Both the position numbers and the translations under genes were made by a program. DNA of 64,000 nt from Dryococelus australis (lineage: Eukaryota; Arthropoda; Insecta; Phasmatodea; Phasmatidae), in the NCBI GenBank assembly GCA_029891345.1, contig CM056994.1, forward strand, positions 227,718,991-227,782,990. The letters are read 5' to 3'. Below the pieces are notes generated by a model, which did not search any database, was not told the origin of the DNA, and was given only the letters and a program-made list of their open reading frames with translations. Positions within the stretch are counted from its first letter, which is position 1, and the number at the start of each line of letters is the position of its first letter. Positions 1 through 64,000 of the stretch are shown here, piece by piece.

Positions 1-837
1 TCGCCTCTCAAGATCCCGTGGTTAAGAGCCACCCAAACCTCTCTCCACTCCACTTTTATTCATTATAACTTTGCTGGAATAAGCTTTATCGATTGAGTGT
101 GTATCCCGGCCAAAAATTAAATTTATCGGAAATTATAAAAGCATTACTACCGATCGTATTAAAACATGTTTCCATGAGGCAAGTTGTTGGATGATTAGAA
201 GCTAAATTGTTTCATAAACTTTCTCTAACATAATACATATTCCTAGACTTTTTTATAGTATCAAATTACCATCTGGCATAAGAAGAGCGTTATTTTTGTA
301 TTTCTTTCAGAATAAATTATTTCCTTCTGGTTTCGAATAGATGAATTTTTATTTACTCATATTCGTTCTGACATTGTCACTTGTCTGCCCACAAGCCACA
401 CTTACAACACAAATGACGTTTCATATAATTAACTATTTTAGGAATCCTTCAAGCCAAAAAGTACAGCCACTATTCGAATTTGACATATTTCGCTGCATTT
501 TCATGAGTTTCTCTAAAAGTGCAGGTCGTAACTCCGTAATCTTACAGGCTGGGGGCAATGCAAATGACGAATAGCACTTACATTTCTTGGTGACTTTTTT
601 TTCTGGCTATCGTTAGTGACGACGAGGCACGCACTCCAGGAACCCTATTCTCTAACCTGAGCGTGCTTAAAGACGTTCAACGTGATTGTCTTTATCATAA
701 AGAGAACCATAACGATGCTTACTCGTAGGGGTCTTTATGTGGTATTCTGTAAGCCATATTTTTATTGATATATTTGTGCAAAGCTGTAGGTTTGGCAACA
801 AAGCGGGCTGTGTTCTGAATTCAACGATCTGCTTGTT
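1..837. other. unassigned left flank
   Basis: No recognisable gene, repeat or RNA was seen here. Open frames are short and lack family motifs. This is the flank just outside palindrome 1. Confidence 0.4.
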
Positions 838-1040
838 GGTTATAGTGGTAGGGGCGGGCGGGTCCGAGACCACATAGACATTTGACCCTGTGCCCTACTT
901 TTGAATGCGCATTCGACCTACTTTTGAGTGCACTTTTGGCCTATTTTCAATTTTTAGCACACACTCTGACTTAATTTCCAGAAAAGTGCAATTTTTGCAA
1001 GCTTAACTTTGGAAATTGAATTTTTTGCACATCCACTTCT
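838..1040 (+). repeat. left arm tip of palindrome 1
   Basis: This is the terminal block, rich in short reiterations such as CTACTTTTGA and TTTTTGCA. It pairs inverted with 48,640-48,885, including the motif CATTTGACC at both ends. Beyond it the flanks stop matching. Confidence 0.6.
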
Positions 1041-1094
1041 GGTCTGCAATTTTTAAATTTTTTGAAACAAGTTTTTTGGGCACAATTTTTTCCA

Positions 1095-1400
1095 GGTTTA
1101 AGTATATTTTGAAATGATGAATAATATATAGACTCAGTATTTCACTTAGGGTATTGATCTACATTTATTTATCTACGCATATTCCTTTTATACCAGTAAC
1201 ATATATCTTTAAGTTACTATACTTGTTCTTACATGCACAGATGGGAAATCAATTCAGTTAGCTATTGATGTAAATTTTTTTTATTTCATAGCTTACAAGT
1301 GATAATAAGTAGCATGCAGTAAAATAAAAGTTTGCTTTTATGATACACTATTTAAATTTTGGTGTAGTTTATGTACTGTTTTTAGGTGAATTTAATAAAT
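1095..1400 (+). repeat. left direct repeat of LTR-like insertion
   Basis: It matches 5,800-6,020 in the same orientation, with about 95 bases missing from the right copy. It is likely LTR-derived, because the pair brackets a non-coding interior. Confidence 0.5.
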
Positions 1401-4400
1401 CAGGATTAAATTAAGTTTTAAGTACCTTTTGTTCAAGAATTAATTACCCGAATGCTTCACGACACTCGTACCAAATATAACAGCTAAGTTATATAGCCAG
1501 ATTATGATCTGGACCACGGCGAATATGTTAGTGTTTCATGAACTTTATTAAATAATCTTTTGTGTTGTCAAATGTTAAAAGATAATATTGTTCTTTTAAA
1601 AATGGTTTTGTTAAATGCGATCTTTATAACAAGAAATACTCATTTGTATGATACAATTAACGTTATAGCTTGTATGGAGTGTACTTCAAGTTCCTTTATT
1701 TTAAGGCATAAACTTTGATCAAGAAAATATTTTTGTTTAAATACAAGCATTCAGTGTAAATTTATCTCGTAGTATGGAGTTATGGTTGTGTTGATAATCG
1801 AAATAAAGATATATTTAACTGGAAACTGCAATTTGATATCTTTTTTATTTATGCATACCTCTGGATGGCTATCAATTAACTAAAAGAAAATCGGTGATAT
1901 TTACTGGCACGATTCCATAAGTAAAATATACGTGGTGTCAGCTCGCCTAACATGTGCACCTTCCAAGTAATAAATAGCAATAATTTGTTATAGTGTCTGA
2001 GTGTTTTGGTAGCAGAAAAGTGTTTTATTTCTTTTTAATGTCCGCATTACAAAGTTATATTTTATTAGTAGTTATTGAATTTCATAACATAATTTTAGGA
2101 CACTGGATTTTTTGTCTATTTACCTGACTGGAATGAATTTTCTGCCACTTGGAGCCTGGTTGAGTTTTGTGTATTTAAAAGAAATTCTGCTTTGAGAAAA
2201 CAAATAGTTATTTTACTCATCATGCAACACCATGGTACATTTCTGGTAGCAGAGCTAAGGTTTTCAGTAACTCTTTGTTTCACACTCCTTATTTGAGGTT
2301 TGTTTATGACCTGTTACATTTCTAGCAGTTTCATAAATTTGTTTGTGAGTTGAGTTTGTAATGAATTTGTTATATAGTCCCGATGATAGTTTAATAGGTA
2401 TAAGTTAAAGTGTATTGAAGACTTGTTTAGATTTTTATATTTTGGTTTTACTTTTCTATTATGTGTCTAAATGTTATGTGTGCTTATTTTTACACTCTGT
2501 TGACCTTAAAGTCAGCACTCGTCCGCCTGAGTCGGCCGGCTGACTCTGGCCATGTCGCAAGTAAGATAATGTCGCAGTTATTTGAGCGACAGTTTTCTTT
2601 TGTTCTTTTGATATTGTGTTACTTGGAAGGATTCTTTATTAGGCACAGTACATTTTGGCAATGCAAACGGAGTTTGTGTTTGTTTTGTACTCATCAGATC
2701 AAGTTTTTTTCCACATGTTCATGTAAGTTTCTTAATTGACTCTGTTTATTCAAGATTTTTATCTAAATGGAAGTGCACATGGGGTTTAAAATATTTTGTA
2801 ATGTTTGGTAACGAACCTTGGGCTGCGCACAATGTTTATTTACATTGCAGTATTTTGTGTTTACCCAACTTTTAATTATTAGTGCAGCAGTTATTTGCAG
2901 TTTAAAGTGATAATTTGCCTCAAAACATACGTTTCTTAGTGTTTATGTGGTCTGATTGTAATTTATTTACTGCTAGTTTACTGGTAAGTACTGTTCAATT
3001 TGGTACATGCTGACGAACGCTACTCTCCCATCGCGGCATGCTAATTACTGTTTTCACGACTCGTGATTACTCTTGTCAACCAAGTGATTTTTTTTTAAGG
3101 TTGTTGTATGCTTACAAATAACAGTTTTTATGTCCCAAGTTTTAGTATGATAGATTTAGACCTATAAAAATAATTATGTGTGCACTTTGTAAATGGTTTT
3201 TTGGGCGAATTTCGAAGAATTTTTCACAGTTAAAAATGAAGTTTCTTTTGCACTGGTATTGGCTCAATTTAAGTGTTTCTTACATCCCACTGTCATTTGG
3301 AAGTGTTGTTTACATGTTGCAGTTCATATGAAATCATTTTAATTGTTCTGTAAATGTTTCGTAGTGAAACTTAAACCCCGTGCGACGTAAATAAACATCT
3401 CGGTAAGTTGTCTTTTACAACACTCGTGATTATAGTGGCAGTAGTTTTCTTCGCACTATAAGTTTCTTTTTTACTGTTTAGTTTGTGTGATTCTGTTTAC
3501 CATTAATTAACGAGAGTGTGTTGTTAACTATTCCTTCCTACACCTCCATATTGTTTGGCGCAGTGCTGCCAGCTGTGCGAATTTGCATTCCACCAGATTC
3601 GCTGTGGTTTGTTTACATTTAACATGAGTGAATGCTGTTTGGCCCTAATGTGTTCAGGTATGTTTTTAAAGCAATTGTGCCTTAATTTAAAATAGTTTTG
3701 CCAGAGTTTCAAATAATTTAACTGGTTATTCCAGTGTTTTGAAATATGAATTTTCTGCAGCCGTTTGGCTTGGATTTGTGGTTTTTAGGCCTCTGGCAAG
3801 GTTTATTTATTTGTAGTGTTTGGAAATGTGTTTGCTTTGCAAGGTTTGTTTGAAATAATTTTTGGCTCGCAATATTTTGGGGAGTCTTTTGATTTGTTTG
3901 AGTCCAGGCATTTTCCAATTTTAGTGAAATTCCTTGCAGTCTTGGTTTTTCACTTGCAGTTAGATCGTCCAACCCTCAATTAGTGTTTCGGCAGTTTGTT
4001 TACTTAGGCACTTATGACTATCTGATAACATAATACAGTGTATTTTGAATCTTAATACACAAGATTTCTTGGTCACTTAATTGAGTTAAATATTTAATAG
4101 ACTTTGGCATATTAATTAGTTGTTTTGTTTATGATTTTTGCTGATCTTGTGCGAACTTCAGTGTCAGTTTTCGGGAAATTGTATTGCATTCTTTAAGTGT
4201 GGAATGAGACACAACTTGTGTTCGGTATACCTTTTTCCTTGGAACTTGAAAACATTGTGAGTTACCATTGGTTTAGCAAAAATCTTGGTTAAATTTGTGT
4301 AGAGTCTTAATGAGGGCTTTGAAGTAACTTTGGTATGGGACTAGGTTGCTTATCTTTTTTCACTTTTCACCTATTTAATTTTAGTTTTATTTGAGTCTAG

Positions 4401-5799
4401 TCCGAATACCAAATGTAGGTTCACTCTGATACACGAAGTAGTGTGATGCCGTTCATTCCGGTGCACTCTCTCTAATATTAAAAGTAGTGTAATAGTTTGT
4501 TATTCGCATTTGCCATACACTTTTTTTAGGGCAAGTTTGCGACTTAGTTTCATTTTCTTTGTATTCAGTATAAATTGAGTGTCGCATTGGGAGATCTCTG
4601 TACTCATTTAAAGAATTATTTATTTATGATCAGTTTTGAACTTTGAGTGTTAACCATACATTTTCGAGTTCTGAAGGTATTTTGGTTATGTTTCTTGCGG
4701 TAGCACAGAGCTAGGCTCTTGTAGCTGGCTTGAGTACTAGTACGAATCTGATCACCTCAATGTAAACTAGACTCTGCAGTTTCTGTGTGCTAGTAACACT
4801 GATTTGGAGCTTGAGGTGTTGGCTGCTGTCGAGAAGTTGTTTGTTTTAAGTTACCTTAGATTTAGGTTGTGGTTTAGCTTTAAGGCTAAGTTTAAGATTA
4901 GTCATAATGTATGTCACATAGAGTCAAGCATCCTAGGACAGTCTGAAACCTAGGGATGCCTCTGACTTATGTTTGCTGAATTGACTCAGTGGCAGGGGTG
5001 ACCAAGATCCTTGTCCACTGGAATGGACAGTAGTCCCAGGTGGTTATAAAGGAGTTTCATTCCCAGGTACCTCAGTGCTCATGTTTGCAAGTCAGCATCA
5101 TAACAAAGCTCCTTGATCACCATCAACATCACCTCATTCTGTATCTACTGTTCCTAATATTATTTGAATACACGAATTTTGTGTGACCAAGGAATACTTT
5201 ATTTGTTGTTGGGTGTTGTGCTCAACTTATTTCATGTTTCAAGTCAGAGATTTAGGAATGATTTTTAATCGTGGTTTGTGTGCTGTGGCTATGTTATCTG
5301 ACATTTTGAGTCATGGTTTGGTGATTGTGTTGTTGTGCTTAACTCAGCTAACATTTTTAATTTTAGTTTTTGGCTTTGTTTAGTTGTTTTGTGTTATTGT
5401 TTTGTGTGACTTTCCTCAGGTCGTGTTTTCTTCAGAGAAAACCTAGTGTACTCTTTTAGGGGGGGAGCCTGTGTCGTTGTAGAATTTTGGAAATTTCTAC
5501 GGGACACTGTTTTTTTAGTTCTTACCATTTTTAATTTTATGGTGCAATTTTTGGGTATGTATTTTCGTAAGGTTTACAGCAAAACCTCTGTATTTTAATG
5601 AGTACCATGTTCTAGAATTTATGAATGTCCTTTATTTTAGTTTTTTATGCTAATGTTAGAAATCTAGTTAATTTTAATAAACGGGCAAATACCACTTCTA
5701 ATTATGTAACAGAATTTAAAGGTCACATGATAAAAGTTTTTGTTATTGCGGACTTTGATTTCGTCAATTTGATTTATTTTTGAAAGTGAAGTTAGTAAT

Positions 5800-6020
5800 T
5801 AAATATTAATTTTTATATTTTAAAATACGAATAATATATAGGGTCAGTAGTTCACTGAGAGTCTTGACCAACATTTATTTGCATATATATATTAATTTGA
5901 TCCCTGTAAGGTATCTCTTGAAGTCACTATATAAAGTTTTCCTTTATGATATACAATTTAAATTTTGGTGTAGTTTATTTACTGTTTTGAGGTGCATTTC
6001 ATAATTAGAGATTATTATTA
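5800..6020 (+). repeat. right direct repeat of LTR-like insertion
   Basis: Second copy of the 1,095-1,400 repeat. The possible polypurine tract and LTR start at about 5,460-5,475 would put this inside a 3-prime LTR of about 0.7 kb. Confidence 0.5.
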
Positions 6021-6384
6021 GTGACCAGATGGATATATTTCTGGTTCTCTTAAAACGATTTGAATTTTGTTTAGTTCATTTAATTTAAACATAGTATGTT
6101 CCTTCCAGTTGTAGGGAATTCTAAAATAGCGGTTTATCAATTGCTCGGCAATTTTTTGTGTAAAGCATACAAATGAACTTGACTTATTTGCCAACATCCA
6201 AGCAAGAAAAAAAGACCATCGGGAAGCTTAGTCGTATGGAATTCGAGCAGGGCTCGGTGGCTGCAGCACGATGTTAGACCTACCATGGGCTGCTGTCACA
6301 TCTGTTTCAGGTTTGTGTGCTTACATTGAACTGCATTTTTCGGTCTATTCCCGGCGAGTACAAATCTTAGAAATATTATTTTGG

Positions 6385-6655
6385 GAATCCTGGGTTCGAT
6401 TCCCAGACAAAGCACTTAAATTACTTTAATTTTTGGAATTCTGGAAATTTTGAGTTCAATTCCCAGCAAGGGATATTTTGGAAAAATTTATTTTTTTGAT
6501 TTTGGTTTTGAGTACTGGGTTCGATTCCTGGACAGGGGTATTTTTGAAAACTGTATAATTTTTAATTCTTGAATTTCGGAATTTTTTGTGTGGGATTCCT
6601 GGTTAGATTAATTAAAGTATTGTTATTTAAGGACTACTGGGTGCGATTCCCAAAC
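6385..6655 (+). repeat. T-arm-like hairpin array, left arm, outer block
   Basis: Hairpins with a 5-bp stem and 7-base loop shaped like tRNA T arms recur at roughly 60-120 base steps. CTGGG-TTCGATT-CCCAG is at 6,390-6,406; variants are at 6,450, 6,515 and 6,637. The loops match the RNA polymerase III B-box consensus GGTTCGANTCC. The spacers are AT-rich and themselves alike (GGAAAATTTAT, AATTTTGGAATT). No complete tRNA surrounds any copy. The block pairs inverted with 48,320-48,650. Confidence 0.7.
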
Positions 6656-6659
6656 TGAC

Positions 6660-7107
6660 CAATTTCTGGAAAATGCAGTTAAATCTACTTATGCAATCAC
6701 ATGCGAGGTTGAGTGGAGGGATGGGAAATACATTTACTTACACATGCTGCTCCATTGGTGTTACCTGGCCGGTGTCGCTCGGTCGACTGATGCTTGGTGG
6801 CTGGTGCACTCGGTGGTCTTGCCTTGGCTGTGTCACTCTCACTAGGTGGCCATCTTGGTTCTAGAGTTGACTGCTAGGGGTGCGGGTGTTGCTCTCGCTC
6901 GGCCACCACCTTAGATCTAGAGTTGGCTGCTAGAAGCACTAGTGTCACTTTATGTCATCAGCTACTAGGAGTGCTGGTGTCGGCTTAAGACTAAGTACAA
7001 TGTCCGCTAAATGCAGATGTGATATTGTTTAATACAGTATAAAGAGTTGCGGAGACAAGTGGTGGCGAACTGCGGGAGCTCGGATTGCTAGATAAACGCT
7101 CTAGTCA
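6660..7107 (+). repeat. left arm block with CTCGGTCG/CTAGAGTTG repeats
   Basis: This GC-richer arm segment pairs inverted with about 47,860-48,280. Within it a motif of about 80 bases (AGAGTTGACTGCTAGGGGTG and relatives) repeats near 6,860, 6,910 and 6,955. The end (about 7,060-7,107) is the counterpart of the tRNA-like sequence at 47,853-47,915. No coding potential is evident. Confidence 0.5.
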
Positions 7108-7495
7108 ATGGAAAGCCCCACTAAAGATCCACTTTTATGCACATTGTGTATTATTCCACCTTGTGTAAAATTAACATTGTCATGACCCTCGTCACTTTAC
7201 CCATGCGTTGGTGAAGTGAAACTGTGAAATTGTTAGAAAAGTAAACATTTATAAATCTGATAATTTTTACAAATGGAGGCATAAAAGTAACAAAAAGAGT
7301 AAGAAATAATTTAAACAATCTCAAATGGTTACCTAACACTGTTTATATGATGCTAGCATATGGAACTACTTTCCATACGTCATTACCAAATTTACCGGGC
7401 GTATGTCACTCAGTGTGCCCGTTATGCAGGCAAGGGCAGTGACATTTTTCTAAGGTTGATTTCAAAAGTGCTCACTTTATCGTGTACAGCCTTTA
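7108..7495. mobile_element. small insertion in left arm
   Basis: This segment is missing from the right arm, where matching sequence jumps across at about 47,850. Its right part (about 7,385-7,505) is repeated inverted at about 52,055-52,165 outside the palindrome, sharing AAGGTTGATTTCAAAAGT and TGTCACTCAGTG. It behaves like a dispersed, probably non-autonomous element. No ends were defined. Confidence 0.4.
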
Positions 7496-7619
7496 CCAGT
7501 ACAGGTCTAAATGATGTATATATAAAATGATGCACCTGTATATGAACTTGAATTTTCAAAAATAATTTGATTATGATGAACTGTCCATCAATTAAACAAA
7601 AACGTATAGTATAAATAAA

Positions 7620-8230
7620 AGTTATGTACTTAATGTAATATTATTTATTTCGCATTTAAAACTTACAGAAAACAGAAAAGTGTATGTCGAGTAATGTGTC
7701 TTTGGATTCGTATTTTCAAGTTGAATTTGTAGTAGTTGATACAAACATCGATTATGAACAATGATAATTTTATAAATAAAGTTATGTGTATAAATTAAAA
7801 TACTTTTAATTGACATTTAAAACAAGTATATCAAGCGATATCTCCACGAAACGATATTTTCAAGGAGAATTTGATTACGATGCCACAAACATAGAATATG
7901 AACAATCATAATTTTATAAATAAAAGTCATGTATTTAAAGTTATACAATTTATTTCACTTTTAAAACTTACATAAAAATGTATGCCAAGTGATATGTCCA
8001 CGGAACCGTATTTACAACGAAAATTCGATTATGATGTCACAAACATCGATCATGAACATTCATAATTTTATAAATAAAAGTTATATATTAAGTGTAATAC
8101 AATTTATTTCACTTTTAAAACTTACAGAAAAGTGTATGTTGAGCGATGTGTCCACGGAACCATATTTTCAAGGAGAATTCGAAAACATCACAAACATCGA
8201 TTATGCAAAATGTGATTTTATAAATTCATG
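7620..8230 (+). repeat. tandem repeat of about 153 bp, left arm
   Basis: About four diverged units. The anchor TTTAAAACTTACAGAAAA recurs near 7,655, 7,815, 7,958 and 8,113, and each unit also has CGATTATGAACAATCATAA and GTCCACGGAAC. It pairs inverted with 47,130-47,800. Open frames across it follow the repeat and carry no known motif. Confidence 0.75.
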
Positions 8231-8354
8231 CTCTGTCATTCCATTCCATCCAGGTGTTAGAAGCCAACTGATGCACTCATCGAGTGCTGGTCAACTGATG
8301 AGATGTAATTGTTTTCGGGGGGAAATGGGAAATTCAGTGACATTGTGCAATTAT

Positions 8355-9205
8355 TAATGAGTTCGATTCCCAGACAGCCATAATTTGGTAAAATTTATAA
8401 ATTTTTTACTTTAGAATTTTGAAAATTTTTTAGTTGGATTTCTAATTATAATATAAAGCTATTTTTGGATTACCAGGTTCGATTCGCGCACAGGACACTT
8501 AATATTATTTTAAGTTAAATCCAAGACAGGATAATTTTGGAAAATTTTTATACTTTTTGGACTTGGTTGAGGAATACTGGGATCCAGTTCCTGACAGGGT
8601 AGTTCCAGAAAATTTTTCAAAGTTTTTTTTTGAACATTTTGCGAATTTCTGGTAAATGTAGTTACATTTACTTACACAATCATATATGTAAACTCTTCGG
8701 TGGTCGGAGAGAAAGTGAGCTGTTGCGCAATAACACATGTTGATGCTTTGATAGGTGGATAGTAACTGATGTGTTGGTCCGTCCACAGCTGTATCACAAC
8801 TGAACTGGTGTGGAGGGGGAAATGCACATGCATGCACACACATTCACACACACTCTCACCTATCCTCTCTTCCCTTCCCCTTCTCATATCACCCTACACC
8901 CTGTGAGACTACCAGAGGTGTGAAGAGTTGTGTTGGCTGGCATCGTGGCTTGGAGACCTGCCAGAGTGGATAACTGTGACCACTGGTGAGTGGTTTGGTA
9001 TAGAGTTTGATTCCCAGAAAACACATTTACAATTTGGTTTATATTTTTTCCTAACCTTCGGGCTCTAAAAACAAGTGGGCGGATTGACAATGACTTCAAT
9101 TACCGAACAAGACATGTAAATTTTTTTATCTATATTTTCCTAAACCTCTTGACTTTGACAAATGGCGAGTGGATTGGTAGGGAATTCGATTCCCATTCAG
9201 GATAC
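8355..9205 (+). repeat. T-arm-like hairpin array, left arm, inner block
   Basis: Further T-arm-like hairpins: TGAGTTCGATTCCCAG at about 8,359, CCAGGTTCGATTCGCG at 8,473, and decayed ones near 8,580, 9,005 and 9,185. Between them lies non-array sequence (8,650-8,990) containing CACACACATTCACACAC-type runs. It pairs inverted with 46,260-47,010. Confidence 0.65.
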
Positions 9206-9319
9206 ATACATTTTATTTGCACACTTGCACAATGAGACAACCGTATGAAAACCAGCTCTCGACAAAGCCCTTTGGCATTTACCAAAGGGTAATTTTTTCT
9301 CACCTGTGTTTGATTACTG

Positions 9320-9560
9320 CCATTTGTTTCTCTCTTACATTCATCCAACCAGATGCACGCATGCCATCCATCCCCTTCAATGTTTTCCCATTGTGTAATT
9401 ACTCCTTCATTGCTTCACATTAGCTGTTTAGTCGGCAAGCCTCCAACACTTGGGTTTGAACAATTAGTCGTATGTGCTCCATCCCTATCAAAGTTTTTCC
9501 ATTGGCTGATTACTCACCTGAGTTCGACTGCAATGTTGGATCCAAGACTATTGAAAATGT
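9320..9560 (+). repeat. tandem repeat of about 120 bp, left arm
   Basis: Two units sharing TTTTCCCATTG/TTTTTCCATTGGCTGATTAC and GGCAAGCCTCCA. Two more units lie just right of the gypsy insertion (24,195-24,355), and the inverted partners are at 45,905-46,130. Confidence 0.6.
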
Positions 9561-9785
9561 GGTAATGTAATGGATATTTACTTTAAACATATGTACACAA
9601 AAGAGACTTGAACCTGTACATATGCAATCACCAACTCATTATACAATTATCAAGTACACATTTGAGAAGTACACATGTGCAATAAATACCTAACAAGTAA
9701 GCCCTTGCATTATGTGTCGAGAGATAACATCCGCCACTATGACACCCTGCGCTCGACTGAATGTTGATCATATATATAATCATTT
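9561..9785. other. left arm spacer before the gypsy insertion
   Basis: AT-rich sequence with CAAGTACACA/GAAGTACACATGT reiterations. No gene is seen. It ends at the ATAC target site of the retrotransposon. Confidence 0.4.
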
Positions 9786-9789
9786 ATAC
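9786..9789. repeat. target site duplication ATAC (left)
   Basis: ATAC directly precedes the left LTR and recurs at 24,186-24,189 directly after the right LTR. A 4-bp duplication is usual for Ty3/gypsy integration. Confidence 0.8.
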
Positions 9790-11411
9790 TAACGTCTAGT
9801 AGGGATCGGCGTGATGAAGCCCAAATGCAGGCAGGCCGATTGACTGCTAATGGGATGTTCACAGAGTCTCGAACATGAGTAATAAATGTCCGGTGGGTGC
9901 CAGCTAACCAACAAAGGGAATCCTCTCAGCTTAACATCAGACTCTTGCAGTGGGCTTGGGTCGAAAAGCCTGGGCTAAACTACCCTGTGTCCCTTGCCAT
10001 CTGAATATGGTGGTGTTAAAGAGCGGCTTAGACTGGTTTACTGTAACATCTGCACTCGAGCTTGGATATTCTGGCTTTCCACCATGCCTTACCCACACGG
10101 AAATACACTTCAAACAGTTACACATACAGCACTCAAAATCTTATGTGGTCGCAAACATGTGGCAGATATCCGGCAAAGTAAGGTCCATCGGTCTTAAACC
10201 TCCTCGACAAGCGAGAATAAATGTATCCAAACACATCAGTTACATAAACTTGATGATTATTCAGCACTGGTGATGTGATGGTACAGGATTGGAAATGTAA
10301 GCAGGCATGCAGCATAAGGCCCTGCATAGGCCTAAGCTGCGAAAAATGTATGAGACGTGGTGAAATTTAATTGATTTAATGCCAGAGGGGCCGTGAGTTT
10401 GCCCCAGATGGGAGGTTTACTCAGAGGTGCATGGAAGAAATAATAAAGTGTTCCAGGAATTTAAGTCTATTGTAGTAACATGATGAGTGCTAAGATGCTT
10501 CAACTCCGAGTTGCTAGAACGCCACCTGCCGTAATGACTGTCAAACCCAAGATAGAAGAGGGTGGCATGGCGTCGGTGACGCCTGTAATGGATGCTGCGC
10601 CAGAACAGAAAATCCCTTGACAAAATATTTTATGTGAATTATGCGAAACATAGCAATGGATGACACATATCACTTGACATATTATGCAACATATCACTTG
10701 GCACCTTATGCAAGACACTTGTACAAAACATTTGGATAAAATAAAAAATTAACACTTCACTGATTTTTATAGTTGAAATAACTATTGTTCTTTAATTCTT
10801 TCGTTCAACTGGAAGATAAGAACATAAATAAGTACCCTTGCAATTTGAAAGTAAAGATTCTGTATTAATTTGGAGCTTACAACTTAATGTACACATTTTC
10901 AAAAAATTATTAATGTAATTTCGTTTTGCACAGTTCGAAGTGTGCACATCACACTAGTGACATCATGTCAAATTTAGCTATTTTTATTACTTTGCTGCAA
11001 TAAAAGGGCTCACTGCTAGTTATTAAGTTCCCTTATTATTGTGACTCAGCTACACTAATAACTTTTCCAAAAGAATAAGGGATTACTGAGATCCACGTGC
11101 CCACATGGTCGACACTTTGCACTATTACTGCTACGTGGATTTAATAGGGATTCATCACATTTATTTACTGGGTGCTATTAATTTGTGCGGCAAATTTTAA
11201 TAAGTGTAGCGATGCAATCAACACTCGTTAAGAAAATTTATGGCGTGTGGCATTAATAGTCTTTGCACTGACTCACTTAATGGTAAGGCTGGTGGTGGCC
11301 TCCGACAGTGCACAGAATGACCAACCCTCTACTGCAGGAATTTCTTACCTGGAACGCTAGATAGTGCGCACGGGTCTACAAGGGCTACACTGCTAGCTAC
11401 AGCTGGCATCA
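9790..11411 (-). repeat. 3-prime LTR of gypsy element (left copy)
   Basis: In element orientation it starts TGATGCC at 11,411, just after the polypurine tract, and ends ...CGTTA at 9,790. The first 158 plus-strand bases match 17,555-17,712 and the rest matches 22,802-24,185. This uninterrupted copy reveals the LINE insertion in the other LTR. Confidence 0.85.
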
Positions 11412-11430
11412 AACTCCTCCCTCCCCCACC
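11412..11430 (-). other. polypurine tract
   Basis: Read on the minus strand this is an unbroken G/A run (GGTGGGGGAGGGAGGAGTT) ending directly at the LTR start. This is the position and composition of a plus-strand primer for gypsy reverse transcription. Confidence 0.75.
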
Positions 11431-11907
11431 AGTTATGGAGTTCTTTCGACCTGCATCATCTCATAATGTCCCCCAGCAATGTGGTCCACGCTGGGGGCAT
11501 GGCCGCGACTGGTATTGCTGGGTGATCATGTTTTGGACGAAAAGGTTGAGGTGCTTCGCTGTCTCATTTTCGTGTCTGGCTCACTGTGGTGCTGCCCTGG
11601 CAGCACTGGTATCTTTATGTTCCGTGCCGATGGCGCTGTGGTCGACGAGGCGGGATGCCAGAGGTGTCGCTGTTGTCCCCGTCGCTGTCCCACTGTGATT
11701 TTCTGTGACGTAATGAGTTGAGTCAAGCATCCATTTCCCCGCCATCTGCCACAGGTCCCATACTGAGCGCAGAGATGCCAGTCGTCGGTGCAGAAGGGGG
11801 CTGCTGTTATGCAGCTGTACTGGTAGTAGCATGTGGCAAGTGAGCCGCGCTACCTGGTGTGTACTCCCAGACCTCTCCGCTGGCTGGCACCGCTTCCTTA
11901 TCGGGTG
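11431..11907 (-). other. 3-prime untranslated region of gypsy element
   Basis: GC-rich stretch between the integrase tail and the polypurine tract. Its open frames show no family motif; an env gene was looked for and not seen. Confidence 0.45.
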
Positions 11908-13403
11908 TCAGGACACCAGGGCGCGGTCAGGAGAGTGCTGTTCGGCTGCTGTGTTGTCGGCTGTAATGCCATGCCTACTGGTGGCATCTTGAGTTGCTTC
12001 TATTGAGCCAGTGTTGAGCGGCTGGGGTTGAACTGCACTCGTGGGCAGTGTTGGAGCCGTTGGCAGAGTACCCCTCACCCCTTCCAGCTCTTCCCTTACT
12101 CCCCTATTGGGCGTCGAGATTCTGGGAATCGGCAGAGAGAGGGGCGAAATCTGTGGTGGTGCTGCACCTTGTGATGTTGCCTCTGAAGCAGTTGAGACTG
12201 TGTCCACTTCCAACAGATTCATATTGGGCATTGGGAGGCCTGGCATCGATCGTAAAGATGGCATACCTGCAGCTGTTCTAGGCAGCATTTGTTGTGTTTG
12301 GGCTGAGTTGAAATTTTCTTCTACTTCACTGGAGTCTCCTCGATCCCTATTGAGCGTTGGGACACTGGGCGTCGAGACAGTACCCTGCAATGCTGGAGCG
12401 TTTAAGTCAAATGGTTGAGCAGAGCAGTAGAGAGGTGGCACGTTATACATTCCCTCACCTGTCACCCAGATGTCTTCACGGTGCAGTTTGATCACTTTTC
12501 TGACACTCACTTTTACTGTGTATGTTGTGTTTCTCACTTGCTGTCATTGGGATAGGCTCTGCTCCATTTTTCTGCTAACCTGGCACAAAAGTTTTTGTTG
12601 CCTGCTGACTGCGAGTGTTCGCTAACATAAACAAGGTCTTGCACCTGAAGTGTTCGCGAGGGCTGTTGCATAGTTGATTGCCAGGCTTTGATGTATTGAT
12701 CCTGCTATTCCCACACATGTCGCATCTTTTCACTATGCCTTTCTTGTCTGTCTATCTTTACTGTTACGTTCCCAGGGCAGGCCAGCTCTCCCGGACGTGC
12801 GAGTTTACGTTCCTGCTGAGTCTCAGCTGGGGTTTTTCTTGTGGCTGCATTGACACGTGTTTGTATACAGAACAGGGTACCTGGCAAATGACGTGGCCAC
12901 ATGGTGTGGTGTTTTCCTACTCATAATCTCAGCTGTGTTTTTAAATCCTGGTTTGGTCGCTCGGTCAGATTGGCCCTAGGGTGGTACTGGGCTGTAGTGT
13001 GATGTTCTGCCTTCCATTTCCCGCAATAGTTACACCACTTACGACTGGTGAATTGCGTGCCATTATCGATTAGGAGGATGCGGGGAAAATCCCACTGAGG
13101 AAAAAACTTGCTTTCCAGGACTTTGATAATGTTGCTAGCTCTGGTGCTGCTGACAGCACAGGCTTCTGTCCACCGAGAGAAGAGATCCATTATCACTACA
13201 AATAAGTGTTTCCCTTGTGCACTATGTGGGTAGAGTTCCATTAAATCTAGGGCTACTCTTTTGAACGGTTCTGTTGGTACTCGTGGTTGTTTTACTCTGT
13301 CGGAACGGCGGGCTTTGTACATTTTACACATCTTACTTTGTTTCACGTAGTTGCATACTTCACATGTAATACCAGGACAGTGATCTTGATTGCAATTTGA
13401 CAC
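11908..13403 (-). pseudogene. gypsy integrase with long C-terminal tail (frameshifted)
   Basis: Integrase inserts retroelement cDNA into the genome. The first part (13,403-12,921) has a Cys-rich zinc-binding stretch (CNQDHCPG, CEVC) and the DDE core: D in VALDLMELYP, D in LLIDNGTQF, E in NLTERPNQD. A middle part (about 12,902-12,705) has RKTPAETQQERKLARPG, typical of the region after the core. Near 12,540 a frameshift separates FCARLAEKWSRAYP from TYTVKVSVRKVIKLH; together these resemble the GPY/F-type C-terminal domain. The final 180 residues (12,500-11,908) are Pro/Ser/Thr-rich and may be a real tail. Not functional as it stands. Confidence 0.85.
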
Positions 13404-13876
13404 TGAATTTATTTGCTCCTGGATGTCAGGCTAGTTGGTTGTCATGTGCAAACTGGAATACTGTGTGGTGAGCATCGCTGGGTACATATGTTTTCCAGTT
13501 TCCCTGGTCACCTGGGGGAAGTATTTCTAAGTAGTCATTTACTACATGCCAGCTTTTTTGCAAACTTTGTGCACACTCGTTATGCCGTCATACTGCTTCC
13601 GGCGCGACTTGCTGTGATTGTAGAACGTGCACTTCCAGCTGTAATGCACTTAATTGTTCTTTATTGTTTACATCTAGCTGTATTAAGTCGTAGGTTCACG
13701 TCTGTGTTACTGAACTTAGGCTGGTTTTCGGGTGGCAACATATTTTCCCATTCGTCTGGTCATTTTCGTAGTTCTCTGGGCCTGTGGAGTGTGAGATACA
13801 TCGGAGAGTTCGTTTTCGATTCACAGGATGTGTTCGACTATGAAGTCTTAGGCTTGCATGAGCGTGGACCAGCATG

Positions 13877-14176
13877 TTAATTTGTTTCGAGATTGCCGCA
13901 TTTCATGGAGCCATACCAGGCTGCAGTTGTCCATCCTGAGCATGAACCATTGGTACAGTATTCCCATAACTGTCTGTACTGTTTCAGGGCCCACACAATA
14001 GCTAGACACTCCCTCTCGTTCACGTCGTATCTTCTTTCCACGGGGCCGAACTTTGCACTACCATAGTCAATAATGTTACGTTCTACATCGTCACCCAATT
14101 GAAATAACACTGCTTCTAACCCTTCCTGGCTCACATCTGTCCATAGATACAGGTGTCTAGTGGCATCTAGGCACAA
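13877..14176 (-). pseudogene. gypsy RNase H domain
   Basis: RNase H degrades the RNA strand of the RNA-DNA hybrid during reverse transcription. YLWTDVSQEGLEAVLFQ matches the first catalytic Asp motif of Ty3 RNase H, followed by AKFGPVERRYDVNERECLA, where the Glu motif is expected, and VWALKQYRQLW. The connection upstream to RT (14,180-14,420) and downstream to integrase (13,404-13,876) is out of frame. Confidence 0.85.
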
Positions 14177-14424
14177 GAGAGATAAACACAGGCGAAATTC
14201 TCGCTTGATTTCTGCGAATGCCTGTGCAGCTGCTCGTGTCCATTGAAATATGTTTTGTGTTCACATCAGTGCAGTAAGGGGCACGGTTATGATGGTAAAC
14301 GCTTGGATGTATTGGCGCAGCCCATTTATTAACCCAAAGAATTTACGCAGCTGTTTCCTGGTTTTTGGTGGTTCCCACCTTTCAATAAACTCGTAAATGC
14401 TTCTCCCTATAATGGTTTCTGGTC

Positions 14425-14970
14425 TCATTTATTATGTTCCCCAGGAAATTTAATTCTCTCTTGCCAATGTGGTATTTGTGGTTTGCACATATCAGTCCTA
14501 CGGTCGCTAAACATTAGTACCGAAGCAAGGTGTTTTGAATTCTTCTCCCAGCAGTTTGACTGAACAACTACATCATCTAGGTAAGCGGTGACGAACTTGC
14601 CAATGTAACCATCCAATATGTGTACCACCATAGCTTGGAAATTAGCTGGTGAGCATTTCCGGCCAGAAGGCATTGCACAAAACTGGTAATGTCTGCCATC
14701 TGGTGTAGTGAATGTATTTTTATGGCGATCACTGGGGGTGACTAGTACTTGCCAATGGCCTGCATGTAAAAAAGAAAACATAATCTTTGTGGGTCCGAGC
14801 AAGCTAAGAGCACTGTTGGCATTGCTCACTGGTGGGGCGGAACTTTTTGTTATTAAGTAAACAGGGCGAAAATCAACACAAAACCTCCATGTTCCCTCTT
14901 CCTTAGGGGCCAAAGTTATTGCGGAATTATAATTACTCTCAGAGAGCTCAATAACACCATCTCTTAACAA
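14425..14970 (-). pseudogene. gypsy reverse transcriptase
   Basis: Motifs in order: LRDGVIELSESNYNSAITLA, WRFCVDFRPV, FSFLHAGHWQ (motif A, normally with Asp where His or Ala stands, so likely damaged), FTTPDGRHYQFCAMPSGRK, and active-site YLDD in VTAYLDDVVV. The GLK of the usual PFGLK motif is altered to GRK. The open frame begins at Met; the true polyprotein continues from the protease by a frameshift. Unlikely to be active. Confidence 0.9.
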
Positions 14971-14986
14971 CTCACTAACCTGCGTG

Positions 14987-15460
14987 TTAATGATGCAGTG
15001 TTACCGTGTGTAGTCCCTGGACGGTGTGTACAGCGGCTCCACGTGACTGGCTGATATAGGACGTTCCGTAATGCTGGTGTGATGTAGACGTGGTATGATG
15101 TAGCCGGCCCCCACACGGAAAAACATCCTTGTGCTCGTATAAGATGGCTTGCACGGCACTTTGGAATTTTTCCAGCACTGTATGGTCAAAGTCATGTAGG
15201 TCGACGTCTTCCAATATGCTGGGCTGATGGTATCCCAGGTGATATACTGTTTTTCTCCATGTCTTGCAGAAGTGGATGCGGTCACAGGAAATATCGATGA
15301 CAACTTGTTGACTGTTGAGCCACGTCACTCCCAGAATGATATCTTCTCTGAGGTCTGGCATGATAAATACAGGAACAGGCATGCTTTCATCTCGACTGTT
15401 GACATTCACTTTTGTCGTGCTGTTAGCGTGTCCGTTAGCATCACTTGTGGCGAATTGCAC
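14987..15460 (-). pseudogene. gypsy protease C-terminal part and RT linker
   Basis: VPVFIMPDLREDIILGVTWL followed by VIDISCDRIHFC resembles the second half of a retroelement aspartic protease (the ILG motif). The linker LYEHKDVFPCGG is the sequence usually found just before Ty3 RT. The catalytic DTG was not found in frame; it would lie above 15,460 behind a frameshift. Confidence 0.75.
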
Positions 15461-15499
15461 TGTTTGTTTATATTGGTTGCACTACTCAGAATTTACTCA

Positions 15500-17500
15500 T
15501 TTTGTATTGATAAAATTATGTGATACTACTGTGTCTATGAAAACTGCAGTTGAAATGGTGTTTAAGTTGAAGGGATGTGTAGGAAACTGTTGTAATCTTG
15601 AAAAATCTGGCCTACATAGATTCAATTATTTGGGTTTGTTGTTGTTGTGGTTTCGGGGATAGAGGGCGTGTCCCTTACCCCTGTCCTCCATTTCCCAACT
15701 ACATGTTCCATTTTCCCCTGTGGGTTGGGCAGTCTCTGCGCCAGTGCATTTGCTCAGCAGGACAATATCTTCACAGGCAAGGCAATGGTCGGTCAGACCT
15801 GTCATTCTCGTATGGTGAAGGCTACGTGTTGTTTTGGAGCGAAGGTCTGCTTGTCCCTGAACTCTCTGCTGGTGTATGCACTGCTGCACTGCTCGTGTGG
15901 TCTGCGGATGGTGGACCTCTAGGCACCGTGTTGTTATTGTTTTGCCGCATGGTGAACGTGGCAATGTTTAAATTTGCCGGGCCATGTGGCAGCGCTCCTC
16001 GTTGATGTAACTCAGCTGTGTCACGTGAGATTCCAGCAGCTGTCCGCACAAAGTTTTGTGTCCATGGTGGATGGGGTGTCGCAAAGCTGCTCTGTATTCT
16101 GGCAGCACTGTCTGGATAACTGCTTCTAGTACATCTGTGGCAGCAACACGAGGGTAGAATCTGCTGACTAATTTCACTTTTCGCCGGACAAACATCTACT
16201 ACTCTTTGTGTGGGTATTGCCCCTCGGTGAAGATACTAACCACATGGAAAACTTCGTGACGAATTTTTCCCAAGTCATCTGGTATTCTGTAGTGGTCCAC
16301 CAACATACTCTTCCGTCACCTGGCAGTTGGGCTCCTATGGCACTCGGCCGTTATTCTATATGATTTCTTTACCTCTGCAGTCGTTGCACACACTCTTTGA
16401 TAAATTCCCGTGAGTTTTCCGAACTCTGTCCCTCTAAGTTTGGGGGAGTTTGGAATCTCGCCGGTGTCGTTAACAGGATGGCATAAGGAACTGTAGAAAG
16501 GCATGGTACAAGGTGTGAGGATAAAGTGGCAGGTTGCTGTGTAGTTAGGCATAGCACATTAGGTGTGGGTCGTGGTAAGGGTACCGAATGTCTTTGCTTG
16601 ATTGGCTCGGTCGCTTCACGTGTCACTGTTGTCTGCACTGGTGGTGGTGCGGTTATGTCACTCAGTCCGGTATATTGCCTCGTACAAGTCCGACAACAAG
16701 AAGGTTGTTTCGGGATTTTCCACCACTCGCACATTCTTGTGGTGTGCGGAGCACGGCATCTGTTGTGGCTGTTGTGACAGGTGTTTGAATCCCCAATGGT
16801 TTGTCCACAAATCCTTGCAATACACATACCTGGCACTGTGCAGCCCCTTGTGACAGTGTAGTCCACTGATGTTGAACAATTACTACGAGTCCGCCCTTGG
16901 GCAATGCAGCATTGGTAACATGCAAACTGTCCTGCTCGTGCACTGATTCTCTCCGCGACGTTGAGAGTCCTTACCAGTTGTTGGTTCCAGAAATGTGTAC
17001 AGGACGCCAGAACTCGTTCTGGTCCTTCACATCGCTGTCGGTTGTCGGTCACTGCGCACAAATGTCTGGCTGGTTGGTTGCAAGGTACTGGCATTGATGC
17101 TGTTGAAGTGTGTCCTGGAAGGCATCTGCAGTCCTTTGTTGGTGGCTCGTACATTGCGGATGGGTTACTGTCCTTCACTTTTCCGCAATTCCTGCATGTA
17201 ATTGCATACCAACACTCCATCGCGAACACGTTCACATACACAGTTGCTCGACATTGCAGCACGGCTGCGCGGAGATCTTCACGGGGACAATATTTACAGC
17301 AGTGTTTGTCGCGGCTGGTGCAGGGACCGGACGAATACATGCTCACTTCCCATCCCACTGCAGTGCACCGCACAGACTGGGAAAATATGTGGAAACAATG
17401 GAGGGAAGGAAAACATTCCCATTACAGTTCCCTGAATCCGGCGCTATTGATGGCGGCTTCCATGTACTCCATGTTCGCCAATAATAGAAAATGACGATTC
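15500..17500 (-). pseudogene. gag and early protease region of gypsy element
   Basis: By position between the primer site and the protease this should encode Gag. A 334-codon open frame (17,373-16,369) is present but is unusually Cys-rich, without a clear CCHC knuckle. Other frames look equally plausible in parts, such as 16,943-16,662 and 17,540-17,343. I cannot decide the frame, and several frameshifts are likely. Gag forms the particle that packages the element RNA. Confidence 0.45.
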
Positions 17501-17534
17501 CACGACTGGTCACCCACGTGGCCGCGTCGTCTAG

Positions 17535-17552
17535 CCACATAGAAGGGTGCCA
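17535..17552 (-). other. primer binding site of gypsy element
   Basis: Immediately inside the 5-prime LTR (2 bases away) the minus strand reads TGGCACCCTTCTATGTGG. This starts with TGG as expected for complementarity to a tRNA 3-prime CCA end. The priming tRNA is not identified. Confidence 0.6.
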
Positions 17553-17554
17553 AT

Positions 17555-17712
17555 TGACGCCTACTGGGGATCAGCATAGTGAAGCCCAAGGACAGGCAGG
17601 CTGATTAACTGCTAATGGCGTGATCACAGGGTCTCGAACATGAATAATAAATGCCGGGTGGACGACAGCCAACCTAAGAGGGGAATCTGATTGGCTTAAC
17701 ATCAGACTCTTG
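17555..17712 (-). repeat. 5-prime LTR of gypsy element, first fragment
   Basis: Matches 9,790-9,947, ending at CATCAGACTCTTG, where the LINE begins. The plus-strand start TGACGCC gives a CA end in element orientation. Confidence 0.85.
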
Positions 17713-18619
17713 ACGAATCCGCTCGCGTTCTTGGGTGCTCGAGAATTTTAAGTGAGTTTAATAACTTTTAATGTGTTCCGGGACTTAAAATTGGTTTTAG
17801 ATTGTGGCAGCAGCAGCAAGAAAAATGTGAAAATGAATGTAGACCTTGGGATGTGGTTTTCACAAGAAAATAAGTGAGAATTGGTTTGAGGTAAGTGGGA
17901 GTTAGAAGTGTTGTTTATGCTCCCTCGCCAAATTAGAAATGGCTGAAAGAAACATTAGTTGGTGTTGGATTGTGACGACTTTATTACTGACTGTTTCTGC
18001 CATGATTAGTGACTATTTTATGTAAAAATATTGGCGACTTCTACAATTTTTTTTATGAATTTTGAGTGCTTTTAAATATCAAGTGCCAGTCCACAGATAT
18101 ATGGATAGTGAAAAGAAAGTGATAATTATCTAAATACCTGGCTTGAGACCACTTTTTGAGCTCTTTTTGCTTGGATATGTATGTGTATTAAGAAGGCTTG
18201 TATATATGGACTTGGCTGGTATTTACATACAGACAAGGGCCTGGGCCCTGGATGCATTTGGCATGGGCCATAGTTTATGAGGGGCGAAGCGCTAATGCTG
18301 TTTTTAATGGGAAAGTGATATAAGTTGTAGACTGGTATTGTTGTTGTAGCTCGAGTAAGTGTCACTGGAAAACTGTGCTCGAGTTAAGGTTTCCAGGGGG
18401 CTTAGCTCTGGGACAAGCATTGATGGAAGAACGACACACGTTCCAAAGTGTTGGGTCACCAGCTGCTTTGTGGAGGTGCCCCAAGAAGACACTTTTTGTG
18501 TTGTGGTTTCTTAGGGGCGAAGCAACTGGATCAGCTGAATGGATGAAGTACATACGTAGCAGAGTGTTGTGTTATTAGCATCTTGTGGGGAGGTGACACT
18601 AGAATAAATTATATATATA

Positions 18620-18975
18620 TATATTGGAAATTAAGGCTCGTAGAGAAAAAACGGACATTTTTTCTCGGTTTTATAGAACAATGTTTGTGTGGGTTGGCAA
18701 CCAAAAAATGCATTTAAAAGCATACCTTGTAGGCCAATATTTTGTTTAAAATTTCGTGTTTTGGAAAAAGCTGAGATAACAAGATAATATATAAGAAGAG
18801 GAGAGTAAAGTTGGTACAGGCTAATTTGAGACTGGAGATCACCTATTCAAATATTTTTTTGCCTATATCTCAAAAACTAAGGCTTCTAGAGCGAAACCGA
18901 TAAATTTTTTCGGTTTTATAAAGCAATGTTTGCGTGGGTTGGCAACCAGATAAGAAATTTAAGAACCTACTTTGT
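18620..18975 (+). repeat. internal duplication in the LINE leader
   Basis: Two copies about 280 bases apart (18,625-18,740 and 18,865-18,985) share TTTATAGAACAATGTTTG / TTTATAAAGCAATGTTTG and GTGGGTTGGCAACCA, each followed by GTNGGCCA. This may be part of the untranslated leader or promoter of the LINE. Confidence 0.55.
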
Positions 18976-19245
18976 CGGCCATCTTTCTTTCTGAACATAG
19001 TGATTTGAAATATTTGAGAGGAGAGGATAAGTTCTGAGTTGTGAGAGTGTAGATTGAGTGTTCAGGAAGAGAAATTATATTGTTGGCCATTTGTTGGTTG
19101 TTGGGCCAACCAGATTAGAGCTCTCTATGGCCGGTGGTTATGTTTTGTGTTTCCTTGTTGTTGATTGTGCTATTTTAAAATGATTGGTGGTGAGTTGGTG
19201 ATTGTTTACTATCCCTTTGGGGGGAGATAGGAGTAAAACTAGAAT

Positions 19246-20050
19246 GTGTTTTTAAATAAGAGTTGGTATAGGATAGAAATAAAGGATATCAGAGAAAAAA
19301 TGGAGGATAATGGGTTAGTTAAAATATTAGAGAGACATAGGGAATTAAGTACAAAACTACATAAGGAAGGTACTGGAGAAGAGCTAATAAGAATGTACGA
19401 GAGATGGAGAGGGGGAGAATATGGTTTGGGAGGAGATGGTAAGAAAAGGTGGGGGGGGGGGGGGGAGAAATAAGGGATGAGGGAAACAAGGGTAATGAGG
19501 TGGAGACAGGAACAGATTATGAGTATGCAGAATGGTTAGTGATGTTCGATGGAACTATTGAAGGATTGAGCAAGATATTGGATAAGAAGTTGGAAAAGAA
19601 GATAGAGGTTGGGATGATTGACCATAAGAAGGCATTAATAGAAATAGGTGGGATTAATGATAAAACGATTGTACAAGAGAGATTAGAGGGATGGCTAGAA
19701 AAATTTAATAAGGAATTAATTAGGGCTAATAAGGAAGATAATAAAATAAAACAGGTGACGGCTAGTAGATTTAAGGGTAAGCCAAAATATAAAGGGGGAA
19801 AAGATAAAGCGAGAAAATTTAGAGAAGCTCAGTGATTATTTGAGAGATCGCCTAGAGTCTTATTAGATAAAATTTTGAGTGAGACTTTAAGTGAAGAAAG
19901 GAAATATTTAGGAATGAGTAAAGAAGAAGTTCAAACTTTTGAGGATAAGATTTGGGGAGTAAATATACAGGTTAATGATAAAGTTAAAGAAAAGGCTAGG
20001 GGGTGTTGGAATATTAATGAATGTTTGATGCTAATTCTAATTGAGTAAAT
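19246..20050 (+). pseudogene. LINE N-terminal region upstream of RT
   Basis: Charged, lysine- and glutamate-rich sequence in two frames (19,246-19,473 and 19,449-19,835), split at a run of G at 19,452-19,466. KGGKDKARKFREAQ, then LFERSPRVLLDKIL after a stop, resembles the basic stretch that precedes RT in R2 elements. No N-terminal zinc finger or Myb motif was found; it may be lost or in the leader. Confidence 0.6.
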
Positions 20051-21480
20051 AGTAAAGAGGAGGAATAGGATGAATGCGAAGTGTGAACCAGGGGTAAATG
20101 GTATTAGAATAATGCATTTATGCAAGCCAGGTGTTGTCGGAATAATTACATTATTTTTTAATATAATTTTAAAATTTAAAATTTTTTCAACTTTGTGGGA
20201 GGGTAATAGAACTGTGTTACTACCAAAAGGAAAAGGTAAGGAATATTGAGTGGAAGATCTTGGGCCAATTACAATTGGTAGTATATTGAACAGGTTATAC
20301 ATGGGGTTATTGCATAAAATGACGGAAAAAGAGATTGTTTTGAATGAAAGACAGAAAGGTTTTAAAATGAGGCAGGTTGTTTTAATAATATAATAACTTT
20401 ACAACAAATATTTAATAGAGGGAAGAAGAAGGGGGGTGTATTTGTTAAGAGTGATACTAAAAAGGCTTCTGATACAGTTCCACATAGTATTATTGTGAAG
20501 AGGTTAAGGAATCAGGGCGCCCCCGAAATAATAATTAATATTATTGTAGGAATGTATTGGTGTGATTTAACTGATATTGAGATTAATGATGAGAAGGTTA
20601 GAGTAAAAATCAGAAGGGGTGTCAAGCAGGGTGACTCTCTCTCTCCCCTTTACTTTTTAACTTAGTTATGGATCCGATGTAAGAAATGTTGGAAATGATG
20701 GAAGGTATTACATTAGAAGGTGGAAGTGTTTCAGTGTTAGCTTTTGTGGATGATTTGTTTTTTTTTGTATCTGATGATGTAAACAAGATGAATAAAATGT
20801 TGGGAATTTTAAATGAATATGTGACTGATCTCGGGATGAAGGTGCCGGTTCCCAATTGCCGGGCATGTCTTCTTGTGGTAAAGAATAAAACATGGACTTT
20901 TTTACCAAATAAGTTTAAATTGGGAGGTGTACCCATTGGATGTTTGAAGGGTGGTGATCAGTTTGAATATCTGGGGCTTAGTCACAGATTTGCCAATGGA
21001 AGGGATAATAAGTTTTTAAAAGACATGGAGTCTCAAGTTGAGCAGATTTGTAGCGCCCCACTGAAACCCTATAAAAATTAGTAATTATGCAAACCAATTG
21101 TATTCCAAGATCTATCTATTCTTTAGTGGTGCAGGGAGTGTCTTCGGCTTTCCTGGAGGATATAGATGGTGTTATTAAGCAAGGGGTTGAGAAGGTATTG
21201 AAGATACCTACACAAACTTCAGATGGATTTTGTATACTGGCAAGAAAGATAGAGGATTAGGATTAATGAGACTTAAGGAGATTGTGGGACTGTCTAGAAT
21301 TATACAGTTCACTAAAATGAAGAGCTCTGAGAATAAAGTGTTGCAATGGGTATGTAAATAAGTGGATATAGGTAAAGTTATTGATAAAGAGTCAAAAATG
21401 TTATGCCTCCAGGAAAGAGTCGAAGACCAAATTATTAGGAATATCAAAAAGACAATCGTAAATTATAAAAATGAACATAA
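20050..21480 (+). pseudogene. R2-type reverse transcriptase
   Basis: Copies element RNA at a nicked target. Seen in order, with frame changes: PGVNGIRIMHLCKPGVVG; GNRTVLLPKGKGKEY; GPITIGSILNRLY; LNERQKGF; KSDTKKASDTVPHSI (motif A, the usual Phe replaced by Ser); RRGVKQGDSLSPL; AFVDDLFF (the FADD-type active site); KFKLGGVPIG; FEYLGLSH. The order matches R2-clade RT and thumb. Several stops and a frameshift near 20,660 make it inactive. Confidence 0.85.
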
Positions 21481-21689
21481 AAAGAGAACAAGCTAACAGT
21501 GAGTGACCAGCGGACGCAAGGTGCGGTGTGTAGGTTTTATAAGATAACCCCGAATTAAATGTGTGGGTATATGAACCGGACACTCTAAGGGCGTCACGGT
21601 TCCCCGAGACCATTAAAATGAGAACAAGCCAAATGAATAGCAGGGTGACATTGGCGAGGTAATACGTAGGCAATGCCAACAAACCTCAG

Positions 21690-22112
21690 AAACTACTGGT
21701 CACATTTAATTTTGCCCTAAAACTAAAGGGGCCCGAATCCAAAGACATGATGAGGTATGTAGAATGATAGCCTGGGAGTGAATGGAGTGTTATAAAAATG
21801 CGACAGTGGTTGAGGAACCCACCCTTGAAGTGACTGGCCAAAGATACAAACCAGACTTAGTTCTGGCCAAAGAGAGAGAGGTTTTTATTGTTGAAGTGAC
21901 AATTCGATATGGAAGAGAGAAGAGTTTAATTAAAGCTGCTCAGGAAAAATAGGACAAATATAATATATTAGAAGATAAAATAGGAGGCATGTATGATGAC
22001 AAAATTTATAGAGGAGTGGTGCCAGTCATTTTCGAGGTGAGGGGAATCATTGCGAATGAAAATAAAAAAATGTTTGTAATAATTGGGTATTGGTACTTAA
22101 GGATAGTATAAA
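21690..22112 (+). pseudogene. LINE restriction-like endonuclease domain
   Basis: R2-type enzyme that nicks the target DNA. A decayed zinc knuckle (residual Cys and His around 21,665-21,715, CPKTKG) leads into RHDEVCRMIAWE. Then YKPDLVLAKEREVFIVEVTI supplies the PD and E residues of the PD-(D/E)xK fold. Stops after AWE and at 21,950 interrupt it. Confidence 0.8.
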
Positions 22113-22801
22113 AGTCTGTGTTTGAGTGTTTTAAAAAGTTCTTTAGAGTTGTATGCCCAATTTATATATGTAAGTATTGTTAATAGAAATGAAGAAGTTT
22201 ATATAGGATAGCTCTAGAATTCCACTCTCGGGTTATTTTAATATGTTAGTGTTTTCAAGTCTTATTTTTACTATAAAATTAACATAGGTTTTATTTGGAT
22301 AAAGAACATAATTGTTCTGGTTTGTTCTGTTTTATGATAAATGTTATAACGATTTTATGGTTAAATGATTTTAACGTGTATGGTTTTGTGACGATTTTTA
22401 TATCTAAATGTATTTAATATGTAACTGGTTAGTGATTTAACCTTTTAAAGTGATTGAATGATTTTAATGTGTTATTAAGTAATTTTGTTAGTGTGTTTTT
22501 AATAGCAATGTTTTAATGTGTTTTAGAATATTTTTACCTGATTTGACAGGTTTTAATATTGTTAAAGAAAATATTTTAAATGTTAATGTAATTATTTAAT
22601 TTAACATGATTTTGATATGTTTAATGCTAAAGTTTTGGAATATTAATATGTTTGTTTGTTACGTTATTGGTCCACTGTCAGTATTTTAAGTGTTTGTCTA
22701 AACCACCAATCTATTGTAAAATGATGTTTATTAAACAAGTATAAGTATGTAAGGTTTTATAACACACGACGTAAGTCGGAAAGAGTATGATACTCCTTTT
22801 T
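22113..22801 (+). other. LINE 3-prime untranslated region
   Basis: T-rich, GC-poor sequence without coding potential, with repeated TTTTAATGTGTT-type words. It ends at ACTCCTTTTTT directly before LTR sequence resumes. Confidence 0.6.
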
Positions 22802-24185
22802 TGGGCCGGGGTCGAAAATCCCGGCTAAATGACCCTGTGTCCCCTGCCATCTGAATACGGTCATGTTAGAGAGCGACTTAGACTGGTTTACTGTAACATC
22901 TGCAATCTAGCTGGGACAAGCCTTACCAACATTGAAATACTCTTCAAACTGTCACACACACAGCACACCAGAATTTACGTGGTCGCAAACACTTGACAGG
23001 CATCTGGCGAAAGTAAGGTCCATCGGCCTTAAACCTCCTCAAAAACAAGAATAAATGTACGCAAACACACCGGTTAAATTAATTTGATTATTATTCAGCG
23101 GGAATGTGGCACAAAGCTCCACACAGGCCTAACCTGCGAAAAATATTTGAGACATGGTGAAAATAATTTAAGTAATTATATGGCGGAGGGGCCGTGAGTC
23201 TGCTCTGGATGGAACGTTAACTCGGAGGTGCATGAAAGAAATAAGAATACGTACCAGAAATTTAATTCTATTGCAGCAATACGATGAGTGCTAAGATGCC
23301 ACCTCCGAGTTGCGTGAACGCCAACTGCCCTAATGCCCGTCAAACCAAGACTAAAGAGGGTGACATGGCGTCGGTGACGCCTGTAACCGATGCTGCACTA
23401 GAACAGAAAATCCCTTGACAAAATATTTTACGTGAACAATGGGAAACATAGCACTGGATGGAACACATATCACTTGGCACCTTATTCAAGACACTTTAAC
23501 AAAACATTTGGATAACATATATAATTGTAATTTCGCAAATTTTTAAAATTAAAATAATTTGTGTACTTAAATCTTTCGTTCAGCTGGAAGAGAAAAGCAA
23601 ACATAAATACCCTGGCAATTTGAAAGTAAATGTTCTGCATCAATTTGGCAGTTAACAAATTAATTTACACATTTTATTAAAATAATTAAAGTAATTTCGT
23701 TTTACGCAGTTCGAAGAGTGCACGTCAGACTAGTGATATCAACATGACAATTTTAGCAATTTGTTAATTTGCTGCAATAAAAGGGCTCACTGCTAATCAT
23801 TAAATTCCCTAATTTTTGTGACTCAGGTACACTTAAAACTTTTCCAAAAGAATACAGGATTGATGAGATCCACATGCCCACATGGTCGATACTTTTCACT
23901 ATTACCGCTTCATGGATTTATAAGGGATTTCATCACATTAATTTACTGGATGCTGTTTTATTGTGAGGCTAATTTTAATAAATGCAGCACTGTAATCAAC
24001 ACTCTTTAAGAGAAGCTAAACCTTGTGGCATTAATAGTCGCACTGACTCACTTAATGGTAGAGCTGATGGTGACATCCGGCAGTGCGCTACATGGCCAGT
24101 CCTCTACTGCAGGGCGTTCTTACCTGACCGCTAGATAGTGCGCTCGAGTCGACAAGAGCTAGGCTGCTAACAGCAGCTGGCGTTA
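22802..24185 (-). repeat. 5-prime LTR of gypsy element, second fragment
   Basis: Matches 9,951-11,411 over its length (for example GGCATGGCGTCGGTGACGCC at 10,564 against GACATGGCGTCGGTGACGCC at 23,362). It ends CGTTA followed by the ATAC duplication. Confidence 0.85.
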
Positions 24186-24189
24186 ATAC
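24186..24189. repeat. target site duplication ATAC (right)
   Basis: Second copy of the 4-bp ATAC flanking the gypsy element. Confidence 0.8.
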
Positions 24190-24194
24190 GCATT

Positions 24195-24360
24195 ACCGTC
24201 AATGTTTTTCCATTGGCTTATTAATCCACCATTGCTTCTCATTGGCAAATTACTCATATCCCTTCGACTGTTGGCAAGCCTCCACCACATGAGCTCCATC
24301 CCTGTCAATGTTTTCACATTGGGTAATTTCTCCCCTGATTTTGACTGACATCTTGGATTA
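24195..24360 (+). repeat. tandem repeat of about 120 bp continued after the gypsy insertion
   Basis: Two diverged units matching 9,320-9,560 (GTTTTTCCATTGGCTTATTA, GGCAAGCCTCCACCACA). This shows the retrotransposon entered the arm within or beside this tandem array. Confidence 0.6.
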
Positions 24361-26014
24361 AGTTAACGTATAAAATGATGGGAATTAATTTTTAAAAATA
24401 TTCACTTCAAGATCGCAAGTCCTTGAAGTCACTTCGCAGATAGCCTGAAGGCAAGATACTTACGTCATTACCTGGGGGAAGTATAGAAAGCGAGACTTGA
24501 ACTCGGCTACTAGGCGTATGCAGCCATCAACAACAGAGTTACATCCGTGGAATTATAGCAAGCGATACTTCTACCCGAATACTCAACGCACACAGCCACC
24601 AACAGACTTGTGTCCATGTCGCAGAGAAAGAGTCTTTTTACCAACCATCTAACAGATTTCACGAGATGTAGCAAGGAGAGTCGTGCAGCTGAGGACAACA
24701 CAGCGAACCTGACCCGAGGATATCTACCAAGTGTGCGAGTATCACTTTCTCCTGTCACTGACCAAACCCGCAGAAAGTTTAACTAGCGATTAATATTAAA
24801 TGTTCTCATTCTAATATAAATATTATCGGCTGATAAAGACAATCACTACCGCAATTTTCATGTCGGTTGATACCAAACACAAGCTTTGCTACATAACCAG
24901 CATGCACACGAATGACTGGTCTAATCACTTGCAACAAAAATAAAACCCTCATTTCATTCATGCCTATATAGAACTCAGCCAATTTTAAACAACCCGAGTA
25001 AGGCATGATACTTTAAACCGAACTATCATCGGAAGAGTTGAGCAGCCACTCATCACCCATCAAGAGTAAAATATGTGTATTCGTGTAACAAGCAAAGATT
25101 AACTAGAAAGAATATTTACACAGAAGTAGTATTAATGTATTCATTTAAGATACATTCAGAGTAATTAGATTTTTATTTAATCGTCTATCAATAAAATTGT
25201 CGAGAGTATTGGCATAATGAATATCCAAATGCAAGTACTATGCAGATTATAAGCTGAAACCAACTACCCATCGACCAATGAAACACAACGTACGAGGATG
25301 GAGGACAATTGTAGGATCAAGCACTTACACCTTGTTTCATATCCCATAAAATACATTACATATTAAATAAATGCCTAAATTAATTTCACCCTAAGTATAA
25401 TCTCACCATAAACAAAGCTAACTTCCGAATAACTCATGTTTGATCTTATGCATAACTTATATACCTGTCATGTTTTAAATATTAAATTTACTACACAACA
25501 AACACTATTAAAATATGCCTTTCCATCACCTATTTCAATCTGTCTAAAACTCCTGCGTCACGTTCATCGTCTCTCTACCAAGCTATAACAGGTCGTCAAC
25601 CAATCCTTAATCAGTCTGTTCTCAACTCTGGAAAGGAGAACAATGGACTCGCTGAAAAGATGCAGGTGAGTGCTTTAACTAGAAAGCTACACAATCACAA
25701 ACTGCATAACATAAATAAGTAATTAAAGTATATTGCTATAAAAATCTTTTTTCAAATATTAATACACTTTAGAAATAAAAATTTCAACACAACCTGTATG
25801 AAAGTACTACTATAAAGAACATAGAAAACATGCCTCAAAAAAGTTCCTTATTCCTCAAAAAACCAAAATTGACGTTACTTGTTTATGTTAAAAGAAAATA
25901 ATTTTAAATGTTAACCTAATATCCCATATATTTACCAATCATACAAGAATTCCAGAAACGTCCATTAGGATAACTACGATATAAAAACCTTGCTTCATCT
26001 CCCAATGACAATAG
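24361..26014. repeat. left arm of palindrome 1, middle block
   Basis: Non-coding arm sequence paired inverted with 44,160-45,680; for example CAAGAGTAAAATATG at 25,060 faces CATATTTTACTCTTG at 45,136. A short internal duplication (about 24,485-24,600) repeats CAACAGAGTTACATCCGTGG-like words. Confidence 0.7.
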
Positions 26015-26600
26015 CCCATGTAGAAAGCCACAGTCGGCCTACTGTGGTTTTATTGCTGTCACTGCTGGATGGTTCCTTTCACTGAGTACTTATGGGTTTA
26101 CACTAATGGCCCTTTTATGTCTAACTGCTGGCAACAGGATACTTGGCATGCCATTTATGGCCCACTGATGCAATGTTAAATGAAATGAAACTGATGGCTG
26201 AGAGTAGGTGACCTCCTATAAATGGCTTGCCAACTATATTCCAGCACTGGCAGCACTTAACTTATCCATTTTTGGGTCATTGACGGAACTTCATTATAGT
26301 GTTTCGTGCACTTAGAGACAGTCGGCCGACTGTGGTTTTACCGATGCATTGCTGGATTACTGCTAGCCCATAAAACTTATGGGTCTACATAACTGGCCCT
26401 GCTATGGTTAACTGCTGGCACCAAGACACTTGGCATACCATTTATGGCACACTGATGGAACTGTGATGGAAATGAAACTGATGGTTGAGAGTAGGTGACC
26501 TATTAATGGCGCATAAATGGCTTACCAACTGTATTACAGCAATGGCTGCACATAACCTATACTTATTGCTGGTAAAAGTCTGGGTAGTCTTCTGTAGGCC
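26015..26600. repeat. subterminal tandem duplication of about 290 bp
   Basis: Two units (26,025-26,310 and 26,317-26,600) share ACAGTCGGCC, ACTGTGGTTTTA, ACTTGGCAT and TGAGAGTAGGTGACCT. The other end of the element (35,280-35,490) has related TGGGC-rich words. Such iterated ends may be binding sites for the element's own proteins (inference). Confidence 0.65.
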
Positions 26601-26725
26601 ATTTCATGGCTGTGAAGTGGTACATTGATGGACCATTGCTGATGCAATTTGTCTTACTATGGGAATTTTTATGGCTCCCACTTTTCGCAAATAGCTTCTT
26701 TCAAACTACACACACATGTATATTC

Positions 26726-26731
<6 letters not shown>

Positions 26732-26797
<66 letters not shown>
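26732..26797. repeat. (TA)n microsatellite
   Basis: Uninterrupted TA dinucleotide run. Smaller ones are at 27,669-27,705 and 36,040-36,055. Confidence 0.95.
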
Positions 26798-26802
<5 letters not shown>

Positions 26803-27239
26803 CATTAGCAATTATAGATTTAAAATGGAAATCTAATTGGTTTGGATGGCTCAGGTATTGACATTTGAAACTGAAGACATTTAAAATATGTTTAAAATAC
26901 ATTTGAAATATGTTTAATCTTTTTAATATAAATTAAAGTTTATATTTTTTAATTTAATTTACTATTTAAAAGAGAATGCAAATAAAGTACTTATTTAATT
27001 AATACTTACTGATTGTTTCAAGATTTTTGAATCATTAAAAAAAACAACTAGAAAACTTAAAACTAGAGCATAATTATAATTACAATACTGAATTAATAAC
27101 TTACTCATGTTTAACTATTTTTAAATTTATTAAGAATGATAATTACAATATTAGTTTAGGAATTGGTTAAAAGATATTTGGTTTCCTTTATTTGAAGATA
27201 AGAATGTTTTAATAACAAATTAAGTTTTGTGTTTTATTC

Positions 27240-27664
27240 CTTATGGAATAAATAATCCAGGGGCTATAGCTGTAGCCCCTGGCAATTTGTCTAACAATAT
27301 ATGTTATTTGGTAGTTTTATTAAAGAAACACAACTGAGATTACACTGAAATAAAACATGATAATCCACTTGCTTTAGAATATAAATATTTTCAAAAAAAT
27401 GAAAACACTTGCTCCTTATAATTTAGTCCAAAAAACTTGGATTTTACTATCTGTATGTAATTTTAAAAACTTAATAATGAGACTAAGAACAAAAACACCA
27501 CATGAAATTCATAATTATTATATTAATTTAGAAGAAATATTTTGTGATTACAGTAAGTATGTACAAGAAAAATAAAAAGAACAATTTGCTGCAGAATTCC
27601 AAGAAAAACTAAATATAAAAGAAAAAGAAAAGAAAACTAGAACATTTTAATATGAATATTTCCA

Positions 27665-27708
<44 letters not shown>

Positions 27709-28330
27709 CAACAGAAAACAAAAAAAAGGTTATATATACATCGCAACATCTAAACAATATTCTTTAATTAATAATTTAAAAGTTGTTAAAATGGATTATT
27801 TAACTGCTCGAAATTTCCATTTTAATTCTTCTCATAACGAATAAGTTAAATGTTATATTTGTTTTCATAGAAAAGTTTATGATGTAAACAAAACAGAGAA
27901 CTTAATTCATCAGCTAGTAGATGATTTTCGTGATAAAAAGAATAATGAATTATTTGTTTTGCATTATACTCCTTTAATTGTAATTGTAAAACTAACAGTT
28001 ATAAACATAAATTAATCTTGTGATTACATCAATAATTTTACTAAAAATCAACTAGTACAAATATATTCTTTAAAAGCAATTAGTCCAGAAGAAATACATT
28101 TAAGAAATAATGATGAATTATTATATAAGCTGCAAAAAAACAGTTAAAGTATTATATGACTTCATTGATGAGCACAAATTAAAAACATCACAAAAGATTT
28201 ACTAAGCAGCTTAGAATTAGGTCATGTAAACAAAGCAAAATTTGGGAATGAAACAAAACAATGATTAAATTGGAATGCTAGTAAAAAAAACAGTTATTCA
28301 CAGAAATAAAACAATTATAATTGCGTGCAT
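27240..28330 (+). pseudogene. unidentified decayed coding sequence in the PolB element
   Basis: AT-rich sequence that translates into several short protein-like stretches on the plus strand, e.g. MDYLTARNFHF, VYDVNKTENLIHQLVDDFRD and ISPEEIHLRNNDELLYK, broken by stops. No family recognised. It lies opposite in direction to the polymerase and could be another gene of the same element. Confidence 0.35.
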
Positions 28331-28680
28331 TTATTTGGTTTTGTGTCGTGTATTATGACTTAAGTTTTAAATTATAACATTTTATTTAAAAAAACTTATT
28401 ACTAATATTATTTTTATTTTTTAGATTATATTATAGTTACTTTTCCTGATGGTGAGACTTAGTTATTAAAATATATAAATCTAGATATAGAAAATAATAT
28501 TGTACTTATAAAATGAAGATATGGAAAATAATAATATATTTATATAATGTATATGGAGAATATAATAACATATTTATAACATTTAAATATAGAAGATAAT
28601 AAATTATAAAATGAATTAAAATTATATACTTTGATATCCATATGGTATTTATCTATTTTATATTCTAGTATAATCGTTTT
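28331..28680. other. AT-rich spacer
   Basis: Very AT-rich sequence with reiterated ATATAGAAAATAATAATATATTTATA-like words shorter than 20 bases each. No gene is seen. Confidence 0.4.
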
Positions 28681-31600
28681 GTTATATCAGGGATTTCATG
28701 CTATTTTATTAACTTCGACCGTATATATTTTATGTTTTTCACTCCTTATTTAATTTATTTTTCCATATTGTATTTTCTTTTCAAACACACATTTCTTATA
28801 GTCATCAAATGTAATTCTATTCCTAATTACAATTTTTTTTTACTCCTTTAGATCTTTTATTGTCTTTATCATCAACTCTGTATGCATACATTTTTTCTCT
28901 TAAACAAACAAATTCTGTCACTATTTTACCATTACATTCATATTTTGTCTAGCCTAACACGTTATTATTTATTTGAGGCATGTTATAGTTATTATCATTA
29001 TAGTAATCACTTGTATCAAATTTATCTAACACTGTCTTCATATCTTTGTAAAAATCTTTATAATGAAAAGCATATACTAACACTAATATTTACATAACCT
29101 ACATAAATAGGTTTATTAAAATATATGTATGTTTTACACATTTGTATAGCCAGAAGATTCACATTAAATATAGTACTTTTTTAAATTTGATTTTGCTATT
29201 AATTTTTTACAAACTTTTTCGTTTGAAACCAGTCTTTTATCCGCCCTGTTCCTGATATTTTCCATTGTTTTACCAAACACAGCATTATTCATCAATTTAT
29301 AAAATCTTTTTCAAAGTTGTTTTTAGCACTACTTCTCATTGCTGCGTTTAAATCCGTATACTCCTTTAGCCAATCAGACTGATTAAACTTCACTATTCTA
29401 TGTATTTTAATAAGTTTTAGTCCGTTATTTAGACACTGTTTCAAATTATGAGAGTGTATTACATAATTTTATTTGTAATGTAAATTTGTTACCAATTTAG
29501 ATTGTTTTGTTCCTGGAATTATCTGATTTTCTGGTCAAAGTGGAAGATATTTATGTAATCCATGTAGTTCTTGTGGATACTCCAAATCGACTTCTAATAT
29601 GTTGTGAAATATTCTTCAAATTTAATATATTTTTTCGCAATAAAACTAAATTAAATTCTGGATAATTAACCCATTCGAAACCACCATATGGTAAATATTG
29701 AGAAATTGCCCATCCATAAAGATTATTTTTATCGAGATATGCTAAATAGTTGGACCCTTGATTAGGTTTAAAATCATCTAATTATTTATTATTTGCTTTA
29801 ACATATCATTTACAAGATTGTGATATTCCACTTCTAATTCATTTTTCTATCATTAAAATCATATAATAATTATGTAATAAATCTAAATGTTGTTTAGTTA
29901 TTTTTAACATGGTATCACATGATAATCCTAGTGCTGTAAAATACTATGCTGGATATAAACCATATGCATTTGTATATTTATTTCTAAGGTTTTCAAATAT
30001 ATCTATCAACAATGATACATTACATTTTAAATATGTCATGATACTCCCAAAGAGTTTTCATATTAAATTGATTCCCTACACATTTTAAATGTTCATAATC
30101 ATCATCAGTTATGTCAAATTCATTTAATTTATTGTAAAATGAACTCTTTGGTGGAAGTTCAGTTTCTTCAAATTTCTTCCAACTGCCCATATAGTCATAT
30201 GGATAAACACGTTTTCTAATAAATAAATCTATTTTATCTTCTGGAAAACGTTTTGTGTATGTTTCATTTGTTCCTTGGTTAAATGAGATGCTAATTTACA
30301 CAACCTACTAGCCAAAAATTTATGTGTGTCTATAAAACACACTTTTTTTTTTTTGTTTATTTCCCAATAGTAATAAACTTTCCTTCAATATATGCAATTA
30401 AATATATCTTTTCTTCATCATGCCCTAGCTCTTTAATTAATAAATGAGCATTATACCCATCTAAATTATGAATGTAAATTGGAACAAAATTGGGTAGTTT
30501 TAATTGAAGATTAAAATTGTTATAAACTGGGTTAGTGAATCTTTCAGTTATATGATCATTATGATATACATTTTTATTTTCCTTCGTTTATTCACAATGA
30601 TATACAGCACATTTTTTAGATTTATTATGTAATGATTTTTCTTCTTTTGCTAGTGGGTGCATTGCTTTAATACATTTCCCCAATTTCTTATACTTCTTGT
30701 TTCATTGCTTGCATAAAATACTTATGTGCAAATGGGCCTCCGTATACAACTGGAGGTTTATAATCACCAGAACTAGATACAATATAATAACAAAAAGCTT
30801 CATGTAACTGACATTTCATTTTATCTGACTCGTAATTTATTTTTAAAATCAATGGTATTTATTGGTTCATTAGTAAGTTTATATCTTTCTTTAAGTATTT
30901 CCTTATAAAAACAATTATAAATATCATCCTCTGTAAAAACTGAATATTTTTGGGTTTATGTAATTTTCTATTTCCATTGGATTTGGCTTATTGGTGGGTA
31001 TTGTCTTTAGTATTGATTTGAAACAAACTTCTATTGTAAATGGATCTTTCATCGTATGTTTTTATGTTTTGAAAAATGTTTTTTTCGCCTTTCGAAAGTA
31101 ACTGGTTCTTACTGATTATTTTTATAACAGTCTTCTGTATGTTTACATAATTTTTCTTGAGAGTTAAAAAATTAAAGACACATATCGCATATATAAGTTT
31201 TATGTTGGTTATTATTTTTTGTGCTGAAAGCAATTTCTATTTATCTTTTAACCAACAGTAATGTGAGTTTTTATCATGTTTGAAATAAAGTTAGTTTATA
31301 TGCTTGTCATTTTTGTGTTTTGTAAGAAGTGGATATACTGTGGACTTGCCTTCAATGGAGTATACATTTATAACTGTATCAATTTGATTTTCTATTTTTG
31401 GTATATTGTCAATTTTAATAGGATATTCGTATTTTTTTATTACTCCATCTTTATTAAGCCCCACATTTTTATATTTAGTTACCCTTTGTGGATCTTTTTC
31501 TGATGGATACTATGCAGACTTGATTGCCCAAAGAAAATATTTTTGATCTTCATTTATTATATTAATACATGGTTTTTTATTCTTAATATCTTCTTGTGGA

Positions 31601-31900
31601 TCAATATATGATGACCCAATAATGGATTATACTTATTTATAGATAAGTGTATTCCAAGTATTCTGTATAGTGCCCAATCTGGAAGACTTTTTCAATATTT
31701 TCTATTTGTGTAAGGTAATCTTTTTTATGATTTTGTAAGTGCTTTTAATTTCTCCTTTGTTTAATATTGTTTGGGTATATAATTGAATGTCATCAAATCA
31801 CCATATTTCACCTGTTTTTGGGCAGCGAAAAGAGGCAACAAATCTAATGTGTGATTTAATTCCTCTAAAGTTCAAAAGTTGATCAATATGTTACTTAAAT
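28680..31900 (-). pseudogene. family B DNA polymerase, protein-primed (Polinton type)
   Basis: Would replicate the element's DNA. Seen from N to C on the minus strand, across several frames: WAIKSAVYPSEKDPQRVTKY; NSHYCWLKDK; a C2H2-like finger (CDMCLNFFNSQEKLCKH); exonuclease region YIHNLDGYNAHLL; RKRVYPYDYMGSWKKFEE; ENLRNKYTNAYGLYP and LGLSCDTMLK; motif A YLDKNNLYGWAISQYLPYGG; motif B LMNNAVFGKTMENIRN; KPIYVG; then KMYAYRVDDKDNKRSKG. The Asp-rich motif C (DTDS) expected between KPIYVG and FYKDM is absent, with only a short gap in its place, so a deletion has removed it. Many frameshifts; non-functional. Confidence 0.85.
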
Positions 31901-32118
31901 ACCTTTTTTTTTATCGAATTAAAAAAATGTTTAGGCTTTACTTAACTAAAGCTATTTTCAATTATATTTGCTGATATCCTACTTTTAAAAGCTGTAGTAA
32001 CTCTATAATTGTTATTGGTTCTTCTATTTCTTTTGTTTACATATACATTAGTAGAAAAAGGAAATATTTCTTTTAATTCCTTTTTATCTCCGTCGTATAG
32101 TTCTTTAATATCGACATA

Positions 32119-32254
32119 TAAAAAGGTAAACTTTTGAACATTTGTTTAGCATTATCTTTTGAAAAGGTAAAACATTTTTAACATTTGTTTAGCATCATCT
32201 TTTGAAAAAGGTAAAACTTTTTAGAACATTTGTTTATCATTAGCATTTGCAAAT
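32119..32254 (+). repeat. short tandem repeat split by the solo LTR
   Basis: Three units of about 43-46 bp built on GGTAAAACTTTTGAACATTT and GTTTAGCATTATCTTTTG. A further unit begins at 32,885 on the other side of the solo LTR. Confidence 0.7.
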
Positions 32255-32880
32255 TGAATTGTTCCCCCCTTCTACCTAACACTCACAGTCGACTCCAACT
32301 TCTACATTTATGTTATTACCGAGTTCAATGTAAGTTATGTGATTACTGTAAGAAGGGGTAGCGGTCATGGGGGAGTAAATTGGCTGAATATAAACTAATT
32401 AAACACGATAGTCATTAAACACAAAACACTTTATTAAAACATTAATTACATTAAAATGATATATACAAGTTACATTAAATGGTACAAGATGAAACGTTAC
32501 TCTTCCTCTTAATTGCTCACGTCTTTCTGGGTAACAGGGTTCTGATACAAAGCCTTGCGCCTACTGCCTATTCGGATTATGCTCACCATATAATAAAGTG
32601 CTGTAGACTGGCCAAGAGCTCCTCAAGGCCTGGATGGTGATGTTTCCCTCATCATCAGCGTAGTTGGCTCCGACAGCAATACACAGTAACACACTGATCA
32701 CTCTGGTGCGCCTCAGGGGGGGGGGGGGGAGAAACGGGGGCTAGTGCGTTGCACTCAACTTATATACTCCTTTGACAGTGGGTCACGAGGATCGCGTTTT
32801 ATAAATAAGTGCCTCAATCTTGGTACTATACCCTGTAGCACCTAAGGTTAACTATGTGCGGCCCCTTGGTGTCCACTACA
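32255..32880 (-). mobile_element. solo LTR
   Basis: A 626-bp GC-richer block with LTR-like ends: in minus orientation it starts TGTAGTGGACACC and ends AACAATTCA. It is flanked by AAAT on both sides (32,251-32,254 and 32,881-32,884). A TATA-like GAGTATATAAG lies on the minus strand near 32,765. A run of G sits at 32,717-32,729. It interrupts the tandem repeat of the PolB element, so it arrived later. Not related by eye to the gypsy LTR at 9,790. Confidence 0.6.
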
Positions 32881-33555
32881 AAATGGTAAACTTTTGAACA
32901 TGTGTTTAACATTAACATTTGAAGGAGAAGTTTTAGGCTTCTGTTTATTCCCAATTTTTTGTGAGAGAAAGAAAAAATAGTAATGTAATTATATGCCAAA
33001 AATATATAGTAAAAAAGTAGGATGTTCATTTATTATAATTTTTATTTTATTCTTTAAAATTATTATTTTCTTCTTTTTAAAATATATCATTAGAAAAAGG
33101 AAATATTTCTTTTAAATAATTTTATCTTCTTTATAATATAAATCGTCAGAAAAAGTAAATATTTCTTTTAATTCATTTTTATATTTTTCATATACTTTTT
33201 TGGCAACAACACGATAGAAAGGCAAATTTTCAAGGTGCCGCTTCTAACAGCAAATTCTTCACGTTCTTTAAGAACATTATGTTGTGTTATAATATTTATA
33301 ATTAAATCATTTCATCTTAGGCTATGTATATATTTAATTTATGCTTTTAATGATAGGTCTTAACTCCAACACTTTTAAAGCATTTAGATGTTCTGCAGAT
33401 ATTTTTAATGCGTTTATTTTTAATGTGTTTATTTAGAAGTAAAAAATTTAATGGGTTGTGAAAAATATAAATTCAAAAAATATATAGTCGACAAAAATCT
33501 AAAAGTAATAAATTTAAAGGAATGAAATCGAAAAAGCGTTTTTTATTTATTGGTA
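32881..33555. other. AT-rich spacer in PolB element
   Basis: Low-complexity AT-rich DNA with repeats of AGAAAAAGGAAATATTTCTTTTA-type words (each shown piece under 20 bases in the copies at 32,050, 33,090 and 33,140). No gene is seen. Confidence 0.35.
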
Positions 33556-33559
33556 ATAA

Positions 33560-34200
33560 TTTTTAACTATTCAACTTCTTGTAGTAATATTTCTCATTAA
33601 AACAATTTCTACTTATTGTTGTATGTTTGTCCATACTAGTTTTATGAGAAGAAAATAATTTTATGGATTTATTCTCATTACATGCTCTACGTATCTTTGC
33701 TGGATAGTTATCATGTTGAATTTCACTTAGAATGTCTACTACTGCATTGTGCAATTTAGTTTTAAATACTTTTTTGAGTAATATGTTATAACACATTTTC
33801 CATATTCACATACTACTTTCTCTTTATTTAACTCACATTGATTTCTGACATCTTCAATTAAACATTTTATGGTCGTTATAATGTTTATCTTTTGTAAGTT
33901 TATTTGAGTAAAAAGAATCAATAGATTTATTCTCATTACATACTGTACATGTATTTGTCAAGCAATTATCATGTTGATTTTCATTTTTGGGAAATACTTT
34001 ATATGTTAAATTATTTTCTACATTCACACTGTACTTTAGCTTTATTTAACTCATGTTGATTACTGACATTTTCAATTAAACATTTTTACAGATGTTGTAA
34101 TACATATCTTTTGCATGTTTATTTGAGTAAAAACTTTCTATATTTAATACTTCGCCGCACTTTTTACATTGCTTTCATATGCCAGTATTTTCCATTTCAT
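33560..34200 (-). pseudogene. tandem zinc-binding modules (CxxC...SFYSNK type)
   Basis: At least three repeats of a Cys-pair module on the minus strand: CKKCGEVLNIESFYSNK, then CTVCNENKSIDSFYSNK, then RRACNENKSIKLFSSHK, each followed by a KD..YN segment and weak second Cys positions. The CxxC-x(8-10)-FY-x-NK pattern resembles small zinc-ribbon modules seen in HNH-type and virus-like proteins; I do not assign a function. Frameshifts separate the modules. Confidence 0.55.
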
Positions 34201-34528
34201 AAGAGGGAAGCAATTCCATTTTTATTTACAAAAAAATTAATTTTTTAAGAAGAATAAAAATGGGGTTACATAAAATATATAACAAAATATAAAAATTATA
34301 AACATACAAAAAGTAAAAAAAAGATATGAAAACTTGTGTGTAAAAATAGTTCCACTTTTTCTGATTCCAAAATAAAAAACCTATGTGTAAACAATAGTGA
34401 CATTTATCATATTCTAAACACTGAAAAACTGATGTATAAACAATAATCTAATTTTTTCCACATTCTAAGATATAAGCAACATTTGTTTTTTTATTCTTAA
34501 TAAATTTATTTCTTTATAAATAATAAAA

Positions 34529-34760
34529 ATGGAATCGCTTCTCAAAAAGTTAAAAAAATCTTATGAATTGACAAAACTACAAGAGCTTGAAATTGATAAA
34601 AAGTATGCTGTTAGAGAATTTCAAATTTATAAATCTAAATTTGGGGAAAATTTAGTTGTATTCTAGAGGAAAAATAAAAAAATTACATTACCAGATCGCC
34701 ATAGAAATGTATCTGATAAAAATAAATGAGAAACAAGTTTTTATAGCATATAAAGGTTTA
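34529..34760 (+). pseudogene. small lysine-rich protein, N-terminal remnant
   Basis: Starts MESLLKKLKKSYELTKLQEL, then KKYAVREFQIYKSKFG, stop, then ITLPDRHRNVSDKN. The layout (helical start, YPI-like strand, LP-R segment) recalls short uncharacterised proteins common near arthropod virus-like elements. That recall is unverified and no function is claimed. Confidence 0.4.
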
Positions 34761-35280
34761 AAAGATATGAAATATGGAAAATACATATATGCATGATAAA
34801 GTATTCTCTTAAAATGTTTAAATTGAACGTTTTGGATCTAGTAAATTGAATTTTTTATATTTGTACATATTTTTGGGGTCCCGCACACGGGAGGCGATGT
34901 GCTGTAATGATTAACATAATATTTTGCTTGCTTTTAGCATAAATTTGCATGATTTTGCTTGCAAATTTTGTTTAAATTTGCTTGATTTTGGCTTGAATTT
35001 TCTTGATTTTAGATTTTTTCATCGAATTTATTATGTTTCTTGTAATTTTATTAAAAATAGTCCTATCGGCATAATAATGTTTGTTTATTGCAATTCTAGA
35101 ATAAAACTGCCTTATTTATTTCAGTGCTGCCCTACGATAGGTATTTTATATCTACTCATATCGTATAATGTGTTTATTAGTGAAATAAAACAAATTAAAA
35201 ACGAAGAACAGTTGATATTGATGTAAATATAATAATTTTTCAGAGATACAGTTTGGCATATGGAGAAAGCATGGCTAGCC
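34761..35280. other. unassigned right part of PolB element
   Basis: Contains TTTGCTTGATTTTGGCTTG-like reiterations at 34,920-35,010 and otherwise nothing recognised. Confidence 0.35.
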
Positions 35281-35514
35281 ATCAGTAGGTCATCTGATTG
35301 CTGTGGAATCGTACATCGATGGGCTATTGCTGTTGTAACCGCATGAGCAATGCTTGGGTAGTTTCTGTTCACCACTCCTAGGCCAGTTATGGGCAGAGTA
35401 TGGCTAGTTACTGGTGCCACATAAGGACCTGCAATGGTGCCAGGTGCATACCGACTGTAAACCACAAGTGGGTCATATGTGGTTTGCTACATGGGAAGTT
35501 ATTTTATTGCTTTA

Positions 35515-37255
35515 GTGTTAATATAAATAACATTCAGGTTGTCATACAAATTAGTTTAGAAGATAGAGAGACCGCACACATCTCTAGCAATCTTTCCGAG
35601 AAGATAGCATTTAGAACACAATGTAGAGTTGATGTCTCGAAAGGTAGATGAGAGTACGGTGAACTGACCTGCAAAGGAGATCATCAGAAACCCGCCTACG
35701 CAACCTACATTCCACAGCGCGACCTTGTAATAATAAAGTTATTTTAAAACACTCATCATTCCTACAACAATCGTCCAACAGACACACATAAACTAAGAGC
35801 TCTCCATGTTCCCAAATCTTCATCGCTTGCTACCTGTCTAGTTTACCTAAACACACCAACCGTTCATACCTTTTGTGAATGTAGTAACATAAGAGGGAAT
35901 AAAATAATATATTTAAAAACCATCCCTATGTAATTAAATAGAACATAACGAGTTATAATGCAATACTTAAAAAAAAATATTTGTACAAATCTCTTTACAA
36001 AAAGTTTCTCCATATACATCATACATACAAGAAATAAACTATATATATATATATACCTTAGTTGTATATCATGCGAAGGAAAATACTATATCCATACACA
36101 TATTCGGAAGGAAATAAGTTATGTTAGAACCATCTCACCTCCTTCACTTATAAACTTAATTTTAAATCCCACAATATATTGCAATTGTTTGGGCATTCAT
36201 TTAATTTTCAAACGTTTAATACATTTTCTGTCCACTTCCCAATATGTCAATGGTTCATAGAGCACGTAACTTCATCTACCCATTGGAAAGTGTTAAAAAT
36301 AACTTTTAATATTTTGATGTCACATCATACTCGCTGCTAAAAAACAGACCAAACATTCATTTATACATATTCTTACACACAAAATATTCAAACTTGTAAC
36401 ACCCAACAATACCTGAACACTACTTACATTCCATTCCATTAAATCATATCAGATATACCAACACTTTCCTTCATACCATCCAGGATAACAAAGCAATCAT
36501 ATAAGCATCCCTATGAAATGGTCCAGTGAATTACTCTAATAAACCATTTATTCATGTGATACCAAACATTCATTCAAATATTACCAACAACCATACAGTA
36601 TACCATAGTCATCAATCCTATTTTAACGAAATCGGATTCCAAAAGACCATAAATCCGAACCAGCAATGCAAATGTTCCAGCAGAAAAACATATCCATCCA
36701 TTCACAAATCCCTTAACATCAAACATTATCAGCAAAACTAACATACCATACAGACAAGTTATATTAATCATAGAACCATGCATTACGACTAGCATTGCCA
36801 ATACACAATGTGAACAGTTTAGTCAACTGGATGATATCCAACACGCATACAATCAGAACATTCTTATCAAACACACCTATGGAAAATATTAAAACTAAAT
36901 CCTTGGGAACTATATCATCATATCACACAAGACACTTGGATACTTGCTTCTAGTAAATCGTACACCAATTCCATCACATCACACAAGTTAAGAAGTCAAT
37001 ACTTAATTTTAAAAGATACACTCTATACTTCCCATCAGATATTACTAAAAGAATTATAATAGAAAGTCCAGTGTTATTTTTCCACCTAACGCTAGGATAA
37101 ACTGTATATTTGATGATAAATTAATAAAAACAATAGTTAATCATTCACTTTATCGTTATTTCACACACTTTTCCAAAAATACATACTATTAATACATATA
37201 CTCAAACATTTCTCGATTGAAAAAAAAACTTATGAATTATTATATTTTATAAAAC
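35515..37255. repeat. left arm of palindrome 1, inner block
   Basis: Non-coding arm DNA paired inverted with 40,455-43,990 (minus the Helitron insertion). CTATCTTCTCGG at 43,887 faces CCGAGAAGATAG at 35,597, and ACACATTTTCGG/ACACATATTCGG near 36,100 and 43,400 agree. ACCATCCAGGATAACAAAGC and similar words near 36,475 face 41,150. Confidence 0.75.
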
Positions 37256-37698
37256 AAATTCTGTTGTGCGCAGTCCAGGCACCCTTATTTGCATACAACA
37301 ATCCACAATTAACACATGGATACTTCTTTTACGAGGTGCTGAACATACAGTAATTAGATTCGAGTTGTCTGACTCTAGAGATAGTCGTGAATGTCTTGCT
37401 GCAATACTCGCACTCACTCCCCGTTGAATGACAGACATTGCCTTTACACATCTTGTTATGTCTATACAGCTTATCACTGCGGGTGAACACAGCATCGTAG
37501 TTACCTCAGGGGAATGAATGCCCTGTATGCTGGGCTGAACATGCAATTGCTACTTTCATGTCGGCTCACACTATGTGTTGTAGTAAAAGTATTACCACAG
37601 TAGCAACATTGATACTGTAATGGTTCTAGTGACTCTTCGAAGGTCCTTGCCACTGCTGATGGTCTTACAGGTGGTAAGTCTACGACCAGTGATGCCAT
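37256..37698 (-). pseudogene. C2HC zinc-finger protein, left arm copy
   Basis: From the ATG at 37,698 the frame reads MASLVVDLPPVRPSAVARTF, then finger 1 YQCCYCGNTFTTTHSVSRHE plus SSNC (C-x2-C-x12-H-x4-C), and runs to a stop at 37,501. Downstream in another frame a last finger YPCVNCGLLYANKGAWTAHN plus RIC is intact. Middle fingers are present in shifted frames. Likely role is nucleic-acid binding. It reads away from the palindrome centre and mirrors 39,967-40,454. Confidence 0.7.
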
Positions 37699-37803
37699 GT
37701 ATATATTGTAGTTGAGTATACAATCACTGGATGATTCCACTCGGTGACGATCTGCCTTCCATCATGTTCGCCGAAGGAGTGAAAACATTCTTACAGGTTG
37801 AAT

Positions 37804-37811
37804 GCTTATAT
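37804..37811 (-). promoter_or_regulatory. TATA box of left zinc-finger copy
   Basis: CAGTATATAAGCAT on the minus strand, about 105 bases before the ATG, conserved with 39,851-39,864. The following bases (CCTGTAAGAAT, CTTCGGCGAAC, GGAAGGCAGATCGTC) are also conserved in both arms, unlike much of the surrounding DNA. Confidence 0.6.
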
Positions 37812-38387
37812 ACTGTTTACACACAGAACAATAAATTTATGTTATTCTTTTAAACTATCTCAGCACACATCTACTGGGATGATAATCATTCCATTCATTA
37901 TCTAATCTGCGAAGTCATCCATCACACAACTATTCGTCTTTACAAGTATACTTCTTCCAATGTTAGATGCATTTTTTTTTCTCTTGTTACTTCTGCACTC
38001 TTCCGTCGTGCATTACACCCATTTGTAGACCCATTTTATTTCATGTCATGCATACATCAGATGGAATTATCTAGGTAGGTGTGTAAGTTCAGTATCTTTG
38101 TCAAATGCTGTGAGTTAAGCTTTCCATATAACACAATAGCTGATAAAATCTTCTGACCACTAGAACAACATGCCATCATTTTTTCACTAAACCCTCACAG
38201 TGAGAGAAAGATGTTTTGGATGATTTGTAGGGGCGACACACATATCATCCATTTATATGTCTTAAAAAATTTATGTATCTAAGTCTCAAGTCACTCGAAC
38301 TCAGAGAAAGAGAGCTCTTGCTCGAATGACAGACAAACTACGAATGAGGCCATCTCGACTGTCTCAATATATGTTTGAAAATGTTTT

Positions 38388-38472
38388 GTCAAGTGTGAAA
38401 TTTTAACCCATGTTCCCTTTACAAGGAACTAGAGCTTAAATCCAGCATCTTAGACTGCTTTACCAACCTGAA
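38388..38472 (-). tRNA. tRNA-Leu(UAA)-like, left arm, degenerate
   Basis: Inverted counterpart of 39,043-39,127. The anticodon arm (CTGGATTTAAGCTCTAG) is identical, but the D arm (GGTTGGTAAAGCAG) and T arm (GGTTAAAATTTCACAC) have lost key bases. Probably a pseudogene. Confidence 0.6.
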
Positions 38473-38668
38473 AATCTGTAAATGTGCACATTTCAGAGAA
38501 AGTTTGTATAGTGAAAATTTTTAAAATTATCCTTGAATGATGTCGTAGTATCTTAACCTTATGTTCAAAATGTACTGTATAAAACAAAAAGAAACATAAT
38601 TTTCGTAGCAAAATTTTTAATTCTCAAAAAAAAAATCATAAAACCTTCAGAATATCCAAAGATATGTT

Positions 38669-38829
38669 CACCCAGAAGAAAACACACTCTATATATTTAT
38701 AGTCCTATTTATATAATTATGTATACTGCTATCTTATAGATTATATATATTCTTATCTTATACATAGTTATACATACATTCATATCTTATAGATATTCAT
38801 ATATATTCCTACATGTTTTCTTCTGGGTG
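38669..38829. repeat. hairpin core of palindrome 1
   Basis: CACCCAGAAGAAAAC (38,669-38,683) and its exact complement GTTTTCTTCTGGGTG (38,815-38,829) bracket a 131-base AT-rich loop of TATACATA-type words. Next outwards on the right, GGGTTTTCTCACAGTGCTCACAT is shared in part with palindrome 2. Confidence 0.9.
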
Positions 38830-39042
38830 AATGTGTCTCTGGGTTTTCTCACAGTGCTCACATATCGCGAAGGTTTTATGATTTTTTCTGCAAATATAAC
38901 ATTTTGCTAAAAAAATTATGTTTCTTTTGGTTTTATACAGTAAATTTTGAACATAACGCTAAGATACTATGACGTCATCCAAGGATAAGGTTAAAACTTT
39001 ACATTATACAAACTTTTTCTGAAATGTGCTCACTTACAGATT

Positions 39043-39127
39043 GTCAGGTTGGTCGAGTACTCTAAGATGCTGGATTTAAGCTCTAGTTCCTTGTAAGGGG
39101 AGCGTGTGTTCGAATCTCACACTTGAC
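39043..39127 (+). tRNA. tRNA-Leu(UAA)-like, right arm
   Basis: An 85-base class II tRNA fold by eye. Acceptor GTCAGGT pairs with ACTTGAC (one G-T). D arm TTGGTCGAGTACTCTAAG. Anticodon stem CTGGA/TCTAG with loop TTTAAGC giving anticodon TAA. Long variable arm around TTCCTTGTAAGGGGAG. T arm GTGTG-TTCGAAT-CTCAC with one mismatch. A and B boxes are recognisable. It could be a real gene, but the T-stem mismatch and its place in a repeat make function uncertain. Confidence 0.75.
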
Positions 39128-39853
39128 AAATAATTTTCAGCCTTATATTGAGCCAGTCGAGGTGGTCTCATTCGCAGTTCGTCTGTCGTTCGAGTAAGAT
39201 CTTTTTATATCTGACTGAGTTAGAGTGATTTGAGACTTAGTTACATCATTTTTAGACATATAAAAGCAGCTTTTGTGTCGCCACTACAAAACACACAAAA
39301 TGTTTTTTTTTTCTCATTGTGATGGTTTAGTGTAAAATGATGGTGTATTTTTCTAGCAGTCAGGTAATTATATAAGCTATTGTATTATATGTAAAGCTTA
39401 TATCACTTGTGCCATTCGACAAAGATACTGAACTTGCAAACCTACCAAAATAATTCCTTCTGACATATGCATCATATGAAATAAAATGGGTCTATAAACG
39501 TTTACCTGCAACAATACAAAGATATTCCTGGTTGTCTCCCTTGTATAGAGCGTTGTCGAGGATGTTATTCTGTTACTAAGACACCTCATTCAAGGATATG
39601 GTGTAATACATGACGGAAGAGTGCTGACGTAACGAGAGAAAAAGAAAAGACACATCCAACATTGAAAGATGTATAAGTGTAAAGACGAATGGTGGTTGGA
39701 TGGATGTCTTTGCCATTTAGATAATGAACTAAATGATTATCCTTCATATAACACTGCAGCAAGTATATTGCTTTTACATTTTAATACTCAGTAGACATAT
39801 ACTGGGGTAGTTGAAATTGATAACATAAACTAATAGTTCTGTTGTGAAAACAG

Positions 39854-39861
39854 TATATAAG
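39854..39861 (+). promoter_or_regulatory. TATA box of right zinc-finger copy
   Basis: CAGTATATAAGCATGC lies about 110 bases before the ATG at 39,967. A start site near 39,885 (TTTCACTTCTTCGG) would fit the usual 30-base spacing. Conserved in the left arm at 37,804-37,811. Confidence 0.6.
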
Positions 39862-39966
39862 CATGCATCCTGTAAGAATATTTCACTTCTTCGGCGAACG
39901 TGATGGAAGGCAGATCGTCACAGCGTGGGATCATCTAGTGATGTTGTACCCTGCTATAATATCAAC

Positions 39967-40454
39967 ATGGCATCAATGGTACCATCTGTAACATCATCAG
40001 CAGTGGCAAGGATCTTCGAAGAGTCGCCAGAAGAAGTACCATATCAATGTCACTACTGTGGAAATACTTTTACTACAAGACATAGTGCATGTCGACATGA
40101 AAGTAGCAATTGCATGTTCAGCCCAGCATAGAAGGTATTCTACTGTGATAACAGCGATTTAGGTTCACCCACAGTGATAAGCTGTACGGACATAACAAGA
40201 TGTGTAAATGCAATATCTGTTGTTCATCGGGGAGTGAGTGCAAGTATTGCACATTCGCGACTATCTCTAGCACCAGACAACACGAATCTAGTAACTGTAT
40301 GTTCAGCACCTCGTACAAGATGTATCCATGTGATAATTGTGGATTAATGTACGCGAATAGGGGTACCTTGACTGCGGATAGCAGGATTTGTTCTATAAAA
40401 ATACTAAATCATAAGTTTTTGTCTTGTCTCGAGGAAATTTTTGAGTGTATGTAA
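39967..40454 (+). pseudogene. C2HC zinc-finger protein, right arm copy
   Basis: ATG at 39,967. Four C2HC fingers can be followed. Finger 1: YQCHYCGNTFTTRHSACRHE plus SSNC; a stop follows at 40,129. Finger 2: YCDN with the second Cys replaced by Ser, then after a +1 shift FTHSDKLYGHNKMC. Finger 3: CKYCTFATISSTRQHESSNC. Finger 4: YPCDNCGLMYANRGTL with the His lost. An ancestral product of about 160 residues made almost only of fingers is implied. The C-x2-C-x12-H-x4/5-C spacing recalls fingers common in large DNA viruses; origin is not established. Broken by one stop and at least one frameshift. Confidence 0.75.
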
Positions 40455-40486
40455 TTAATAATATCCATTTTTGAAAAAGTGTGTGA

Positions 40487-40492
40487 AATAAA
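40487..40492 (+). terminator. polyadenylation signal of right zinc-finger copy
   Basis: AATAAA 33 bases after the last stop, within GTGTGAAATAAAG. In the left arm the mirror reads GTGTGAAATAACG, so the signal is lost there. Together with the TATA box it outlines a compact single-exon gene. Confidence 0.5.
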
Positions 40493-41525
40493 GATAAAGT
40501 GCATGAAATACTATTGTGTTTATTAATTTTACCATCAATATACATTTTATCCTAGCATTAAATGTAAAAATATACTAGTGTTTTTATTATAATTATTTTT
40601 GTAATAACTGATGGTGAGTGTAGAGTGAATGTTTGAAAGTAGTACTGACTTCCGACTTCTACGATGTGATGAAATTTGTGTTCGATTTACTAGAAGCAAG
40701 TGTCTTGTATGATATTATGATATAGTTTTCAATGATTTAGTTTTAATACTTTTCACAGGAGTGTTTGATAGGAATGTTCTGATAGTATGAGTATTGGGTA
40801 TCCTTTGGTTGCCTAACTGTTCAAATTGGTGTATTGGTAATGCTAGTCGTAATGAATTGTTCAATGGTTAATATATCTTGTCTGTATTGTGTATTAACAT
40901 TGCTGGTAATGTTTTATGGTAAGAGATTTGTGAATTGATATTTGTAATGTTTCTCTGCTGGAACATTTGAATTGCTGGTTTGGTGTTATGGTCTATTATA
41001 ATACGATTTTTTAAAGGTTTGATTTTTGACTATGGTATACTGTGTGGTTGTTGGTAATATTTGAATATGTGTTTGCTATTGCATGATGAAATGGTTTATC
41101 AGAGTAATTCACTGGACTATTTCACAGGAACGCCTATATGATTGCTTTGTTGTCCTGGATGGTATGAAGGAAAGTATTTGGTGTAACCGACATGATTGAA
41201 TGAAATGGAATTTAGATAGTGTTCAGGTATTTTTTGGTATTACAAATTAGAATATTTTGTCTGTAAGATTACGTAGCAATATATGTTTGGTCTGTTTTAA
41301 AAGCGAGAGTAATATGACATCAAAATATTATGAGTTATTTTAAACATTTATCGATGGGTAGATGGAAGTTTTGGCTATATAGTTGGTTGATATGACATTA
41401 ATTGATAGTTGTGCTTCGCGGGAAGCTATTCGACATATTTAATTAATACTTATATTGTGATAGGGTCGAGGACTCTGTTTCTGTAAATGAAGCATTGGCA
41501 TATTGGGATGTGGGCAAAAAAAAAG
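40493..41525. repeat. right arm of palindrome 1, inner block
   Basis: Non-coding arm DNA paired with 36,210-37,140 (for example ATCCTAGCATTAAATG at 40,549 faces the mirror of CACCTAACGCTAGGAT at 37,082). No gene is seen. Confidence 0.7.
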
Positions 41526-41529
<4 letters not shown>

Positions 41530-41596
<67 letters not shown>

Positions 41597-43203
41597 CAGC
41601 GACCCGCCCCGGCTTCGCACGGGTGCAATTAAGATTAAAAAACTGCTTAACCCGGCGTTAATTAGGTTGGGTAAACTCTCCTAATGCATTTTAAAAAAAG
41701 CACATTATAATTTAATCATTATTTAAATAATTTATAATTTAAAGTTTTTTTGCTATTTTAATTTCATATTTTTTTACTTTTTTATAATTTTTCATATTAA
41801 TATACATGATATTAGAATGCAATTTATCTGAGATAGAAGTATTTAATATGTTATTGGCTAAGAAATTCTCTGTAGACAATGTTTGACGTCCTGTTATTGT
41901 TTGGTAGCAAAATGTACTGTTTCTCGGGACTTCCAACTCTTGATAAACCAACATATAGTTGGTAATGGGAAAAACACTCTTTTCGTAGGTCGATTCCAAC
42001 CAAAGAGAAAGTTTGACCCTGGGACTTATTAATAGTAATCGCGAACGATTTTTTTACGGGAAATTGCAACCGTTTGAAAGATATTGGCATATCCGTGGGA
42101 ATCATGGGAATCCTCGGGATGTTTGCCAGCTGGCCGGCTGCTGGACCGGTGAGGATGGTCGCGACAATCAAATTTTCTTTTAAGTCTTTAATGAGCAATC
42201 TTGTGCCATTACACATGTTAGGAGGGCCTATATTCCTTAAAAGCATGATAGGAGTACCGACTTTTAATGATAGTTCGTGAGGTGGCAAGCCAGAAGGATT
42301 AAGCGAATTTAGAAAATCTTGAGGAAAGTGGACGACATCGTCAACATTGGTGACTGTGTCAATCGACTTATAGGTTTTGACGTGGCCGGGAACTCTTTGT
42401 ATAATGAGATTGTTGATTTCATTGACAGTGTCGTTCCTAGGCGATACTACTGCCCTGGAACACAACCAGTGAAAGTCTCTTTCTAGTAAATTTTCGAGGC
42501 CAGGATATACTGCTTCTATAAGATGCTGCAGACTGTGGACTATCTGACCTAATGTCTCATTTAAAATGATTTCAGCAGAATTAGTGCCCAAATTTAGAGA
42601 AGGAAAAACTCCTTCCCTAAGTCTGAGCAGTTGTTGTGGGAAATCTTTATGCGTGTCTCCGCCAAGATAGGCTCTCATATTCGTTCGCAAATTTAGGTGT
42701 TGAATAGAACTCCATAAGGGAGATGATTTAAGACATGTTTTGATGATATCTGCACGCGTCCCTTTTGTAACTACAGGGAGTGTCTGTCGAAATCCCCAGC
42801 AAACACAAAAGTAACTCCCCCCAATAATGGCAGTAGAGCTTCTACAGTTGGCGCCGTACGCAGCACACAGCACGTTTTATTTTCCGACTCTGTCCGTCCT
42901 GCAAAGCCGTAGTACATTATTTTGTTCTATCATCAATAGTTTTCGCAGCGCACGTAATGTAAAGAATTTTATAGGTTATTTATTTACACTTTGGGTTACA
43001 TTATTGGAGTTTTAGTAGAGATCCCTATTGATTTTTAAAATAAAATATAGCCTATGACACTCAGTGATAACGTAGCATTCTACTGGTGAAAGAACTTTTT
43101 AAATCGGATGAGTAGTTTCGAAGATTACCTCCTACATCCAAACACACAAATACACGAAATTACAAACACTACCTCTTTATATATATATATATATATATAT
43201 ATA
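41530..43203 (-). mobile_element. Helitron-type helicase fragment between TA repeats
   Basis: An insertion in the right arm: the left arm continues across it near 36,205. It starts after (TA)n at 41,530-41,590 with the GC-rich GACCCGCCCCGGCTTCGCAC and ends before (TA)n at 43,178-43,203. It carries the C-terminal half of a Pif1-like helicase. Ends are obscured by the TA runs, so the original termini are not certain. Confidence 0.7.
41851..42873 (-). pseudogene. Pif1-like helicase of a Helitron, C-terminal half
   Basis: An open 340-residue frame on the minus strand. It has FRQTLPVVTKGTRADI (the DFRQ motif, Asp replaced by Gly), VGTPIMLLRNIGPPNMCNGT, FAITINKSQGQTF and LYVGLSRVGSP, in the order of the last motifs of Pif1-type helicases fused to Helitron Rep. 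Walker A and B and the whole Rep nuclease lie upstream and are missing, since the element ends near 43,178. The intact frame over 1 kb suggests a fairly recent insertion. Helitron Rep/helicase drives rolling-circle transposition. Confidence 0.85.
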
Positions 43204-45900
43204 ATTCTGAAGAATAAATTAATACACCAAACAATAACAATATATTGCTTGTTTTAAAAATAAGTTTATAAGTGAATGGTGTGCAGGTGGTGAGATTGCT
43301 ATAACATAAATATTTCTTATAGTAAATGTTCTCTACTAAATGGAATATCATGGGTATGTTTGGGTAAGGGATAGCAGAATGTTCGAACCTATGTCCTTCC
43401 GAAAATGTGTATGAATATAGTATTTGCCTACGCATGTTATACGACTAAGGTATATATATTTATTTATTGTATGTAAGATAGACGTGGCAATAATTTTATT
43501 GAAGTTTTTGCATAAATATTTTTTTGAAAGTATTGCATTATAACTCTTATGATCTGTTTAATTACACAGTGGCAGATTTTAAACATATTTTCTACCCTCT
43601 TATGTTACTACATTCAGAAAGGTATAAATAAATGGAATGTTTAGGCAAAGAAGACTGGTAGCTTGCAATGAAGGTTGAGAATGCGGAGAGATGTTAGTTA
43701 ATGTGTGTGTGTGTGTTGGACGAGTGTTGTAGAGGAGGTGAGTGTTTCACAAATGCTTTATAATTACAAGGTTGCGCTGTGGAATGTTGGTTGCCCAGGC
43801 GGGTTTCTAATGCTCTCCTTTACAGGTTGGTTGACTGTACTCGCTTCTGCCTTTCGAGAGATCATCTCGACATTGTGTTATAAATGCTATCTTCTCGGGA
43901 AGATTGCAAGAGATGGGCCCTCACTCTCTCTCTCTCTCGTTTTCTAAACTAATATATGTGATGACCTGGATGTTATCTACATGATAATAAATTAACATTG
44001 CAATTAGTGAAACGGTATATGCATATTCACTCTCATCAGGATTTCAAACAAAGAATTTGATACAATGTATGTGAATATCTTCGTTGGGATTCAAGTAGAA
44101 AAAAATACATCTGTGTATGTATATAAATTTTGTCGGAGTTCGAAGCAATACAAGAACTTTTTCTCGTTGGGAGATGAAGCAGGATTTTTTTATATCGTAG
44201 TTATCCTTAATGGACGTTTCTGGAATTCTTGTCTGACTGGTTAATATTTGGGACATTAGGTTAACATTAAAAATTAATTTTCTTTAACATAAACCAGTAA
44301 TACAATTTTTTTAGACATTAGGAACATTTTTGAGGCATGCTTTTATGTTTTTTAGAGTTGTACTTCCATACTCGTTTGTGTTGAAATTTTCATTGCTAAA
44401 GTGTATGAATTTCTGAAAAAAATTTCTATAATGATATACTTAATTACATATGTATGTTATGCAGTTTGTTATTATGTAACCTTCCTAGCTAAAGCACTCA
44501 CCGGCATCTTTTCTTCGAGTCTGTTGTTCTCCCTTCCAGAGATGACGATAGACTTATAAGAGAACTGGGTAGGTGGGGAAAGGAAGTTCTTTGTTGATCG
44601 ACGACCTGTGGTAGCTTGATAGAGAGACGATGAACGTTGCACACAAGTTGTAGACAGACTGTCATAGGTAATGGAAAGGCATATTTTTAAAGTGTTTGGT
44701 GTGTAGTGCATTTTATATTTACAACATGATAGGTATATAAGTTATGCATAATAACAAACATTTGTTAGTCGCAAGTTAGCTTTGGTTATTGCAAGATGTA
44801 TACTTAGGGTGAAATTAATCATGTTAGTTATTCAATATGTAAATACTACTTGTAAGTGTCTTTCATAGGGTATGATGCATGGTATAAGTTCTCGATCCTA
44901 CAGTTGTCTTCCATCCTCATTTGTTGTGCTTCATTGGTCGATGGGAAGTTGGTTTCAGCTCATTATGTACATAGTACTTGCATTTGGATATTCGTTATGC
45001 CAATACTCTCGATAATTTACTTGTTACAAAATTAAATAAAATCTGATTATCCTGTATGTATCTCGACTCAATAAGTAAATACTACTTGTGTGTAAATAAT
45101 CTTGCTAGTTAATCATTGCTTGTTACACAAATACGCATATTTTACTCTTGATGGGTGATGAGTCGAGCCAAATTTCCCCAATGATAGTTCGGTTTAAAGT
45201 ATTATGCCTTACTCAGGTTGTTTAAAATTGACTGAGTTCTATATGGGCATGAATGAAATACGGGTAATTTTTTAAATACAATTGTTTAGACCAGTCATTC
45301 GTGTGGGACTAATAGTGCTTACAGGTTATGTAACAAAGCTTGTGTTTGCTATCGATCGACATGAAAATTGTGGTAATGAGTGTTTTTGTCAGCCTCTAGT
45401 ATTTATATTAGTGTGAATGCTTTCAATATTGTCACTAGTGAAAATTTCTTTTGGTTTGGTCAGTGACAGGAGAATGTGATACTTGCACACTCCTTAGACA
45501 TCTTCGGGTCAGGTAGCCTGTGATGTTCTCTGCTGCACGGTCCTCCTCGCTACATCTCGTGAAGGCTCTTAGCTGGCTGGTAAAAGACTCGTTTTCCGCT
45601 ACATGAACGCAACTCTGTTGTTGGCTGCGTGCGTTAAATATTCGGGTTGAAGTCTTACTTGCTATGCCTCCACGGATGTAACTCTGTTGCTGATGCGTAC
45701 TTGACAAGTGTGTACTTGGTAATTGTTTAATGAGCTAGTGATTACGTAATGGTAACTATGGTTACAGTTATGCTTATGCATATACGTACCTACATATGTG
45801 CATATTTAGTAAATATTTATTAACTACTCTATTATGCTTGATTAAGGAAGTGCAAGTGTGCTATTAATCAACCTAATCAAAAATATATATATTTAATATG
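43204..45900. repeat. right arm of palindrome 1, middle block
   Basis: Arm DNA paired inverted with 35,515-36,205 and 24,480-26,014. Segment 44,010-44,150 has no left partner (lost or inserted at the PolB element junction). Short GT and CT runs at 43,702-43,717 and 43,921-43,940. No gene is seen. Confidence 0.7.
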
Positions 45901-45904
45901 TAAT

Positions 45905-46130
45905 AGCCTTGGAATCCAATATGGCAGTCGAACACAGATGAGTAATTAGCCAATGGGAAAACATTTATGGGGATAGAGCGCACCTGACTAATTGGTTGAA
46001 CGCATGTGTTGGAGGCTTGCCGACTAAACAGTCAATGAAAAGCAATGACAGAGTAATTAGTCAATGGGAAAACAGTGGCAGGGATGGATGGCATGCATGT
46101 AATTGATTGAATGAATATAAAAGAGAAACA
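45905..46130 (-). repeat. tandem repeat of about 120 bp, right arm
   Basis: Two units containing AATTAGCCAATGGGAAAAC / AATTAGTCAATGGGAAAAC and GGAGGCTTGCCGAC. Inverted partner of 9,320-9,560 and 24,195-24,360. Confidence 0.6.
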
Positions 46131-46259
46131 AATTATGGTAGCCGAATTAGGGTGAGAAACAATTACAGTTTGGTACATGTCACTGGGCTTAATCGGGAGC
46201 TGGTTTCATAGGGTGTAATGTGTAATTATTCTCATTGCGCAAGGGCACAAATAAAATTT

Positions 46260-47010
46260 AAGTATCCTGAACAAGAATCGAATAATTCCGCACCAATATA
46301 CCCTCTGGTTGCCAGAGTCCAGGGGTTTAGGAAAACATATTTTTAGAAATTACATGTCTTGTTAAGGAATCGAAGTCAGTATCAATCCGCTCTACGGTCG
46401 TTGGAGCCCAGAGGTTAGGAAAAAATATAAACAAAAATTTAAATGCATTGTCCAGGAATCTACCTCCATACGAAACCACTCACCATTCGTCAGAGCTATC
46501 CACTCTGGCAGGTCTCCAAGCCACGATGCCCGCCAATAACTCTTCACAACTCCAGTAGTCTCACAGGGTGAAGGGGGTGAGGCAGGGGAAGGGAGGATAG
46601 ATGAAAGTGTGTATGTGCATGTGTGTACGCACAAGTGCACTTTCCCCTCCATGCCAGTTCAGTTATGATGCAGCTGTGCATGGACCAACACTTCAATCAC
46701 TATCCAGTATCAAAGCATCAACATGTGTTATTGCGCAACAACTCACTTTCTCTCCGACCTTCGAAGAGTTTACTTGCGTGATTGTGTAAGTAAATGCAAC
46801 TGTATTTCCTAGAAATTCATTAAATTACCAAAATGTTAAAAATATATTATAAATTTTCCGAAATTACCCTGTCTGGAACTCGAACTCGTTATTTCAAAAC
46901 CAATTCCAAAAATAATATATATTTTCCAAAATTATCCTGTATGGGAATCGAACTCAAAATAATATTAAGTGTCCTGTCCGGGAATCGAACCTGGTCATCC
47001 AAAAATAACA
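46260..47010 (-). repeat. T-arm-like hairpin array, right arm, inner block
   Basis: On the minus strand, T-arm-like hairpins such as CCAGGTTCGATTCCCGG (about 46,979-46,995), with variants near 46,938, 46,870, 46,450, 46,365 and 46,275. Mirrors 8,355-9,205. Confidence 0.65.
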
Positions 47011-47129
47011 TCACATTATAACCAGCAATCCAAAACAGAAATTTCCAAAATTAAAAAAAAAAATGATTTTCCAAAATTACACTTCCAACACCCTGATGGT
47101 ATGGAATAACAGAGCATGAAATCATAAAA

Positions 47130-47800
47130 TCATATTTTGCAAATTAATTCTTGTAATGTCATAATCGAATTCTCCTTGCAAATATAGTTCCGTGGACATA
47201 TCGCTCGACATACACATTTCTGTAAGTAATAAAATGAAATAAATTGTATTACATTAAAAACATAACTTTTATTTATAAAATTATGATAGTTCTTAATCGA
47301 TGTACGTGACATCATAATCGAACTCTCCTGGAAAATTTAGTTCCGTGAAAATATCACACGACATACTCTTTTCAGTAAGTTTTAAAAGTGAAAGAAATTG
47401 TATTGTATCAAATATGCAAGTTTTCTTTATAAGATTATGATTGTTCATAATCGATGTTTGTGACATCATAATCGAATTTTCCTTGAAAATATGGTTCCAT
47501 GGACATATCGCTCTATTTTCTTATTTTGAAAGTCAAATAAAATCATTTAAATTTAAGCAAGTGACTATATTTATAAAATTATGTTTGATCATAATCGATT
47601 TTTGTGTCAGCATATACTAAAAATCCGTCTTGAAAATGCGAATCCACAGGCACATTATTCGGCGTACACTTTTCTGTAAGTTTTAAAAGTGAAATAAATT
47701 GTAAGACATTAATACATAACTTTTATGTATACTATTCTTTTTTGTATCATTGATGGATGTTACATCATAATCAAATTATTGTTGAAAACACGAGTCCATA
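47130..47800 (-). repeat. tandem repeat of about 153 bp, right arm
   Basis: About four units. CTGTAAGTTTTAAAAGTGAAA-like anchors fall near 47,220, 47,373, 47,520 and 47,677, and GACATCATAATCGAA recurs. Mirrors 7,620-8,230. Confidence 0.75.
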
Positions 47801-47852
47801 CACAGGAGGATCTTTTTATATAAACATAATTTAGACCTGTACTGATACCCAT

Positions 47853-47915
47853 GTCCTGGTAGCTGAGTTGACTAGGGCGTCTGTCTACCAATCCAAGTTC
47901 CAGCAGTTCGCCTTT
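47853..47915 (+). repeat. tRNA-like sequence
   Basis: GGTAGCTGAGTTGACTAGGG has the form of a tRNA D arm and A box, followed by GTCTGTCTACCAATCC and CCAGCAGTTCG, a weak B-box. No closed acceptor stem was found. Inverted relative at 7,060-7,107. Likely a tRNA-derived relic. Confidence 0.4.
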
Positions 47916-48315
47916 CCTCGCCTCCGCAGCTTTTTATACTGTATATAACCATATAAAATCTGCGTATATAGAACATTGCCCTTAGCCTCCTGCTGACACC
48001 AGTACTCCTAATAGCCGATGACGACATCAAGCGATACTAATGCTCCGAGCAGCCAACTCTAAAACTAAGATGGTGGCCGAGAGAGAGTGACACCAGCGCC
48101 CCTAGCAATTAACTCTAGAACCAAGATGGCGGCTGAGCGAGAGCGACACCGCCAAGGTGAGACACCTAGTGCACCAGTCGCCGAGCATCAGTCGACCGAA
48201 CGACACTGACCAGCTAACATCGATGGAGCAGCACGTGTAAGTAAATGCATTTACCCTCTTTCCACTCAACCTCGCTTGTGATTTCGTAAGTAGATACAAC
48301 TGCATTTCCCATAAA
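47916..48315. repeat. right arm block mirroring 6,660-7,060
   Basis: Contains two copies of AACTCTA(G)AACCAAGATGGC-type words (48,055 and 48,110) and AGCATCAGTCGACCGA, the complement of TCGGTCGACTGATGCT at 6,779. Non-coding. Confidence 0.65.
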
Positions 48316-48319
48316 TTGG

Positions 48320-48650
48320 TCAGTCTGGGAATCGAACCTGGTAGTCCCAAAATAACAATACATTAATTACCCTAACCAGGAATCCAACTCAAAAGTTTCC
48401 AAAATTCGAAAATAAAAATATATTAGAGTTTCCAAAAGGGCCTCTGTCCGAGAATCGAACCTAGTATTTCAAAACCAAAATCAGAAAACATAATTTTCCA
48501 AAATATCCCTCGATGGTAATCGGACTCGAAATTTCCAAAATTCCGCAAATATAAATTACATAGTTCTTCGTCCAGGAATCGAACCTGGGATTCCCAAAAT
48601 AATATTTACGAAAATTACACTCGCTAGGAATCGAACCAGAAGAGCAGTGT
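48320..48650 (-). repeat. T-arm-like hairpin array, right arm, outer block
   Basis: Minus-strand T-arm-like hairpins at 48,325 (CCAGGTTCGATTCCCAG), 48,437, 48,505, 48,572 (CCAGGTTCGATTCCTGG) and 48,628. Mirrors 6,385-6,655. Confidence 0.7.
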
Positions 48651-48885
48651 ACTGGAAGTAAATGTGCAAAATATGCACTTTTCAAGGTTAAGTGTGCAAA
48701 AAATGCTCTTTTCGGAAAATTAGGTCACTATGTGTGCTAAAAATAGACAGTAGGTAAAAAGCGCATTCACAAGTAGGTCATGCTGTGCTAAAATAGAAAA
48801 GTAAGTCAAAAGTACATTCAAAAGTAGGTCACCGGTCAAATGTTGAAGTGCTCTCTGACCCACCCTCCATTACTACTAATTATAT
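48640..48885 (-). repeat. right arm tip of palindrome 1
   Basis: Short reiterations of AAGTAGGTCA, TGTGCAAAAAATG and GTGCTAAAATAGA, the complement of 838-1,040. Match is lost beyond about 48,885. Confidence 0.6.
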
Positions 48886-49460
48886 TTTTCTTTATCGCAG
48901 AATGCATTTTTTTACAAAATTTGTTATTATAGTGCATTTCAACTATAAGTGAATTTATACCTTCATATATTTTCGAATAATATTTCTAAAATAAATTTTC
49001 TTCTTTATATATGGATACACGATTTCAGGAGGTACTAGTACATTTGATCATCACGAGATGTCAGCACTGGCCTGTGGCCAAATCCGCCATTTCGTAGTTA
49101 CGTTAAAGTTAAAGTATCACTAGTGAATTATAAAATAGACTGCTTAAATGTATTCCAGACGCCATTTATTTGTGCCGAAATATAACAGAATATAATATTT
49201 CTCATGTTTAGGGCTTCTTAAAACGTTTCCTTTTCTGTAAGTCGTATTTGTAGAATAAAACCTCAATACATTGGTCATTTTCGTTCCACTCTCGTTCATA
49301 AGGACACCTTGCTGACCGGTCTTTATATAAAGACAGTCACAGGGCATTCGAAAGACCATAATGGAGACGTGTTGAGTTACATAATATCATTTCACCTCAT
49401 AAAGAGTCAATCGGTAGATGTCTTTATATAAAGACAATGAACAATGGACCTCTCGGCCTT
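48886..49460. other. unassigned right flank with paired palindromes
   Basis: No gene is seen. The perfect 16-bp palindrome GTCTTTATATAAAGAC occurs twice, at 49,319-49,334 and 49,420-49,435. Confidence 0.5.
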
Positions 49461-50588
49461 TGTATTTTGTATTTTAATGCAGCGCTCTTAGCATTACAGC
49501 CTTTCCGCGCTTCGGTCTCCCAATAGGCGGGGGAGAGGAATCACGTTCTCTCAACACATGGAGGCCAAGATAAATGCAACCGGTGGCCAGATCCTAAGCC
49601 CAAACCTGGCATGTCCGCACATCCTCGCCCCCTCTACCACAGAGGTTCTGAGATCCTCGCCCTCAGAAACCAAGCGTGCAGTCTGGCCGGGGTTCTATCC
49701 ATACCCATAGTGCCTTTCCAGGATACAACCGGAGCAGGTTGCCACTCACTGTCCGGCCTGTCAAAGAGAGTGGGAGTCTCTCCAGGCCTCCTCCAGCAGA
49801 CGGAGTCAACCACTACCAGCACGAGTCCAACCCTATGATCGGACACCAGAGAGAACCTCATGGAGGGGCCAACCGATCGTTCCGTACTACCACTCAATTT
49901 CCATGGCACTTGTGGGTTATTCATGGCCGACATTATCCCCCGAATGGAGTGGCAAGAGGAATTCCACTCCACAAAGTGGTTGAGAAGATCTCACCGGTCA
50001 TAGCCTTACACCCAATGAAGGGGCGGTCACACTCCACTCCCTGTGAGCCGCATCCGTAGTGGCGGGGAATTACGATGACCCAGAATAGCCACCATCCCTG
50101 CAGCGGGGCACAATAGAGCAGTCAGGACTTCTTCCTGGTGTTGTGGCCCACCGGGGATAGCAGCCCTTTCTCTGAAATTGGAAAGTTTATATCATATATC
50201 GTCATATATTCTCCATAGTTTCATCACTGCAACAAAGCCATTGTTCCCTCGACCACCGAGGTGTTACGTGACTAATTCCCAGTTCGGGAGGGCGTCGGCC
50301 ACACTCCATTCCATGTCTTGGTACTTCTTCTTTGAAGTACAGACTTTGGGCCCCAACGGCCTGTGTGCAAAGTGGTCCAACACCCCGCCAAGTGGTCGAG
50401 CCTTGGTACCAGCTATCGATCCAACCATCATGGCAGATACCCCTCGCTAGTCGCGAGGACTCTGGCAACCCATACGGAATGGGCGGCGTTGCCCAATTTG
50501 TTAAGAGACTAACAGGGGTGGCCTGAGAAGCCTTGGGTCGCCTTGAGTGGAGAGAGGCTATAAGAGGCGCTTCATTCACCCCGTGCAG
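49461..50588 (+). other. GC-richer block of unknown nature
   Basis: Clearly richer in C and G than its neighbours, with open frames up to 127 codons on both strands but no recognisable domain. It could be untranslated or noncoding parts of a mobile element, or host genic DNA. Confidence 0.35.
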
Positions 50589-50776
50589 GTTGTGTGCGGT
50601 GCATACCTAGCTCGGCATACTATAACATGGTACTGCCCCACCGCCTGTTATACCCGGGACTTTCCTCCTGTCTACTACACTCCAGGGATATTTATCCTGA
50701 AGAGTGCCTCACCGAGGATGAGATACGGCCGTCCAAGCACTGGCTCGTGGTGCAGCTGGTGGCTGACTGTATTCAG
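50589..50776 (+). CDS. possible internal exon
   Basis: A pyrimidine-rich CTTCATTCACCCCGTGCAG before 50,589 resembles a 3-prime splice site, and ATTCAG/GTAAGC at 50,776 a strong 5-prime splice site. Between them one frame is open and ends in the ordinary-looking peptide PEECLTEDEIRPSKHWLVVQ. No family recognised. This is only a candidate; no neighbouring exon was found. Confidence 0.3.
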
Positions 50777-52744
50777 GTAAGCCGAGGCTAGTTATAGTGT
50801 TCTTTTCTACTATTATATAAGTTACGACAGCTAAATTGTTTAGTACCATAAACGTCATTTACGAGAAAACAATGAAGCAAAATGAATATACTGATTTTAA
50901 ATTTAAATTTTGCATAAAAATGCTAAAAATTTAATTATTATAATCAAAAGTTATATAGATTGCATTGTCGCATTTGCTAATGAAACGTTCATTAAAAAAT
51001 ACTGAATTACATTTCATAAGTTACAATACAACTGTTAATATATTAAACTCATTGGTCCACACAATGCTATTTAAGTTTCGTAGTCTATATTAGGTATTAA
51101 AACAATTGTAATTTCTATTCGCAGTGAGTTTTTTAGTTACCAAAAGTTAACTCATCTGGTTGCTTTGTCTGAATCAACTCGTCTCTATTTACACTGTAAT
51201 ATGTAATTTCGACATTCTTGCAACTCGCCTCTGAAATTCCCTCACATCGTCGAGCATATTACACGCGCCTGAATTCGCCTCTGTACCGTACCGTATACAC
51301 AGACTGTCTTGCATACATAGGTAACTAGATGTAGCAGGAATTGCGGTGCTGGGCTCTACTGGATAATCTTGGAATAAGGATATTTCTACAGCCAAACTCC
51401 ACCCCAAGTCGACTACATTAAGTCATGTGTTAATGCGGCATTGATAAGTTGCAAGAACAATTTTGCTGCTATATATATTATATTGTTTTCAAACATTTTA
51501 AACTCCGTGTAGATTGGAAATTACATACATGATAATATGTCTGCAGTATATGTTCTGCACAGGCTGCACCTGAATGTTGCTAGGTCGAAGGCGGCCTTCG
51601 ACCTGCCACAGGCTACTCGGCTATGAAGCGTGTATTCTGAGGGTCATTTCTGCACCTATGTCGGTTCGGGCGACTTACGGAATTCTTGAACTAAAAATAA
51701 AGACTCCGGCATAGGAGAACACGGGAAATTCGGTGTGTTGTTTTGGAATCTGAGTGGAAATAATATTAAAAAAATTGCAGCTTTATAATACAGAGTGTAC
51801 ACAAAGGTTGGTCACCTCAGAGCATGCTAGTTCTGATGTTTGTCACACACCGCGCCACCGCCTAGGTAGGCAATGGAGAGAGAGTAGTTGAGCTGAGAGA
51901 GCGTGTACAGACGGATACTACGGCGGAGAGCGGAAAGCTTATACTCGACTAGATCGGTGTGAGCCCCCAGTTAACAGGGGCTAAACCTGGGATGTGTTGG
52001 CCGGCTATGCTGCACCTCCTGCCATGAGGACGGCTTGTATAGTTGCTTGCGATCATTAACATTGGTAAAGACTGTTAAAGATAAAATGAGAACTTTTGAA
52101 ATCAACCTTAGATAAAAGTTACTGCCCCTTCCTGTATATATTTTAGCGGGTGCACTGAGTGACATGTATCCAGTATAGTAGGTAACGATGTAGGAAAAGT
52201 AGTTCCATATTTTAACGTCAAATAAAACGTATTAGATAACCATTTATAACTGACAGAAATTAGTTATTTCGCTCCTGTTATTTACTAATGCATTGAAGTG
52301 TAAAAATGAGCAGATTCGTGAAATTTTCCTTCACTAATAATTTTAGAGTTTTATTTGCCCGACGCATGAATAAAGTGATGAGACCCATGGCAAAGTTAAT
52401 TTTACATATGACGGAAGAATACACAATATTTCTTCTGAATCTACTTTAGTTTATCCATTGCATCTATAGAAGACTGTGTAGGCTTCTCCAGCGCATGAAT
52501 AATGCATTTAGATTCATATTACGTGTTTTTCTGTGTGTCTTGTGGGACGAGACCTATTCGGCGAGCGTCGACAGTGGAAGAAGGCATCCTGAATGTTTGT
52601 GAGGAAGCGATTATCGCCACCTCGGCCCGCTGAGAGTTGGTGAAACCATTGCGAAAAGATGGCCTCGTCCGCTTTAACCTTTATCGTGAGTATATACAAA
52701 TCGGCGCCTTCATCACATAGTGGCACTGAAAATACACTGTAGGG
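50777..52744. other. unassigned intergenic or intronic DNA
   Basis: No coding or RNA motif. Contains a 23-base imperfect palindrome AGGTCGAAGGC-GCCTTCGACCT at 51,580-51,602, and a repeat copy at 52,055-52,165 shared inverted with 7,385-7,505. Confidence 0.4.
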
Positions 52745-53471
52745 TAAGGTAGCGTAATTCTATGGTATCCCTTATTCCGTGATACATTTCTTTTGGTGTC
52801 TCACGGCCTAGTGGGCAACAGTAGATATCTGAGTGAAAACTCTACAGATAGCATTACAGGTTCTCTTTCGAAGGGATGCAAAGGAAATTAGTCCGCAAGT
52901 TTTTTTTCTCAGATGGCGTACAGTTGTTAAAAGCAGTGAGTGTTTTGTAACGTTATTTTTGTCTTTTCTTGAGCAGCATGGTAATTGTTGTAATAAAAAG
53001 GTGTATATATATACATATATATATAGACACACATACCTTATAACTAAAAGTATTTCGTAAAGTGTACGTTGTATATGTAGATTTTTTACAACTTTACTGC
53101 TTTCAACAAATTTATAGGCATTCCCGTTTCATGTACATTTTTTTTCGTGAAATGCACATAGCATAAGGACACCGAAAAAAACACATAGCATGCCTATTTT
53201 TTTCGTTGGAAATGTCATAACCAGGGCCAATTTTTCCTTAAACATGTTAACATGTTTGTAATTACACTAAATATCTTAGTAATCATTCCTGAACTACAGG
53301 ATGTTCACTAAAGCTCTGTGTAGGGCCTACATGGTGTCTATAAAGTATATATTACTTGTGTGTCTTGATTGCTTTTTATAAGTTTATTAAAATAGTTAAG
53401 TTGTTACAGAACTATTGTTAGATTACAGACAGAAAATGTTTATTTATTTCAGTTGTTCTTCTCACTGAAAA

Positions 53472-54770
53472 ATGGGCAAGGATAAAAACAAATTTGTGGA
53501 CCAGTTGGAGTTAGGCATAAGAACTACGTTAAACAACCCTGGTACTAGGTGTCAGAAGAGTGGTCGGTCTACAAATCATCCAAACACTTTAAATTGCCAT
53601 GGTCGACATTAAAAGAAAATGTCATGAGAGCAAGTGAACATTTTGATGGGTGGGGGGGGGGGTGATTTTCATCTTGAAACTGCGAAGGTTGGTAGACCTT
53701 TTGCGCTTGCATGTGAAATAGAAATCAAATTGGCAAACTGGTACATATATATGCAGGAACTTGGTTTCGTTTAGACTGTTTTTCAAATTAGTAAACTGGC
53801 ATACGACCTAGAAAAAAACATGGGTCAGTGATAGGCTTAATGTGGAGAAAGGAGCTGTGGGGGGTAAAAGTGGTTCAGAGGGTTTCGTGAATAATTCAAA
53901 TTAACTCTCGGACGACCTGAAAACTTGTCAAGGTACCGTTCATCGTGTACCAATCCGTTATTAAGAGGAGTTTTATGATTGCCTAGAAAATTCGATGCTT
54001 GAAAACTTTTAGATTCTTGTCACAGAATTTGGAACTGTGATGAAACCGGACTTCAGTTTGTAACTTCTGGCTCAAATGTAGTGACAAATGTTGGAAAGAA
54101 AGACGTATCTATGCTGAGCGAGGGACTACAATCACCATATTGTGTAGCGTAATGCAGCAGGTAAGAGTGGTCCAGTTCTGGTAATATTCAAAGGTGCCTA
54201 GACCCGTCCTTTTGGTCATAGACTCTCATACATCACACATATCGCCAGAGGCTCTACAGATGGCTGAAGATACTCAAACAATCAAACTCACATTTCCCTC
54301 TCACACTACACATCTACTGAAACCACTGGACGTAAGTGTATTTGCTTCCTTAAAATCAGATTAGAGAAATGAACTTGAGAAATGTATGAGACAAAATCCA
54401 GACAAGTCTCCCAGACAGTATGACTTCCATTATTTATTCAATCCTTAACACAAAAAGATATTTATGCCACAAATAATTAAAGCTGGTTTTCGGAAAACAG
54501 GGATATTCCCATTCAACAGCAATGCCATCGCTCCTAAGGCAACACCTTCCAGTCTTGCTTCCGACAGAAGTAACGGCGAAGGCGTAGGCCAACACATTTC
54601 GGATGAGCCTCTCTTATATATACCTACTTGTGAGTTACCCAAAGTGTGCACTCCTCGTAGGAAATCAGAATCTGCCAAAGTTCATAGAGTTTCACCAACA
54701 TTACACTCTAATGCTGCTCCATCTTGTAGTCATGGCACCACTCCATACTGTGGAAAAGTTCAAGAAAGAT
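53472..54770 (+). pseudogene. pogo-like transposase (DDE superfamily)
   Basis: Begins MGKDKNKFVDQLELGIRTTL. Catalytic motifs follow in broken frames: IWNCDETGLQFVTSGSNVV with the first Asp, LVIDSHTSHISPEALQMAE with the second, and FPSHTTHLLKPLDVSVFASL with the third. Then PQIIKAGFRKTGIFPFNSNA, the usual end of the catalytic region. The N-terminal helix-turn-helix is poorly preserved. Stops near 53,612, 53,775, 54,150 and 54,362 inactivate it. Confidence 0.85.
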
Positions 54771-55089
54771 GAATACTATGCAAGAAAAGCAGTCTGCCAA
54801 AGTTGAAGCCATTCCCACAAGAAATGACACTGACCTTGGTTCATCATGCAGACCTTGGCTTGGGCCTGTGCCTACGTGCAGTGTCAGGCCAACGTCAAGT
54901 GGTGACAGAGACGATGATTCATTGTGTTCTGTTTGTGGACATAATTATGCATACGATGTAAAACATAACACAGGTGCCAAGTTGATTCAGTGCTATTTTT
55001 GTCTTCAATGGTATTACTATGATTGTGAGGATATTGATGATAAATTCGATGACGATGTTTACATGTTTTATCAGTGTGAAGATGAATAA
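54769..55089 (+). pseudogene. PHD-type zinc finger tail of the pogo-like transposase
   Basis: Cys/His spacing CSVCGHNYAY...CYFCLQWYYYDC...YQCEDE fits a C4HC3 PHD-type finger with some positions altered. It is one frame off the preceding transposase. It ends at the TAA at 55,087. Some pogo-like transposases carry such a C-terminal finger; its target here is unknown. Confidence 0.6.
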
Positions 55090-55345
55090 GCCTACGATTT
55101 TAACTTGAAAAGAGTTCACTTTTGACTATAATAAGTGAAATAGCATCATGCATGTTGTGTAAAGTTTACCTTTGTGTAGTATAAATATGCAATCAATCAC
55201 AATATCATAAAAAAAGGTGTTAAATTTTCTTGTTTTTTATTTGTTAGAGTATCACGGAATTATGGTACAGTATCGCGGAATTAGGATACCACTATCACGG
55301 AATAAAGGCACTTGACACAGATTTAGGACCCTATGTTACCACTAA

Positions 55346-57940
55346 TAAAAAAATGTATTATATTGTATGTACTTTTATAAATCGTCGAAAATATATTTAA
55401 CTCGCTAGTCAAAGAATATGCTTTACACAAAAAAAATGTAACATGCATATTGTCTTACAAAAATTGCACTGAATTACTTCCAAAATTATTTATCGGGGAA
55501 TAAGGTACTCCATCACCGTTAAAAGTATATTTTGTGTTCTTTTACAGTTTTTTTGTAATAAATTTTGTGAATGTATTTTGTGCCTTATTATAGTTTTAGG
55601 TTAACGTTTAACAGTATTTTTTATTAGAAGCCTACTACTCGGTTGGAAGGCAAATTCGGTGTTTAACGAGTGGGGCAGCTTGAGGCTTCGGCCAGAGCAG
55701 GCTCAATATGTCCAAGAAAAAATCAGAATTTATATTAAGTAAATTCGGTTTCCATAAATGTAAATACTGTACTGTTAAAACTACATTAAGATATAGAACA
55801 GCTTTTCTTAATACACTACCAACTTTACCATGAGCATTCCAGTCAGTACTCGTGTGGAAATGTATGCAGAAATAGGCAGTAACTTTTTTCGAAAGTTTAT
55901 TTCAAAAGTACCTAATTAATTGCAAACAGTTTCAAGCAGGGGGTACGTTCAGCTGTAAACTGAAGCAGTGACTATGGCTCTCACTTAAAACCCCCCTCCC
56001 CCCAACACCATCCAAGCTTTGGCATGGTGGTCATTTATTCCAAAAGAAAATATTACAGCATTGCTAAAGAACATATGTCCTCAGTCCACAGAATTTTAAG
56101 TTACTCTCTGATGAGACTACTGTAAACGAAGGCGACGAAATTTCGGAGTTAGCAGCAGAACACAATAAGGTAATCGGGGTTGAGAATTTCCTGTGCTGGG
56201 CTTAACGAAATGCTCCTGGTGGAGAGATGGTATTATGTCGCTGAATGGCTAACAACGAAGCCACTGGCTGTGCTCTCGCCTATCTGATATTCAGTTAATC
56301 CTCCCTCTTGGTCATCTGTGGGCATCGTCCAGAACCGTCGTCTCAAGACCGGATATGTTACTTCACCTTTATAATTTTCTCATTGCGGTGAAATTCTGAA
56401 AGCACATATTAAGAAACTGCAGCTACGTTTGCTTCGAATGGAGACGGAAAACAATTCGTGACAACTCCATTGGCAATTCAGGTAGTCGGGGTCGAAACTA
56501 TGCATCGAGTAACTAAAATGTTTATAATAGAATAAGTGCAACGTAAATTAATTTTAGCATGTTTTGTCACAACTTCTGCACTAAATCACACACTTGACAA
56601 ACAAGGACATGAATATTCACTCGTTAAAATTAAAGTTGCATTAGGTTGAGTAATTAACCAATAAAACTTCTTAAATAGTTTCAAAAAGATGATTTACACG
56701 TTAACTTCGAATACTTAAAAGAAAAATGCATGAAAATAAGCGTATTTTCATTATTTATTTACAAGCTAGGAGAGTAGCATGCTTTGGTAGGTTCTGCCAC
56801 AGGAGCCAGGAGCTGGAGGCAGAGGAGCCGGCGGCCATATTGAATCTGGGAGACCTTTACCTTGAACCGTGACATTGACATTGACCCTATGTTCATGATC
56901 TTAAATAACGTTGAACCCAAAAAAACATAAAATATACAAAAATTGTAAAAAAAAAATTACAAAAAAAGATTAATTTCAAAAATTCTAAATATAAAGGTAC
57001 TTATAACATTACCCTACACTCTTATCTCGCTCACCCTAACCAACAACCACCCTTTCCCGCCATACCAAACATAAAAAAATCGACAAAAATCGCAAAAAAA
57101 ATCGAAGGAACTATCACAATCACACAATATAATATATCGTTAGCCCAAACTCCTTCCTCCAACACCACAACCCTAGCCAACACAATCATGCCCCTCAAAA
57201 CCACCCTTCAATCATAAGAAATCAAGAAAAATCTCAAAGAATATATAAATATTTAAAAATTTTGATTAAAATTACATTAATGACACCTTCCATTTTGTTG
57301 GATACCAGTGACCTTGTCATTGGCCCCGATGACATTAAAGACAAAAATAGAGAAAAAATTAAAAAATCAAATAAATTCTTAAATATCGACACACATATCA
57401 TGTTACTGATTACGACCCCTATGTCGAATTCTGGTGACCTTGACCTTGACCAAAATTATCTCAAAACCCAATAAAGTACAAAAAAATTCCAAAAAATTCC
57501 AAAAAATTGTAAGATATTACAAAAATCCAAAAAGTATTAAAACATGATAGAAATTATAAAAATGTATAAACAATTCATTTTTAAAATGTACATTTCTGGG
57601 GGTTCTCCAGCACCATGCCCAGCAGATGACTGACCCAAACAAATTTTTTTATATTAATAGTCACACCCCTCTCCTCCAGTCCATAGCCCGACTGATTAGC
57701 CAGGTGATCTATACCAATTACTTACATTAGCTGGATACCCTCCATCTACTACACATATTTTTACTGGTTCCCATTTAACATCTTATTGGAGTTACATCAT
57801 ACCACCTCCACTGCCCACCTGCAAATTTTTATTCATCTTTCTCGCAATATCTCCATCAGTCTCGTAATCTTCTCATCGACTTTCCAAACTTTTCGTCAAT
57901 CTTCCAATATTTCCAACCTTCTCACAATTTTTCCACCAAT
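55346..57940. other. unassigned AT-rich DNA
   Basis: No gene motifs. 55,490-55,520 has another ATCGGGGAATAAGG word like the pogo ends. 56,940-57,270 is A/C-biased and low in complexity. Confidence 0.35.
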
Positions 57941-57984
57941 CATTCCATTAATTTCTTAATCATAATACAAACAACTCAATTAGC

Positions 57985-58125
57985 ATCCAACATGCCATAA
58001 TCAGAACCATAACACAACCATCAGCACCACATGCACCACAACCAGCATCACATGCAGAAAGATGAGCACCACATGAACCAAAATTAGCACCATGTGCACC
58101 ACAATCAGCACTATGCACACCACCT
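57985..58125 (+). repeat. minisatellite CACCACATG/CACCACAA
   Basis: Seven or so diverged units of about 16-20 bases around AGCACCACATGCACCACA. Open frames here (including a Cys/Gly-rich minus frame) are repeat artefacts. Confidence 0.7.
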
Positions 58126-58134
58126 AAACCCTCA

Positions 58135-58400
58135 CAGAACCGACTCCTCACAAGTCCAACCCCTCACAAGATTAGCCCCTCACAAGTCTGAACCCTCACA
58201 AGCCGACCCCTCAGACGACCAACCCCTCACAAGAAAGTCCTCTTACAATACAGACCTCTCACAGTACCGACCCTTCACAAGACCGACCCCTCACAATACC
58301 GAACCCTTACCAGACCGAACCCTCAAAAGAAAAAAAAAAACCTTCACAAGATCAACCCCTCACAAAACAGATACCTCACAAGAAAGACCCCTCACACAAT
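58135..58400 (+). repeat. minisatellite CCCCTCACAAGACCGA
   Basis: About 14 units of 16-20 bases on the theme CCCTCACAAGACCGA. The 124-codon open frame across it simply translates the repeat. Confidence 0.85.
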
Positions 58401-58479
58401 CCAGGCTTTGCACTCATGTAGTGGTTTGCTGGTTTTTACCCTACTTTCTAAAGGAAAGGAAGGCTTAATAGGTCACTTT

Positions 58480-60420
58480 CCTGTCTGTGTGTGTTTCTGT
58501 GCATATGTTTGTCCCCAATTTTCAATTCTTGAATGTGTAAACCGAATTTTAGCAAACTTGGTACACATATAGTACTAAGTAAGGACACCTGACGTTTATA
58601 GTTTTTGACCTCACCGGACACTTACTTTCAAAACTATGGCTAGTTTAAAATTTAGGGCGATATGTCATATCTTGAAAATCATTAAACTAATTTTAACCAA
58701 ATTTGGTATTCTTAAATTGCAAGTTGTAAGCATTTAATTGATATTTGAATAATGTTTTCGGTCCTCCATTTTGGAAGATAGTGCCACATTAAAAAATTAA
58801 GCTTTTATGTTATATCTCGAGAACTACTCAACCTATTTTCGCCAAATTCTGCATGTAAGTAATATTTTTATTGTCCTGGTAAATGCAAGTAATTTAACTT
58901 ATATGGACACTTATTTTCAAAATTGCTGCCATTCAAATATTTTAGGTTTATTTGGTAAAACCACTATGTTGTTTGACTAATTTCAACAAAATTTTGTACG
59001 CTGATAATATCTATTCCAAGCATAATATAAGCCAAACAACCACTTATTTCTGCTATTTTGTAAGATAGCACCACATTAAAAAATAAAGCTTTCATGGTGT
59101 ATCTCGAAAACTACTGGACCAATTTTCTTCAAATTTGGCAAGTAAGTCATTATAGGACGAGTAAAATGAAAATAAACTGTATTAAGCATTTGTTTTCAAA
59201 GTGGTGACCATACAAATGGTTTCCGTTTATTTGGCATAACTACCATGCCATTTGGCCAATTTTAACCAAATTTTGTATGCTGACAGTATCTATTGCATGC
59301 ACCAAATAGGCCAAAAACAAATTTTCTTTGCGATTTTGTAAGATATCGCTACATGAATTAATCAAATTTTTGTGTAATTTCTAGGGAAACAGTTGACTGA
59401 TTCCTACCAAACTTGGCAATCAAGTAGTATTGCCGCAGTTGATAGTTGATGTGTACAAATATGTTTCAAGTAAGTCAGACACCTATTTTCAAAATGGTGG
59501 TCATCTAGCTATTTAACATAGTATACCATATCTTCGAAAACATATAATCAATTTTAACTTATTTTTGTATACGGGGAGTATGTATAACAACAATTAAATA
59601 TGTCTATGCGGAGCCTCTTTTGTCCTTCATTTTGTAAGATAGTGCTGCGCAAATAAATTATGTTTTTAAGTCTTATCTCTAGAAGCCATTGGCCGATTTC
59701 TACCAAATACGGCAAACAAATAGCATTGCGATAGGTAGGTAATCTTTACTTAAAAGTTTTAGGTATCTATGTCTGACATTTATTTTCAAAATAGCAGCCA
59801 TATAGCTATTTTAGTTTTGTATGTTATATCATCAAAACCACGTAATCAATGCGAATTAAACTTTGTAGATGGCTGTATGTAAAACCTCAATCAAATTTGT
59901 ACAAACAAAAACTATTTAGTCTACCATTTTGTGAAATAGAATAACTTGACAAATTAAGATTATGTGATCTCCAAAAAAAAACAACTTATTTCTACCAAAT
60001 CTGCCAAACAATTATCACTATGGCAGGCTATGTAAACTGATAAATTTTGAGAGGGTCAGATAACATATTTTCAAAATGTCGCCCGTATAAACATTTTAGA
60101 TCCGAACTTTTTATCTACTGAATTGCAAAACAAATTTTAACGTAACATTGTATGCTGACAGTATAAATTATATCTGTGAAAGTTGTCTATGAAAAGCGTC
60201 ATTTCTCCATCATTTTGTAAGATTGCCCCAAATGAAAATATATTTTTCACGCCGTATCTCGGGAAACAATCAACCGAATTCCATCACATTTTTCGCACAA
60301 GTAGCGTTATAGTAGGATATGTAAACTAATGTGTTTTAGTACATCAGACACTTATTTGCAATATTATGTCCGAATAAATATTCCATGCTAATGAACCCTA
60401 TCATTCAAAACATCCCACTG
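58480..60420 (+). repeat. higher-order tandem repeat, about 285 bp (two monomers of about 140)
   Basis: Alternating half-units. Type A contains TATCTCGAAAACTACTGGAC and CCAAATTTGGCAAGTAAG (about 58,810, 59,095, 59,370, 59,670, 59,960, 60,250). Type B contains AATTTTAACCAAATTTTGTA and GCTGACAGTAT (about 58,955, 59,235, 59,545, 59,835, 60,130). Each pair is joined by ATTTTCAAAATGGTGGCCAT-like and ATTTTGTAAGATAG-like sequence. About six to seven dimers. Confidence 0.8.
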
Positions 60421-60884
60421 ATTACATCCAATGTTGGTGCTCCGAATCCTACCTCCGTGATACAGTTGATTGCAAGCTAGCTTAATGTAACAAGTTTTTC
60501 TGAGTTAGAATCCTGGGTAAGTCACTCATGTATTTTAATTTTCGTTGTGCTAATTCACATGTTTCTAGTTTCACCTCTAATTATATTGCTGCCAATAAGA
60601 CGTTAACACCTACCAACCATCTAAGCTTTCAAGAACTTAACTAAAATTTATTTGCACCCATGTAGAGGAAAGTAGGCTCATTAATTATCAGTAATTTATT
60701 GTTTATGAAGGATATGACACAAAATACAGATATATAAATTATTTTATAGAAATAATTACATTTATTCTTATTTTGCACATTAAAATCTCAGAAGAAAGCA
60801 GTTCATCTCATCATGTGACATAATTGCTGACCTTCAGTTCACTAATGATTGAATATCTGGTTCTATTTGCGAGAAATCTGTTAC
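60421..60884. other. unassigned spacer
   Basis: No gene motif, repeat or RNA recognised. Confidence 0.4.
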
Positions 60885-61200
60885 TTATTGCAAATTTATT
60901 ATATTTGTGAGGTATTCGGAAAGTTCAACCGGGTCTTCGGGAAGTATGTAGGCAGTGTTCTCAGCGCCTTCTGCCTTCTTCACACCACTCGTAGCCAACA
61001 TGTTGGAGATATAAGTCAAAGCATAGAGAAAATCGCCATCGTCTTCAACATCAACACAGTCTTCATGTTCATTTTCATCAATGTTCTCTTCATGATCATG
61101 TTAACCTCCAGTTTTGTATTCTATATTATATTTGCTTTTCTTTGCAGCAGATGGTGTATGGTCATTAGTATTTAAAACTGTTGGCCGTTTATTTTGACTT
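60885..61200 (-). pseudogene. acidic protein C-terminus beside palindrome 2
   Basis: The minus strand reads ...NTNDHTPSAAKKSKYNIEYK, a TAA stop at 61,101-61,103, then an acidic stretch HEENIDENEHEDCVDVEDDG, YALTYISNMLATSGVKKAEG, and ends NIINLQ with stop at 60,885. Composition and sharp end look like a genuine protein, unlike the random frames around. It lies downstream of, and in the same direction as, the left-arm zinc-finger remnant of palindrome 2, so it may be the C-terminal part of the same protein. No family recognised. Confidence 0.5.
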
Positions 61201-61439
61201 TCATCGATTTATTGCAAAAGTATTACATGTGTACCTATATTTCGCACGAACTGACTCTACGGTACATCGCAGGTCACTCATTCCGTTTTTAGCGCTAACT
61301 ATCTCATCATAAACGCCTGTGGAATCAGTACCAATCGATGCAGCAAAGGGTTGCGATTCTGACTTCCAGTAGACGAATCATTACATATATCTCTGTATTC
61401 CTTCAATGTCTTGCATTGCATAAATAGCACGGTACTAAT

Positions 61440-61690
61440 AGCGTAATTCTTCATCGCGCGAAAAGGACTCTTCGTACAGGTAATTCTCTCATGTCACAGA
61501 GCTTTTTGACTGAAGGTGAAAACTCGATCACAGAATCGCCACCGACAACAATCAGGTAGCGATGGTGCAGGTCACGGCTCAATGTTCGTCAGAGGCAGGC
61601 CTTCGTATTCACAATTCATCTTTGTGGTATGACAGGCAAGTGCTTCCAAATCGATGGTGTCAGAATAACAACTGCCATTTTTGTATACAA
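61440..61690 (-). pseudogene. C2HC zinc-finger remnant, left arm of palindrome 2
   Basis: Reads MNCEYEGLPLTNIEP, stop, then a finger FCDRVFTFSQKAL with stop and HERITCTKS, i.e. the C...H-x4-C half of a finger. It points away from the centre, towards the acidic protein end at 60,885. Same gene as 62,162-62,488 and similar in type to the fingers of palindrome 1. Confidence 0.6.
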
Positions 61691-62161
61691 AAGTGATTTT
61701 TTTTACAGTAAATAGCCTGGATTATGATCACAGAAGGCATTGTAATACATTTTAATCTTAAAAAAATGTCGGAGCACTCTTGAGAAAACCCACATAATTG
61801 TTTGCTCCAGAAGAAAACATGCAGATACCTACGTACATAAAAATATTAAATATATTACTTTAATATGCACATACTCGTTCGCTCCAGAAGGAAACGTGCA
61901 GATACCTACATAAAAATATAAAATAATTTACTTTAATATGCTTATGTGCATACATAAACATAGAAATATAAAGTGGTTTTAAATTATTGGAAACGTAATT
62001 ATGCACACTCACAATTCATATTTCTATGTTTATACCTATTTATACATATGGTATCTGCAGGTTTTCTTCTGGAGCGAACGAGTATGTGGATTTTCTCTGA
62101 GTGCTCCCACATTTTTTAACATTTAAAATGTATGAAATAAAACTTTCTGCCATCATAAGAC

Positions 62162-62488
62162 GTGTTATTTACTGTAAAAAGAATCTCTTTTATATACGAA
62201 AATGGTAGTAGTCATTCTGACACCATCAATTTGGAAGCATTCCCTTATCATACTACGAAGATGAATTGTGAATACGGAGGCCTGCCTTTGACTTCAACGA
62301 AAATGGAGCCGCGAACTGCATCATCATTATCTGATTCTTGTCGGCGGCAATTCAGCGATCGAATTTTCACCTTAAGTCAAAATGCTCGGCAACATGAGAG
62401 AACCACATGTGCCAAGAGTACTTTTCACGTAATGCGACATTACGACATTAGTCCCATGAAATTTATGCAAGGCGATACACTGAAGTAA
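62162..62488 (+). pseudogene. C2HC zinc-finger remnant, right arm of palindrome 2
   Basis: Open frame with MNCEYGGLPLTSTKMEPRTA and a finger CRRQFSDRIFTLSQNARQHE plus RTTC (second Cys replaced by Ser by comparison with the left copy). The first 40 codons probably lie upstream of the true start; the Met of MNCEY at about 62,261 matches the left arm. Ends in MKFMQG. Confidence 0.6.
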
Positions 62489-62510
62489 GACACCGATATT
62501 GCAGTTGAGG

Positions 62511-62898
62511 CATCTAAGGCAGATAACCTGAATAACGCCGCCAATTTCAGTGGTAGAAGAAAATATTTATGATAAAAGTTGTTTTGGTCCAAGATGCTGA
62601 TAACTTGATAGTGATAATTTCCTCATTTGTGGAAGGGTAAAGAAGATATGAAGGTTAACTTCGTTAATCTAAATCGAATGATAATATTTATTAACACCCC
62701 TCGACAGTGTGTATGAAGATGTAATAAATACAATTATATTTGCCGGTCATTCAAGACCACTGAATTCGAATGAAGAAGCAAACTTCACTGCCGCACGGAA
62801 CAATAGGCCAATGTAGCGCTGTCCTGTAGCACCATCCTGTAGCTGGTGCTAGTTTAAACAAACGCCAGCCTCAGGTTATACTTCCTTTGTTATTTTAT
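62511..62898. other. unassigned spacer
   Basis: No feature recognised. CTGTAGCACCATCCTGTAGCTGG at 62,820-62,845 contains a short duplication and may lie near the end of the mariner-like element. Confidence 0.35.
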
Positions 62899-63930
62899 TA
62901 TGATATCAGGTGTTCATATTGGTAACCTTGTCCATTGATATGTACTGTAAAGCGATTCTGAGCTGAAATTACCGCACATCGAATTTCATCTGAAGTTATC
63001 ACAGAACATGTTCGTGTTATAAGTCCTTTCATGTTTTAGGGAGTCGTCAATGGGTCTTTGTAGACCTGTTGCTTTAATGTTACCCACAGATAAAAGTTCA
63101 TAGGCGTTATGTCTGGGGAACATGCATGCCATTTCGTGTTTCCAGACCGATCAATACAATGACTACCGAAAGTTCTGTTACTAACCGTTGTAATTCTATG
63201 TGTAGAATGAGTGGGACGTCCATCGTGTTGGTACCACATGGATTGCCTTATGTCCAGTGGGATGTCTTCAAACAATTGAGGCAGCACTTCTCTTAGGAAT
63301 TGTAAATACATGTTGCTGTTTTGTGTCCCAACAATAAAGAAGGGATCAATTAGGCAATTATGTATAAAACCACACCACACGTTTACAGACCATGGTCTCT
63401 GTTTATCCACTTCTATAAATCAGTGTAGGTTGTTATCTGACCAGTAGTTCATGTTGCGAAGGTTATTCTGCCCATGGTTTGCAAATGATGCTTCATCGGT
63501 AAACAAAATCTTGGACAGGAATGTGCCATCGTTTGTAGTTTTCATAGACACCATTCGGAGAACTGTACCCGGAGTCAAAAGTCATTTCCATGTAGCTTTT
63601 GAAGTGAAATGTGGAGAGGATGAAATTTTTTCTATGTAATATTAGCAGAATACTCAGTTGACTGATCCTGCTCTTACATTTAAGCTGCCTCGTGCTGACA
63701 TGTGGATTGTGTGCTGCCGCAGCTAAGATATTAATTGCATTTCCCTCGCCAGTTGCTGTTTTTGTCTTTGGGTTTTTCTTTTCCCTGCTTCCAGTTTCTT
63801 GAAATGTTTTTACTATGTTAGCAAAGACAGATCATGCCAGTGTGGCATGATCAGTATATTTCTCAGCATACAATGGCACTACTGCTCTTATGCTGTGGTG
63901 ACATTCGCCATAAATGGAAATCACGTCAAC
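62899..63930 (-). pseudogene. mariner/Tc1-like transposase
   Basis: A cut-and-paste transposase on the minus strand. The N-terminal part has ISIYGECHHSIRAVVPLYAE, TFQETGSREKKNPK and NPHVSTRQLK (helix-turn-helix region). The catalytic part has KILFTDEASFANHGQNN (first Asp), RPWSVNVWCG, MWYQHDGRPTHSTH (second Asp) and CSPDITPMNFYLW (third Asp), 34-residue class spacing by eye. The C-terminus runs past VYKDPLTTP to about 62,899. An in-frame stop at 63,420-63,422, others, and frame changes inactivate it. The element continues past the window, so inverted ends could not be checked. Confidence 0.85.
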
Positions 63931-64000
63931 TCTTTTAGATGTCGTGTACACTGTACCAGTTCGAATAACGTCACGAATAAGTTGCCTGATCGCTACAACA

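Follow-up and report, generated by a model that had tools for sequence, protein, structure and literature searches.

A decayed palindrome with foldback-like organization in the genome of the stick insect Dryococelus australis

The described systems closest to the locus reported here are foldback elements of flies and nematodes. Galileo, a foldback-like element of the P superfamily in Drosophila, carries terminal inverted repeats (TIRs) of 4,246 and 4,680 bp in its longest D. willistoni copy, together with tandem repeats of about 140 bp and an inserted transposable element, according to the published extract. Tetris, a foldback element of Drosophila virilis, is summarized in its source as a flanking domain, tandem repeats of about 220 bp, an inner domain and a middle, a summary that gives it no conserved ORFs. 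Tm1, a Mutator/foldback element of root-knot nematodes, is outlined as having inverted repeats of composite structure that contain direct repeats, one element holding a gene. Foldback elements in flies have been linked to chromosome inversions (Galileo) and to satellite DNA (Tetris) in the excerpts cited. For the Dryococelus australis genome, the published account gives 63.29% repeats, with 1.56 Gb that could not be classified from databases. A literature search joining stick insects with inverted repeats, transposons or palindromes surfaced only nematode work.

We identified a palindrome in a stretch of 64,000 nucleotides of D. australis contig CM056994.1 (the window). Self-BLAST and piecewise alignment of this 64-kb window resolved twelve collinear inverted blocks that run from 843/48878 inward to 38684/38814, with overlaps of at most 29 bp between adjacent blocks (Table 1). 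A first-pass annotation had recognized seven such blocks by eye, with ends at 838 and 48885, which are measured here as 843 and 48878; the centre that it gave, 38,749, is exactly the midpoint of the innermost pair, (38684+38814)/2. E-values of single blocks are as low as 0, which excludes chance. The arms align over 7,449 bp with 84.0% identity, and the 1,194 mismatches (16.0%, K2P 0.181; previously put at 10–30 percent by eye) consist of 608 transitions and 586 transversions in about equal parts, accompanied by 143 gaps. Identity in individual blocks is between 80.4 and 85.7%, with no significant heterogeneity across the 12 (chi-square p 0.70); pooled divergence is 17.2% in the outer five blocks versus 15.3% in the inner seven (p 0.036). 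Less the insert 41522–43207 and a 0.1-kb gap, 38814–48878 amounts to about 8.3 kb of right arm, and the left-arm blocks total about 7.6 kb; the first-pass annotation had given two arms of about 8.5 kb after removal of inserts. With arms of about 8.3 kb and a middle of 129 bp, inverted repeats make up most of the structure, as they do in foldback elements. Since the window holds just 842 bp to the left of the left arm, 843 and 48878 are candidate termini and may be insertion edges. The large inserts are each confined to one arm, as the first-pass annotation had claimed, and the evidence supports a biological palindrome that is older, in order, than its insertions.

Table 1. Components of the palindrome and its insertions, in window positions
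Feature	Position	Strand	Basis
Left arm block 1, outer end with GACCTACTTTTGAATG-type subterminal repeats	843–1039	+	80.4% to 48878–48655
Left-arm insert, direct repeats 1103–1408 / 5814–6014 near ends	1040–6329	.	Self-BLAST, alignment
Left arm block 2, T-arm/B-box-like cluster 1 (6341–6653) and GC-richer stretch	6330–7108	+	82.1% to 48648–47868; motif scan
Short left-arm insert; 7143–7498 related (74%) to 52427–52063 outside the palindrome	7109–7496	.	Self-BLAST
Left arm block 3, 154-bp tandem array	7497–8263	+	83.6% to 47844–47082; TRF 7832–8182
Left arm block 4, T-arm-like cluster 2 and more repeats	8358–9552	+	83.3% to 47110–45902; motif scan
Left arm block 5, ahead of LTR-element insert	9626–9682	+	82.5% to 45743–45687
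Left-arm LTR-element insert, approximate edges; LTR-like repeats 9951–11407 and 22802–24181; nested LINE (RT 20366–20662, +)	9683–24190	-	rve, RVT_1 domains
Left arm block 6	24525–26011	+	85.4% to 45695–44161
Left-arm AT-rich block, 9.5 kb, 23–30% GC	26012–35520	.	Block boundaries; composition
Left arm blocks 7–9	35521–36258	+	83.3–85.7% to 43982–43386, 43316–43208, 41521–41487
Left arm block 10, broken zinc-finger reading on - strand (~37240–37720)	36268–37876	+	85.0% to 41370–39789
Left arm blocks 11–12, decayed tRNA-Leu-like copy (by eye)	37881–38684	+	82.7%, 84.2% to 39741–39600, 39498–38814
Middle, AT-rich 129 bp with 24-bp tandem repeat	38685–38813	.	TRF 38694–38811, period 24
Right arm inner part: tRNA-Leu-like gene 39042–39129 (+), zinc-finger reading ~39950–40400 (+)	38814–41521	-	
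Right-arm insert, Pif1 helicase ORF 41854–42876 (-)	41522–43207	.	PIF1, Pif1_2B domains
Right arm outer part: mostly unique stretch, T-arm cluster 2, 154-bp array 47159–47509, T-arm cluster 1 to 48637, subterminal repeats	43208–48878	-	

From outside to inside, the modules of the arms are subterminal repeats, a T-arm cluster, the 154-bp array, a second T-arm cluster, a mostly non-repetitive part, the zinc-finger reading and the tRNA-Leu-like sequence. The mirrored arrangement of the tRNA-Leu-like, zinc-finger, tandem-array and hairpin modules, reported earlier from inspection, is thereby borne out, with the left tRNA copy visible by eye only. The subterminal motif GACCTACTTTTGAATG, at up to three mismatches, has four matches in the window, at 892, 915, 48764 and 48815 only, against 0.88 expected; all four lie in the two outer ends, from which the motif was derived. 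The motif GGTTCGATTCCYRG, also at up to three mismatches, has 23 matches in the window against 6.9 expected (maximum of 100 shuffles, 13). Arm blocks contain 19 of these matches, all on the plus strand in the left arm and all on the minus strand in the right. We take GGTTCGATTCCYRG to resemble the T arm of a tRNA, including the B box. The 154-bp array has 2.3 copies in each arm (TRF). In the outer 2.5 kb, direct repeats occupy 50.1% of the right arm (46379–48878) and 46.5% of the left (6330–8830). Nine comparison stretches of 2.5 kb have 6.6% and 0% (right-arm inner part), 0, 0, 0 and 10.9% (flank) and 0% (each of three insert stretches). Subrepeats within the inverted repeats, a further feature of foldback elements, are present in both arms. 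A reading of the 154-bp array as mini-exons was considered and rejected: one frame is open in seven of eight units over 15 codons, but the three codon positions differ to a nearly equal extent (13/11/11 in the comparison of the arms; 124/98/143 when all pairs are counted).

The tRNA-Leu-like gene of the right arm scores 39.5 bits, with a gathering score of 29. Its mirror in the left arm is more damaged; it was recognized by eye only and went undetected by ARAGORN and Rfam. The zinc-finger region is likewise present in both arms. The joined left-arm reading matches Pfam zf-C2H2 (E 8.6e-08), with the clearest finger at residues 29–48 and additional fingers seen by eye only; in the right arm, translated one frame at a time, Pfam detected no zinc finger. 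Stops or frame shifts interrupt the reading in both arms, and inter-arm differences are spread evenly over the codon positions (7/8/5 and 11/8/12), which speaks against a functional zinc-finger gene and leaves the reading without sign of constraint since the arms separated. Searches for relatives returned 17 candidates with none at E up to 0.01, and 277 candidates with none at E up to 10. The collection searched does include one or more Dryococelus proteins. This silence is nevertheless weak because the query was the broken reading and the targets were annotated proteins only.

The left arm carries at least four inserts (Table 1). Its LTR element, which has integrase and reverse transcriptase domains, is presumably of the gypsy type, judging from domain order. 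The LTR-like pair is 83.8% identical (16.2% different, K2P 0.183), compared with 16.0% difference between the arms (p 0.94). If these repeats are true LTRs, which are identical at insertion, then the arms would have been near-identical when the LTR element entered. Either the palindrome came first but not measurably so, or gene conversion homogenized the arms until the LTR insertion. The earlier statement that the structure predates its nested transposons is valid as an order of insertion only and not as a measurable difference in age, because the LTR-like pair is as diverged as the arms. The edges of this insert are unclean: a 156-bp piece at 9792–9947 (like 17557–17712) follows the outer LTR, an arrangement resembling a truncated tandem multimer, while 24190–24520 is another diverged copy of sequence from the arms.

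The AT-rich block is also an insert, since the right arm holds just 178 bp (43983–44160) at the matching place. From their appearance we assume that some of its fragments, such as ORF 30023–30295, are DNA polymerase B-like. None of eight ORF pieces of the block has a Pfam match at the cut-off; 30023–30295 gave no line and the other seven gave two sub-cut-off lines. The right-arm insert is, we presume, a Helitron-type remnant. Its Pif1 helicase ORF matches a partial Dryococelus australis protein with 93% identity across 59% of the ORF, the highest identity among 120 matches listed of 2,495; full-length matches among those listed reach 72%. Helitron-type elements transfer between species, according to the literature cited, so that by itself this match suggests a phasmid host but is no proof of one.

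Twelve six-frame translations of the right arm contain no transposase or other mobile-element domain recognized by Pfam, and the sole Pfam line there is PyrI_C, below the cut-off and on the zinc-finger part. As the right arm has no such domain, none is common to both arms. P-type transposase and THAP domains are likewise absent from the right arm in Pfam, and non-autonomous Galileo copies lack such a domain anyway; we do not assign the locus to Galileo. As a control, an equal 8.4 kb of right flank yielded a DDE_1 transposase on the plus strand and nothing on the minus strand, and the last 6.6 kb of the window (minus strand only) yielded a DUF4817 helix-turn-helix. The mobile-element domains recognized lie in the inserts and the flank, so the mobile elements seen are either arm-specific or outside the palindrome. 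At 843/48878 the best common word for a target-site duplication is TTATA, equalled or bettered by 356 of 2000 random placements. This test has little power because a duplication of such age would be degenerate. DNA patterns from the locus have no matches in viral contigs or in bacterial and archaeal genomes, negatives that weigh little because a Helitron-end control for insect DNA also found nothing.

The best reading of the locus, to which we give a probability of roughly 0.45, is that it is a decayed, non-autonomous, very large foldback-like DNA element in the stick-insect genome. We place it first because the order of domains (a short end, outer repeats, an inner domain and a short middle) is that of foldback elements, a kinship that we would assert as likeness in structure and not as group membership. 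The coinciding outer ends, the collinear arms and the short middle point in this direction, as do the crowding of direct repeats in the outer 2.5 kb (50% and 47%, versus 0–11% in nine other stretches), the four copies of the subterminal motif derived from these ends where 0.88 are expected, a right arm free of transposable-element domains beside a right flank that yields DDE_1, and the zinc-finger reading's want of relatives among annotated proteins. Counting against a foldback-like element are the lack of a target duplication above chance or of a transposase in the right arm, outer ends that are candidate termini only, given the 842-bp left flank, and arms nearly double the length of the longest Galileo arms in the extract cited. 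The weakness of the zinc-finger searches also counts here. The giant foldback element suggested in the first-pass annotation is therefore the best single fit to the outer repeats, the unique inner part and the short middle, and is left unsupported where target duplication and right-arm transposase are concerned.

Such an element would originally have consisted almost entirely of two inverted arms. Each would have had a short end with subterminal repeats, a repeat-rich outer domain (T-arm-like clusters and the 154-bp array) and a long, mostly unique inner domain leading to a short AT-rich middle. A transposase encoded elsewhere may have bound the subterminal repeats and mobilized the element, whose arms were probably near-identical at insertion. 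Afterwards the arms would have drifted to 16% difference while the left arm gained the LTR element with its nested LINE, the AT-rich block and at least two further stretches, and the right arm gained the putative Helitron-type remnant.

Described foldback elements resemble this organization on a smaller scale. Like the longest Galileo copy as summarized in its source, the locus has two inverted arms, no transposase segment and tandem repeats inside the arms. However, its arms, which bear a 154-bp array, reach about 8.3 kb, and the 7–8-bp target duplication given for Galileo was not found; the likeness is one of described structure. Tetris, in the excerpt cited, has the same domain order, but its TIRs do not exceed 1,735 bp and are accompanied by 8–10-bp target duplications, whereas the arms here are about five times longer and such a duplication was not found. 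Tm1 shares composite inverted repeats containing direct repeats; in contrast, the published extract describes one Tm1 copy as 1,080 bp long and 8–10-bp target duplications in 45 of 53 complete elements. The earlier remark that no described transposon class has this layout is too strong, since Galileo and Tetris share it at smaller size in the accounts cited.

A credible alternative, which the first-pass annotation had itself named as a refutation and which we think somewhat less probable, is a local inverted segmental duplication, in which template switching or break repair mirrored an 8.3-kb repeat-rich stretch with a short spacer and both copies then decayed. It agrees with the failure to find a target duplication above chance or a right-arm transposase, with the gene-like material in the arms (the zinc-finger reading and the tRNA-Leu-like gene) and with the even divergence across the 12 blocks (chi-square p 0.70), which fits a single event. 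Large sex-chromosome palindromes, which have been published, also have long inverted arms with gene content. However, the mammalian palindromes are given in the source extract as more than 99% alike through gene conversion, and the arms here are 84% alike. In addition, the right arm has no recognizable transposable-element domain, although the inserts and flank have such domains, and repeats crowd the outer arm in a manner not expected of a random breakpoint. A local duplication accounts for everything except this outward concentration of repeats and the absence of shared mobile elements.

It is unlikely that two independent copies of one 8.3-kb unit, an ordinary repeat or transposon, came to lie head to head by chance. 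Each arm, with its own module order, could be one unit, and many phasmid repeats are unclassified, as the D. australis figure in the cited extract illustrates, but matching cuts would be needed on both sides with just 129 bp between the copies. The earlier proposal of a hairpin-ended linear replicon fused into a dimer is very improbable: symmetry about a single centre and the presumed DNA polymerase B fragments of the left-arm AT-rich block would suit it, but that block is an insert in one arm only (178 bp opposite) and Pfam finds no replication gene in the right arm, so that the proposal is without support. Mirror-image contigs are a recognized assembly artefact that a read folded on itself might produce, but the 16% divergence, the 143 gaps and the independent, arm-specific insertions refute an assembly mirror here.

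The foldback-like reading admits a bolder and improbable extension, in which the locus is the founding copy of a giant stick-insect foldback family whose arms carry polymerase III B-box-like arrays and a tRNA-Leu-like gene, whose ends double as TFIIIC-binding boundaries, and whose transcript forms a long hairpin RNA. The boundary role of the ends is speculation. An origin by local duplication would instead make the locus an ordinary decayed palindrome with limited broader interest. If a foldback-like family with 8-kb arms exists, it would extend the size range of foldback elements and would account for part of the unclassified repeats of D. australis.

The LTR element inserted in the left arm of the palindrome (9683-24190, minus strand) may be a truncated tandem multimer, because a piece lying beyond its outer LTR (9792-9947) repeats the piece at 17557-17712. 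Adjoining this insert in the left arm, at 24190-24520, is an additional diverged copy of arm sequence, which resembles 45913-46088.

The 9.5-kb AT-rich block that is also inserted in the left arm (26012-35520) has a GC content of 23-30%, and AGTCGG-type motifs were spotted by eye close to either end. It contains ORFs that resemble broken pieces of DNA polymerase B, of the kind present in Polinton/adintovirus-type elements; a Pfam search gave no match at cut-off for these putative DNA polymerase B-like ORFs.

The right flank of the palindrome carries putative mobile-element remnants and tandem arrays (see table). We take the DDE_1 fragment with its PHD-like part to be a decayed pogo-type element, and the DUF4817 remnant to be mariner-like; an ORF within the latter (63039-63419) has no Pfam match. 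This flank also holds a second, smaller inverted repeat at 61387-62499, outside the palindrome, with arms of approximately 0.45 kb that are 80% identical.

Repeats and putative mobile-element remnants to the right of the palindrome (window positions)
Feature	Position	Strand	Evidence
DDE_1 transposase fragment, then PHD-like part	54190-55086		DDE_1 by Pfam; PHD-like part under the Pfam cut-off
Tandem arrays of 16- and 21-bp repeats, then diverged copies of ~290 bp	58020-60364		
DUF4817 helix-turn-helix remnant	63039-64000	-	DUF4817 match
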